Assembly (NCBI GenBank): GCA_032622095.1
Contig: CP136062.1
Span: 203,263,959-203,327,958, forward strand
Length of the DNA stretch: 64,000 nucleotides
Source: Siphonodentalium dalli
Taxonomy: Eukaryota; Mollusca; Scaphopoda; Gadilida; Siphonodentaliidae
Reading direction: 5' to 3'
How positions within the stretch are numbered: position 1 is the stretch's first letter; each line of letters begins with the position of its first letter. The notes under the pieces are model-generated. The model was not told the DNA's origin. It did not search any database and saw nothing but the letters and a program-made list of their open reading frames with translations. Below are positions 1 to 64,000 of the stretch, piece after piece. A program made the position numbers and the translations under genes.

Positions 1-410
1 ATCTGTTCTATTTTTAGAAAGTGAAAGTAGATTCTAATTCACTGTATAAAATAAATCGGACCTTATTTCTGTTTATGCCACTTGCATTGTCGATGTCTTT
101 GAAGTCGCCAAAGCCACGTGCTATACGGACTGCCACCACCTGAGTATTACACAGTGACAGTCAGTGTGGCATTGACGACGTTACAATGTAGCAAAAATTA
201 CAGCACTGCTTCTTTGATACACTGTGTGGTGTGTATCTACATGTATTCTAACAACTGCATTGATTGTTAGGCCCTAACTAGGTCAGCAATCTCTGAGTGT
301 TTATTCCTTTTGCTCGCTCAAGTCCTGTCAAACTGATAACAGGTCACGGTCTTTGACTCTTTGTGATGGTCTCATGGATTTGTATAATTCTGAGATAAAT
401 TTTAATTAAA

Positions 411-526
411 GTACCGAATCAAAACTGTTTACTGAGAAACTTTACTCGATACGAAGACACACAAGTTGGCAACAGATGAAAAATTTCAGTACCAAAAATT
501 CGGTATTTTTAGTTTTGATTCGGTAC
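411..526. repeat. Foldback sequence with 16-bp perfect arms
   Basis: The 16-mer at 411-426 (GTACCGAATCAAAACT) recurs as an exact reverse complement at 511-526, about 85 bp apart. Further CGGTA/TACCG motifs follow to about 585. This looks like the decayed core of a small inverted-repeat element. I could not define outer ends or a target duplication. I see nothing else in 1-410. Confidence 0.45.
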
Positions 527-756
527 GGTAAATCGGTATTACACTGATACCGATACAGCACGGTAAATAATAACGAGTACCGCCCATCTCTACCGCATAA
601 TTATATACATGCATAAAGTTTGTAAAAATGTTATTCAGAGATCGGTGCCCTGTTGATTTTGCATGAAAAACCATAAGTTCCCCACCGTGAACCTCTATTT
701 GACCACGCGCTCGTGTTGCCACATTGTCTCGTCTTTTGAATATTATAAAATTTAGG

Positions 757-1197
757 TCAAAGGCCGTTCTGCATCCATAGATTTCTGGGGCAAGTTATTA
801 TATTACAATGTGGCAATTTGATGAAGATGACTTCTCCTACCGGCTTGTCTTTTATATTGATTGACATCATGGCCAATTTTGAGTGTTGGCTTGAAATGTT
901 CAATCCCCACTGCGTACTGCACGCACTTCTTTCAAGTAGATTGCATGATGTTCCGAATTTCTTCCTAACAATGCACAGGTGTGTCTTCCTTTGATAGTGT
1001 GTCAGGCATTTAATTAGGGCGGTGATGCTAGTGTGTTGTTTATCTGTCATGTCTGAGCATTCCAATGCTTCCTCATAAATATTTAATATTATCAACTGGG
1101 AACTACTTATTTCCATATTAAAGGGCTCATTTATTGTGTCACCTGACATTTTTCCAACATTTTCAATGCCGTCAGAACGGAGACTAGGAGTTGTCAA
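757..1197 (-). CDS. Unidentified antisense ORF, possible exon or decayed gene fragment
   Basis: This stop-free stretch of 146 codons on the minus strand is the longest ORF in the window that is not inside a tandem repeat. The first ATG of the frame is at residue 17 (start MSGDTINEPF); an in-frame stop lies just upstream of the open stretch. Composition is protein-like, with a segment of alternating Ile/Leu/Glu near residues 32-45, but I recognise no domain. It lies about 1.6 kb upstream of, and divergent from, the putative promoter at 2812, so it could belong to a neighbouring gene. It could equally be chance in AT-rich DNA. Confidence 0.2.
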   Translation of the reverse strand: MTTPSLRSDGIENVGKMSGDTINEPFNMEISSSQLIILNIYEEALECSDMTDKQHTSITALIKCLTHYQRKTHLCIVRKKFGTSCNLLERSACSTQWGLNISSQHSKLAMMSINIKDKPVGEVIFIKLPHCNIITCPRNLWMQNGL

Positions 1198-2811
1198 ATA
1201 ACACAGAATTATTCAAATGTGAACGTACTAGTAAATAAAACAAAATTCAAAGATACAACAAAATAGGCTAACGCAATTCAGCGCTGACATTACGCAACCG
1301 ATTTGACTCCCAAGGCAACATGTTTAACTTCAACATGGTCTGCTGAATTTCAACGCAGACTTAATGTACACTCAATGCGTTATCAATGCGATGACCGCGT
1401 TGTGGTTGACATTACGACCGCGTTTTTGAGGACTGTGTTAAAAGGGACACTTATTTTGAGTATATGACTATATGTGTATACTGGTGTCAGATTTCGCTCA
1501 ACATTCGGATTATATTTCGAGAGGCAGGTATTGTACACAATGACTTCATAATAAGTTACTATCGCTTGACCTTATTGCTGAATGGTAGTGCAGACAAAAC
1601 CATTAGTTACATGTGATTTTGATGATTGAAATGAGGGGCTATTTTTTGCCAAGCTAGTGCTCCGGCAAGGCTTTTACCACGTATTTTTCAAACAGCTACA
1701 AATGTCACATTTTTTCCCCCCCGCCAGGTAACTTGTTTATACTGACTCAGATTCAGAATGGATTAGTCTTCAACAAAATTTATCTGCAATGTTTATATTT
1801 GACAGTTATAAGTGGGGAAAAAATATAATAATGTTTAAGCCTATGGAGGTTGTGAATGGAGGTCCGGCTTCCCGAATATTCAAGAGCGTTTAGCTGTGTT
1901 TGAATAGTAGGGTCCACCAACTAACTGAGAGCGAGACTTGTAACTTGTAATGTAATTGTAAGGCCACAAAGGGTACACAACATTTGAGGTAAATTCAAAC
2001 CGTCTTGAATGCATTCAACATTGGGGTTGTACCTCATATGCTCTACCAGGTTTGCAGTGTTATAGTAATGTCAAATGTGCCATTGGTCACATTTGCTGGC
2101 ATAGACAATGTGAAGTCAGACCAGTGGCAGTCAGCACTGATTTCAGATTACTAAAATTATGGTCAGTACTGTCACAAAATGATAAAATAAATGGGCATGG
2201 ATATCGGAGATCCTATGGATGCATATATCATCGTGAACACAAATGAACGGTTGTCATGAAAACTATAGCATGTATTCCTCATGATATTTGGATAATAGGA
2301 ACGATGATGACATACAACAAAGAATTTCTGCTAAAATATTTTGATGCGAACTGTCCATATTTCTTCGCATACCATCAGACATGCCCACATATTATGCATT
2401 TTATTAGAAATATAATGAACTATATCGTTTAAATTTATAATCCTCCCATTGCCTTGGTTATTGCATTACCTGGTGCGCTGATCAAATATAATCCAGGAGG
2501 TTTAGTTTAGAAAATATTTGTATTTATTTAACTGGACCCATCACAAAAAGGACGTATTCCTTTGACTTTCCGCGGGGAAAACCGAATTTTCTATTGGCCG
2601 AGAAGATGCCAGCCCGAAGCTGCCTATGTATCAAGCTAGCTGATTGGACAGTAATGCAAACACGTTTTAGGAGAAATTTGATTTTACAAAATTTTATAAT
2701 TATTCTTCTAAATTATTTGGCAGTTCATTATTTTAATACATATTTTTTATGCAATAAATGTTTTTAATTCCAGATAATAATCAACATTATAATCAGCCAT
2801 CAAGGAAATTC
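1198..2811. other. Upstream intergenic stretch without recognised features
   Basis: AT-rich DNA between the antisense ORF and the putative promoter. I see no repeat family of the window, no convincing ORF and no RNA gene. A TGACCGCGTTGTGGT string near 1390 recurs near 40137, inside the E-box cluster described separately. The last 300 bp before 2812 are very AT-rich. Confidence 0.4.
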
Positions 2812-3000
2812 AAAATGGCCGCCCCCATGATCTGATAGTTTTGTAAACATCGTCGATGCAAAATGGATTTACACTGTTATTAACAGTGTTAATTCTTCAG
2901 ATATACTAGGAGAAAATAAGCACGAAAGTGTGCGTTTGCAATTATTTTCGAAATGTTCTGAAACTATTTGTACATAATAGTCACGCTCCACAGAATAACA
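2812..3000 (+). promoter_or_regulatory. Putative promoter and 5' UTR of the SPG7-like gene, with YY1-like motif
   Basis: AAAATGGCCGCC at 2812-2823 matches the YY1-type consensus (AANATGGCNGC) that is often found at or just downstream of start sites of nuclear genes for mitochondrial proteins. It lies about 190 bp before the ATG at 3001, with an in-frame stop at 2959-2961 between them. Short upstream ATGs occur (for example near 2860). No TATA box is placed convincingly. The transcription start is inferred, not seen. Confidence 0.35.
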
Positions 3001-3177
3001 ATGAATATCTTATGCAATGACGTTCCTTATTTTCGTTTTTCGAAAAGATTGTGGACAAGTCGTTCGGTTCAAATCCATGGGTTTCAATCGAAGAATGTGA
3101 TGAGGGGAGATTTGTTGATTCCAATGGAAGGTCAAGTGAAAAATATATGTCACAGATGTGTTAGACGATTGTCAACG
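3001..3177 (+). CDS. SPG7: Exon 1 of paraplegin-like m-AAA protease subunit (mitochondrial presequence)
   Basis: Codons 1-59 start at the first ATG after an in-frame stop (2959) and end at a consensus donor (ACG|GTAAGT, intron from 3178) in phase 0. The peptide is rich in Arg, Lys and His with few acids (for example FRFSKRLWTSRSVQIHGF and HRCVRRLST), as expected of a matrix-targeting presequence. Paraplegin is a subunit of the m-AAA protease of the inner mitochondrial membrane, which degrades membrane proteins and matures others. Human SPG7 exon 1 also ends in phase 0 near codon 61 (from memory). Presequences are not conserved, so exon 1 alone would not identify the gene; the call rests on its phase fit with exons 2 and 3. 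Confidence 0.6.
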
Positions 3178-3244
3178 GTAAGTCACATGTATCTGTATCT
3201 GTAGTTGTTACGTCCTAGTGTAGTAGTGACCAAGGCTGGCTTTT

Positions 3245-3676
3245 ACAGGACGGGATCGAGTTGATCCATAATTTTTCCAGGAAGTTTTTTTGCCGAACCC
3301 GTGACTTCTTCGCCACGGTAGGGATCTTTAACGTGCGCACATTGTTGCACACGGGACAGCCATTAGCGTCGGCTCCCGATCCGACGGTGTGCCAAGTGTA
3401 GTGTCATTCCTGGTCATGACATTACGAGAGGAGCAGAGGTACGAAGTTAGTCCAGTACGCATTTTTTCAAATTTTGTCTGAGACTCTTTGGCTTCTGGAA
3501 TCTTTCTCAGATCACTGATCGTGCCATCGATGATTGATGTGTGATGCCCGTGGTACTGGGAATGCAGATGGCGACACAAAGTCTGACCGATATTTTGTCG
3601 GATTTGAACCCTCGACCGTGTCGAAGGTGTAGCTCAGAGGTCGGCCCACAAACCAACTGAGCTATCCGCTCCTCCT
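3245..3676 (-). mobile_element. tRNA-derived SINE
   Basis: Read on the minus strand, 3674-3600 begins GGAGCGGATAGCTCAGTTGG (A box) and carries GGTTCAAATCC (B box) about 50 nt on, the split RNA polymerase III promoter of a tRNA. The 3' part of the acceptor stem is missing, so this is a SINE head, not a tRNA gene. The body continues to about 3245 and includes ACGTTAAAGATCCCTACCGT. A body copy in opposite orientation is at 4490-4755. SINEs are copied by LINE machinery acting in trans. Confidence 0.65.
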
Positions 3677-3778
3677 ATCATATTCATAGAGTGATAGACA
3701 ATAATAATAAGACATCATTACATCATAATACAATTTATGTATCAAGCAGATACATACTGATTACTGGGCAGCCTAATG

Positions 3779-4107
3779 CTGAAAGGGTCACTCTCAGTCT
3801 CACCAAAAAAAGTGCTGAAGGCTACACAGGTTTTTCAAAATGTGCTGTCGAAGGCTACACAGGTTTTGAAATGTCGTTCTAAAGGACATTCAGTTTTCGT
3901 ATCTGCCATGATTTCTGTTAGAGATTAATTGTTTACGTTCCAATGAATATTAAAATGTACTGAAAACAAACTGCTAATGGGCGTCAGACTTTCATAAACA
4001 CAATTATAGTAACGATGTTCGTGCCGATCACAAACCCTGTGTACCCTTTAGCACATTTTCAAACCCTGTGTACCCTTCAGCACTTTTTTTGGTGAGAGTG
4101 ACACCTT
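3779..4107. mobile_element. Foldback element, about 330 bp
   Basis: The left arm carries GGGTCACTCTCAG..CACC, a run of A, GTGCTGAAGG and CTACACAGG; the right arm is its reverse complement (CCTGTGTACCCTTCAGCAC, then TTTTTTTGGTGAGAGTGAC). Inside the left half, the segment GAAGGCTACACAGGTTTT is present twice; a related pair occurs in the right half. I could not fix a target duplication. It lies between the two inverted SINE copies. Confidence 0.6.
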
Positions 4108-4489
4108 CAGTCCTACGAATAGGTGAAGTCGTTAGCCGAGAGTTAGCGTACTGATATCTCGTGCTATACGACCGGGGATCACCACCTTTAACTGGTCAGG
4201 GCATTCTGACAGAACTCTGTTTGTCGGACTGAAAGTCTCATTTGAGATCACTGAATAAAGATCCGAATGCAAAATGCCGACTCCCCCGGGCGCGGACATT
4301 AATGGCTGACGATAAATAACGCTACTGGAGTCACCACATGGTTATAAAGTTACTCGGCCATGGTAGCACCTGGACCAGTGTCTGTAACCAGAATTGGTTC
4401 CTGCACTGAAATATCTACAGATCTATACAGATAGGCCTATAGATAATTAATATAATAATAATAACAACAGTAGTGGGCATTCAACCATC

Positions 4490-4755
4490 CATGCTATGAT
4501 CAGTGATCTGAGAAGGGTTCCAGAAGCAAAAGAATCTCAGATATAATTATAAAATTGCGTACTGGGCTAATTTCGTACCAGCTCCTATCGTAATATCATG
4601 GACCAAGGATGACATCAGATCGTGAGCCAATGCTAATGGTTGTCCTGTGTGAAACAATACATGTGCGCACATTAAAGATCCCGGCCTACCGTGGCGAAGA
4701 TTTCAATGATTCGGCAAAAAATCCTGGACAAATTGGGTGGTGGATCTACTCTATC
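4490..4755 (+). mobile_element. SINE body copy, inverted relative to 3245-3676
   Basis: The segment matches the minus-strand SINE body in order: GATCAGTGATCTGAGAA, TTCCAGAAGC, AGTCTCAGA-like, GCGTACTGG, TGTGCGCAC and TTAAAGATCCC, CCGTGGCGAAGA, then TTCGGCAAAAAA. The tRNA-like head is not recognisable immediately upstream; a degenerate candidate is at 4133-4200. The two SINE copies are about 1 kb apart and could pair in the transcript. Confidence 0.55.
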
Positions 4756-6216
4756 CCTTCATAAGAGTCTTCAATATAATGAAGTTGGCAAAGTATCAGA
4801 TAGATAGATACATGTAGTGTAGTGACCGCGCTGTAAAGAAGTTGAGGGCCAATGACATCAGTTCTCTGCATGAAATGTCTAGATCTCTTGGTCAAACTCG
4901 TTTGACGCTTTGTGCGATAACCAAAGTTACTCTCGTGTCCCGAATAAACATACATATGCATTTATTTTTATTTTTTTCATGAAAATTGTCGCACTGTATG
5001 AGCTTATTACGGTCTATACTTAGGTTAATTTTATTAATTTTAAACTGACAAGATCATAATATGTAACTCGCCAAAACGCGATAAAAACAAAGATTTGAAA
5101 GCGAAATTTTTAGAACAGAATCGGCATTCGCTAAATGTCGCGTTCCATCCGAAAAAACTAACCGAACTCTCTCATTCCATTAATCGTTACATTGGAGGCC
5201 TTTTCCGGTCCTCAAAAGTTGCACCAGAGGTATATGGGTATACATGTATATATATATGGCTGCTCTGAGGGAGGACCTGGGTGAGGTTTACATGTCGTGA
5301 ACCTCAAAAAGAAAGTGGGAGTAGTGTAGCAGCCGCGGTTTAATTATAGATTGAAGGCCGATGACTTCTCTGTATGATAAGTCTACATGGATCTCTTTGT
5401 CACAGTCATTAAGACAATTTGTGTCAAATTGTGTGATCACTGAAGGTAAGTAATGTCAAGCTCTTAGTCCTTGGTCCTTATATATACATGTATCTATTGG
5501 GTTGGCAATTCCGGGTGCTGCTAACTTTCGGTGCGACTCTCTCTCTTGCCATTTGTTAGAACTTTGAACAGTTCTACTCGATGTAATGCTGGCGTTCAAA
5601 GCCTGTTGGGCAGTTGGCAAGGAATCAGTCTTGGCAAAATTATACACAGATGAAAATAAGAAAGCAGCCAGTGGTCATGTTTCTTGTAGATATGAGCAAG
5701 ATCCCCAATCTTTGCCATTCACTAACGAGGTTTCCGGTGAACCCCGAAACGATTCTGGTAGAGATTGGGATATGAGTAGCTGTATTTACATACCCACTCT
5801 ACTGGGTTTATCATTCTGAAATTCCTGGTAAGGGAAAGACCTCAAAATGTACCTGGTAACTGTTCCGGATTGCTCTTGAACCTTCAGAAACTGTGAAAAA
5901 ATTTAGGTTGTACTAAAGACCGATCAGAACTGAGCAGAAAGAAACTATCATATCTAATGTTAACAAATTAATTTAAAATGATAAATACATGGACCTACCA
6001 TAATTACTAGTAGATAATATTTAAAGATGGTCTATCACTTCCTAAATAAAAACGTTCTATATAGTTTCCACGGTCAGGGAAATATCCAGAGATTTTTTGG
6101 GGACACCTCTTTTCCAGATAAGAATATTCCCATATAATTTGAGATGACATTTTTGCAAGTCTATAGGTTTAATTGCAACTGCAGATTGGTACGATAAGAA
6201 AAATTATACCCGAAAA

Positions 6217-6471
6217 CAAGCCTTGAAATAGTGAGCCTGTCATTTGCAGAATGACGTTCACAGAGGGTGAATTTAGTGATGCTACCCCGCATAGTGGGCT
6301 AGCATCACCAAATTCACCCTCTGGGAACCTCATTCTGCTGAGGTGTAAGCAGAATGAGGTCCCCAGAGGGTGAATTTGGTGATGCTAGCCCGCTATCCCG
6401 GGGTAGCATCACTAAATTCACCCTCTGGGGACCTCATTCTGCAAATGACAGACACACTATTTCAAGGCTTG
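6217..6471. mobile_element. C1: compact family C element, 8-bp target duplication
   Basis: The termini are CAAGCCTTGAAATAGTG and its near complement CACTATTTCAAGGCTTG. Two adjacent hairpins made of GCAGAATGAGG..CCAGAGGGTGAATT arms replace the longer spacer of full copies. The flanks are CCCGAAAA (6209-6216) and TCCGAAAA (6472-6479), an 8-bp duplication with one mismatch, as hAT-type transposases make. No ORF, so it is non-autonomous. Confidence 0.75.
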
Positions 6472-7980
6472 TCCGAAAATTTGAAATAAAATAAATATTA
6501 ATTGAAAGAAGTCTTTCCGGACAGGGGTCTTCGATTCATATTTATTCTTATGTACCCTGGAAACTATATAAAACTTGTTATAGGAAGAGATAGACCATCT
6601 CTAAACTTTATTGCAATTAGAAATGAGAGTTCAGCTCGGTTACAGTATAGAATAACAACATGTAATTATCGCTGTTTAAATGATCAATGTCTACATGTAT
6701 GAATTCTAGGAAATTCTTTGCATTTGACCTGATGATATTTGGAATGTTAATATTGTCATTTATGCCACACGATAGTCCCTATAGAATAACTCACAAGTTA
6801 TGTTAATATTGAGACATTGGGGAGCAATTTCTTCTCTCTCTCTCTCTCACTTTTCTCTCTGCCTCCTGCTATCCCTAACACTATCTTCTTCCTTTTTTAA
6901 AAGTTTTTTCCATCCCTACAGTCCCTAACTCAAATTCTGTAATAATCTCCAATTCTTCGAAAACCATTATTTCCAACCCTTCCCATCCGAACTACATGTA
7001 TACCCCTCCCTCACTTTCATATACCCAGGTATGTGTCATCTGTATACATGTATTATGTTATTTGTTTGGATTTGGAAATAAAAATATGTTTACACTAAGG
7101 GGAGTAATTGAAACTGTCTGTGGTCGGTCTTTAGAGCTTTTTTTGCCTGCATGTATTTGCCTAGCACTGTTTACGAGAATATTAATGCAAGTTTGATTAC
7201 GGGCCAATATATTTCTTAGAAGTTCCTAATACAATTTTAGGAGTAAAGTTTGGAAGAACAGTGAGGCACACAAAAAAACAAAAAAGATCAGCAGAAAGTC
7301 TACTTGTAATGAAAACTGGAGGCGAGACAATTATACCATCATCAATATCTGGAATCGCGAAAATCCACAGAATTATCCGCACGTATTCAATACGTAGATT
7401 AATTGAGCTCATAATTGAGAACGCTTTTTATTATCTATCGCTTTATGCTACAGGATGGACTCACTTTAAGACCCCCTATTATTGGGCTGATGCGTCCGAT
7501 CTAATTATTTCCTGGTACAGAAAAAGTGCAGACGGTGGAGTTATTGTGTCAAACAGAAATGGCATCTTTAAAATAAAAACTTTAGATTTCATTTTTGTAT
7601 TCCAAATTTCAGACAAGAATAAAGTCACGAAACCTAAACTTATTTGAGAACGCTTTAAAGTTCTGAGTCTTTATCAAAACTTGACAAGGCATATTCAACT
7701 GACTATGCAGATTTCTTTTCATCACTGTTTTGATTACATTTTGTATATCGTAGATACACTACCTCGTGGAGAAGATGACTTGCCCTTATTCCTATGCAAA
7801 CATGCTTGGATTACACAGCCGCCAATAATCTATGGTATAACACAATTGAGATTAATTAATCAAATCCCCGGTTTAATTAGCAGTCAACCAAGTATTAAAA
7901 CCAAAATTGAAAACACTGTACTGAAGTTTTTTATGATTTGGTTACTTATTTCGGACTTATATGGTGTCTAGTGACATGTA
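6472..7980. other. Intron 1 stretch with CT microsatellite and unsupported ORFs
   Basis: A (CT)n run lies near 6832-6850. Open frames at 7261-7647 and 7681-7971 on the + strand lack recognisable domains, good starts and a sensible splice context, so I do not call them genes. Nothing else is recognised. Confidence 0.4.
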
Positions 7981-8237
7981 AAGTAATGCCCTAAATAATC
8001 AACTCCTCAACCACACCAGTTGGAAATATGGCTTGTTGCCATTCATCGGAAAGCTCTCAATGAGAGCTTTCCGATGAATGCCATATTTCCGACTAAATCC
8101 TGAAAAGTTACCCATAATTCTGCTGTGGTTAAGGAGTTGATTATTTAGGGCAACAAGCCATATTTCCAACTAAATCCTGAAAAATTACCCATAATTCTGC
8201 TGTGGTTGAGGAGCTGATTATTTAGGGCATTATTTTA
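7981..8237. mobile_element. A1: rearranged family A palindrome with duplicated right arm
   Basis: It starts GTAATGCCCTAAATAATC and ends TTTAGGGCATTATTTTA. The left arm is shortened (the CAGAATTATGGG..GGATTT part is missing). The right arm occurs twice in tandem, each time ending GATTATTTAGGGCA. This is a partial duplication starting inside the hairpin. Confidence 0.7.
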
Positions 8238-8301
8238 CATGTATTCCTGTGTATTCTTCATATTTTATTTACCGGTAGTTTATTTCTGCTTGGTCTTTAG
8301 T

Positions 8302-9163
8302 TAGGCCCCTGCGAATCGGGGATTTTATTTCGATTCGAATCTCGAATCGAATCACGACAATGATTCGCGAATCGAATCTCGAATCGAATCTACACCTTTC
8401 GCGGCCATCGAAATTTAGCATGATTGTACCGGAGAAAAGTTGAACGAACCCCATTAGATTCGTGTAAATCATAAACAACTCGACGTGTGTATTATTTTCA
8501 TTTCTAAGAAATTAGGAATATAATGTACTATTTTAGTCATTTACATTGTTCGGGTTCAATCATCGGCGTTAACCATCGCGCAAAATGGTCATACTTTTCA
8601 TCGAGGACTGTTTCTTGGTTGCAGAATCATGATCACCTACTTGCGAAAGTTCAACTTTTATGAATTTTCCATCTGTGTCGTTCTCTCGAACAGAGCGGAG
8701 TGCTTCCGCTGGACATGCAGCCTAAGGTGTGTTGTTGTACCCGTGGGTTGAACAGTCATAAGCGAGGGGCAGTGCTTACACGCATATTTGTTCTTGCCTT
8801 TTAATAAATTGAACAGGCAACGAAACTCAGCCATTTCGGTTTTGTATTATTTTGTAAACACGCGCCTCAGGAATTCCCAAATTACGTCACTTCAATAGTC
8901 ATTACATTACCTACCTTTGTTCTATTTATAAATGATTGGTCGACGCGGCGATCCATTTGATCTCGATGTCTCGAGCCGCACGATTATTTGTTTATAGGGC
9001 ATAACAATTGGGTTTTATTCATCGGGTTATGACAGTTGATTGCCTATATATGATGTCTGATCATGAATGATTCGAAAATACTCGAATCGGACAGTCGAAT
9101 CGAATCGAATCAGGACGACCGATTCGCGAATCGTATCGAATCTCGAAGCTTCACAGGGGCCTA
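8302..9163. mobile_element. Non-autonomous hAT element with exact 8-bp target duplication
   Basis: The flanks TCTTTAGT (8294-8301) and TCTTTAGT (9164-9171) are identical. The ends are TAGGCCCCTGCGAA and, inverted, TAGGCCCCTGTGAA. Subterminal clusters of CGAATCGAATC lie at 8316-8395 and 9070-9150, as hAT transposase-binding repeats often do. At 862 bp it is far too short for a hAT transposase, but it retains a BED-finger reading frame on the minus strand. Confidence 0.85.
8658..8834 (-). pseudogene. BED zinc-finger fragment of a hAT transposase
   Basis: The frame starts at ATG 8834 and encodes 58 residues before TAA. It begins MAEFRCLFNLLKGKNKYACK and contains C19-x2-C22 (YACKHC) and H40-x4-H45 (LHVQRKH), the zinc ligand pattern and spacing of a BED finger, which binds the ends of hAT elements. 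After the stop, another frame continues with Ser/Gln-rich residues (ATKKQSSMKSM), so the original frame seems broken there. No catalytic RNase H-like domain remains. It could be a retained first coding exon. Confidence 0.75.
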
Positions 9164-9787
9164 TCTTTAGTATACCGCAAAATTCACCTTACTCATTTAT
9201 TTATACCGGTATGATGTTTTCACCACATCCCTACAGTTGTAGCCCAGTGCCTGGAGCCAACAAGAAGGCACTATTATCAATGGTTCATATTCGATGGTGT
9301 GGTCTTTCTCTGCCACATGGTGTACACTGGGATTCCGATAATATATACCGGTAGGCCTGCATGTATAAAGATCACACAGAGACACTATTAGTCCTGAAAG
9401 ACATTGAGATACTAGTAGTGGTGTCATACTGTATACATGTACATGTAGTCATTTAACAATTTTTCTAGCAAGAATTGTGATCCAGAAAGTTCAACCGAAT
9501 ACCAGTATCTCCATATACATGTATATGTACATGTACATGTATGCTTGTATAAAATGATGGATTAGATATCAAATCAAAACCAGTCCCAAGAATAAGCTAC
9601 ATGTACATTGAGAAATTTAGCCACAAATTCCAATGTCTGTAAAATGTCTGATTTATGGGTACGTCAGAACTGTACATTCTTGTCCTCATACAATTCAGAG
9701 TCTTGTCACAATATAGTATTTTTTACATGTACATATACTGGTATTTACTTGAGCCAGTCTATGCTGTATGCAAGTTCTTGGATTATT

Positions 9788-10975
9788 TTTATACCCCCAT
9801 ATAAAATGGGTGTATACTGGATTGACTGCGTCTGTCCGTTCGTCCGTCCATCACACTTTCTCTGTCCGTGTGTCCGTCCGTCCGTGTTTACTAATGACTA
9901 CTTATGTGGCTAAGATTGTGTAAAATGGATATTTATGTGCATAACTTCCATTGCGTGGCTAGCCACGTAACAGCTTTCAGATGGACGTTCAAAAATGATC
10001 TATTTGGCCTAATCAGCTTATTTAATTTTGTAGTCACTCAAAATTTGGAAACAAAAAGTTCATAGATTTAGACATCCATGACCTGTCAATAGGAGATGTC
10101 GGACACTGACGGACATTTATGTGGCTAGCCACCCAATCACGGACCTGTCAGTTTCTCCTATTCCACTGTCCCAGTTGCTGTGTGCAAGTTTTTGAGTTTT
10201 AATCAGCTTCTTCTGCTATAATTCCAACATGTTATGAATCCATAATCTGGAGTTTTATCACTATCTACTACTTGATAGCCACATAAAATTTTATGGCTAC
10301 TTGAGAAGCCACATAAAAACTAAAGCCACATTACCATTTCTAGCCACATACACGTACATGTAGGTCGGAGCCACATACATTGTATCTACCCATTTGTTCG
10401 TCCGTCCGTCCGTCCGACCTCATAACTCGAACAACTATGAACCGATTTCAATAATTTTTTGTATGCAATCTCCTTAGGACCGCCTCTCCGCATGATGCTA
10501 ATTGCGGTGCGGTCCGACTTTATTTTTTTAAGTTACACCTTACTTTTCGACTTATTTTGACTTAGAAAATTCTGTCCGACTTAATAACTTTAACAAATAT
10601 GAACCGATTTCAATAATTTTTGGTATACATGCTTCTCACAACACTCTCTCTACATGATGCGGCTCATGGTTGGCTCGGACTGTTTTTCCTAACATTACAC
10701 TTCATTTTCGACTTATTTTGACTTAGAAAATTTTGGGATTTTTGTTGTTGTGGATGCTATCAAGTTAGGATATTTTCCGGAAGTTTCTTCGAATATGGGT
10801 TCGGAACAATGATTTTTACCACAGTTTTGGGTCCGTCCGTCTTTTTTTCTGTTCAAGCTTCTTGCGACACCATATCGATATTATTAATCCAAATTTTTCT
10901 TTAAAGTTAAAAATCTTTTTTGTTGGGTTTACGGATAATGCGGGTTGAATTTGCACTCGAGTGCACACCTCATGT
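9788..10975 (+). repeat. Dispersed repeat H, copy 1
   Basis: The left end holds ATACCCCCATATAAAATGGG and TGTATACTGGATTGACTGCG, followed by a GTCCGTCC-rich stretch. Further on come AACTCGAACAACTATGAACC and TTTGTATGCAATCTCCTTAG; it ends near CGGATAATGCGGGTTGAATT and ACTCGAGTGCACACC. The same ordered blocks occur at 50544-51745. No coding domain is evident. The 9900-10380 part is specific to this copy and is dense in AGCCACATA motifs. Confidence 0.65.
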
Positions 10976-11860
10976 TGGCTTTGTCCAGACCTCTGTTTGT
11001 CATTCCGCACTTCCAGTCAGGTCATACCAGGAGTACGGTACATGACTACATGTACATTTTAATGTAAAGTACAAATAACCATACGACATGTCGGCAAGAA
11101 ATCAGCCATAGTCCAACAAGACTATAAAAACCTGCATAGGATCACGATGGAAATAAGCCCCAGCTTTTACTCTCTGGGAACCAAATAATAGTACAGGATG
11201 GATTCTGATGGAAATTTCCAAGAATTCTAATAATAGTACAGGGCAGAATAATAGTTCAAAGTGGAAACATGTAACAAAATAAATGAAACATACTAGCCGT
11301 TCTACTTGATATACATGTAATATACTGGTACTACCAGATGTAAGAAAATTATTAAGTTCTAAATCCTGCATTTACTTTAACTACATTTTATATTTCAACT
11401 GTATACTGTACTAAATGTACTGGCCAAATTTGTACCCATTAGACAATCACAATTGTTTTCTTGGTAAGAATAATTCTACTAATAGCATTTGAATGCCTAT
11501 GTGCTACTAGTACATGTAGTATAAATATAATAACATACCAGTACTATTAGGAAAACTATTGCAATTTTTTTCAAGAACATACTGGTACATGTATACGTTC
11601 ATCTCAAACATTTTACAATTCAATTCTGAAGATGGGTGACATGGTGTTTGTGGAAAAAATTTAATAACATGCGGACCCAAATATTTATAAAGGACCACAC
11701 AAGGTGGATTTTTCCTGGAAAATTATAAATGTACAATGTACATGTATATTTATTAGGATCCCGAGAGTAGTGTGTCAACCCGGTTTTTTGCAGTCTGAAT
11801 AATTTTGCTCATTCATAAGGACCAGGTGACCTCAAATTTGTTCTGCGAAATATTGTAATG

Positions 11861-12078
11861 TACAGTATAAATGCCCAAAATAATCAAAATAATCAACTCC
11901 TTAACCACAGCAGAACTGTGGGTCATTTTTCAGGATTTAGTCCGAAATATGGCTTGTTGCCATTCATCGGAAAGCTCTCACTGAGAGCTTTCCGATGAAT
12001 GGCAACAAGCCATATTTCCGACTAAATCCTGAAAAGTTACCCATAATTAAGGAGTCGATTATTTAGGGCATTACTGTA
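11861..12078. mobile_element. A2: family A palindromic MITE
   Basis: Outer ends are TACAGTA and ATTACTGTA; the left end has a small duplication of AATAATC. The centre is AGCTCTCACTGAGAGCT. The right arm lacks the CTGCTGTGGT segment. There is no ORF. TA at both outer edges fits Tc1/mariner-type insertion. Confidence 0.8.
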
Positions 12079-12377
12079 CATGTCCTGGTAATTATCGATA
12101 TTGTCTCAATAATATAAAGCATATGTTGCCATGAAAAATACTATAGTCCACAAGCAGTTGATGTACATGTACCGGTATGCTTCTATATGAAAATTGTTCC
12201 ATTTTAAAAGCATTTCTAAGAAGCTATAAGATTGTTGCATACTGGTAGCTTTCATACTAGTAGCTTTATGGAAGTTTTTAATGTCATTTGTTGTTAGAAA
12301 AATTTTAACCAATTAATTCCAGCATTTTGGGAATTGAACACTTCTATTGCCATATATTTACCATACCGGTACATTTT

Positions 12378-12860
12378 TAGCTCAACTTTACTTTGTAAAG
12401 TTTGAGCTATTGCCATGGCTTGGTATCCGTCGTCCGTGTGTGTGCGTGTGTGAGGCATCAACAATACAGGCTACAGGTCGTACCTTTGGTCAGATCATTA
12501 TGAAATTTGTCATAGCTGTTGACATTTACATTTAGATGGGAACGAGTCATTTTGGGGTTATTCGGGAAAAAAACATGGCCACCAGTGGCCATCTTGGATT
12601 TCAAAATTCAATCCATTAGCATGGGCTACAGGTCGTACTGGTTGTTTGATCATCCTGAAATTTGTCATGGATCTTAATATTGACATGTAGATGGAAACGA
12701 GTAATTTTGGGGTCATTCGGCCATAAAACATGGCCGCCAGCAGCCATCTTGGATTTTACTCTTTGCATCACAAAATCCTTTGTCATGGGCTACAGGTTAT
12801 ACCTTTAGTCGGATCATTATGAAATTTGTCACGGCTGTTGACATTGACATGTAGATTGGA
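12378..12860 (+). repeat. Dispersed repeat I, copy 1
   Basis: It opens TTTTAGCTCAACTTTACTTT and GGCTTGGTATCCGTCGTCCG, then repeats a unit of about 180 bp containing GGGCTACAGGTCGTAC, TCATTATGAAATTTGTCA, GTTGACATTGACATGTAGAT and ATGGCCGCC..GCCATCTTGG. A longer copy is at 52889-54030. It ends about 100 bp before exon 2. Confidence 0.65.
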
Positions 12861-12955
12861 ACTAGTTTCTATTTTTTGTATTTTGTCTTCGATCGAAGCC
12901 TTTATCAGGCAAAGATGACAGAAACTTGGTCAATCTCTCCTGTTATTCTTTTCAG

Positions 12956-13073
12956 ATAAGAAAGCGACCCGCAGGATCACTAGTCAAAGAAATCAGAGCA
13001 TTCTCCCGACTTCTATCTAGAAGCAACCTTTTGACAGATAGTAGATTTCTTGCATTAGGACATTACAACTGGG
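12956..13073 (+). CDS. SPG7: Exon 2 of paraplegin-like m-AAA protease subunit
   Basis: A pyrimidine-rich tract ending TTCTTTTCAG precedes 12956, and GTAAGT follows 13073. The 118-nt exon enters in phase 0 and leaves in phase 1 after the first base of a Gly codon. It encodes 39 residues, basic and amphipathic (EIRAFSRLLSRSNLLTDSRF), ending LALGHYNW. Human SPG7 exon 2 also goes from phase 0 to phase 1 and splits a Gly codon at the same place (recalled boundary c.286/287). The three-exon join is open throughout. The exon sits between dispersed repeat I (ending about 12860) and repeat-poor DNA. Remaining doubt: no conserved catalytic domain is visible yet. Confidence 0.65.
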
Positions 13074-13504
13074 GTAAGTCAATTGAGTTTCATTTTTCAC
13101 TTTACACAGGTAATAACATGATTACATGTATTACCCTTTCCATAACAGATGGATAGGAGCTTTTACGGTGCCTTAGTCAAGTGGCAAATACCGGTAATTC
13201 ATACTAATTCTACGTCCTGGATGCAAGGCAATCACTGCACAAATTCAAGTTAACGATAATATACATGCTGCTCTTCAACCAGGCTACATGTATATACCAT
13301 GACAATACATGTACCGGTACATGTTTTATTCTCTACAGGCAGTATCTTGTTACTGAAAAGTGCAGTTCAATATCAGTGACAATCTGTTTGGTAATCACAT
13401 TTAATTGTTGTGTTGTTTACATGTCTTTTAGTTGTTTTAATATTTTTCCTTTGCAAGTGCAGTTTCCCAATTGTTCTTATCAACAAAATTAATTTCTCCT
13501 GATG

Positions 13505-13605
13505 GATTGGACCAGCGAAAAATCCAGAGATTTTTTTGGGAACACCTACTAGTACAGGCATTGTCCAACAGAGGATGTCCCCATATACATTGAGATTCAT
13601 AATAC
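13505..13605 (-). repeat. Short dispersed repeat shared with 6070-6150
   Basis: Both sites read CCAGAGATTTTTTGGGGACACCT-like, then a CCCCATATA or CCCATATAAT segment followed by TTGAGAT. The similarity covers about 90 bp. Family ends are not defined. Confidence 0.4.
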
Positions 13606-14236
13606 ATGTAGTTATAATTGGGCACATACACATGAAATTAAAAACTTTATATCCACCTCAGATTGATGAATTACATTGTACATGTATATTGTTGAAGTCA
13701 GGAAAATTGCCTTGACAAGAGAAAATTCATTTCTATAAATACAACCAGTATTTACTAGGAATTTGGGGAGATTTTGGCATTCAGTCTTAAGTTTCAGAGT
13801 TTGGGTGCCCTTACCTGTAACATGTACCATATGAACGCAGCTCTGAATAATTCCCAGGATTGGACCGATAGTCATTTGAACTTTTGAAGTCTTTTCAAAC
13901 AGCCTTTAGAGCTCGTTCATATGGCTTATTTGTTTTCTGCTAGAAGAAATCCTGGTTTTTCACCATTTGACCCAAGTGTGCTGTGACACTCCTTGAGGCA
14001 GACATATGCCATATAAAGATTTGAGGAATGGAGAGAAATTGTTCTCGATTGGTTGTTTCTGTATTTAGAGATGGATTGGTTATTACTAATATGACAATAT
14101 CTCTGTGGGGCATTTAACTGCAATACCAAGCTCGGAGAATTATGATTACCATAAGAGACTGTCACCCACATCTGACAACTGCTGAGATATTCATCAGATG
14201 GGGGAATACAAAATTGGGAATCTAAGAGGTACCATT

Positions 14237-15478
14237 CGATGTAGCTGACAGTCCCAATGAACCTGTGCACCAGTCGATGTATATGTAGCTGACAGTCACA
14301 ATGAACCTGTGTACCAGTCGATGTAGCTGACAGTCACAATGAACATGTGTACCAGTCGATGTAGCTGACAGTCACAATGAACCTGTGTACCAGTCGATGT
14401 AGCTGACAGTCACAATGAACATGTGTACCAGTCGATGTAGCTGACAGTCACAATGAACCTGTGTACCAGTCGATGTAGCTGACAGTCACAATGAACCTGT
14501 GTACCAGTCGATGTAGCTGACAGTCACAATGAACCTGTGTACCAGTCGATGTAGCTGACAGTCACAATGAACCTGTGTACCAGTCGATGTAGCTGACAGT
14601 CACAATGAACCTGTGTACCAGTCGATGTAGCTGACAGTCACAATGAACCTGTGTACCAGTCGATGTAGCTGACAGTCACAATGAACCTGTGTACCAGTCG
14701 ATGTAGCTGACAGTCACAATGAACCTGTGTACCAGTCGATGTAGCTGACAGTCACAATGAACCTGTGTACCAGTCGATGTAGCTGACAGTCACAATGAAC
14801 CTGTGTACCAGTCGATGTAGCTGACAGTCACAATGAACCTGTGTACCAGTCGATGTAGCTAACAGTTACAATGAACCTGTGTACCAGTCGATGTAGCTGA
14901 CAGTCACAATGAACCTGTGTACCAGTCGATGTAGCTGACAGTCACAATGAACCTGTGTACCAGTCGATGTAGCTGACAGTCACAATGAACCTGTGTACCA
15001 GTCAATGTAGCTGACAGTCACAATGAACCTGTGTACCAGTCGATGTAGCTGACAGTCACAATGAACCTGTGTACCAGTCGATGTAGCTGACAGTCACAAT
15101 GAACCTGTGTACCAGTCGATGTAGCTAACAGTCACAATGAACCTGTGTACCAGTCGATGTAGCTGACAGTCACAATGAACCTGTGTACCAGTCGATGTAG
15201 CTGACAGTCACAATGAACCTGTGTACCAGTCGATGTAGCTGACAGTCACAATGAACCTGTGTACCAGTCAATGTAGCTGATAGTCACAATGAACCTGTGT
15301 ACCAGTCGATGTAGCTGACAGTCACAATGAACCTGTGTACCAGTCGATGTAGCTGACAGTCACAATGAACCTGTGTACCAGTCGATGTAGCTGACAGTCA
15401 CAATGAACCTGTGTACCAGTCGATGTAGCTGACAGTCACAATGAACCTGTGTACCAGTCGACAATGAACCTGTGTACA
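14237..15478. repeat. 38-bp minisatellite, about 32 units
   Basis: The unit is CAGTCGATGTAGCTGACAGT followed by CACAATGAACCTGTGTAC. The first units are degenerate; the first regular ones alternate AACATG and AACCTG, giving a 76-bp dimer. Rare variants (GCTAACAG at 14859 and 15125; GTCAATG at 15001 and 15267) recur exactly 266 bp (seven units) apart. The unit is not a multiple of three and contains stops, so it is non-coding. Confidence 0.95.
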
Positions 15479-15492
15479 TGTACTTGTGTTAA

Positions 15493-15756
15493 CTCTTTCT
15501 TTACTAAATACTCATTGATGAGTTGGTTCCTTAGTTCCTTAGGAATTGTTCAGATAATAAGTTCAACAAACAGAATTTGTTGATCTTATTGTCTAAACAT
15601 TTGCCACCAACGAATAGAAATCATTCTGCACTTGTACATGTATTATTTCTTTGTCTATCTGCTCTTTTTTTTTTAATACCCCCTCCAGATGGACAATAGA
15701 CCATTCCACTGTGTTATTGTATAACTGATAGGAGATTCTATTCAGTACAGAAAGGG
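15493..15756. mobile_element. E1: TTAA-flanked family E element
   Basis: TTAA lies at 15489-15492 and 15757-15760. The ends are CTCTTTCTTTACTAAATAC and TTCAGTACAGAAAGGG. An internal segment (GTTCAGATAATAAGTTCAAC) recurs in E4 and E6. No ORF. TTAA duplication and a CCCTTT-like terminus indicate piggyBac-type mobilisation. Confidence 0.7.
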
Positions 15757-16251
15757 TTAAAGGCCCACACCTAATGGTTCAACTACCCAATTATATTTAT
15801 ATAGTGCCATTTATTTACAGTTTTGCTACAAAATAGTAGTGAAATATATTTTAGCTACCGGTATAAAGTTATTGAACGATTGTGACTTAGAAGTGTCCAT
15901 GATGTGTTAGAAAATGCTCAGAGATACCCCCTATTTCCTCCAGAATGCACTACATGTTGTTGAAGTGGTAACTACAACGTACAAGATAGAACTGTCTCGC
16001 TTTAATCACAACAGGAGTCAGTTGTTATGATCTACCTCAAAACAAGTACAAAACACCGACCAACAAATCTTTGTACCATGATATATTGATAATAAGATAT
16101 TATATTAATATTAACATTCTTTTTTATATCTATTATCTATTTTGGAGCTTCCTCTTTCCAATGATACCAGTATGTAATGCAAAATATGATATAGTTTGTC
16201 TTTGCTGTCAATACTGTTGACCATACTAGTAGCTTTTGAAAGCATGGTTAA

Positions 16252-16502
16252 CCCTATACTAAATACTCATTGACAGGTCCATGTATAGTTCCCTTAGGAT
16301 ATGTTCAGATAAGGTCAATTTATTGAAATTATTTATTTGGTCATTTCCCACCAGTGAAAATGAATTCTTACTGCACTTGTATTATATATTTTCATACGTC
16401 TGTTGTCTGCTCATATTGTCTGAACATCCCTCAAGATGGATAATAGACCATTCCGATGTATACTTTTATAACAATGGAAGAATCCATTTAGTATAGAAAG
16501 GG
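16252..16502. mobile_element. E2: TTAA-flanked family E element
   Basis: TTAA lies at 16248-16251 and 16503-16506. The ends are CCCTATACTAAATACTCATT and TTTAGTATAGAAAGGG. The order of internal blocks is as in E1 (CATTTCCCACCAGTGAA, CTGCACTTGTATTATA, GATGGATAATAGACCATTCC). Confidence 0.75.
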
Positions 16503-16979
16503 TTAAACCACACAGTAGCTAACCAACCATCAAGGTCATACCCAGTAAACTACATGTAGGTTGTTCATACATACAGGTATAATGGTATGTATGGTACAGG
16601 ACACACCAGGACTATTGAGTATCAGTCTACATGTACATTTAACTATAACATTCTGCATTTAAAAACCCACAATCTGATACCCGTATTTGGCTATGAGATT
16701 ACTAAAATTTAGGGTAGAAGTCCAATTTAATTTAGCCTTATTGAATATTCATTTTCATTTTATGGCGTTGTTTTCTGTGATTTATATTTGATATCCATCA
16801 CGTGTCAACCAGAACTGAAAAATAAATAGTTCCTATCCATTATTGGATCGGAATAATGGACTTTGTCTCACTTAACTCACTCTGCATTGATACGGCTTTA
16901 ATGGGACTCGAACCAGAGTTACTATAGTATTGCATAAAATAAATTATTGCATGCATGATCAAAGATAGGAGGGCAAGCT

Positions 16980-17193
16980 TACAGTAATGCCCTAAATAAT
17001 CGACTCCTTAACCATAGCAGTATTATGGGTAATTTTTCAGGATTTAGTCAGAAATATGGCTTGTTGCCATTCATCGGAAAGCTCTCAGTGAGAGCTTTCC
17101 GATGAATGGCAGCAAGCCATATTTCCAACTAAATCCTGAAAAATTACCCATAATTCTGCTGTGGTTAAGGAGTTGATTATTTAGGGCAATGCT
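16980..17193. mobile_element. A3: family A palindromic MITE
   Basis: It starts TACAGTAATGCCCTAAATAA; the centre is GCTCTCAGTGAGAGC; it ends TTTAGGGCAATGCT with a decayed right tip. About 115 bp of its left flank (16866-16980) also occurs between two A pieces at 29213-29300. Confidence 0.8.
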
Positions 17194-17311
17194 CTCCTGA
17201 GATTGATACTGTATAATGCCAGGCTTGCCTGCAAAGAAACTTTGTGATTCTCCAAACATGAAAGTCATTTATTGACTCGAGAGTTCTTGAGTGGATACAA
17301 GAGCTTGCTTA

Positions 17312-17741
17312 CAAGCCTGAGTTTAGTGTTCCTGTCATTTGCAGAATGAGGTCCCCAGAGGGTGAATTTAGTGATGCTATCCCTCTGGGGACCTCATTCT
17401 GCTTAGGCCTCATCTTCCCAGGAAAGTTTCTTTATTATCAAATTTCTATAGAAACTTCTTTTCATATATTCTATTTCTTTTTTAGTTTATTTTCTCTATA
17501 TCCTGCTATATCCCCAAATTGGCAGACGACACATTAGATAATCGAGGTTCCCCATGGGTGTACATCACAATATTCATCATTTGGGAACTTCAATCTGAGT
17601 CTATGGCTCCCATAGCAGGTTGGGCCATGCAGAATGAGGTCCCCAGAGGGTGAATTTATTGATGATATCCCGATAGCGTCACTAAATTCACCCTCTGGGG
17701 ACCTCATTCTGCAAATGACAGGCACACTAAACTCAGGCATG
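17312..17741. mobile_element. C2: family C element, exact 8-bp target duplication
   Basis: CTTGCTTA is present at 17304-17311 and 17742-17749. The ends are CAAGCCTGAGTTTAGTGT and CACACTAAACTCAGGCATG. Subterminal hairpins are built from GCAGAATGAGGTCCCCAGAG and its complement; the left one has lost part of its second arm. The type 1 spacer has AATTTCTATAGAAACTTC and CCCCAAATTGGCAGACGACA. Confidence 0.85.
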
Positions 17742-18301
17742 CTTGCTTACCAATTTTTCGTGGGAACTAAGTTGCTAAACCTGTATTTGTCCTTTTGTGT
17801 CATTATCGATAACAGCAGTAATTATTGATCTCTTTGTGCGACGGAAAAAAGTCTTTTCCTTTTAGGTCTGACTATCTATTGATAAACAGATAATGACATA
17901 TAGCTGTTAAGAAAGGTCAAGTACGTTATGCGTTTTCCCTGTTCCTCTTAACAGATTTTGTCAGCATAGGGTTTCCGCTCTTACTGTAGTTGATAGCAAG
18001 CCAGTATCATACTACAGTTATCATTGCAATGATTCTTCACGATTTGTTATTCTTCTTGAATCTTATTTGAAGATTCATTGCATCATTTATCAAGGTTCTA
18101 CTGCAATAGGGAAATTGATTAAGTTGTCCAAATCCATTATTTAACATTGGATGACAGGGTAAATAACATAATTTTGAGCTTGTAACTTTTCTGTACCATT
18201 GAGAGTCTAGGAACTCCCTCTGGATGTTGAACACTTTATGTGACGGAAAAAAAGTCTTTAAAAGTTTTACGCCTGAGTCCAGAGTAGGGGTCAGAAGGGG
18301 G

Positions 18302-18321
18302 TTGGGGGGGGGGGGGGGGCA
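18302..18321. repeat. Poly-G tract
   Basis: An uninterrupted run of about 17-18 G follows GGGGGTT. It could form a quadruplex; length is likely to vary between alleles or assemblies. Confidence 0.8.
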
Positions 18322-18484
18322 ATTGCCTCTGCTGCCTTCACTAAGGTGAGAAAAAAGTGCCCTTTTATTCTCCATAGAAGGACAAGAAATTTGTCGGTTG
18401 ACTGACGCTAACATAATATTTTTTTAGTCTTGCCTGAAACTAGATCATGCCATGAATCTCTATTCTGGCTAACGCCCATAGAGA

Positions 18485-21001
18485 GGGGCACACTATAAAG
18501 TGTAAGCCGAGGCCGGCTCCAAATTAAAGGTGTAAGCGGGGTGTTATGTGGCGTTTGGTCCGTTGTTTCTCAATGGATATGAATAAAATTTGGTGTATAT
18601 GTCCGGACTGAGACATGGAATACACTAACGTTTAAATTGATTTTTAATTCACAAATTTGTTGATTTTATTCAACTTTTTCGTTCTGGAGCACACTAAAAA
18701 GTGTAAGCGGCTGGCTCCAAAATAAAAGGTGTAAGCGGATTTGATGTCGCATTATCTTGTTTGTTTATAAATGGATATGACTGAAATTTAGTACATATGT
18801 CCGGGTTACATTAACATGTACATTAACGTTTGAATTGTTTTTAAATTCACAAATTTGTTGATTTTATTCAACTTTTCAGTTCATTTTTTCATTCTGTAGC
18901 ACACTATAAAGTGTCAGCGGCTGGCTCCAATTAAAAGGTGTAAGTGGCTTATGTGCTTAGCGTTATAGGTAATCGGATTATACTAATTGGCGACTCTAGA
19001 CTATTGTGTTAGGTGTTTTGGGGCATTTGAGGTTTTTGGCGAAATAATAATTTAGAAAGTCAATACATTTATTTTAAATGATAACTTTATTTAATCATAA
19101 TGCATATATATAATAAACACATAAAATATAATAACAAACATGAGACATACAAACATGATCTATAAACTGTTAACAAAAGATATCAAACTCAATGCATGAC
19201 AAAGATATCAAACTTAATGAAGTTTATGAAGTGCACATTAATATTCAAATAGTGGTCTCGGTATCAAACCCCGAAGTTCCGACCACGTCGCCATCGCTAT
19301 ACGTACGGTATATAAGATATGTGCCAATAATATTGACAAAGCAATGGTGACAATATGGAGACGATAGCGAGGCAACTATCTGAATAGTTATGCCACAAGT
19401 ATGACAAACTATGCCATAAGTATGGCTAGGCCGACAAAAAAATATATAAAAGAATATAAAATTCAACAATATTCCTCATAAAGGTTGTGTGCGAAATTAA
19501 TATTCAAATAGTGCATGGTCTCGGCATCAAACTCCCACGTTCCGACCATGCACGTCGCCATCGCTATTCATATATAAGATACGTGCCAATAACGTTGACA
19601 AAGCAATGGCGACAATATGGAGATGGTACCGAGACAACTATCTGAATATTAATGCACACATTAATTCAAATGCAACAACAGCAATTACAAACATTTGCTA
19701 CAAACATAATTGTTGACACGTTACTGCTGGAAATATTTACACATGTATCACATCTCTCCTTGTTACACTCTTGAAATCATATAAAAAATATTTGGCAATC
19801 TTTTTAAACAGGCTTTTTAGAAGGTTGTGCGAGCTTTTTCGCAAATTTCAAATTTTATGGCATTCCGTGCAAAATTCCACACCTGAGTATGGATCTATTT
19901 TGAGAAAACAAGTTTGCCAGCGAATAGAGGAAATCGTAGAAATTTTATGGCTCATGCATGGTTGGGACATGCCGGTTCGTGATATATAGTCGAGTGTAGT
20001 CATTGAAAAGATAAGTGTTGGCCGGTATATCGATAATAAAACATATACATGTACTTGTTTCTAATTAATGCTTGAAACACCAGTTACAACGAAATACACA
20101 TCTCCTGGCTGTGGGACAGCTATTGTTATTTATATGATGAACTAAGATCGTGGAACACGGTTTTGCTCATTTACCGTAGAATCACCCGAAGGACCAAAAC
20201 CAACAGACATCGCAAAGAGGCTGATCAAAATAATCAACCGTCTCAACAACGGCTAAAGAGAGATATTGTTTGGGGAAATTCTCTGTCGAGGCAACTTTGA
20301 AAAAGCTGACTGAATCTCATGAAGTGGAGGATTTAAAGACCAGAGAAAGAAGATCAACAGACCAATCCAGAAAAAAACGCTTTCCCGACATCCTGTATCC
20401 TGCCTCACTTCGACCCCTCGAACCTAATACACCTCTATATACCAGCCTAAGAACAAAGTTCAGAATATCGGAATCGTCCGGTATAAGAGAGGTGCCGCTC
20501 AGCACCGAACATGAACAGTCCCAAATATATGCTGTATGTTTGTTATGTTCTATGTATTTAATGTCTTTATATTACTACATGCATTGTGATTAAATTTATT
20601 TTATCATCTAAAATACATCTGTATTCACTTTCTAAATTATTATTTCCCCAAAAACCTCAAATGATACATAACACCTAACACTATTAATAGTCTAGAGTTG
20701 CCAATTAGTTAATCTGATTACCTATAACGATAAGCACATAAGCCGCTTACATCTTTTATTTTGAAGCCGCCGCTTACACTTTTTAGTGTGCTCCAAAACT
20801 AAAAAGTTGAATAAAATCAACAAATTTGTGAAATTAAAAACAAATCAAACGTTATTGTATTCTATGTCTCAGGCCGGACATGTATACCAAATTTTATTCA
20901 TATCCATTCAGAAACAACGGACCAAACGCCACATAACACCCCGCTTACACCTTCTATTTGGAGCTGGACGTGGCCTCGGCTTACACTTTATAGTGTGTCC
21001 C
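18485..21001. mobile_element. Element O: 2.5-kb long-TIR DNA transposon, exact 8-bp target duplication
   Basis: CATAGAGA occurs at 18477-18484 and 21002-21009. The ends are GGGGCACACTATAAAGTGTA and, inverted, GGGACACACTATAAAGTGTA. Long inverted repeats run to about 19108 on the left and from about 20578 on the right. The left one is longer because it holds an additional copy of the module GCACACT..AAGTGTAAGCGGC..GGCTCCAA (three copies against two). The core holds a 155-bp direct repeat (19232-19385 and 19497-19650) and weak + strand open frames (19771-19989, 20270-20593) that I cannot identify. Long TIRs with an 8-9 bp duplication fit Mutator-like elements; hAT or P-type remain possible. Confidence 0.8.
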
Positions 21002-21296
21002 CATAGAGATCATATTCCACCAGTGCAAAACCTTGGAACTTTTTGACGTTTTGACAGGGAACCTTATAAAGTCGAAAAAATTACGTGGAGATTATATTTC
21101 TTAGTTTATTTATTTATTACAGACTTAGCTATGATTTATATTGATTTCTCTGTGAATTAAAAGTGATAATGTCACACCTGTGAATTACGTTCCCGGTGAG
21201 CACACGCGATCAGCTGGTCGGGGAATATTTTGTCTTTATAATTAGTGCTTTTAAGTCGTGAAAAGTGTGTAATAAACAGAATAATCAATTTTTTTT

Positions 21297-21429
21297 CGAA
21301 GATTACATGACATAATTCATTCAGGGAACTGGTCCTATCAGTAATACCCTCGTTCGTTCCACTCACTCAGGTTTTATAAAGCCCGGCTCCCCTCATGAAT
21401 TATGTCACGTACATTGTAATCTTCGAAAC
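21297..21429. repeat. Foldback pair of about 30-bp arms
   Basis: CGAAGATTACATGACATAAT at 21297 onward and its near complement ATTATGTCACGTACATTGTA plus ATCTTCG (about 21399-21427) flank a spacer of about 70 bp. The right arm has a small insertion. No element ends found. Confidence 0.5.
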
Positions 21430-21518
21430 CAGTTGTTTACTCTCTACATGTATGTCTTCTTTAATAAATGACGTATTCTATTGTTAAATCACTGAATGCC
21501 CCACTTACATGTAAGATG

Positions 21519-22630
21519 TCTGTGTACCCATACCATAGTATGGTACACATAGTGTCGACGTCTGAATTGACCACTCGTCGTTCGTTCGTCCGTCCGTCTC
21601 TCTGTATGTCCGTCTGTCCGTCTGTCTGAAGACACTTTACGCATAATGTGATAACTCAAACATTTTCTTTCTGATCGGAACCAAATTTTGTATATGGGTT
21701 TCTCAGGCCAAAATACAGATCGAGTTCAAATATGGCTTTCATCCGACTTTTTTTTACAGACTTAGAATTCACGCATTCTGCCATAACTCAAACATTTTTT
21801 ATCTGATTGGAACCAAATTTGGTATGTGAGTTTCTCAACCCAAAATACTAGTCGAGTTCGAATATAGATTTAACGAAAAAAATTATTATAACTTTTTTGT
21901 TAACTTTTATAATAATATAAAAAAAAATTATTAAAAAAAAAAAAAAAATTGTCATTGACACTTTCATTTGTTTGAATTTTATACCGTTAATTAGGTGTGA
22001 TGTCCTGTTTTGAAATTAAGAAGACTTTATTGCAATAGTTGCATATAATATTATGATATAAATAAATTACCAACATCAAATATCCATAGTATATGAGAGC
22101 ACGTTTAATAGATGTCATTCCAAGTGAAATATGTTATTAAATGCTATGATGACATATGGTTCAGAGCTCAAGGGGTAGTTAGATGAAGGTAAAGATAAAC
22201 AACTGCTCACTGGCTGGCAAATTGTTTAATCCTATCTGTCAAATTGATTAATGGCAGTATGAGACTCTTGCTATATAATGGACAATGACTCTTCCTCATA
22301 TCTCTTATCTATGGTTATCTTTGCACACTAATCACTTCTAATGATTTTGGTATTGACTGATTAATTGATTTAAAAAAAATATATTAACCCTTCAGACACA
22401 TGCTTCAATTTGAAATTAAAATAATGGCTTATAGCCAATATGATTTATCTATGCAGTCGGTAACGGGCAGATAGGGTAGTAATTAAAGTACAATTTAAAT
22501 ATATGAGATGGAATCCCATACATGTATGTTCTAAGCAGTCTGGCTTGTCCACAAATTATAATTTGTCTTTATCGCCAAGGTATACTATCGCCAATGTACG
22601 GGTTAAACATCTGCCGATCGTGATCGGCCT
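21519..22630 (+). repeat. Dispersed repeat G, copy 1
   Basis: It begins TACCCATACCATAGTATGGT and CACATAGTGTCGACGTC, then a GTCCGTCTGTCC stretch, ATAACTCAAACATTTT and GGAACCAAATTTGGTATGTG blocks. A T/A-rich middle with TCATTGACACTTTCATTTGT follows, and it ends near GGTTAAACATCTGCCGATCG. The same order occurs at 44424-46315. No coding capacity is evident. Confidence 0.65.
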
Positions 22631-23314
22631 CTTTTTGGTATATTTTATTAAGTTCACCACCTTTTGTGCTGCTAAAAACAAAAATAAACAGAAAATAAAT
22701 GTTAAATAAGCACATAACATGACATTAAAGTAGAATTCTTATTCTTGAAATCAGTTGTTATTATATAGGTCAAAGCCATACTCTCAGCTTTTAATTCTCG
22801 CTCAGTCGTTCTTTATGGATAACCAGAGCTCGTCTTTATCGAGTGATGCATCAGGGAGAAGTAAAGAGAAATGACGGAGACAAGAAGCCATAAAGTATTT
22901 AGATGAAAATCCTCGTTATTACGAAAAAAGGGATTTACTGTATGGCTGTGCTAGCTGGTAAAATACAAATGACTCTCTTGTGCTAATGTGAAAATTAACA
23001 GAAGTACTGGCACCATTACAATGCCATGGTGTTTTTTTCAATGGCATACAGTAACATTATTGTACCCCCACTTTTAAAAAATGGTCGTTATACTGGTATC
23101 ATGAATTATAAAGCTATCCTGGTTGGTAAAGGAGCACAGATATCCTCTGTCATTTAGAAATAATTGAGCAGTATGGATACGAGAGGACATTTTCTAATTT
23201 TCAACTGCTGCAAAAAGAGAAAAAAAAACTTAAATATTTCCATTCAAATGCCTTTGCCATGTATAGTCACTGGACAAGCTATCCGTCTTGCTGCATGTTC
23301 TGTAGCTGTCCTAC

Positions 23315-23600
23315 TACATGTACCAGTAGTCTGGGGGAGGGGGGGTGGTGTGGTGGTCTTAGAGGGGTCTAGTTGTACATGTACCGGTAGTCTGGGGGGA
23401 TATGGTGGGCTCAGAGGGGTCCAGTGGTACATGTACTGGTATATATATAGTCTGGGGGGATGTGATGAGCTCAGAGGGGTCAAGTGGTACATGTACCAGT
23501 AGTCTGGGGGAATGTGGTGAGCTCAGAGGGGTCTAGTGGTACATGTACAGGTAGTCTGGGGGAAATGGTGGGCTCAGAGGTGTCTAGTGGTACATGTATG
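23315..23600 (+). repeat. Minisatellite of 51-61 bp units, five to six copies
   Basis: TACATGTACC..AGTCTGGGGG..GGGCTCAGAGGGGTCTAGTG units begin at 23315, 23376, 23428, 23488, 23540 and 23591. Spacings are 61, 52, 60, 52 and 51 bp. The open frames across it are by-products. Confidence 0.8.
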
Positions 23601-23612
23601 TCTTGCACTCTC

Positions 23613-24094
23613 GGTGCAATATGTTGTTACATATGATCCAGTCATTTCTTTCCCCATTCTATGGTATAAAACCCTACTACAGGCAATAGTAGTCAACGCA
23701 CCAACTGTGAATTCAGGTACAGTAATGCCCTAAATAATCGACCCCTTAACCACTGCAGAATTATGGGTAACTTTTCAAGATTTAGTCAGAAATGTGTCTT
23801 GTTGCCATTCATCGGAAAGCTCTCAGCCATATTTCCGTTGTTGTTACATATGATCCAGTCATTTCTTTGCCCATTCTGTAGTATAAAACGCTACTACAGG
23901 CAATAGTAGTCAATGCCCTAAATAATCGACTCCTTAACCACAGCATAATTATGGGTAACTCTTCAGGATTTAGTCGGAAATATGGCTTGTTGCCATCCAT
24001 CGGAAAGCTCTCAGCCATATTTCCGACTAAATCCTGAAAAGTTACCAATAATTCTGCTGTGGTTAAGGAGTCGATTATGTAGGGCATTACTGTA
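23613..24094. mobile_element. A4/A5: half A palindrome, repeated flank, complete A palindrome
   Basis: A host segment (TTGTTACATATGATCCAGTC..CAGGCAATAGTAGTCAA, 23623-23697) is followed by an A left half (23718-23837) that breaks at the hairpin centre. A second, slightly diverged copy of the same host segment follows (about 23838-23911), then A5 (about 23910-24094) ending AGGGCATTACTGTA. A5 has also lost its central arms. Confidence 0.75.
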
Positions 24095-24580
24095 CCTTCA
24101 TACTAAATCACTCTACATTTTATTAAGAAACACAAAGAGTTTGTTTGTAGAGCTGAGTTGGTGGAGTTGATTTGATCTACTTCTTGTTAAGTGGTTTGTA
24201 CTTTAAATACTTGAAACTGTCATGGTTCAATATCGGAGAAGTACACAGACATTGATTATGCATCTACACTGTACTTTGGAGTACTTGAGTGGCATATGGT
24301 ATTCTGGTATATCAGAATAGAGATTCAGCAATTTTAATTGGGCCTTTAACATAGATCATTGAATTTGAATGTACATGATAGGGCTTTTGTCTGTCTTTTA
24401 AAAATAAAACTGACTTAGTATTTAGTTACTACAGTATAATCAAGAACTTTCAATGAGATTCCACTCTCGAAGGGAATGTGGTTGGGATGGGACCTAGAGG
24501 TTTTCGGGGTATATATGTACCATGTATATGATAGGGGGAACCAATACACATGCACTATATTGAATGAAACCAATACTCAG

Positions 24581-24764
24581 AATGCTTGTCTGTGCAGATG
24601 TCTGTATATCAGCCATGGTTTATGAGAATGCTTGTCTGTGCAGATGCCTGTATATCAGCCATGGTTTATGAGAATGCTTGTCTGTGCAGATGCCTGTATA
24701 TCAGCCATGGTTTATTAGAATGCTTGTCTGTGCAGATGCCTGTATATCAGCCATGGTTTATGAG
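24581..24764 (+). repeat. 46-bp tandem repeat, four copies
   Basis: Copies begin at 24581, 24627, 24673 and 24719 with AATGCTTGTCTGTGCAGATG and continue CCTGTATATCAGCCATGG. The copies are nearly identical. 46 bp is not a multiple of three, so the open frame through it shifts at each unit and is not a gene. Confidence 0.9.
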
Positions 24765-24798
24765 ATCTCATTGAAGTATTCTTGTGGCTTACCATTAA

Positions 24799-25181
24799 CC
24801 CTTTACCCAACAAACCGGCCAAAACCGGCCAAATAAAGCTTCAACAGCCTAAAATATCTTCGGTCTGTCTCAATAGAACCATACACATATGGATATCATT
24901 GGAACCGGCTCCTTGACCACATTGTGATAGTTACAGTTATGCCCTGTGCCAATGCATTCTCTTATATATGCGAGTCGACCATAGGTCACCTCGCATATAT
25001 AAGAGAATGCATTGGCCTAAAAAAATCTTTTTTTACAATTTTTCTTAATACATTCTTTAACAATTTTATAATTTTTAATGTGTTAAGCCGATGCATTCTC
25101 TTATATATGCGAGGCGACCTATGGTCGACTCGCATATATAAGAGAATGCATTGGCACAGGGCCCTTCTGTTGGGTAAAGGG
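24799..25181 (+). mobile_element. B1: family B TTAA element with two opposed hairpins
   Basis: TTAA flanks at 24795-24798 and 25182-25185. The ends are CCCTTTACCCAACA and TGTTGGGTAAAGGG. After a 150-bp left part with CCGGCCAAAACCGGCC, hairpin 1 (GCCAATGCATTCTCTTATAT..) and hairpin 2 flank an A/T-rich spacer. Hairpin 2 is the reverse complement of hairpin 1, including its asymmetric centre. No ORF. Confidence 0.85.
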
Positions 25182-25350
25182 TTAAGGTTACTGTCAAAGG
25201 AATTCTCATTGATGCAGAATAGTGTTGTTAATTGTATTTTCAGTTCTCAAGCAATCGCCTTTGTGTGTATAGAAATGTTGAATTATTTGTCTTTCTCAGA
25301 AAATATAGGTTAATATCTGAATTTCATGAAAGTCTTGTTAAGTCTTTTTG

Positions 25351-25437
25351 TATAATCACATACAATTTCTGTATAAAATCACATACAATTTCTGTATAAT
25401 CACATGCAATCTCTGTATAATCACATGCAATATCTGT
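25351..25437 (+). repeat. Short tandem repeat, about 21-bp unit
   Basis: About four to five copies of TGTATAATCACATACAATTT(C) with small variants. Confidence 0.7.
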
Positions 25438-25661
25438 GACTCTTTAGTCATTGACATATTTCATTATTCTCCATTCCTTTATTTTGTGTATGCAAATCAA
25501 CAATCTACTTTTCATCTTTATTAGGATATTGATTTTGTTCGACACTGAAAAAAATGTGCTAATAAAACAAAATGTGGCATGAACTACTAAGTACAATGTA
25601 GAACTACCAGTACAGTATATTAAAATAACATTGTCATTTTGTCCTTGGAGATTATCTATAT

Positions 25662-26053
25662 CCCTTTACCCAACAGAAGGGCCCTGTGCCAATGCATTCT
25701 CTTATATATGCGAGTCGACCATAGGTCGCCTCGCATATATAAGAGAATGCATTGGCTTAACACATTAAAAATTATAAAATTGTTAAAGAATGTAAGAAAA
25801 AATGGTAAAAAGTGTTAAAAAAAGATTTTGTTTAGGCCAATGCATTCTCTTATATATGCGAGGCGACCTATGGTCGACTCGCATATATAAGAGAATGCAT
25901 TGGCACAGGGCATAACTGTAACTATCACAATGTGGTCAATGAGCCGGTTCCAATGATATCCATATTTGTATGGTTCTATTGAGACAGACCGAAGATATTT
26001 TAGGCTGTTGAAGCTTTATTTGGCCGGTTTTGGCCGGTTTGTTGGGTAAAGGG
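25662..26053 (-). mobile_element. B2: family B element, opposite orientation to B1
   Basis: It starts CCCTTTACCCAACAGAAGGG and ends GGTTTGTTGGGTAAAGGG. The right flank is TTAA (26054-26057); the left flank (CTATAT) has lost it. Both internal hairpins are full length. It lies 480 bp from B1 in inverted orientation, so the two could pair over nearly 400 bp. Confidence 0.85.
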
Positions 26054-26321
26054 TTAAGACATGTAATTATTGCTGTGTTGCTGCCCTACAGTACATGCAT
26101 ATATTAATAGTGAGAACACCATGTGTGCCTTTAATTGTGCAGTAAATCTTATAGTGATTGTGTTGATTGAGAATCCTAATGGAGAAACATCTGATGTTCT
26201 ATGTTTCATATACAGCTCAGTCAATGGAGTCTTACTAGTAGTTTATCAACTGTGTCCCAAGTGGAATGTAGATGACAATGATTAAAGATATCTTTAATGT
26301 TCAAGACCTCCAGTTACATGC

Positions 26322-26546
26322 TACAGTAATGCTCTAAGTAATTGACCCCTTAACCACAGCAGAATTATGGGTAACTTTTCAGGATTTAGTCGGAAATATG
26401 GCTTGTTGCCATTCATCGGAAACTCTCACTGAGAGCTTTCCGATGAATGGCAACAAGGCATATTTGCCATATTTCCAACTAAATCCTGAAAAGTTACCCA
26501 TTATTCTGCTGTGGTTAAGGGTTCGATTACTTAGGGCATTACTGTA
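26322..26546. mobile_element. A6: family A palindromic MITE
   Basis: It runs from TACAGTAATGCTCTAAGTAA to ACTTAGGGCATTACTGTA. Both arms carry AAGTAAT and CCCTTAACC in place of the common AAATAAT and TCCTTAACC. A short CATATTTGC duplication sits in the right arm. Confidence 0.8.
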
Positions 26547-26957
26547 CATATAATGTTCCACAATAATCTAGTTTTTACATCATTATAAGGCTGTTGAATG
26601 CCAAAACAAAGTTAAATGTGACATAAATTAGAATTATAAATAACAATGTCATTGAAAATTTAATAAGATTATTTCAGATAAATGTAATCAATTTCAGTTA
26701 GACATGTCTAACATTGGTGTGCCACAAAATGTAGATAGTTTAACACATGGAATTGTAATGCTTACACCAACAAATAATGGAAATCTATGGATGTAACCAC
26801 ATAGCCAGTCAAGCTGTTGAAATTTTTAAAACAAAATGTGACGAAGTAGTCAGAACACTATGGTATGTGTGACTTTAATTGTACAGTAAACCAAATAGTG
26901 ATTGTGTTGATTCAGAAGCAGGATGGATCGAGAATCTAGCACCTGAGCTTTCTGTTC

Positions 26958-27378
26958 CAAGCCTTGAAATAGTGTATCTGTCATTTGCAGAATGAGGTCC
27001 CCACTCCCCAGAGGATACATTTTGACACCAAATTCATCCTCTGGGAACCTCATTCTGCTTAAACCTCAACTCCTATGGGAGACCTAGTATCAGATTGAAG
27101 TTCCCCAGTTGAAGTTGGTGATGTTCACCCATTAGTCACCTCGATTATGCATATTATCTTCTGCAAATTAGGGGATAGAGAAACTGAACAGAAGTAACTA
27201 AAAACAATGTTAATTTGAGACTATAGATACATGTACTTCCCAGGAAATGAGGCCTAATCAGAATGAGGTTCCCCAGAGGTGAATTTGGTGATGCTACCCC
27301 ACTATGCGGGATAGCATCACTAATTTCACCCTCCGGGGCCTCATTCTGCAAATGACAGACACACTATTTCAAGGCTTG
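26958..27378. mobile_element. C3: family C element, type 2 spacer
   Basis: The ends are CAAGCCTTGAAATAGTGTAT and CACTATTTCAAGGCTTG. Hairpins are at both ends. The spacer has AATTTGAGACTATAGATAC-like and CACCTCGATTATGCATATTA blocks (orientation mixed between copies). The left hairpin is altered (CCCCACTCCCCAGAGGATAC). No target duplication is visible. Confidence 0.7.
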
Positions 27379-27736
27379 CTCAATCCTTCTTGGCGTCTTA
27401 GTTTATTGACTTTGAAAGCTTTATTTTCTGGGAGAAATTTTAAGTGATAATTGAATTCAATTACATTTTCACTGCTATTATTAAGGTTAATGAGGGGGCG
27501 TCTTTGTGAGGGAGTCTGAGTTTACTGGCACTCTACCAAAATGAGTTATTTTGAGTGCTTCTCATAAAATATAACTCCTTTCTAAGTCACATTTTAAAGC
27601 GAAGCTTGATAAAATTGTCTGCGAAGAAAGATTAGATTTCAAGCTGATTCATTTAAAAAATTGAGGAGTATTTTTCAGTGTCCTTGAGAAAGCTTGAACA
27701 TGCTTACACTATTTACTCCTGCCCTATAATGTGTTT

Positions 27737-28707
27737 AACCCTTTCTTCACTAAATACGCAGTCAAGTCTGAGTTTAGTGTGCCTGTCATTTGCAGAATGA
27801 CGTCCCCAGAGGGTGAATTTAGTGACGCTATCCCACATAGTGGGCTAGCATCACTAAACTCACCTTCTGGGAACCTCATTCTGCATGGCCTCATCTCCTA
27901 TGGGAGACATACATGTAGACTCAGATTGAAGTTCCCAAATGATGAATATTGCGATGTACACACATTGGGAACCTCGATTATGCAATATGTGTCCTTGGGG
28001 ATATAGAGAACCTAAACTATTAAATAAAGAAATATAATCTATGTGAAGAAGTTTCTATAGAAATTTGATAATAAAGAAACTAATTCCAGAGAAGATGAGG
28101 CCTATGCAGAATGAGGTCCCCAGAGGGTGAATTTAGTGATGGTAGCCCTCAGGCACACTAAATTCAGACTTCACTGCATATTTATTACCTGCAGCATTTC
28201 CCAACAATGAATAGAAATCCTTCTGCACTTGTATTGTATTATTTGTATATGTATATGATTTATTTCAGACTGAGAAGTCCATATTAAGCATGTTTACAAC
28301 ATGAATATAAGAATACAATAAATCAGTGTTAATCAATAGGTTATATATATAACAGATAATTCCATGACTTGAATAGTTTTTGCATCCCCAGCCGACTCAG
28401 TGCAAATGCAATGATCTAGCCAGGAAACTGTTCCCTGTGCTGCACTGACATAAGTAAATGTATCTGATGTGGGACCGAAATATTCTACATCAGAAAATTT
28501 CAATGAAACCTCTCTACAGAATCCACACATGTTACTTGTATTTTGTCAGGCATTCGCGTTGAAGTTTCCCATCACATACACCACTTTTGTGTATTATCTG
28601 TAGTCTGCTGATATTACCTGAACTTACATACAGATGAATTATTGACCGTTCCAATGAATACTTTTATAACTGGGTGGGAGAATCCATTTAGTAAAGAAAG
28701 GGGGGGG
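27737..28707. mobile_element. E3: family E element interrupted by C4
   Basis: TTAACCCTTTCTTCACTAAA opens it at about 27735. The matching right part (ACCGTTCCAATGAATACTTT, GGAGAATCCATTTAGTAAAG) ends in a G run at about 28700. C4 and a further 250-bp insertion (about 28260-28560) lie inside. The right TTAA is lost where C5 sequence begins. Confidence 0.55.
27763..28171. mobile_element. C4: family C element, right hairpin truncated
   Basis: It starts CAAGTCTGAGTTTAGTGTGC and ends CACACTAAATTCAGACTT. The left hairpin is complete, the type 1 spacer is present, and the right hairpin stops after its first arm (GATGGTAGCC). It lies inside E3, so it is younger than E3. Confidence 0.7.
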
Positions 28708-28709
28708 GC

Positions 28710-29050
28710 TATCTTCACCAAATTCACCCTTTGGGAACCTCATTCTGCTGAGGCCTCAATTGCTATGGAGACCTTGGATCAGATTGAAGTTCCCCCCATT
28801 GAAGTTGGTGATGTTCACCCACTAGTCACCTCGATTATACATTTTATCTTCTGCAAATTAGGGGATATAGAAACTGAACAGAATGGGAAAAGTTACTACA
28901 AGCAATATTAATTTGAGACTATAGATACTTCCTAGAAGATGAGGCCTAAGCAGAATGAGGTCCCAAGAGGGTGAATTTGGTAGCATAACTAAATTCACCC
29001 TCTGGGCTCTCATTCTGCAAATGTCACACACACTATTTCCAGACTTGCTA
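28710..29050. mobile_element. C5: family C element, left end missing
   Basis: It begins within the first hairpin (CTTCACCAAATTCACCCTTT), has the type 2 spacer (CCCATTGAAGTTGGTGATGT, CTGCAAATTAGGGGATATAG) and a degraded right hairpin, and ends near ACACACTATTTCCAGACTTG. Confidence 0.65.
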
Positions 29051-29099
29051 AGAAGAACATGGAACAATATATAGACTTTGTTTTTATTGATATTATTTA

Positions 29100-29480
29100 T
29101 ACAGTAATGCCCTAAGTAATCGACTCTTTAACCACAGCAGAATTATGGGTAACTTTTCAGGATTTAGTCGGAAATATGGCTTGTTGCCATTCATCGGAAA
29201 GCTCTCACTTAACTCACTCTGCATTGATATGGCTTTAATGGGACTTGAACCAGAGTTACTAGTATTGCATAAAATAAATTATTGCATGCATGATCAAGCT
29301 TACAGTAATGCTCTAAATAATCGACTCCTTAACCACAGCAAAATTATGGGTAATTTTTCAGGATTTAGTCAGTGAGAGCTTTCCGATGAATGGCAACAAG
29401 CCATATTTCCGACTAAATCCTGAAAAGTTATCAATAATTCTGCTTTGGTTAAGAAGTTGATTACTTAGAGCATTACTGTA
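29100..29480. mobile_element. A7/A8: half A palindrome, transferred flank, second A palindrome
   Basis: An A left half (29100-29218) breaks at the hairpin centre (GCTCTCAC). A segment of about 88 bp follows (29213-29300), matching the left flank of A3 (16866-16980) up to the next TACAGTAATG. A8 (29301-29480), a copy with a shortened left arm, ends ATTACTTAGAGCATTACTGT. The arrangement parallels 23613-24094. Confidence 0.75.
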
Positions 29481-30251
29481 GGCAACATACTCTTTAAATA
29501 AACTCTTATAACTAGGAATTTGAAGATTTAAATGAACGATAAATTTTATAAAGCAGGCACCCTCTATGGGTTTACAATGATTCATTTGTAAAGATATTCA
29601 GATCAACAGCTCATCTCAACTTCCCTCCAAATGAATGAATGGGAAGCATCTAACTACATGTCAGTGAGTACCCATTTTATTGTTTTCGCAGTGTTAACCT
29701 TGCAGATCCCTCAGTGAATATCATCTGTGTATAGGCTAGCTCGGCATGCCTTTGTCTGTGTAAATAATATGCACCCTTTTTTCCATGACTTGAAGTGAGA
29801 ATCTGCCAAGCATAGCTATTCTCATCCTCCCTGGAGGTATATTTGTGTATGACGAATGCGGTGGATAATCACATGTTATTATTATATCCAATCAGATTGT
29901 TTTGATTGATCCTGAGATAGGATTGTTGCGCTCGGTGCAATTTCAGTGCAGCAAGGTTAAATTGTAAAGGTGGCTTTCTTTTTATGAATAGATTAGTTTT
30001 TGTCACAACCAGTCTGTTGACCAGCCAGAGTGGTTGGTGTCTACTCGATAATTAGACAGAGTGCCTTTGGGGTCTGTTCAATAATTACCAGTAGTCTTCC
30101 TTCTTGTTGGCAGTGGACAAAAACTGGACAAGATCTCTATGATATTCCTAAAGGCTTACAGTTGCTTCCAGAATTAGTTCCATATAGCTTGGTACAGCTT
30201 CTTCTAAAACTTTGTGCAAATTGTTTAACTGACATTCCAAACAATATGCGG

Positions 30252-30276
30252 GTGGGGGGGGGGGGGGGGGGGGGGA
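30252..30276. repeat. Poly-G tract
   Basis: A run of more than 20 G after GGTG; a possible quadruplex and a likely source of length error in assembly. Confidence 0.8.
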
Positions 30277-30509
30277 GTACAACCAAATGCAAGCTATCCT
30301 TGAGAAATGTTTGTTAACTTTTCACTATAACATGCGTATAAAGCTGTATCTATCCCCAATTTATATTAATTGTAATGTTTAATGATAAGATAATATTTAT
30401 TAGCAAATCATGGAATATATGTTGTCTGCTACAAACGTGACATAAATAAAATAGCATGAATATAGTGCTACAGAATTGAACTGGTTTTAAAGATACGGTA
30501 AGTGTTGGT

Positions 30510-31015
30510 GGTGGGTATTGCTGTTAAAATATTCACCTCCGTTAAAACTACCATATAAACTGAAAGAATATTATATTGTAGACAAACTTTGTTCTTATAC
30601 CAATCATAAATATCACTTGTGGATTGCATGTTATTTTTATGTTAGTACAAAACAATCAACACCGGGGAGACACCACAAATGAACTTTGGTTAGAAATGCC
30701 ACCAATTTGTTTACAACATACCTGTATAGCATTTGCTAATTCTCGCCCCTCACCTCGCCTTTTGGTGTTGAATGGGTCACCGTGCATCACTCTCCTAAAA
30801 AAAATTACCACATTTTTGAGTGTTTTGCTTATCGCTCACTATTTATGTGCTCCATATTAACAAATGCTCGGCTCACACAAAGTGTGTTTTGTTGATAATA
30901 TAGCATTCATATTATAATTATACTATACTATTAGTATATACATTGTATTCTTCAGGAAATTTTCAAAATTTGGTAACTGTTATTTATAAATTATAACCTA
31001 TAGTGAAGGCGATCT
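30510..31015 (+). repeat. Dispersed repeat P, copy 1
   Basis: Ordered blocks shared with 32330-32905: TATTGCTGTTAAAATA, GTTCTTATACCAATCATAAA, CAATCAACACCGGGGAGA, TGAGTGTTTTGCTTATCGC, ACTATTAGTATAT and AATTTGGTAACTGTTATTTA. No coding frame and no terminal repeats were found. The two copies are in direct orientation, 1.8 kb apart. Confidence 0.6.
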
Positions 31016-31033
31016 GTGCCTTTAATATACATG

Positions 31034-31203
31034 TACAGTAATGCCCTAAATAATTGACTCCTTTAACCACAGCAGAATTATGGGTAACTTTTCAGGATTT
31101 AGTCGGAAATATGGATTGTTACCATTCATCGGGAAGCTCTCACCGAAAAGTTACCCATAATTCTACTGTGGTTAAGGAGTTGATTATTTAGGGCATTACT
31201 GTA
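31034..31203. mobile_element. A9: family A element lacking its centre
   Basis: The outer arms TACAGTAATGCCCTAAATAA and TTATTTAGGGCATTACTGTA are intact. The right half of the central palindrome is deleted, joining GGGAAGCTCTCAC to CGAAAAGTTACCC. Confidence 0.75.
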
Positions 31204-32329
31204 GTTAAACATTGCCATTGGAGCTTTAACAGTTTGGGGCTTCAGTAGTATTTTAAGAAAATCTCGATAAGGTACTCAAACTTTTAATGTCTACATGTAT
31301 GTTAGGTTTCTGAGATAGGGATTTTCTTTGATCATCATATTTGTTGGAGTGCAAAATGAAGTGCTCTTCATCTTCCATTACATTACAGTGTATGCATGTT
31401 CTATCTATTATATCAGATTTGGGCCTCTTGGATCTTTCAGTTTCAATACCAGCTAGTTTTTGTGAAGACTGATTCTGATAGTTGTTAATTACCTAACCAA
31501 AGATTTTGAGATATTCTGAGTTAATACTTTTGGAATTCAAATTTATTATAAATAAATATATTGATATTTTATGGTAACGTATATATCCATGTAAAGTACT
31601 GAATAGAAAACTGAAAAACAATTGAATTCTCAATATAGATTGTTGAGTGGTGTATTTGATCGATCGTATCTTAATACGGAAAGCTTTTCTCGTCAAAAAA
31701 GAATGCATCGCTTTAAGATAGCTGCTTGCCTGACCCTGTATGTTTACGATAAAAATATTTGCTGTGTCATTGTTGTCAAACACTCGACAGCACTCCTTGA
31801 ATGGAATGGTGACCTTGTAGTCAATAAAGTTCTGTATTTTATTGGATAATTATTGTGGTAGTTGTATAACCAGTATTGCAACCTTATTATTTGCATTTAA
31901 GGCTATGGAAGGAGTAATATAACATACATCGCTTGATGAATTTGTATTCAAATTGAATACATGGAATTTCCATGGTTTATTTTCAAGTCAGCCTGAATTG
32001 ATAGCACTAAGGTTGTGTTCAAACTTGTCATTCATATAATTGGGATTTATGTTATCGCTAATAGACCCACATACGTACATCCAGCTTTTTGGGAAACTTA
32101 TTTTTACCTTGGCCACACCAATATTATAGCCCAGTTTACTACCGGTAACATCTTTTTTGATAAAAGTAGATGCATTATTGTCAATCGATAATCGAAACAT
32201 TGTGGAACTATATTAATTTCATTTAGATTACTCAAAATGATATGTTTTATTCAAAATATAAAATAAATAAATGTTTTATTCAAAACATGAAATAAACTGA
32301 GGTTGTTCTTAAAATTATAGATGGCCTTC

Positions 32330-32905
32330 TTGATGGATATTGCTGTTAAAATAGTCACATCAAACCACCATAAACAGAAAGATTATTAAAGTATACGCAG
32401 ATTTTGTTCTTATACCAATCATAAATATCATATAAGTACATGTAGCATGCTATTGTCAAGATCGTATGCAGTATTAGCAAACAAGGCCATGTTTATGATG
32501 TTATGTTACAGTACAGTACAAATTTTTAAGAGTGTGCGATAAGCAAGACAATCAACACCGGGGAGATCCCAGTATCCAACTATGTGAATCTTTGTTAAAA
32601 CTGTACCATGTTGTTTACAACATACATGTACATGTACGTTTAGCTTTCGCTCATCCTCGCCACTCAATATTGTGGTATTGAATCATGGTGAATCAATCTC
32701 CCAAAAAAAAATCACCATGTTGTTGAGTGTTTTGCTTATCGCACACTCTTTATGTGCTGTATATAAACAAATAATCGGCTCTTGAGTTTTGTGGATAATA
32801 TCGTATTCATACTATCATTATACTATATATACTATTAGTATATTCTTGAGGAAATTTTCATAATTTGGTAACTTTTATTTATAAATTACAAAAACCAAGG
32901 CCATC
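32330..32905 (+). repeat. Dispersed repeat P, copy 2
   Basis: Same block order as copy 1 (GATATTGCTGTTAAAATAGT through AATTTGGTAACTTTTATTTA). It differs by small indels. Confidence 0.6.
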
Positions 32906-33110
32906 CAACCATTTAATAATGAAACTAAAGAAAAGAGAAAGCACTTGGACACTCCAAAATCTTCACCACATTATTTATATTTTAGTCAACACGAACATAA
33001 ATCAATCAATAAAAAGGTTTAGTTTTTACAATCGCTGATTACAAGTAGCAGGAAAAAAGTTGTAAGATGCATGGGTTCATAAACTAGGCGATAAATTGCT
33101 GTTTCCTTAT

Positions 33111-33517
33111 GGCCCTGAGTTTAGTGTGCCTGTCATTTGCGGGATAGCATCACCAAATTCACCCTCTGAAGATCTCATTCTGCATGACCTCATCTGCTAT
33201 GGAAAACTCAGATTGATGGTCCCAAATTGTGAATATTGTGATGACTACACCCATTAGGAACCTCGATTATGCAATGTGTCGTCTGCCAATTTGTGGATAT
33301 AGTGAAACTAAAGTTGAAAAGAAATAGAATCTATGTAAAGAAGTTTCTATAGAAATTTTATAATAAAGAAACTTTCCAGAGAAGATATGGCCTAAGCAGT
33401 ATGAGGTCCCCAGAGGGTGAATTTAGTGATGCTAGCCTGCTATGCAGGATAGCATCACTAAATTCACCCTCTGGGGACCTCATTCTGCAAATGACAGGTA
33501 CACTAACCTCCGGCTTG
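33111..33517. mobile_element. C6: family C element, type 1 spacer
   Basis: The left end is CCTGAGTTTAGTGTGCCTGT, with part of the left hairpin deleted; the right hairpin is complete. It ends CACTAACCTCCGGCTTG. The flanks TTCCTTAT and TTCCTTAA form an 8-bp duplication with one mismatch. Confidence 0.7.
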
Positions 33518-33887
33518 TTCCTTAATGGCTGGTTTGAATATCATTCTGGTATTGCCATGATACAATAAATGGATAGCCGCCCTGGGAGAGCTCCGTTGCC
33601 AAGTACACATAAACTTAACTTATGAGTTGTTCGACCTTGACATTCATATGATTTCATCAGTTATAGCCTTGTTATATTAATTTTCATTTCTATGCACTCT
33701 GTGCTTTGCAGCTTTCTGAAGCCATTTCAGCCCATATAAACCCTGAAATAGCAATCCCATTAATATATATAGCCATAAAATAACTGACCCATAAATCACA
33801 CTATTAAATATAACCTTGAGCTATTTTATTATAGGTTATTGCCGTTATAGGATCTCTGAACTTGTGGGTGTTTGCATGCTATCTATT

Positions 33888-34104
33888 TACAGTAATGCCC
33901 TAAATAATCGACTCCTTAACCACAGCATAATTATGGGTAATTTTACAGGATTTAGTTGGAAATATGGCTTGTTGCCATTCATCAGAAATCTCTCAGTGAG
34001 AGCTTTCCGATGAATGGCAACAAACCATATTTCCGACTAAATCCTGAAAAATTACCCATAATTCTGCTGTAGTTAAGGAGTCGATTATTTAGGGCATTAC
34101 TGTA
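33888..34104. mobile_element. A10: family A palindromic MITE
   Basis: A nearly complete palindrome from TACAGTAATGCCCTAAATAA to TTTAGGGCATTACTGTA, with a few arm mismatches (CATCAGAAAT, TGTAGTTAAG). Confidence 0.85.
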
Positions 34105-34298
34105 GATCGGTGGTTCAATCTATTTACCCCTTTTAACCCAAACACATGCCAATTGATTTGTTTCTAAATGTACCCACGTAACCATTGGAATGATTTATTT
34201 TTCATTCTCCATATGCCAAAAGACTCATACAACAACTGTTCGCAAATAAAACACAGAAATACAGCAGCGCATGTAACAAATTTCAGAAGCTAGCTATC

Positions 34299-34678
34299 CA
34301 AGACTTGAAATACTGTGCCTGTCATATGCAGAATGAGGTCCTTAGAGGGTGAATTTAGTGATCCTACCCTGCACATTGTGGGCTAATTTCACTAAATTCG
34401 CCCTCTTTTTAGTTACTTTTTTCCTTCTGTTCAGTTTCTATATACCTTAATTTGCAGAAGATAAAATGGATAATCAAGGTGACTAATGACATCACCAACT
34501 TCAACTGGGGAACTTCAATCTAATCCTAGATCTCCCATATGGCAGTCTCAGCAGAATGAGGTTCCCAGAGGGTGAATTTGGTGATGCTAGTCCACTGTGT
34601 GGGATTGCATCGACACTAAATTCACCCTCTGAGGACCTCATTCTGGAAATGACAGACACACTATTTCAAGCCGGCTTG
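34299..34678. mobile_element. C7: family C element, type 2 spacer
   Basis: The ends are CAAGACTTGAAATACTGTGC and ACACTATTTCAAGCCGGCTTG-like. The flanks TAGCTATC (34291-34298) and AAGCTACC (34679-34686) look like a decayed 8-bp duplication (two mismatches). The left hairpin is partly deleted. Confidence 0.7.
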
Positions 34679-34862
34679 AAGCTACCAATGTTTAGATGCA
34701 TGCTATTTTATGCAAAATTGAACCAAATCGCTTCAGAAATTGTACTAAATACATATATCTTTAATACTGGTATAATAAAAACTGTCTTTTTTTCTGATTT
34801 TGTTGTCCAAAAAATTCAGGTATGGAGGGCTTTTCTTCTTTTTCTCACATATATTTTTTTAA

Positions 34863-35215
34863 CCCTTTACCGAACAAACCGGCCAAAACCGGCCAAATAA
34901 AGCTTCAACAGCCTAAAATATCTCCGGTCTGTCTCAATAAAACCATACAAATATGGATATCATTGGAACCGGCTCATTGACCACATTGTGAAGGTTACAG
35001 TTGTGCCCTGTGCCAATGCATTCTCTTATATATGCGAGTCGACCATAGGTCGCCTCGCATATATAAGAGAATGCATTGGCCTAAAAAAAATCTTTTTTTA
35101 ACACTTTTTACCATTTTTTCTTACATTCTTTAACAATTTTATAATTTTTAATGTGTTAAGCCAATGCATATATAAGAGAATGCATTGGCACAGGGCCCTT
35201 CTGTTGGGTAAAGGG
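34863..35215 (+). mobile_element. B3: family B element, second hairpin shortened
   Basis: TTAA is at 34859-34862 and 35216-35219. The second hairpin has collapsed to GCCAATGCATATATAAGAGA plus its closing arm, losing about 40 bp including the centre. The rest matches B1. Confidence 0.85.
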
Positions 35216-35274
35216 TTAAAGCACAAGCTTTGCATGGATTATTTATATTAAAATCAAAAAAGTCTCTTATTTTG

Positions 35275-35501
35275 CAGAATATAAAATGCATAATCAATGT
35301 AACTAATGGGTGAACACCACCAACTTCAACTGGGGAACTTCAGTCTGATCCAGAGTCTCCCATAGCAGTTGAGGCCAAAACAGAATGAGGTCCCCAGAGG
35401 GTGAATTTGGTGATGCTTGCCTGCCAGGCGGGATGGTGTCAGTAAATTCACCCTCTTGGGACCTCATTCTGCAAATGTCAGACACACTAAATTCAGACTT
35501 G
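35275..35501. mobile_element. C8: family C element, left part missing
   Basis: Type 2 spacer (TGCAGAATATAAAATGCATA, CACCACCAACTTCAACTGGG), then a complete right hairpin, ending GACACACTAAATTCAGACTTG. The first hairpin and the left terminus are absent. Confidence 0.65.
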
Positions 35502-35965
35502 AAGCAGTTGTGGGTTAATTCACACATGTGCTACATGTATGTTCAAGAATAGCTCTCAGCAGACACTCAAGATTGACATTTTCTATGATGTGTATCTATT
35601 CTGCATCAATTGTTCCTCCATTACCATTTGATCGGGTAACACTACAGCCCTGCATGTGTTAAACGGTTAGAGCTTTAAAATAAGATTTCATCAGTAAATG
35701 TTTAAGGCAACAGGGGTGAAGTAAAAATTCTCTGTTAAAGTTTTTGTCTCTATGGATTGTGATTATGGGTGGTGTGTACATCAATTTCTAGGTGGGTGTG
35801 GAGTTCTCACCCTTGAGCATTTCCAATAATCCAAGATGGCGTCCAAGATGGCCGCCGTAGTATAGAATATGAACTAAATCAGTCTAATCTGTTCTGTTGG
35901 AAACTACATGTATATCTCTTGAAATGGACTCAAATTTATACATTATTTGGATGCTATTACATTAA

Positions 35966-36174
35966 CCCTTTGAGTGCCAGGGGCCGATCTTATCGCCCCT
36001 AAATCTACAAAATAAGTCTGTTAAAGAATATAAGAATAATTTATTAAAATTGTAAAAAATTGTAAAAAAAAAAAAAATAATAATAATTGTTAGGCCAATG
36101 CATTCTCTTATATATGCGAGGCGACCTATAGGGTATATGGGTTGATACAAAAATCAGACCTGGCACTCAAAGGG
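35966..36174. mobile_element. D1: TTAA element with D termini and half of a B core
   Basis: Left TTAA is at 35962-35965; the right flank is TTAT. The ends are CCCTTTGAGTGCCAGG and CCTGGCACTCAAAGGG. The interior carries the B spacer and one B hairpin half (GCCAATGCATTCTCTTATAT..GCGACCTAT), then GTTGATACAAAAATCAGACC, which matches the right end of D2. Confidence 0.75.
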
Positions 36175-36180
36175 TTATAC

Positions 36181-36620
36181 TACTGTTTGTAGGGAAAATT
36201 GGCACTCCATTAGAAAGATCGCTGCCAAAATGGCGACCGAAATGTGAAAAATATAATTTTTTCACTCATATCTCCAATATCCGTTCCTATTGCTTTGGAC
36301 TGGTTGCAAATTATGCCTTGTTTTTCATATTATTCATATCGAATGATCATTTTCTCACTACTACATTTTGTTCCTTTCGTCTCAGCCACTTCCAATCCCT
36401 AACAAAATTGATCTTACAAAACGTGGTATGAAATTTTCCCGAAAACTCAATATTGGTTCCTGGCCATATTTTGATGTGAAATGAATTTTTTTTAAGGAAT
36501 AAGCAAGTGTGAGTATTGCCTATAAAATGCAATCTCATTAGGACCTGAAACGGTTACTTTGGATTATGATGGCAGTCAGAATGGCAGAAAATGTATAGAA
36601 CATTATATATGTTGTCCTTA
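36181..36620 (-). repeat. Dispersed repeat R, copy 1 (inverted relative to 41220-41800)
   Basis: On the minus strand: TGCCATTCTGACTGCCATCA, GTAACCGTTTCAGGTCCTAA, TGAGATTGCATTTTATAGGC, then AAATATGGCCAGGAACC and GGGATTGGAAGTGGCTGAGA. These parallel the blocks at 41600-41790. Confidence 0.5.
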
Positions 36621-36906
36621 TGCGCTTGCTTGTCATGACTGATAGATGCATGGAGTTGGGTAATCTGCATTAGACACATTAAAATGAAACACTTTAAATA
36701 GGACACAATATCAGACAATATGAACATGGGAAATCACATGAACATACGATATGAGATATATATTTTAGAAGACCAGAGACCCCCACGCTATATTTCATTT
36801 ATTCAAGATACCACCTTGTATAATTTAGTGCCATGACCTCAACTATGGGGAGAATTCACACTCAGTGTATGACGATAATAAGATTAGTGCACACTGGCGT
36901 GGTTAA

Positions 36907-37289
36907 CCCTTTACCCAACAGAACGGCCCTGTGCCAATGCATTCTCTTATATATGCGAGTCGACCATAGGTCGCCTCGCATATATAAGAGAATGCATTGG
37001 CTTAACACATTAAAAATTATAAAATTGTTAAAGAATGTAAGAAAAAATGGTAAAAAGAAGATTTTTTTTAGGCCAATGCATTCTCTTATATATGCGAGGC
37101 GACCTATGGTCGACTCGCATATATAAGAGAATGCATTGGCACAGGGCATAACTGTAACTATCACAATGTGGTCAAGGAGCCGGTTCCAATGATATCCATA
37201 TTTGTATGGTTCTATTGAGACAGACCGAAGATATTTTAGGCTGTTGAAGCTTTATTTGGCCGGTTTTGGCCGGTTTGTTGGGTAAAGGG
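36907..37289 (-). mobile_element. B4: family B element
   Basis: TTAA is at 36903-36906 and 37290-37293. The structure is full length with both hairpins intact; orientation is as B2. It starts CCCTTTACCCAACAGAACGG. Confidence 0.9.
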
Positions 37290-39031
37290 TTAAGAGTAAT
37301 CCTATGTACATGGCCATTTTGTCATACTGGTCTTGTGGGCAATGATATGAGTAAGTCTCTGACTAATAGAAATGGATATTTCCAGAGCTCCAAAAGCTGT
37401 TCAACATAAAATGTTGTCATGCCCTAGTAGATCAGAGAGATAATTTTATCACAGCAGCATCATAGGAAGATACACTGGGCTGCTGGTACAGTGTAACGGT
37501 GGTATCATGACATTCACTCATACACATTCAGATGACAGCATCAAACTTTGCATGAGTTTAGATATCAGAGTATACCGGTCATATGACCCTGATCTAACAT
37601 TTATTCAACAGCCTCTTCATGCACGAAGAACAATATAATTTCTGTGTGCAATACGATTATAGGGGATGCCATGAATCCTACATGTGCATGCACCAATCAA
37701 TATACCTTGTGAACTGACATGGTACAAGCGCCTGAATACAATGGTATTTCAGCGACATTTGGAAGATGAAAATTTCCCAATGAATATAACACATATAATG
37801 ACCCGATCCCAAATAAAAGTGAGCATGATCAACTGGCAACTGGTTAATTCTCAACCTGCTGGCTGAAGTGTAGCATACAGTTAGTTGAATATAGACTAGC
37901 ACTAGTCGTGGAAGTGTGCACATTTGGACTATTCAGTGAAATATAAATAACTCCCGATGGCTAGCGGTTGAGGAATTTCAAGTATGCCCAAAACAATTGT
38001 TGCTTGTAAGCAATATTAGCGGAGAAAATCGGGTCACGGTGGAATAAATTTGAAGATACACAGGGATAGGCTAGGACATCAGTTTCTCTGAAGCAGTTGT
38101 TCGCCCATGGCACATCCAAAATTGGGGTGAGCTAAATCAACTGTGGTCACAATTAACACAGGGCATAATACTTATGACACTGGCACCAAATGACAAGCTC
38201 TCCACTCTGATAGTATATTGCAATACTCAACGACAAGTGGAGATGGCAAACATTTCCGGAATGCATGAGACAGGGTTTAGGAGCGAATGCACTTCTATGA
38301 CTTAAAGGATTTATTCGGTCTAGAAACTACAAAACGCAATCGGAAAGCCCTCCCTGTTGTGATTAAAATGATCCAAGTCCCATTCCGATCGCATAATAAA
38401 TAACCCGTAAAATAAATAAATAATACCACCACCGGTATTCGGAGATTTCCGTGACTAAACTACGAGTGACGTACTTGTGGGGAGCAAATTAAAAACACAG
38501 ATTCGGAGCCGGAGTTTATTATGCAGACTACGATGACGTAATCGTAAGTCAGCCGATACTAAAATGTGGAGTCGTATGTGCGCGTGTGGTGTATAGATTA
38601 CGTTACGCTTTGGCCGTTTATCTGGAATAGAAGACAATAACTATGTGAATAAAGTAATTAATAGCGCCTAGAATGGTTGTTGTTTTTGTAGCCATTAATA
38701 ACATGCCGGCACGTGTCTGTTTTGGTAAATAGATGGCAGTAATTGGTGCTTTGATTGTCTCGCGTATTCACTCGGTGATTTGTAATCACTCAGTGACTAT
38801 TCATCAGTGTCAGTCGCGAACTTGTTTGCACTCTAAAATGCCACAAAGTGAATAGAAAGAACATTATCGCTCTGGTCATACATATATAAGAAGCGCCCAA
38901 ATTTATATAAACACTGGGCTGAATAATGTTAACTCTATTTAGGCGCTTTTGTTTTGTGTTTGTTTGTTGTTTTACTTTCGATATAACTATCCCGAGTATC
39001 TGTCATCTCCACATACTCTGGCGGAAGGAAG

Positions 39032-39133
39032 ATGCCTAGTAGATGTAGTGTGTTCAGTTGTGGGTGGGCTAGCGATCCATTATTTAGTACCTCCAAAAAG
39101 ACAACACAGTGCGTAATTTATAACGCTCTTTAA
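39032..39133 (+). pseudogene. Possible THAP-like N-terminal fragment
   Basis: An ATG-started frame of 33 codons begins MPSRCSVFSC, resembling the start of THAP zinc fingers (M-P-x-x-C-x4-C). The expected downstream Trp, second Cys-His pair and AVPTIF-like motif are absent before the stop. It may be a remnant or chance. Confidence 0.12.
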
Positions 39134-40130
39134 TGTCTACCGCTTTTGGGAGACGGAAGCATGGACGCTCTTTATATTTAATTGTCACAATACCACATAC
39201 AAAATCACCCATGACATATCGATATAGAGCACGTTCATAATTGAGAACGCTCTTTATTGTCTACACCGCGACGAAAACATGGACGCTCTTTATTAGAGGC
39301 AATCATTGGAGTTTTTCTATGCTAACAATTCAAAAAAATCCTCTCTAGAAAGCCAATATGTGTCATCAAAACGTAAAATAAAACGAACAAACACAAACTG
39401 AAAAATAATTAATGCCAGGCTAGCCTTCAATTAAAAAAATGTCGTTATGCCAAACTGCAGCCTAACTAATAATTATTGTTGTTTCAACAGTCTGTTGTGT
39501 ATTCGAGTGAATTATTTTGTTTACTCACTTATCGATCTTGACTGGAAGGATTTTAGCAAGCTGTTCACAGTCGTGCACTTCTCCACACAAAATGTTTCGT
39601 GAAGAAACAGACAGGAACATTATTATGACGAATATAAGCCATCATGATACATGTACTAGTTAGTACAATAACCACCACCTTTTTAATCACACCCCATTTG
39701 TATTTAATTGTACGCATATAGCGCACAACGGGATGACACTAGTGTGTAAACTAGCTTCCGAAATTGGTACCATACAACGAAGAATGAAGTACCGGTATAT
39801 GGCCTAACTTGTATTCTTTCAGAAACAGTTAAATTAGTTTCGCACGAAATTCCGCTCGCTCATTGCATTTCTGCATAAATTAATCTCATTTCAAACAACT
39901 TTTATCGCCTCAAAGTGCATTTTAGCCATCATTATTCGTTATATAATCCAACATTCTAGCAAAGCCAGTTCATAATTCAGCACATTCAACCAGTTTTATT
40001 CCGTAATCGCTATTTAGCGTAAAGGCTTAGGTAATTAACCAGCGTAATTTATCAACTCGTTACGCGATTGGCGGTATTATTTCAAGCTCCACCCACCGCT
40101 GTCATCGGTAAGCGTCGATGCAGATGATCG

Positions 40131-40173
40131 GTCATGTGACCGCGTTGTGGTCATGTGATCGCACTCACGTGAC
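40131..40173. promoter_or_regulatory. Cluster of three E-boxes of the USF/MiT type
   Basis: GTCATGTGAC (40131-40140), GTCATGTGAT (40150-40159) and TCACGTGAC (40165-40173) fall within 43 bp. CACGTGAC/CATGTGAC cores are bound by USF and MITF/TFE-family proteins, which control lysosomal and mitochondrial genes in animals. The role here is inferred from clustering only. Confidence 0.3.
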
Positions 40174-41219
40174 TGACTTCGGATATTTCCGCGATTTTTT
40201 AAATATCATAATAATAAAAATACTATCTGCTTGATTTTTTATTTTCTTGGCGAAATGGGTCTGTTAGACATATATTATTAGTAATATGACGATAATTTAT
40301 TATTTTTTTTGACAGACTAATTCCTTTAATGTTGTATTCTAAGTGTATGCCCATAACTGATTTTGTTGCTTTCATATCTGAACCTCTGTCCATGATCTTT
40401 GTGAAATATACATGTTCCTGGCTAAATGATGGTATTTAATTGTATTGCACGTCAGGTTATCCAAGATCGCCGTAGATATAACGGACATATTTACTAGGAG
40501 AAAGCTGGCAACTTTGAAGATTCAACATGTATATACATGTACAGAGTTTTTAATGCAATTGTATATACTGGTATATGGCCTGTCGAAACAAACATCACCG
40601 CAGCTGGACCCAGTCTCAACTATATATACCATGGTTATGCTAAATTATATTTCCGACACAATACTCCACACTTAGTGTAGATGCATGCATACTGCGTAGA
40701 TATGCAAATAACTCTCCCCAGAACTCAACAAATTTATGCATTTGGTGGGACATATCAGACCCAAGAAGACTAGAGCGCAGATTCAAGACAAAAACTCAAA
40801 TCGTACGTCCATCAAATGAAGCATGAGTTTGGTCCATTCTAATTCAAAGGTTGGTGATAGTTACTTATGATGGGTGATCATGTTGGTGCTATCTCAATGT
40901 TCTGAAAATGCTCAAATGTGAGCAATAATCATCCACCATTACTCGGTAGTTAGTACAGCTTTCTATGAAACATTTAGCATAATCAAGAATGTTACAAGAA
41001 AAAAGTTAATTGACTCTTGATTATCTGTTTGGTTTTTTCAGTCGATAGACCATATTACGACTAATGCTACACCGTTCCCGCAGCCAGATTATGTTGAACT
41101 TTGACCATAGTTGTTTTTTATTTCCGTTATATTTGAGCTATTTGATGATGATTTAATTCCTGATCATAGGCTCAAACTGCATTGTCAACATTTGTCTCAA
41201 TGCTTATACACATAAAAGG

Positions 41220-41800
41220 CTAAATACTGATTTTTGTAGCCATTTTGAGCGATATACTTTAGCTATTAAAATTTGTTCAAGTGTAAGTCACCAACCTAAC
41301 ACTTTTGATACATTTGCCGCCATTTTGACTTTCATGATTGATTATATTCGCCATCTCAAGCACCAATGAGATTGAATTGTATAGGTGATAATAGCCTGTG
41401 CTTAACTCCCTCAGTTTGGGTTCGTTTCACATTGCAATATGGCTAGAAACACCCAAGTTATACCAAGATAAATTTGTTTAGGGATTGAAATGGTCTGTGA
41501 CCAAAGAAATAACAAGTTTCCAATGCTGATTAATAAACTTCACGCATCAACCACAACATCTAACGAATAAGGACGAAACATAGAATTTCTATAAATTTGC
41601 CGCCATTTTGACTGCCATCATAAACCATAGTTACCATTTCAGACCCTAATGAGATTGCATTTTTTCGGTAATACTTCCACTGTCTTAATTCCTTCAGATA
41701 TGTTCATTTCATATTAAAATATGACTAGAAACCTAAAGTGAGATTTCAATGAATATTTTTTTAAGGGATTGGAAGTAAGCTGAACACAAATGAACAACAA
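41220..41800 (+). repeat. Dispersed repeat R, tandem pair of about 300 bp units
   Basis: Two diverged direct copies begin TTTGCCGCCATTTTGACT (about 41312 and 41596). They share CAATGAGATTG/CTAATGAGATTG, ATATGGCTAGAAAC/ATATGACTAGAAAC and GGGATTGAAATG/GGGATTGGAAG blocks. An inverted copy is at 36181-36620. Confidence 0.55.
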
Positions 41801-41949
41801 ATTCCACTGCCCAAATAAACGTAAGACATGAATAGTAGGAACACAAACAAATCATCAGCTGAGGCAAGCTTAATATACAGATTAAATGATTAAATATGGT
41901 ATCCCTTCTCTTTCCTAAATGTACATGTATGTCAGTCTTTAGGGTTCTC

Positions 41950-41968
41950 ACCCCCCCCCCCCCCCCCT
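41950..41968. repeat. Poly-C tract
   Basis: About 18 consecutive C, flanked by TTCTCA and TTTCTAAC. Confidence 0.8.
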
Positions 41969-42180
41969 TTCTAACTTTGGAAAAAAAATTCAACAGTTTG
42001 AAATATCATGCCTGGCACATCAATAGTTGGAATATCAGACCAAAAATATGTTGAAATTGTTCTAATACCGTAGTTTAATTTTACAAAGCTGTATTTTGTT
42101 TCAAAACTCTTAAAGTTTCAAACTTTAGGTAAAACATTTTGGACTGAACTGGTAATCAGTTGGAAAATTTCCAGATTTAA

Positions 42181-42559
42181 CCCTTTACCCAACAGAACGG
42201 CCCTGTGCCAATGCATTCTCTTATATATGCGAGTCGACCATAGGTCGCCTCACATATATAAGAGAATGCATTGGCTTAACACATTAAAAATTATAAAATT
42301 GTTAAAGAATGTAAGAAAAAATGGTAAAACGTGTTTTTTAGGCCAATGCATTCTCTTATATATGCGAGGCGACCTATGGTCGACTCGCATATATAAGAGA
42401 ATGCATTGGCACAGGGCATAACTGTAACTATCACAATGTGGTCAAGGAGCCGGTTCCAATGATATCCATATTTGTATGGTTCTATTGAGACAGACCGAAG
42501 ATATTTTAGGCTGTTGAAGCTTTATTTGGCCGGTTTTGGCCGTTTTGTTGGGTAAAGGG
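42181..42559 (-). mobile_element. B5: family B element
   Basis: TTAA is at 42177-42180 and 42560-42563. Both hairpins are present, with one changed base in hairpin 1 (CTCACATATA) and a shortened spacer (AAAACGTGTTTTTTAGG). Confidence 0.9.
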
Positions 42560-42820
42560 TTAAGGTTCCTGTTGGAAAATTCCTAATGGAATTTCTTGGA
42601 ATTGGGATTTTTGGTAATTGGTCTTTATTCAAGGGGTGAGGGCGCCAGCGAAGGGGGTTTATGGGGTTTGGACTTTGGTTTAAATGTGGTTTAGGGGCTT
42701 TTTGGGTTTAAGAGCTTAAGCCCTTAAACCATTTTGTAAATGCCATATTAACTGTTGTTTGGGGTCTATAAATCATTCTAACACAACTTTCTAAAAACCA
42801 CAAAAGTTTGGACAAAATTC

Positions 42821-43289
42821 ATGTCCACACTGCATGTCCACGCTGCATGTCCACGCTGCATGTCCACGCTGCATGTCCACGCTGCATGTCCACACTGCAT
42901 GTCCACACTGCATGTCCACACTGCATGTCCTCACTTCATGTCCTCACTTCATGTCCTCACTTCATGTCCTCACTGCATGTCCACACTGCATGTCCTTGTC
43001 ATGTCCACACTGCATGTCCACACTGCATGTCCACACTGCATGTCCTTGCATTCATGTCCACACTGCATGTCCACACTGCATGTCCTTGCATTCATGTCCA
43101 CACTGCATGTCCACACTGCATGTCCACACTGCATGTCCACACTGCATGTCCACACTGCATGTCCTTGTCCACACTGCATGTCCTTGTCCACACTGCATGT
43201 CCTCACTTCATGTCCTCACTGCATGTCCACACTGCATGTCCTTGTCCACACTGCATGTCCACACTGCATGTCCACACTGCATGTCCTTG
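42821..43289 (+). repeat. 13-bp minisatellite, about 36 units
   Basis: The unit is ATGTCCACACTGC, with early units ATGTCCACGCTGC and later interruptions CTTGTCC, TCACTTC and CTTGCATTC. Because 13 is not a multiple of three and the unit has no stop, all three + frames are open and encode the same 13-residue period. This is why long ORFs appear here; they are not genes. Confidence 0.95.
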
Positions 43290-43638
43290 ATTCATGGACA
43301 AGAATTGAGGGATTAAAGCTCACTAAGTTCACAATAATATATCTGCAAATAATAATTATTTTTCTACAGTACTGAAGTGTTTACATAACACATAGGCATA
43401 TACACATCAAATTACTAATAACAGAGTTTACAGAGATAATATATGTTGTGTATGTGGTATGCTAATATCAATATTCAAAGTAGCCTTTTAAAATAAACCT
43501 TTTCATTGATGCACTTTTTGATGGCTCGTTTAAGCTCGGATAATATGGACATGCAGACCTGAGCTTGTAAACCACTATCCACTTAAACGCCCTTTCGTTT
43601 GTCTAGACATGCAGTTGGACATCTCCACAATGGAGTCC

Positions 43639-43855
43639 TACAGTAATGCCCTAAATAATCGACTCCTTAACCACAGCAGAATTATGGGTAACTTTTCAGG
43701 ATTTAGTCGGAAATATGGCTTGTTGCCATTCATCAGAATGCTCTCACTGAGAGCTTTCCGATGAATGGCAACAAGCCATATTTCTGACTAAATTCTGAAA
43801 AGTTACCAATAATTCTTCTGTGGTTAAGGAGTTGATTATTTAGGGCATTACTGTA
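43639..43855. mobile_element. A11: family A palindromic MITE
   Basis: A complete palindrome from TACAGTAATGCCCTAAATAA to ATTTAGGGCATTACTGTA, with centre GCTCTCACTGAGAGC and a few right-arm changes (CTAAATTCTG, ATTCTTCTG). Confidence 0.9.
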
Positions 43856-44301
43856 GAAACATTCCTGTCAGTCAGTTTCTAGCTTTGGGTCCAGTGTCTG
43901 AGTGTGAAGTTCAGTTCATTTTGTATCTCCATGTTCTTTTATAATTATTCACACTCATAACCCTAGAGTAGATATTAAATATATGAAAATATAAGCATTC
44001 ATGATCGTCTTCAGCCCACCTCATATCTTCTTTGAATGCCATGTTTGAATTACTATAGTTTCTGTATTATCAATATCAATAACTATATGGGGGTGAATAA
44101 ACACTGTTGAGACCAAGATAGAGTAAGTCATCATGATTCTTTTGAAATATATTTCAATAGTTTTGAAAGAGAAGAATAAAAATCTGCACCCGGAAGTTTA
44201 CATGTCCCCAGATATTGATTTTCGCATATTCATTTAAGTTACTCCAAAACATGGTTCTGCCCAAACTGGATCTTGTTGCTATCAGTAGTGGTTTGTTCGA
44301 G

Positions 44302-44320
44302 CCCCCCCCCCCCCCCCCAA
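44302..44320. repeat. Poly-C tract
   Basis: About 18 C between TTCGAG and AAATTATG. Confidence 0.8.
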
Positions 44321-44423
44321 ATTATGTACACCTACACGGAAGATTTCCAAACAAACTCATGGATATAGCGCTGAAAAAAACCTGTTTTGTTTCTTAAATG
44401 TTTTTATAAAACATTTCATTTTA

Positions 44424-46315
44424 TGTGTACCCATACCATAGTATGGTACACATAGTGTCGACGTCCGGATTAACCACTCGCTGTTCGTCCGTCTGTCTGT
44501 CTGTCCGTAATGCGATAACTCAAACATTTTCTATCCGGTCAGAACCAAATTTTGTATATGGGTTTCTCAGCCCAAAATACAGATCGAGTTCGAATATGGG
44601 TTTGATCCAAATTTTATTCACAGAGTTATGGCCCTTTTTCAACTTAGAATTCACACGTTCTGTCATAACTCAAACATTTTTTATCTGATTGGAACCAAAT
44701 TTGGTATGTGAGTTTTCACAGCCCAAAATACAGATCAAGTTCAAATATGGATTTGATCTGATTTATTTTAAAGGAGTTATGACCCTTTTTCGAAGAAAAA
44801 AATTTGAACAAAAAAAAAATTAGTTTTTTTTAGATTGAACTCCTTGCTCAATTTAACAAAAAAAAGTTATTATAACTTTTTTGTTAACTTTTATAATAAT
44901 AATATAAAAAACAATTATTAAAAAAAAAACAAAAAATTGTCATTGACACTTTCATTTGTTTGAATATTATACCATTAATTAGGTGTGATGTCCAGTTTTG
45001 AAAATAATATTTTATTGCAATAGTTGCATGTAATATAATGATATCAATAAATTACCAACATAAAATAGCCATAGTATATGAGAGTATGTTTAATAAATGT
45101 CATTCCAAGTGAAATATGTTATTAATTGAGTGATGACATATGGTTCAGACCTCTAGGGGTGGTTAGATGAAGGTAAAGTTAAAGAACTGCTCACTGGCTG
45201 GCAAATTTTTAAACCTATCTGTAAAATTGATTAATGGCAGTATGAAACTCTTGCTATATAATGTACATGGAATCTTCCTCATATCTCTTATCTATGGTTA
45301 TCTTTGCAAACTATTCACTTCTAATGATTTTGGTATTGACTGATTAATTGATTTTTGAAAAAATATATTAACCCTTCAGACACATGCTTTCAATTTGAAA
45401 TTAAAATAATGAGTAACCGGCAGATAAATTTACATGACTATTGTAGGTGATTCCTTGTTTTGAAAATCAAGATTGGAGGATTTTAATATTTCATATTGTC
45501 ATGGTTCATTGAATTTTGGACTCCAAGCTACTTGTAAAACATTGTAATGTGTGAAACCATTTGATTGAGGGCTACTTACTTACTTTCTTTATAAATGAAC
45601 TATGGTAATCTGTTTCGATTTAGGGGTCATAGGGGCCAGCATCCTCATCATATTATGTCTGTATAACATTATATAGATAACACTTTTGTATTGTATAAAC
45701 TACATATATTTTTGAAAACCATAACCCCTGTTATGAAACACTTAATCTTGCATTTACCTAACAATATAAGCATTCCTTATTACACAGGTCAGATATGATC
45801 TTATCTGTCAATGTTTTATAAACAAATAACAACTGGGGAGATGGGGGGGGGGGGGGGTAGTAAATAAAGTACAATTTAAATATGAGATGGAATCCCATAC
45901 ATGTATGTTGTTCTAAGCAGTCTGGCTTGTCAACAATTTTAATTTGTCTTTAGAAGTGAATGAATTTTGAATATCTGGCATGTCAAAAGTGGCAAAGATA
46001 GGGATTTATCACTTTTGTTTCCAATGTGTTAACTTACAGTAAACTCCTAAACATATCCTCCGAAATCACTAAACCGTTGGATCTCACAGTGAGAGGTCTT
46101 TGGGTGAATAGGGACAGAGTTATGTGATTTAAAACTACTCCTCCCCCACCCCAAATACTTTAACCCCTTCTTAAGACAAATTATTTGAGCTTTTGATTTC
46201 AAGTTTGGTACTGATGAATGGATTCCTGTGATCATATCTTTGAAAAATTATCAGTTATATCTAATCGCTATCGCCATGGTATGGGTTAAACATCTGCCGA
46301 TCATGATCGGCCCTC
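44424..46315 (+). repeat. Dispersed repeat G, copy 2
   Basis: The same ordered blocks as 21519-22630, from TACCCATACCATAGTATGGT to GGTTAAACATCTGCCGATCA. Extra material lies at about 45440-45870, including a G run (45845-45859), and again at about 45950-46260. Copy 1 lacks these segments, so this copy is either fuller or carries insertions. Confidence 0.65.
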
Positions 46316-48848
46316 TCGTTATACAGCCATTTTAACATGTTATGTTATTGGTCTGTCCATCAAGCCGTCTGTCTATCTGTCCATTCACTTTTTTCGTTTC
46401 CGGATGATATCTTTAGTAAGTCTGAACTGAATGGAATGAAATTTGGTATGTGAATTTTCTTAGCTCAAGATACAGGCCAAGTTCGAATTTGGCTTCCGCT
46501 TTCCAATTTTTGCCAGAATTATGGTTCTTGTCGACTTAGAATTTGCTAATTATTTTGGTTTCCGTATTTTAACTTTATTGTTTTTGTCTGACTGTTTTCA
46601 AATTTGGTATATGGATTATTATTTTAACCAGAGTTATGGTCCTTGTTGACTTATAATTTTATGATTATTTTAGTTTCCGAGTGATAGCTTTAGTTATAGT
46701 TATCTGTTTGTTTTCAAATTTGCCATATGGATTACTCGTTATGGCCCTTTGTTGAAATTACCACAGGCGTGTTTTGCTCTTGTTGCCAGTTAAATTTTTT
46801 TTTAATTGGCGGTCGCATAAATATAGCACCTGTAGACCAAGGGAGAAAAACCGAGAGCTGTCATCGCTAAGCAACATTTATGGTACTAAATAATTTTTGA
46901 ATGTTCATTTGTATTATAGTTGAAGAGATAGTAGAAACCCATGTGGCAACTATACTCAGGTATTGAATACCTAATCGTTTACAACTACAACTTAAGTGTT
47001 TGGAACGCAAGTCTATGGTACGTATTTGCCTCAAATCTTGTAAAATCACGTGTGTCTTCACGTCTTGGTGGTGACAAACCCCACTGGTGATTGTCATTAT
47101 TGACTGATTATAATACATTGTGTTGCTAATTCGGGAATAAAATCAGTTAGACAAATGTCAAGTTCCTCAGAATTTAACTTTATACACAAACAATAATGAC
47201 ACAAGTAAATATGGTTTTCTGTTTAAATGTTCCTCTTTTGTTTTGCATACATATTGATGACTTCAACATTTGGAATTCGGGAATTCAATATTTGAAACGA
47301 TTTGAATATTTTCGAATATTCGATTTGAACCAAAATCTAACTGGGGGAAAATTCAAAATGTATATTATTCTGTGTATTTTAGCATGCAACTTGCCATGTG
47401 GCTTTAAGTCATTTCAAAACATGTTTATGGTTCAACTCAAATTGGATATCTGCTATTGTGGCCCTCTAGCCTTTGATACTTGTTGTTGTTATTGTTGTTG
47501 TTGCCATTGAGATGGAAGCCTCACTCTTTATCTCCTACATGTATATGTGTGAAGTACTAGTTTACATAGTTATGCCACAAAGATGCACTCAGGGCAAGAT
47601 ATGTGTCATTTAAACAACCACAGGTGATATGCTGCATTAAAAAGCCCTTGTGTTTGACATTATCAGCTGAATGAGTAAAGTTTGCCAGAGTAGACTGTCA
47701 TAGGACGCTGATGTTTAAATTGTTATTGCTGTCTAATGGTCTGATATTCTAATTGAAATAGAAAGGAAACAATAGTGAGAATTCAAACTATAAGACAATT
47801 CATGTGACACAAAGAAAGTAAATTAACTGGGGGGGATGTCCGAATAATTCATTTGGCATTTTTTACTCTAGAAAATATTAAATGACTCGACAATGTGGCT
47901 GGTTTGCAAATGTTAACGAATATTCACACCAAAGACTTGTTGGATGAATCTACAGATAGGGAAATAAATTTGATGTCACCAGAGTTTGGCATATTTGAAT
48001 TTCCTGTAACTAATCATGTAATTTAGTAGATCGGAGAAATTTAATAATATACCAAGCTTTGATGACATCGTAGTTTTTATATTGGATAAAAACTCCAATA
48101 AAATAGGTTTCTTGACCGGAGTATTCCACTTGGTTTTCTTATTAAAACTCTGATTTCCGGCCGAAATTCCAATTTATTGATGACAAAACCCCTTATAGTT
48201 TAAGGTCTACCATCAGACTGATATAAAAATTACAAAACGCTCATCCAATATCAAGTCGTCATTGATTTCTATGTGTCCGTATAAAAAAATCAAATGTTAT
48301 TGGTTTGTTCATCCATCAATTTATGTCTGTCCATCCATCGGGTCACTTTAGTATAATTTCTAGTTCTGGTCGCAACTATTTTTATCAGAGTTATGGGACT
48401 TTTTCTACTTCGTGCAATTTGATACAAAGCAACAGGCATACGGTATTTATGCCACACCCCGCTCTGCTATCATCCAGCCCTCTTAATTCAGATTGTTTGG
48501 CTTCGGCAATCCGCTACGGCAACAGTATGCCGTGCCCCAGTTTGCTTCAGCAAATTGCTTCGGCAATGCTGATTGCCGTAGCCAATTATGAAGGCTGTAT
48601 CATCTAACCGCGCATATGGTCTGTCCAAAATGACTTGTCGCCATTTTCTCCCTTGCTTTTCTTTGAATTTGTTCATAAATCTGGATCTTTCTCGTTTATA
48701 TAATTTCAACTAAACAGTGAATGGGCATAGTATGGCTTGTCTGTCAAGGTGCAAATCAAATTTACATGTTCTTGTTGATTCTTGGGGGAAGTGAGAATCC
48801 ATTACACCCGATTATGCAGTCTCTCGGACCATTTCCCTGTATTACTAT
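46316..48848. other. Intron 2 stretch with weak G/H-like repeats only
   Basis: From 46330 to 46760, diverged phrases such as TTATGGTCCTTGTTGACTTA and CAAATTTGGTATATGGATTA recur and resemble the G/H style. From 46800 to 48848 I see no element ends, no splice-supported exon and no RNA gene. Confidence 0.35.
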
Positions 48849-49321
48849 TCAAGTCTGATTTTACTGTGCCTGTCATTTGCAGAATGGGATCCCCAGAGGG
48901 GGAATTTAGTGATGCTATCGTGCATAGTGGGCTAGCATCACCAAATTCACCCTCTGGGCCCATCTGGGGACATCATTCTGCTTCGGCCTCTTCTTCTCTG
49001 GAAAGTTTCTTTATTAAAAAATTTCTATAGAAAACTTCTTCACATAGATTCTATTTCTTTTTTAGTTTCGTTTCTCTATATCCCCAAATTGGCAGACAAC
49101 ATAATTGCATAATTGAGGTTCCCAATGGGTGTACATCACAATATTCACCATTTGGGAACTTCAATCTGAATCTGATGTCTCACATGGCAGATGAGGCCAT
49201 GCAGAATGAGGTCCCAAGAGGGTGAATTTGGTGATGCTAGCCCGCTATGCAGGATAGCGTCACTAAATTCACCCTCTGGGGACCTCATTCTGCAAATGAC
49301 AGGCACACTAAACTCATGCTT
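48849..49321. mobile_element. C9: family C element, full length, type 1 spacer
   Basis: Both hairpins are present and the spacer carries ATTTCTATAGAAAACTTC, CCCCAAATTGGCAGACAACA and TTTGGGAACTTCAATCTGAA. The flanks ATTACTAT and ATTACTGT give an 8-bp duplication with one mismatch. It ends CACTAAACTCATGCTT. Confidence 0.75.
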
Positions 49322-49856
49322 ATTACTGTTATATCCAGGAAGAAGATAACAAAGGTATGACTTGGATAACTTTTCACAAATAAGATTTCCAGAAGGCTAG
49401 TATGCAATTATAATAAAGGGTGGGTAGATGAGAACCTAATATTTTTTCGTACCAGCCTTAGAAATAAAACATTGCTTGGGGTAGTTTTGGCTTGCACACA
49501 CAGCACATTCTTCATGCATTTAATAGTGTTGACTATACACCATACATAATGCGCTCAAGGTTAAAAATCAGGACAGCCTTTTTGTAGAACAGCTGCACTC
49601 AATGGCCCACAGCTGTTAATATTGTTTGTTTGTTCATTATTGGGTTTTGAAAGCAGATGTTTATCAGGCAATATCGGTTAATTCTCTTGTATCTGGCTTG
49701 AATTAATTAGTCTAATTTACTAGATGATCTGTATTTACTAGAAGTTGAAAAATTGTATACTTATGATGATATAATTCTTACAGGCAAAATTGGTTCTTAT
49801 GTTCTTATATCTACGAGCTCAGTCATCCACCCTCCCCAGAATCCTGAATACTACAT

Positions 49857-50060
49857 GTAAATGCAAGTTAACAGATGGTGTGAATACTGAATGCCAGCTA
49901 ACAGATGGTGGGGGGGGGGGTGAATACTGAATGCCAGTTAACAGAAGGGGGGGGGGGGATACTGAATGCCAGTTAACAGATGGGGGGGGGGGGTTATAAT
50001 GAGTGCCAGTTTAGTTAGCAGATGGGGGGGGGGGGGTGGATTCTGAATGCCAGTTAACAA
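49857..50060 (+). repeat. G-tract minisatellite, about five units of 40-50 bp
   Basis: Units of TGAATGCCAGTTAACAGATG followed by 10-14 G and a GAATAC linker. One unit reads TAATGAGTGCCAGTTTAGTTAGC. The repeated long G runs could form successive quadruplexes. Confidence 0.85.
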
Positions 50061-50361
50061 AATATGTGATGAAGGATAAAAATTCACACTACAATACTCT
50101 CTGGTTTCATCACTTTCTCACTAGTAATCTGCCAAATCTTACCACATTATTAAGAACTATTTTCGAACACAGTAATGACCGGATGTGGCGGTGTTGATCT
50201 ATGAATGAATGTCAGTGTGAAGCCATCAAATACCACAATTTGTCATGACAAAGTCAAGATTAATCATGAATATAATTTAAGGCCGAGTATGAATCCCGCT
50301 AACCGTCTGAAAATGTCCTGAATCCACTGTACAATGGGGAGGACTGTCACCCTCATATACT

Positions 50362-50495
50362 TACAGTAATGCCCTAAATAATCTCAGTGAGAGCCTTCCG
50401 ATGAATGGCAACAAGCCATATTTCCGACTAAATCCTGAAAAGTTACCCATAATTCTGCTGTTGTTAAGGAGTATATTATTTAGGGCATTACTGTA
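50362..50495. mobile_element. A12: family A element with left arm mostly deleted
   Basis: The left tip TACAGTAATGCCCTAAATAA joins directly to the centre (TCTCAGTGAGAGCC), then a complete right arm ends TTTAGGGCATTACTGTA. Confidence 0.8.
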
Positions 50496-50543
50496 TACTC
50501 TCCACAACCAGGTTAGTGATACTGGACTTCCACCTTTTTACTT

Positions 50544-51745
50544 TTTATACCCCCACTTTCGAAGAAAATGGGGGGTATACTGGAATGACTGCGTCCGTCG
50601 GTCCGTCTGTCTGTCCGTCACGCTTTCTCCCTCCGTGTGTCCGTGTTTACATATGGGCATATATTGGTTACTTTGTGGGTACAATGGGCACTTGTTGGGT
50701 ATTTTCCGCCTTGTTGGGTATTTTCTCGCCTTGTTGGGTATACCCAATAGCCCTGACAAGTTATTCTTTGTCCAAACATATTTTTTGGCTTTCATGTGAA
50801 TGTACTCAACAGGTGGTTTGGACTTCATTTGTCCTAAAAAAAAGTCCATAATGTCCAAACCAGAACCCAACAAAAAAATATTGGATGACCCACTATGTGC
50901 CTATTTGTGAGATTTTTTTCATACCCAACAAGGGATTTTTTTCATACCCAACAAGGGAGCCCAATAAGATTTTGGACAACTGACCCAATTTGTGCCCAAA
51001 TGAGAACCCAAGATGACTTCAACTTATTTGAATTTACTCAACAATGTCTGCATTTTTTAGCCAATAAATATCTGAACAGATCTATGCAGCCAACAATATT
51101 TTAATTGTGCCCAACCAGAACCCAACAAAAAATATTGGATGACCCCACTATGTGCCTATTTGTGAGAACACATTTTTCATACCCAACAAGGGAACCCAAT
51201 AAGATTTTGGACAACTGACCCAATTTGTGCCCAAATGTGGGTACGTCCGTCCGTCCGTCCGTCCGTCCGTCCGACCTCATAACTCGAACAACTATGAACC
51301 AATTTCAATAATTTTTTGTATGCGATCTCCTTAGGACGGTCTCTCCGCATGATGCTAATTGCGACTTATTTTGACTTAGAAAATTCTGTCCGACTTAATA
51401 ACTTTAACAAATATGAACCGATTTCAATAATTTTTGGTATACATGCTTCTCACAATACCCTCTCTACATGATGCGGCTAGGGATTGGCTCAGACTGTTTT
51501 TCGTAATATTACACTTCATTTTCGACCTATTTTGACTTAGAAAATTCTGTCTGACTTAATAACTTTAACAAATATGAACCGATTTGAATAATTTTTTCTG
51601 TACAAGGTTCTTGTGACACCATATCGATATTATTAGTCCGAATTTTTCTTTAAAGTTAAAAATCTTTTTTGTTGAGTTTACGGATAATGCGGGTTGAATT
51701 TGCCACAGATGGGGTATGCTAGCACTCGAGTGCACACCTCTTGTT
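50544..51745 (+). repeat. Dispersed repeat H, copy 2
   Basis: It starts TATACCCCCACTTTCGAAGA and GTATACTGGAATGACTGCG, contains (GTCC)n at about 51245, and ends CTCGAGTGCACACCTCTTGT. A copy-specific part (50690-51240) has a duplicated phrase AACCAGAACCCAACAAAAAA with TTGGATGACCC and ACAACTGACCCAATTTGTGC. Its open frames have no recognised domain. Confidence 0.65.
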
Positions 51746-51849
51746 AAAACTCTGATTTCCGGCTGAAATTCCAATTTATTAATGACAAATAAAAACATCT
51801 GTAAAAACTTAGAGCTCTCTATCTCAGTCATCATAGGCCAGATTTTAAT

Positions 51850-52079
51850 TACAGTAATGCTTGGGGAGAGCTTTCCGATGAATGGCAACAAGCCATATCA
51901 CAATTGTAGTCTGCTATTCAAATTGGTCACAAATATACAGTAAATCCCTAAATAATCGACTCCTTAACCACAGAGAGCTTTCCGATGAATGCCAACAAGC
52001 CATATTTCCGACTAAATCCTGAAAAGTTACCCATAATTATGCTGTGGTTAAGGAGTTGATTATTTAGGGCATTACTGTA
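51850..52079. mobile_element. A13/A14: two deleted family A elements
   Basis: A13 (51850-51897) is only TACAGTAATGCTTGGGGAGA plus the start of the right arm. A14 (51936-52079) has a left tip (TACAGTAAATCCCTAAATAA) joined to the right arm at CCACAGAGAGCTTTC and ends GGGCATTACTGTA. They are 38 bp apart. Confidence 0.75.
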
Positions 52080-52588
52080 ATATAGAGGATATATATCTCC
52101 AAAGAGTTATGTTGGGATATAAGATTTTATGAAACGAATATCATAATAACATAATGAGTTGAAGATCTTGTATATCACATGAAAAAAAAAACTAGAACTT
52201 TTGGGATGGGAACTTGCCTCTGTCATAGGCAAGGGGCCTATAATCTGCTCACTTCACGTATACATGTACCTGCAAGTGCTAGTTTTAGAGGTCCCTGGTG
52301 CTTTTTTATTTGGGTTAAAGGTAGGTGTATTATTGTAGATTTTCACAGGATTCTGATAATTTCATTCCAGAGTTCTGTCTTTTTTTATTAGCTGGGTTTA
52401 CAGCTGAAGAACACATGGGACAATGGAGGATGATTGCTTTGTGCCCATGTGTAACCTTAATAAATCTTTCAAATTATAAAACAAATTTCACAGATTCCCT
52501 CAAATTCCTTTGGGATTTTTTTGGGGTTAAAATGTAAATTACTGCTAATTTCCGATAACAGCATAATAATATCCTTTAACCCATTTTA

Positions 52589-52745
52589 CCCTTTCTATAC
52601 TAAATACTCATTGACCAGTATTACTTTCCCTCAGTAAATATTCAGATAATAAGTTCAACAAATGGCCATAGGTTCCAGTCAGTTTTAATATAAGTTTAAC
52701 ACCACCCTACAGTTGAATGAATGGGAATCCCTACGGTGTTTCACT
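52589..52745. mobile_element. E4: partial family E element
   Basis: It starts CCCTTTCTATACTAAATACT and continues with AGATAATAAGTTCAACAAAT and a GAATGAATGGGAATCC block. The right terminus is not recognisable. The nearest TTAA is at 52576-52579, 9 bp upstream of the start. Confidence 0.5.
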
Positions 52746-52888
52746 GCATGTTGTCTACCTTCCAAATGACATGATCACGAACTTTTCATGAATTGGCATG
52801 AACTGTTCATATATCCACTGTTCAAATTGAACAGCCATTTCATGAACATGACATATATACTCTCAATTATCTCTTGCTGTCCTTTTTA

Positions 52889-54030
52889 TTAGCTCCAACT
52901 TTACTTTGTAAAGTTTGACCTATTGCCATGGCTTGGTATCCGTCGTCCATGTGTGTGTGCGTGATTCATCAACAATTTCCTTTAGCATGGGCTACAGGTT
53001 GTACTTTTGGTCTGATCATTATGAAATTTGTCATGGGCGTTGACATTGACATGTAGATGGGAACGAGTCATTTGGGGTTATTCGGCCATAAAACATGGCC
53101 GCTGGCAGCCATCTTGGATTTTACTCTTTGTATGACTAAGGCTACAGGTCGTATCTTTGGTCAGATCATCATGAAATTTGTCATGGATGTTAACATTGAC
53201 ATGTAAATGGGAACGAGTCATTTTGGGGTCATTCGGCAAAAAAACATGGTGGCCATCTTGGATTTCAAAAATCAATCCATTAGCACGGGCTACATGCCGT
53301 ACTGTTTGTCTGATCTTTTGGGGTCATTCGTCCAATAAAACATGGCCACTGGCAGCCATCTTGTATTTTACTCTTTGCATGACTAAATTCTTTGGCATGG
53401 GCTACAAGTGATCCCTTTGGTGGGATCTTTATGAAAATTGTCATGGCTGTTGACATTGACATGTAGATGGGGAAACGAGTCATTTTGGGGTCATTCGGCA
53501 AAAAAACAAGGCCGCCAGTGGCCATCTTGGATTTCAAAATTCAATCCATTAGCACGGGCTACGTACAGGCCGAACTGTTCGCCTGATCATCATGAAATTT
53601 GTATGGATGTTAATATTGACATTTAGATGGGAACGAGTAATTTTGCGGTAATTCGGCCATAAAACATGGCCGCTGGCAGTCATCTTGAATTTAAAAGTAC
53701 TCATTGCATGACTAAATCCTTTGGCACGGGCTACAAGTCGTAGCTTTGGTCCGATCATTATGAAATTTGTCATGGCTGTTAGCATTGACATGTACATGTA
53801 GGTGGGAATGAGTCATTTTGGGGTATAAAACATGTCCGCTGGCAGTCATCTTGGATTTCACTCTTTGCATGACAAAATTCTTTGGCCCACCCTACAATCC
53901 ACTTCCCTCAGCCGATTATCACCAAACTTCATATTAATCTTGATATTGATCTAATAGATGGAAGCTATCTAATGTTTTTGAATTTCATTTGAAAACATAG
54001 CTGCCAGTTCAAGTTGAGCTACAGTGTCAT
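52889..54030 (+). repeat. Dispersed repeat I, copy 2
   Basis: About five to six units carrying ATGAAATTTGTCATGG, TTGACATTGACATGTAGATG, GTCATTTTGGGG and AACATGGCCGCTGGCAGCCA. It opens with AGCTCCAACTTTACTTTGTA and closes with AAGTTGAGCT near 54018. The units are about 180 bp. Open frames on both strands are repeat by-products. Confidence 0.7.
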
Positions 54031-54039
54031 TGACACTTT

Positions 54040-55360
54040 CATTTCTCTCTTTCCATATCGTTCTCTATCTCTAATATTCTCTATCCCCACCTTTCCTCTT
54101 TATGTAATATCTCTGGTTTCTATCTGAAGACATAACAATGCGTATGGTGTAAGTAGTGAGAAAAGACACAGATCTGATGAATTTATTTGTCACCTTGTTG
54201 ATACATGGAATGGATGTCACAGACAAATCGCAGAAGAAAATGTCCTGAATGGAAAATGGAATGTTTAATAAACCTCCATTAAATTGTACTTCTAAGACTC
54301 GAATCTAAGTTTGAAGCATCTTTTTACTAAATATCGGATGTGTGTTTACAAATGCCATAAGATATGATGAGATTTTATGCAAATTACACCCAGTGCTCAG
54401 TGGGCAGTTGCATATAAATACAACATATATATATATATATTTCACACGAGTATTCGCAAAATGCATATAACCTTAAAATTCTTTCTTGCGAATTTGCTTC
54501 ATAAAATATAATAATATGGGAGCCAGTCAAATTCTACTTCGCACAATCACGCACGAAATTTCCAACCGAAATGGAAAAGGGGATCATTTTGAATTTCAGA
54601 CATACACCCACAAGAACTAAACACAAACTTGGCCAAAGTTATGGTAGTTATACAATGTAGTTCGAAAATCTATCTCTCTGGCAAAATCTGGCATTAATTT
54701 GATTATTGTTAGAATGAACCCAGAATAGGAATCAATGCTTTTCTCAATAAATCTGCATGCTTCTGAAGTGCTTTACTTAAAGGCTGTTGGAACATGGAGT
54801 TCAAAACAAATATGCTCAATTGAGATGGTAGAAAATTAAACAAAATAATCAATTTGTCAAACAAAAAACTACAAAAGTTCAAGAAATGTATTTGCTCATC
54901 TGTTCAAACTCTGCAGTGCTATTATCAGAAACTTAGTCAATAATTATTTTAAAATGTTCACCAGATCATAGTCATTAAAGTGATGTGAAACACTCTGGTA
55001 GGGTGATCAGATAGAAATGGAGAATATCTTGTTCATAGTAGTTATTTTTACAATTATCATATCCAAATTGACAACACACACCATCATTCTTATATATTAA
55101 TTAAATGCAGTGACTCTTTGTGGTGAAATCGATTCCGTTAGTTTATCACCAATAGTTGCGTCCCAAACCAAGAAGTATATATTTACAATTGAGCGTAGTT
55201 CGGACAATATTTTCTATGGAGTGGTATATGGTCGATTTGCTTGAAATTCTCGGCGATGTTAGTAGAATGCTACATTCCTCCAGTTGGCATAGCTCCTGAA
55301 TACTAACTGATCAGTTTCACACACCCGAACAAGTACATGATATGTCTTTAATTAACCCTC
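54040..55360. other. Intron 2 stretch without recognised elements
   Basis: AT-rich DNA with an (AT)n run near 54427-54440. No supported exon, repeat family or RNA gene was seen. Confidence 0.4.
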
Positions 55361-55365
55361 TCTTT

Positions 55366-55909
55366 ACTAAATAGATTCTACCATTCATTTATATAAGTAT
55401 TTTTATATATATTATTCATCTGGAGGGATGTTGTTCAGGACATATGAGGACACCCTTTACCCAACAGAAGGGCCCTGTGCCAATGCATTCTCTAGGTGAC
55501 CATAGGTCGCCTCGCATATATAAGAGAATACATTGGCTTAATACATTAAAAATTATAAAATTGTTAAAGAATGTAAGAAAAAATGGTAAAAAGTGTTAAA
55601 AAAAGATTTTTTTTAGGCCAATGCATTCTCTTATATATGCGAGGCGACCTATGGTCGACTCGCATATATAAGAGAATGCATTGGCACAGGGCATAACTGT
55701 AACTATCATAATGTGGTCAAGGAGCTGGTTCCAATGATATCCATATTTGTATGGTTCTATTGAGACAGACCGAAGATATTTTAGGCTGTTGGCCGGTTTT
55801 GGCCGTTTTGTTGGGTAAAGGGTTAATTGGTGGGAAATGTTTAGACAATAACTTCAACAAACAGCCATAAGTTGGAACACATCATCTGCACATTTCCTAA
55901 GGGAAAGGG
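55366..55909. mobile_element. E5: family E element carrying B6
   Basis: TTAA is at 55362-55365 and 55910-55913. The ends are CCCTCTCTTTACTAAATAGA and TTCCTAAGGGAAAGGG. B6 sits inside at 55453-55822, so E5 was present before B6 arrived. Confidence 0.75.
55453..55822 (-). mobile_element. B6: family B element nested in E5
   Basis: It starts CCCTTTACCCAACAGAAGGG and ends TTTGTTGGGTAAAGGG. The right TTAA (55823-55826) is intact; the left flank is GGACA. Hairpin 1 has lost part of its first arm (ATTCTCTAGGTGACC), and the CAAATAAAGC segment near the right end is deleted. Confidence 0.85.
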
Positions 55910-56338
55910 TTAAAGTGGTATGCCCAGTTTGAAATTAATTGAAATTACACTTTCACGTACAATGAATACAATGATGACGATTTATTCTACATCATTTATC
56001 AGCATTAAAAGTTGTGTCAGATTTAGTGTTGAAAAAGAAATGAACTTAGAAACAAAGCAACTGCGATATTCAATGAGTGATGCATTGACGACGAAAGACA
56101 GGGTCAAAATTAACACAAAATCAGCCAGTTAAATATCAAAATCCTGGAAATAAACATGCCTGTACTTTTTCACATGATTTTTTCCTGACACCGAGGCTAT
56201 ATCATGATTAATTGTAGTATTAAGTCTGTGGTCCCTTGATCCTTAATCAACTTTCCGTAGGTATACTCTTCACTCGAAACCTTGGTGAGATCATGTACAC
56301 ATGATTATTTAATGATAACAATAGAGCTGTCAACTATA

Positions 56339-56554
56339 TACAGTAATGCCCTAAATAATCGACTCCTAACCACAGCAGAATTATGGGTAACTTTTCAGGA
56401 TTTAGTAGGAAATATGGCTTGTTGCCATTCATCGGAAAGCTCTCACTGAGAGCTTTCCGATGAATGGCAACAAGCCATATTTTCTGACTAAATCCTGAAA
56501 AGTTACCCATAATTCTGCTATGGTTAGGAGTCGATTATTTAGGGCATTACTGTA
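56339..56554. mobile_element. A15: family A palindromic MITE
   Basis: A complete palindrome flanked by TA-rich DNA (CTATATACAG..CTGTATACCC), with centre GCTCTCACTGAGAGC. Both arms share a one-base deletion relative to other copies (ACTCCTAACC and GGTTAGGAGT). Confidence 0.9.
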
Positions 56555-56633
56555 TACCCAGGTAACACTTGAAATGAACCTGTCTTGCAGCAATACGATA
56601 TTTATATATCCAATCAGATGGTTGGGTTTCTAC

Positions 56634-57072
56634 CAAGCCTGCAAATAGTGTGTCTGTCATTTGCAGAATGAGGTCTCCAGATGTTGAATATAGTGATGCT
56701 TTCCCATACAGCAGACAATCATCACCAAATTCACCATATGGATACCTCATTCTGCTTAGGCCTCATCTTCTGAAAAGTATCTATGGTTTTAAATTAACAT
56801 TGTTTTTCTCTTGGGAATTTTAAGTTTCTATATCACCTAATTTGCAGAAGATAAAATGCATAATCCAGGGTGACTAATGGGTGAACATCACCAACTTCAA
56901 CTAGGGAACTTCAATCTGATCTTATGTCTCCCATAGCAGTTGAGGCCTGAGCAGAATGAGGTTCCCATAGGTTGAATTCGGTGATGCTAGCCCACCATGT
57001 CAGATAGGGTCTCTAAATTCACCCTCTGTGGACCTCATTCTGCAAATGACATACACACTATATGCAGGCTTA
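56634..57072. mobile_element. C10: family C element, type 2 spacer
   Basis: The flanks GTTTCTAC (56626-56633) and GTTTCTAA (57073-57080) are an 8-bp duplication with one mismatch. The ends are CAAGCCTGCAAATAGTGTGT and CACACTATATGCAGGCTTA. Both hairpins are present but diverged. Confidence 0.8.
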
Positions 57073-57121
57073 GTTTCTAATGATGATTTAATGAACGTGG
57101 CGAGGAAGTGTGTCAAAAAAA

Positions 57122-57645
57122 TACAGTAATGCCCTAAATAATTGACTCCTTAACCACAGCAGAATTATGGGTAACTTTTCATGAAATCCTGAAAAATTAC
57201 CCATAATTATGCTGTGGTTAACCCTTTACCCAACAAACCGGCCAAAACCGGCCAAATAAAGCTTCAACAGCCTAAAATATCTTCGGTCTGTCTCAATAGA
57301 ACCATACAAATATGGATATCATTGGAACCGGCTCCTTGACCACATTGTGATAGTTACAGTTATGCCCTGTGCCAATGCATTCTCTTATATATGCGAGTCG
57401 AACATAGGTCGCCTCGCATATATAAGAGAATGCATTGGCCTAAAAGAAATCTTTTTTTAACACTTTTTACCATTTTTTCTTACATTCTTTAACAATTTTA
57501 TAATTTTTAATGTGTTAAGCCAATGCATTCTCTTATATATGCGAGGCGACCTATGGTCGACTCGCATATATAAGAGAATACATTGACACAGGGCCCTTCT
57601 GTTGGGTAAAGGGTTAAGGAGTCGATTATTTAGGGCATTGCTGTA
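57122..57645. mobile_element. A16: family A element split by B7
   Basis: The left part (57122-57221) has its central palindrome deleted; the right tip (57614-57645) reads GGAGTCGATTATTTAGGGCA and TTGCTGTA. The natural TTAA in the A sequence GTGGTTAAGGAG is duplicated on both sides of B7. Confidence 0.9.
57222..57613 (+). mobile_element. B7: family B element nested in A16, exact TTAA duplication
   Basis: TTAA is at 57218-57221 and 57614-57617. Uninterrupted A copies read GTGGTTAAGGAG with a single TTAA, so the target before insertion is known and the duplication is proven. Both hairpins are complete. Confidence 0.95.
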
Positions 57646-57679
57646 TCTCGATAGCTAAATGACAACGTAGGCATGTTAT

Positions 57680-58129
57680 CAAGGCCTCAAAATATGGTGG
57701 TGGAAATTTGCAGAATGAGGCATCAGAGGGTGAATATTGTGATGCTACTCTGGCCTAGCATCACTAAATTCACCCTCTGGGGACCTCATTCTGCCTAGGA
57801 CTTATCTCCTCTGGAAAGTATCTTCGTTATCAAATTAACAATTATTTATAGTTTCTTTAGAAACTTCTTTTTCGGTTTAGATTCTCTATATCCCCAAATT
57901 GGCAGACGACAATGCATAATCAAGTTGTTCAATTGGTGCACATCACCATCTTCACCATCTCGTAACTTAAATCTGAGTCTATAGGTCTTCCATAGAAGAT
58001 GAGGACATGCAGAATGAGGTCCCCAGAGGGTGAAGTTAGTGATGCTAGCCCACTGTTCCATTTAGCGTCAGTAAATTCATCCTCTGTGGACCTCATTCTG
58101 CAAATTACCAGCACCATATTTTGATGCTA
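57680..58129. mobile_element. C11: diverged family C element
   Basis: The ends are CAAGGCCTCAAAATATGGTG and CACCATATTTTGATGCTA. The flanks CATGTTAT and CATGTGAT differ at one base. The spacer is type 1 (CCCCAAATTGGCAGACGACA) and hairpins lie at both ends. Confidence 0.75.
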
Positions 58130-58154
58130 CATGTGATCTAGGTTCATTGACATA

Positions 58155-58371
58155 TACAGTGATGCCCTAAGTAATCGACTCCTTAAAAACAGCAGAATTA
58201 TGGGTAACTTTTCAGGATTTAGTCGGAAATATGGCTTGTTGCCATTCATCGGAAAGCTCTCGTGGAGAGCTTTCCGATGAATGGCAACAAGCCATATTTC
58301 CGACTAAATCCTGAAAAGTTACCCATAATTCTGCTGTGTTTAAGGAGTCGATTACTTAGGGCATTACTGTA
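58155..58371. mobile_element. A17: family A palindromic MITE
   Basis: It runs from TACAGTGATGCCCTAAGTAA to TTACTTAGGGCATTACTGTA. Both arms have AAGTAATC, and CCTTAAA where the common form has CCTTAACC. The centre is GCTCTCGTGGAGAGC. Confidence 0.9.
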
Positions 58372-58558
58372 GTTCATTTCTGGAGGGCACTCCCATCCAT
58401 TTCTCATTAAATCACTCATGACACAAATTAATTAAGTTTTCTTGTACTAGTAGTTTGATCGCATCAGTATCAACTCAACACTCATTGGTTTAAATATCAG
58501 TTAACTATCGAGTGCACCAATTCACAGAGACAATTTCTGGCTTCTGAGCAAGCCTCAA

Positions 58559-58996
58559 TTTAGTGTGTCTGACATTTGCAGAATGAGGTACCCAGAGGGT
58601 GAATTTTGTTACTATATATCCCACATAGTGGGCTAACATCACCAAATTCACCATCTGGGGACCTCATTCTCCTTGGGCCTCAACTGATATGGGAGATCTG
58701 AGATCAGATTGAAGTTCGCCAATTAAAGTTGGTGATGTTCACCCATTATTCACATCGATTATACATTTTATCTTCTGCAAAATTAGTAGATATAGAGACT
58801 CAGCAGAAGGGAAAAGTAACTAAAAACAATGTTAATTTGAGACTATAGATATTTCCCAGAAGATTAGGCCTAAGCAGAATGAGGTCTCCAGAGGGTGAAT
58901 TTGGTAACGTTAGCTCGCTGTGCGGGATAACATCACTAAATTCACCCTCTGGGGACCTCATTCTGCAAATATCAAGACACACTAAAATCAGGCTTG
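58559..58996. mobile_element. C12: family C element, type 2 spacer
   Basis: The ends are CAAGCCTCAATTTAGTGTGT and CACACTAAAATCAGGCTTG. The flanks CTTCTGAG and CTTCAAAG are a decayed 8-bp duplication (two mismatches). Both hairpins are complete. Confidence 0.75.
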
Positions 58997-59209
58997 CTTC
59001 AAAGATGGGCTATGATTTTTATTTGGGAATCAGGAAGCACTTAACCAACATTGAATGGCTGCCCTATTATCAAGTGCCAGAGAAGGTTCAATCAACTCAG
59101 GTTAACATCCCTTAATACTGGGGAGAATTCTGATGTGTTTCACCTAACCACACATGGCAGAAATGAATTAGTCTTGGATTGTTGCATGAGGAGACATAGT
59201 CAACATTAA

Positions 59210-59434
59210 CCCTTTCAGTGCCAAGTCCAATTTTTGTATCAACCCATATTTCCTTGATCATTTTTCAAATTTATCGATTATAATAATGTGATACATTGAT
59301 GGAAAGAGCTCTAATGTGATACATTGATGGAAAGAGCTCTTCCATCAATGTATCACATTATTATAATCAATAAATTTGAAAAATGATCAAGGAAATATGG
59401 GTTGATACAAAAATCGGACTTGGCACTGAAAGGG
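59210..59434. mobile_element. D2: TTAA-flanked palindromic element
   Basis: TTAA is at 59206-59209 and 59435-59438. The ends are CCCTTTCAGTGCCAAGTCC and GGACTTGGCACTGAAAGGG. The arms are complementary over most of the element. A 34-bp piece of the left arm (AATGTGATACATTGATGGAA with GAGCTC) is duplicated beside the centre. Confidence 0.9.
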
Positions 59435-59439
59435 TTAAC

Positions 59440-61187
59440 CACCAGTATAGGTGTAACTCATAGTCGGCAGTCAAAAATGGTCAATTCAAGGTCAAATCGG
59501 GTCCAATTTCACATGCACCCATGTCCTTCCTCATATACGCTCATTATTATAATAGTCATGTTTCTGACAAAGGCATGGGACGAATCCCGCCAGTGGCGGG
59601 CTAATCTGCTAGTATTATATATATCAGGAAATACACTTCTCAAGGACTAAAATAGGGACAAGTGGTAAAATTTAGGGAGAAGATAATATCAAGCCTTCAA
59701 ATAGATAATATCCCAAGTCACCTTCTAGGCTGGTCTCTGGTACCCTGATTTTATTTATCTGAGCAAGTTTGTCACTTGCTCACCAGAGGTCTGTGGTTAT
59801 TATGTGTGGTGTAGTACATGATTTCGCAGTGAAATTAACTCTCTCCGCCACTAATAAAACCAATGAAAATTAAATGGCGCATTGGCTTAATGCATTGACA
59901 CTCGACTATGAGTTAAATTATCTTGTACTTTTTGCATGTAATTGAATGTGAGTCAAGGGTCAATATGTTAAATGACAATAAACCACACCATAGCAAACAT
60001 TTAGATGAATGCAGTTAATACATTTGGTGATTATTTGTGTCAAAGATGTTTCAAGGTAATTTGTATGCATTATGTCCAGGTCAATTAGCTGTAATAGATA
60101 TAGTCCGAGAGCTGAGACTGGATTTCACGATTTTTTTTAGGTATTTTCTTAATCAGAGGGTGATAGGCATCAGAAACCCCATTTCTTACGAGCTGTAGTG
60201 GATATACCCTTGTCTATGAATAGCATATTTCCAATTTTCTGAGGTGTTATTTTGGCAAATTTTGTTAAATGTGTTTTTTTTGGGTAAAATCTCGATCAAT
60301 AATAGCCAACAGACACGCATTATATGCTTATTAACTTGCACAATTGGTGTATAGACTAATCAGTTGCATGTTCATAGAAATTGTGGGGAAAGCACTACAC
60401 CCATGACGTTTAATGATAACGTCGGCAAAAAATGTGTTGTGATTCAACAAACCATGCACGTTCAGCATAGCATGAGTAATAAATGTTATACCCATTTGTA
60501 TTTATAAAACAGCAGTGATCGTCTGTGTTATAATATGCACTATTATTTGTCAATCAAATATCAACAAACCTTGTTACCTCAAAAATTGTGCAATAATGTG
60601 TCAGCTCTTGGATAATAACGTCACCAATTATTATCTAATACGACGCAGCTGTTTTGAATTTCGCGAGCGCTTTTGTCGCACAGTAGATCGTTGGGCATAA
60701 AGCATTAATGTTGTAATCAGAAAATCTTGTTACTGTGTCTTTCGATTACTGGTATTCCAAATGAGAATTAGGAACATTGAATTACAATGTAAGTTCATTC
60801 GTAGCGTTAGTTTACCTTTTATTGAGAAAATAAGACAAAATTAATAACGACACTGTAGTAACTACAGCCTACACACATCGGGGCGAGTGAAAAGTGATCG
60901 AAATTCCTGATGTGAAATATAATAAGAATGTCATCACGAATTTACCTTTCTACTGTGCGAAGATGGGCATTTAATGTACAGCACTTGGTATGGTCCGATA
61001 CTGTGCGAAACAAAATAACATATATTTAATAAGGAATTAATTGTTATCATTAGACTATATAGTACATACATGCATGTGATAATCCATAAATATACTATTT
61101 TCTGAAATCGAAAGGAACACATAATTATGAACAAAGCAGAAGATACATTCAGGCGAACTCGGTCAATTGGGAAAGTTACACGATGAA
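59440..61187. other. Intron 2 stretch without recognised elements
   Basis: AT-rich DNA. I see no member of the window's repeat families, no splice-supported exon and no RNA gene. Confidence 0.4.
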
Positions 61188-61256
61188 CACCATGTCGATT
61201 TCAACGAAAATCGACGAACAACATGTTCGTCGATTTTCGTTGAAATCGACATGGTG
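61188..61256. repeat. Perfect palindrome, 33-bp arms with 3-nt loop
   Basis: The arm CACCATGTCGATTTCAACGA continues AAATCGACGAACA, then loop ACA (61221-61223), then the exact complement to 61256. There is no relation to families A-E and no flanking duplication was found. It lies 450 bp upstream of exon 3. Confidence 0.9.
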
Positions 61257-61356
61257 ACACCTTTGAATGAAATGAACAGCTATGAAATGGACACGCTTCT
61301 CGGTATAGTATCTTTGCCGCAGTGCTCACCCAGCGTCAGGAAAAGAAATAAACAGC

Positions 61357-61573
61357 TACAGTAATGCTCTAATTAATCGACCTCTTAGCCACAGCAGAAT
61401 TATGGGTAACTTTTCAGGATTTAGTCGGAAATATGGCTTGTTGCCATTCATTGGAAAGCTCTCGGGGAGAGCTTTCCGATGAATGGCAACAAGCCATATT
61501 TCCGACTAAATCCTGAAAAGTTACCCATAATTCTGCTTTGGTTAAGAGGTCGATTAATTAGAGCATTACTGTA
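61357..61573. mobile_element. A18: family A palindromic MITE, divergent subtype
   Basis: The outer arms read GCTCTAATTAATCGACCTCT on the left and the exact complement on the right, several bases away from the common A sequence. The centre is GCTCTCGGGGAGAGC. It lies 136 bp before exon 3. Confidence 0.9.
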
Positions 61574-61709
61574 CTCTCATATGAGTGGTTTTGCTTTGGT
61601 TCGTTAATTACGCTAGCGTATGATCATATCACTTCTAAACAAACTTTCCATTAATGATTTAATAGAATTAGTGGAATACAATCTCATGAGGATTTTTCTT
61701 GTTTTTCAG

Positions 61710-61781
61710 GTTCTAACAGATTTTTCAGTACAACAAACCCCAGGCAGCAGAACCAGAAAGATGGGGATGAGAAGCCACAAG
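61710..61781 (+). CDS. SPG7: Exon 3 of paraplegin-like m-AAA protease subunit
   Basis: The acceptor (CTTGTTTTTCAG) ends at 61709 and the donor GTATAT begins at 61782. The first two bases complete the Gly codon begun at 13073, giving HYNW-G-SNRFFSTTNPRQQ, then a charged NQKDGDEKPQ stretch, and the exon leaves in phase 1. Aligned without gaps on the split Gly, the human paraplegin segment GGTFYFNTSRLKQKN shares F, T, Q and N plus conservative changes, and the human exon 3 also ends in phase 1. This would be the matrix-side linker before the first transmembrane segment. Mobile element A18 ends 137 bp upstream and a three-copy 125-bp tandem repeat begins 25 bp downstream. Confidence 0.65.
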
Positions 61782-61805
61782 GTATATGTAAGATGAATTC
61801 ATGCT

Positions 61806-62180
61806 TTATCTGTTTGGTTACTGAATGGATTCTCCCAGTCAGTTATAGATTCCTATTCAGTCATTTGGAGGGAATGGTCTGATGGGCCCATACTCCTGAT
61901 CCAACTACAATCCCCCATGGTGAGACTATGTTATCTGTTTGGTTACTGAATGGATTCTCCCAGTCAGTTATAGATTCCTATTCAGTCATTTGGAGGGAAT
62001 GGTCTGATGGGCCCATACTCCTGATCCAACTACAATCCCCCATGGTGAGACTATGTTATCTGTTTGGTTACTGAATGGATTCTCCCAGTCAGTTATAGAT
62101 TCCTATTCAGTCATTTGGAGGGAATGGTCTGATGGGCCCATACTCCTGATCCAACTACAATCCCCCATGGTGAGACTATG
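61806..62180 (+). repeat. 125-bp tandem repeat, three copies
   Basis: Copies begin at 61806, 61931 and 62056 (TTATCTGTTTGGTTACTGAA) and appear identical. Each holds GGATTCTCCCAGTCAGTTAT and GGAGGGAATGGTCTGATGGG, which resemble the interior of family E (compare E6). The near identity means a recent expansion or an assembly artefact. It lies 25 bp inside intron 3. Confidence 0.9.
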
Positions 62181-62246
62181 TTATCTGTCCAGAAGAGGAC
62201 CCTTTTCATCAATTAGAGCTGATTAGAGTGGGAAATATTAGAAACT

Positions 62247-62960
62247 CAAGCAGGAGAACCTCATTCTGCTTAACCCTTTACCCAACAAACCGGTCAAAAA
62301 CGGCCAAATAAAGCTGCAACAGCATAAATTATCTTGAGTCTGTCTCAATAAAACCATACAAATATGGATATCATTGGAACCGGCTCATTGACCACATTGT
62401 GATGGTTACAGTTATGCCCTGTGCCAATGCATTCTCTTATATATGCGAGTCGACCATAGGTCACCTCGCATATATAAGAGAATGCATTGGTCTAAAAAAT
62501 CTTTTTTTAACACTTTTTACCATTTTTTTCTTACATTCTTTAACAATTTTATAATTTTTAATGTGTTAAGCCAATGCATTCTCTTATATATGCGAGGCGA
62601 CCTATGGTCGACTCGCATATATAAGAGAATGCATTGGCACAGGGCCGTCCTGTTGGGTAAAGGGTTAAGCCTCAACTGCTATGGGAGTCCTAGAATCAGA
62701 TTGAAGTTCCCCAGTTGAAGGTCACCCATTAGTCACCTCGATTATGCATTTTTATCTTCTGCAAATTAGGGGATATAGAAACTTCCCAGAAGGGAAAAAA
62801 TAACTAAAACAATGTTAATTTGAGACTATAGATATACACTTCCCAGAAGATGAGGCCTAAGCAGAATGAGGTATCCAGAGGGTGAATTTGATGTTGCTAG
62901 CCCGATGTGAGGGATAGCATCACTAAATTCACCCTCTGTGGACCTCATTCTGCAGGCTTG
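62247..62960. mobile_element. C13: family C element split by B8
   Basis: The left fragment is short (CAAGCAGGAGAACCTCATTC). After B8 the type 2 spacer (TTAAGCCTCAACTGCTATGG, CACCTCGATTATGCATTTTT) and a complete right hairpin follow, ending CATTCTGCAGGCTTG. The first hairpin is mostly missing. Confidence 0.75.
62274..62664 (+). mobile_element. B8: family B element nested in C13, TTAA duplication
   Basis: TTAA is at 62270-62273 and 62665-62668. C3 shows the uninterrupted equivalent (CATTCTGCTTAAACCTCAAC). Both hairpins are complete; the left end reads CCCTTTACCCAACAAACCGG. Confidence 0.9.
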
Positions 62961-62985
62961 TCTTTATATGGAAAATGATTGCTTC

Positions 62986-63116
62986 TACAGTAATTCCCTA
63001 AGTAATCGACTCCTTAAACACAGCAGAATTATGGGTAACTTTTCAGGATTTAGTCCTGAAAAGTTACCCATAATTCTGCTGTGTTTAAGGAGTCGATTAC
63101 TTAGGGCATTGCTGTA
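62986..63116. mobile_element. A19: compact family A palindrome
   Basis: The arms meet at GGATTTAGTCCTGAAAAG, so the inner 85 bp are lost symmetrically. Both arms carry AAGTAATC and TTAAACACAGC. The right tip is TTGCTGTA. Confidence 0.9.
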
Positions 63117-63373
63117 TATCAATTCAGGCTGACCATGACTTACATGTATACCAGTAAATAGCGAATTCCTCCCTCACAGTTTGATATTTAGATGGGTTCA
63201 ATTAATGTATTGGGAGAGATTAGCAATCACCTCAGTGGCTTCTTCTGATTAATACTGATCACATAGCATTATGGCCACAGACTTGAGTTAATTGTTCCGA
63301 TGAAGCTATGCACACATCTCCTATTCGCCCACTAACAACCAATCTTTGCTTCAGTCTGATGATTGCTGATATC

Positions 63374-63524
63374 CAAGCCTTGATATAGTGTGTCTGTCAT
63401 TTGCAGAATGAGGTTCCCAGAGGGTGAATTTAGTGATGCAACCCCGCATAGCGGGCTAGCATCACTAAATTCACCCTCTGGGGACCTCATTCTGCAAATG
63501 ATAGGCACACTATTTCAAGCCTTG
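63374..63524. mobile_element. C14: single-hairpin family C element, 8-bp duplication
   Basis: The flanks CTGATATC (63366-63373) and CCGATATC (63525-63532) differ at one base. One hairpin only, with the left end CAAGCCTTGATATAGTGTGT and right end CACTATTTCAAGCCTTG. The whole spacer and the second hairpin are absent. Confidence 0.8.
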
Positions 63525-63751
63525 CCGATATCTGCATTAATGCCATCATGCCTAATCTGATTTAATATCCCTGTATTTGTGCGCCATATTACGGACACTA
63601 GGCCTATTGACAATGGGGACAAGGTCACCTAAGAAACGTCTGCGATAGTTGACTCTGTTAGTGTCAAGTCCTTGATCAGTAATAATAAATAAGATGAATA
63701 ATTACCCTGAACCATCTTAAAGATGCCCTGTGCGATCTGTCATCAAATTAA

Positions 63752-64000
63752 CCCTTTCTATATAAATGGATTCTCCCACCAAGTTAAAAACATGTTCATC
63801 AGAAAGGTCTATTATTGATTCGGAGGGATGTACAGGTAATATAAGACGACGGCAGAAAATTACAGGAAGGAGTCCTGTTTATTGAGGGAAATGTTCAGAT
63901 AATAAGTTCAACAAATGACCTATGGTGGTTTGTTCAACTTATTATCTGAACATTTCCTACGGAATAACTACTCATCAATGAGTGTTTAGTACAGATGGAG
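63752..64000. mobile_element. E6: family E element running off the window
   Basis: Left TTAA at 63748-63751; start CCCTTTCTATATAAATGGAT. A hairpin (AAATGTTCAGATAATAAGTT and its complement) lies at about 63889-63956. It approaches the other end at AGTGTTTAGTACAG. Confidence 0.65.

Follow-up and report, generated by a model that had tools for sequence, protein, structure and literature searches.

A family of short TTAA elements, each carrying two long hairpins in opposed orientation, recurs in the 64,000-nucleotide stretch of Siphonodentalium dalli DNA that we analysed (the window). We read these elements, with a probability of roughly two in three, as young non-autonomous MITEs of the piggyBac superfamily, whose twin hairpins come from a founder and have been carried passively since. 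The finding is largely an ordinary one, apart from one unusual architectural detail. The window in which it was made has a GC content of 37% and is rich in repeats, with at least 60 direct families.

Alignment of the copies yields eight elements (family B, copies B1 to B8), measuring 361–400 bp including the terminal TTAA, with four on each strand and a pairwise identity between copies of 93.1–99.2%. On the forward strand are B1 (24795–25185, from TTAA to TTAA; hairpin 1 at 24948–25016, hairpin 2 at 25087–25155), B3 (34859–35219; hairpin 1 at 35012–35080), B7 (57218–57617; hairpins at 57371–57439 and 57519–57587), which sits within a palindromic repeat, and B8 (62270–62668; hairpins at 62423–62491 and 62570–62638), which sits within another repeat family. 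Hairpin 2 of B3 has been cut to 30 nt (35160–35189) by a 39-nt deletion that took most of the inner arm and the centre. The reverse strand holds B2 (25658–26057; hairpin 1 at 25836–25904, hairpin 2 at 25688–25756), B4 (36903–37293; 37072–37140 and 36933–37001), B5 (42177–42563; 42342–42410 and 42207–42275), and B6 (55449–55826; hairpin 1 at 55617–55685), whose hairpin 2 (55479–55537) is 59 nt long, with a 10-nt deletion and an altered outer half. From the left TIR, a unique part of ~127 bp that contains ACCGGCCAAA twice leads to hairpin 1; an AT-rich spacer of ~79 bp separates this from hairpin 2, which is followed by a short right flank and the second TIR. The family is thus laid out as MITEs are: short, non-coding, bounded by TIRs, and present in multiple homogeneous copies. 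The recurrence of the hairpin centre, which an earlier note on this DNA had described, is far from fortuitous. With up to two mismatches allowed, the window has 15 occurrences of CGACCTATGGTCGA, where chance would give a mean of 0.11, and none of 100 shuffles reached 15.

As for the ends, the 14-bp TIR CCCTTTACCCAACA is found at both extremities of all eight copies with at most one mismatch, and only one of the 16 ends (the left end of B3) departs from it at all. A piggyBac TIR begins with CCC, most often CCCTT, and CCCTTTACCCAACA does so in all eight copies; excerpts of PMC10813416 give CCCTT as the most conserved piggyBac end motif. TTAA, the target-site duplication of this superfamily, flanks six of the eight copies on both sides. 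In B2 and B6 only the left TTAA is present, the right one being replaced by ATAT and TGTC, and this loss counts against our reading. We then joined the flanks of B1, B3, B4, B5, B7, and B8 and aligned them to the window. The joined flanks of B7 gave 31 alignments across the junction, 26 of them with TTAA at the insertion point, although many of these rows are two arms of one copy of a palindromic repeat and one of the 31 comes from the second arm of the interrupted repeat itself. The support from B8 is weaker, with TTAA in one of 18 rows (27045–27114), TTAG in five, and other variants in the rest; that relatives of this site mostly lack TTAA (17 of 18 rows) also counts against our reading. For B1, B3, B4, and B5, no alignment in the window spans the joined site. 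Together, the TTAA insertion data and the CCCTT start support a piggyBac-type MITE.

Movement of these elements would depend on a DDD transposase of the piggyBac type encoded elsewhere, which would recognise the CCCTTTACCCAACA ends, excise the element, and insert it at TTAA. The window contains no intact transposase, because it has no complete stop-to-stop ORF longer than 197 aa; a Pfam comparison of 10 ORFs, out of 48 listed with 90 aa or more, gave three weak matches and none at the curated cut-off. Family B is like other piggyBac-superfamily MITEs in its TTAA target duplication, CCCTT ends, short length, lack of a long ORF, and several near-identical copies. In contrast to these, it has a long internal inverted repeat with palindromic arms, and no autonomous parent has been identified for it. 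In the portions of the transposon literature that were available, no element corresponding to family B is described, and five end and arm sequences of the elements had no occurrence in the literature searched. Exact-pattern scans of the viral_contigs and genome_contigs collections, which are viral and prokaryotic and have little bearing on a eukaryote, gave no matches.

The unusual detail lies in the hairpins. The two imperfect palindromes described for each element in the earlier note are borne out, with a consensus length of 69 nt. In the consensus hairpin, arms of 27 bp are followed inward by one mismatch, 5 bp, and a loop of 3 nt, and the centre is asymmetric because of the single mismatch and the loop. 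Hairpin 2 had been described as the exact reverse complement of hairpin 1. This is true of the consensus, in which the inverted repeat extends outward for seven more bases, all exact, but single copies are exact in only two (B2 and B4) of the six that have both hairpins ungapped. The consensus and the aligned copies alike support an inverted repeat of imperfect palindromes within a TTAA element. Foldback structure in small TIR elements is known from the palindromic MITE-like repeats of Anopheles, although two opposed hairpins are not described for these in the excerpted text of PMC3212995.

Most hairpins have kept near full length, as originally noticed: 14 of 16 are full, the exceptions being hairpin 2 of B3 and of B6. 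It does not follow that six intact copies of eight are more than drift would leave. At the rate of deletion found outside the hairpins, 6.15 of the eight copies would be expected intact, compared with six seen (P for at least six = 0.72). Deletions of at least 5 nt number two in 1,104 bp of hairpin and four in 2,096 bp outside, one extra 2-nt deletion outside being left uncounted. Since hairpin retention matches the outside deletion rate, it counts for passive carriage. Selection for hairpin retention, which we had entertained as a candidate, is rejected in view of the matching deletion rates inside and outside.

Substitutions, counted without gapped cells and one insertion column, are spread less evenly. 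There are 1/432 in the arms of hairpin 1, 5/398 in the arms of hairpin 2, and 5/225 in the centres, with 22/1,004 in the unique left part, 16/599 in the spacer, 0/128 in the repeat flanking the hairpins, 4/32 in the right flank, and 6/288 in TIR and TTAA, five of these last six falling at the lost TTAA of B2 and B6. The arms are therefore less substituted than the unique left part and spacer combined (6/830 vs. 38/1,603), with P = 0.003 by a Fisher test, which assumes independent cells although related copies are not independent. A circular-shift test of the same contrast gives 0.038, distinct substitution events per site give P = 0.007, and P = 0.012 is obtained both for arms against the unique part alone and for whole hairpins against unique part and spacer. 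Much of the contrast comes from B8, whose left part has 10 changes, and B1, with 12 changes in the spacer beside a deletion. Leaving out B8 brings the comparison of arms with the unique part to P = 0.23, while leaving out both copies makes the contrast with unique part and spacer nonsignificant (4/614 vs. 15/1,202, P = 0.33). The counts hint that the arms possibly change less, and they do not support protection of the hairpin as a fold. Eight copies so near the consensus fit passive carriage as well as they fit weak selection on the arms, and cannot decide between the two. The differences in B1 and B8 are clustered.

It is conceivable, if doubtful, that the arm sequence has been selected as an array of binding sites for the transposase. 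Each palindrome would then provide inverted sites to either side of its axis, placed at unequal distances from the tips, with hairpin 1 starting 149 bp from the left and hairpin 2 ending 26 bp from the right (consensus columns, TTAA excluded). The low substitution of the arms speaks for this, as do known systems. Excerpts of PMC7351741 and PMC11707139 describe palindromic repeats in the ends of piggyBac and piggyBat that are bound by cysteine-rich C-terminal domains of the transposase; in piggyBac, the repeat is a 19-bp palindrome bound by a dimer of these domains, and in cells the element requires asymmetric ends with palindromic repeats (PMC7351741, same excerpts). Family B likewise has palindrome-like repeats inside its tips, at unequal tip distances as in piggyBac. 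The palindromes in the described ends differ in being ~12–19 bp long and within ~120 bp of the tips, while those of family B are 69 bp. On the other side, the arm contrast is not significant once B1 and B8 are set aside, the arms of the two hairpins are uneven in their substitutions, and the same pattern would arise if the four identical arms had been homogenised or if families had recently exchanged sequence. Under our preferred reading, too, the likeliest role of the palindromes, if they have any, would be as subterminal transposase sites, by analogy with the palindromic repeats of piggyBac and piggyBat, and not as folded RNA or DNA. Should the arms be such sites, family B would offer a natural means of finding out whether additional subterminal sites promote transposition or restrain it, as in piggyBat, where activity is lower with an additional palindrome-containing site at the left end (excerpts of PMC11707139).

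A separate TTAA element, C1 (35962–36178, no strand assigned), bears on this question because it carries one half-hairpin (36094–36129). Its ends are TTAACCCTTTGAGTGCC and the complement of this sequence, flanked by TTAA on the left side and by TTAT on the right. All 36 nt of the half-hairpin agree with the spacer-side half of hairpin 1, and C1 diverges directly after the 3-nt loop, at CCTATAGG, itself a small palindrome. At the mismatch, it carries the spacer-side base, while the outer halves of both hairpins of family B share the other base. A 69-nt stretch of C1 that starts at the arm folds poorly (z = −1.3). Such identity, in an element with other ends and a poor fold, favors binding sites. 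The AT-rich part of C1 aligns to the spacer of family B with 47 identities, 9 mismatches, and 11 gap columns, a score equalled by 4.8% of Markov controls, which makes their homology marginal. At face value, mismatches with C1 number 0/36 in the arm and 9/56 in the aligned spacer (P = 0.011), a hint that the arm may change slowly even in an element without the palindrome. Neither this difference nor the low arm substitution in family B is predicted by passive carriage, and both count against it. A broader proposal, which we think rather unlikely, is that the 36-nt module is conserved for its sequence rather than its fold, is common to TTAA families with different ends, and in family B acts, in four inverted copies, as a subterminal transposase-binding array driving recent amplification.

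Under inheritance from a founder with passive carriage, the reading that we prefer, comparison of C1 with family B suggests a common sequence module that turned palindromic. Family B would then illustrate how a small transposon may come by long internal palindromes, in the order half module, palindrome, inverted twin, and amplification. The simplest course would start from a half-hairpin module, still present in C1, which would have folded back to a palindrome at the CCTATAGG dyad. One point change in the outer half would have made the centre asymmetric, after which the whole hairpin would have been copied, inverted, to the far side of the AT-rich spacer, and the twin-hairpin element amplified. 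That both hairpins show the same asymmetry would be explained by the second being a copy of the first. In another superfamily, altered transposon copies have been attributed to template switching during gap repair (excerpts of PMC4168063). The direction could also be the opposite, with C1 left over from a B-like element whose hairpin broke at the tip.

As for folding, z-scores for family B hairpins were computed on B7, in which both hairpins fold far better than shuffles (RNA z of −11.0 to −13.1); hairpin 1 of this copy differs from the consensus by one base in the inner stem, and hairpin 2 by two bases in the outer arm. Hairpins of 69 nt that fold this well could be small-RNA or microRNA-like precursors with a selected fold, and animal pre-miRNAs are of roughly the same size. 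A relaxed search of B7 returned 26 rows with E up to 1, mostly miRNA families, the best being MIR841 (E = 1.8e-18), which spans the whole stem formed by hairpins 1 and 2. However, none of the 26 rows is at its gathering score (MIR841 has 85.1 bits vs. 200), a long perfect stem probably inflates such scores by itself, and the loop is only 3 nt. We consider precursors of this kind very improbable. Across the whole window, no RNA family was at gathering score and no tRNAs were found. The dumbbell that the earlier note had envisaged for single strands is not the preferred fold either. With DNA parameters, the consensus core gives −74.9 kcal/mol for two hairpins and −96.9 kcal/mol for one long stem pairing hairpin 1 with hairpin 2, so that the dumbbell would be a kinetic and not a thermodynamic state.

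Orientation is constant in all 15 centres present (eight in hairpin 1 and seven in hairpin 2, the hairpin 2 centre of B3 being lost), as expected if the twin state was inherited, and the spacer has one orientation in all eight copies. Flip/flop or spacer inversion via the inverted repeats was also considered, and there is none among the eight copies. A relic of a parvovirus-like replicon with hairpin-transfer palindromic ends, to which an inverted pair of imperfect, asymmetrically centred palindromes might point, can be set aside almost entirely in view of this single orientation of centres and spacers and of the location of the block formed by the hairpins and spacer inside the same TIRs in all eight copies. 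The orientation of the hairpin 2 centre in B6 was judged from its inner half and loop. The outer half of that hairpin has the spacer-side base, adjoining the 10-nt deletion, a pattern that would be expected from arm-to-arm repair or from an ancestral state.

Foldback repeats are common in the window, and hairpins as such, like those of family B, a TTAA-flanked family of probable piggyBac-type MITEs, are therefore not special. Near-perfect palindromes with arms of 37-100 bp and at most one mismatch make up one repeat family, with members at 11927-12035, 17051-17125, 56407-56485, 58162-58364, 61393-61537 and 62992-63110, and the family B copy B7 (57218-57617, plus strand) is inserted in a relative of this family. 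A lone 69-bp palindrome with 34-bp arms, located at 61188-61256, has a sequence unlike that of the B hairpins.

Another foldback is a 233-bp TTAA element at 59206-59438 (ends TTAACCCTTTCAGTGCC), which is of a third kind besides family B and C1, the different TTAA element at 35962-36178 that holds one half of the B hairpin. Both of its ends are similar to one side of C1 over 43 bp, with 91% and 93% identity. The element at 15489-15760, with ends TTAACTCTTT and AAAGGGTTAA, apparently represents another TTAA family, similar starts being found within the window at 16248, 27735, 52576, 55352 and 63748.

Tandem arrays are present as well: a 38-bp unit at 14229-15461 (32.3 copies, 97% matches), the 13-bp unit CATGTCCACACTG at 42820-43286 (37.5 copies), a little past copy B5, and a 125-bp unit at 61806-62188 (3.1 copies, 100% matches), which lies shortly before copy B8.
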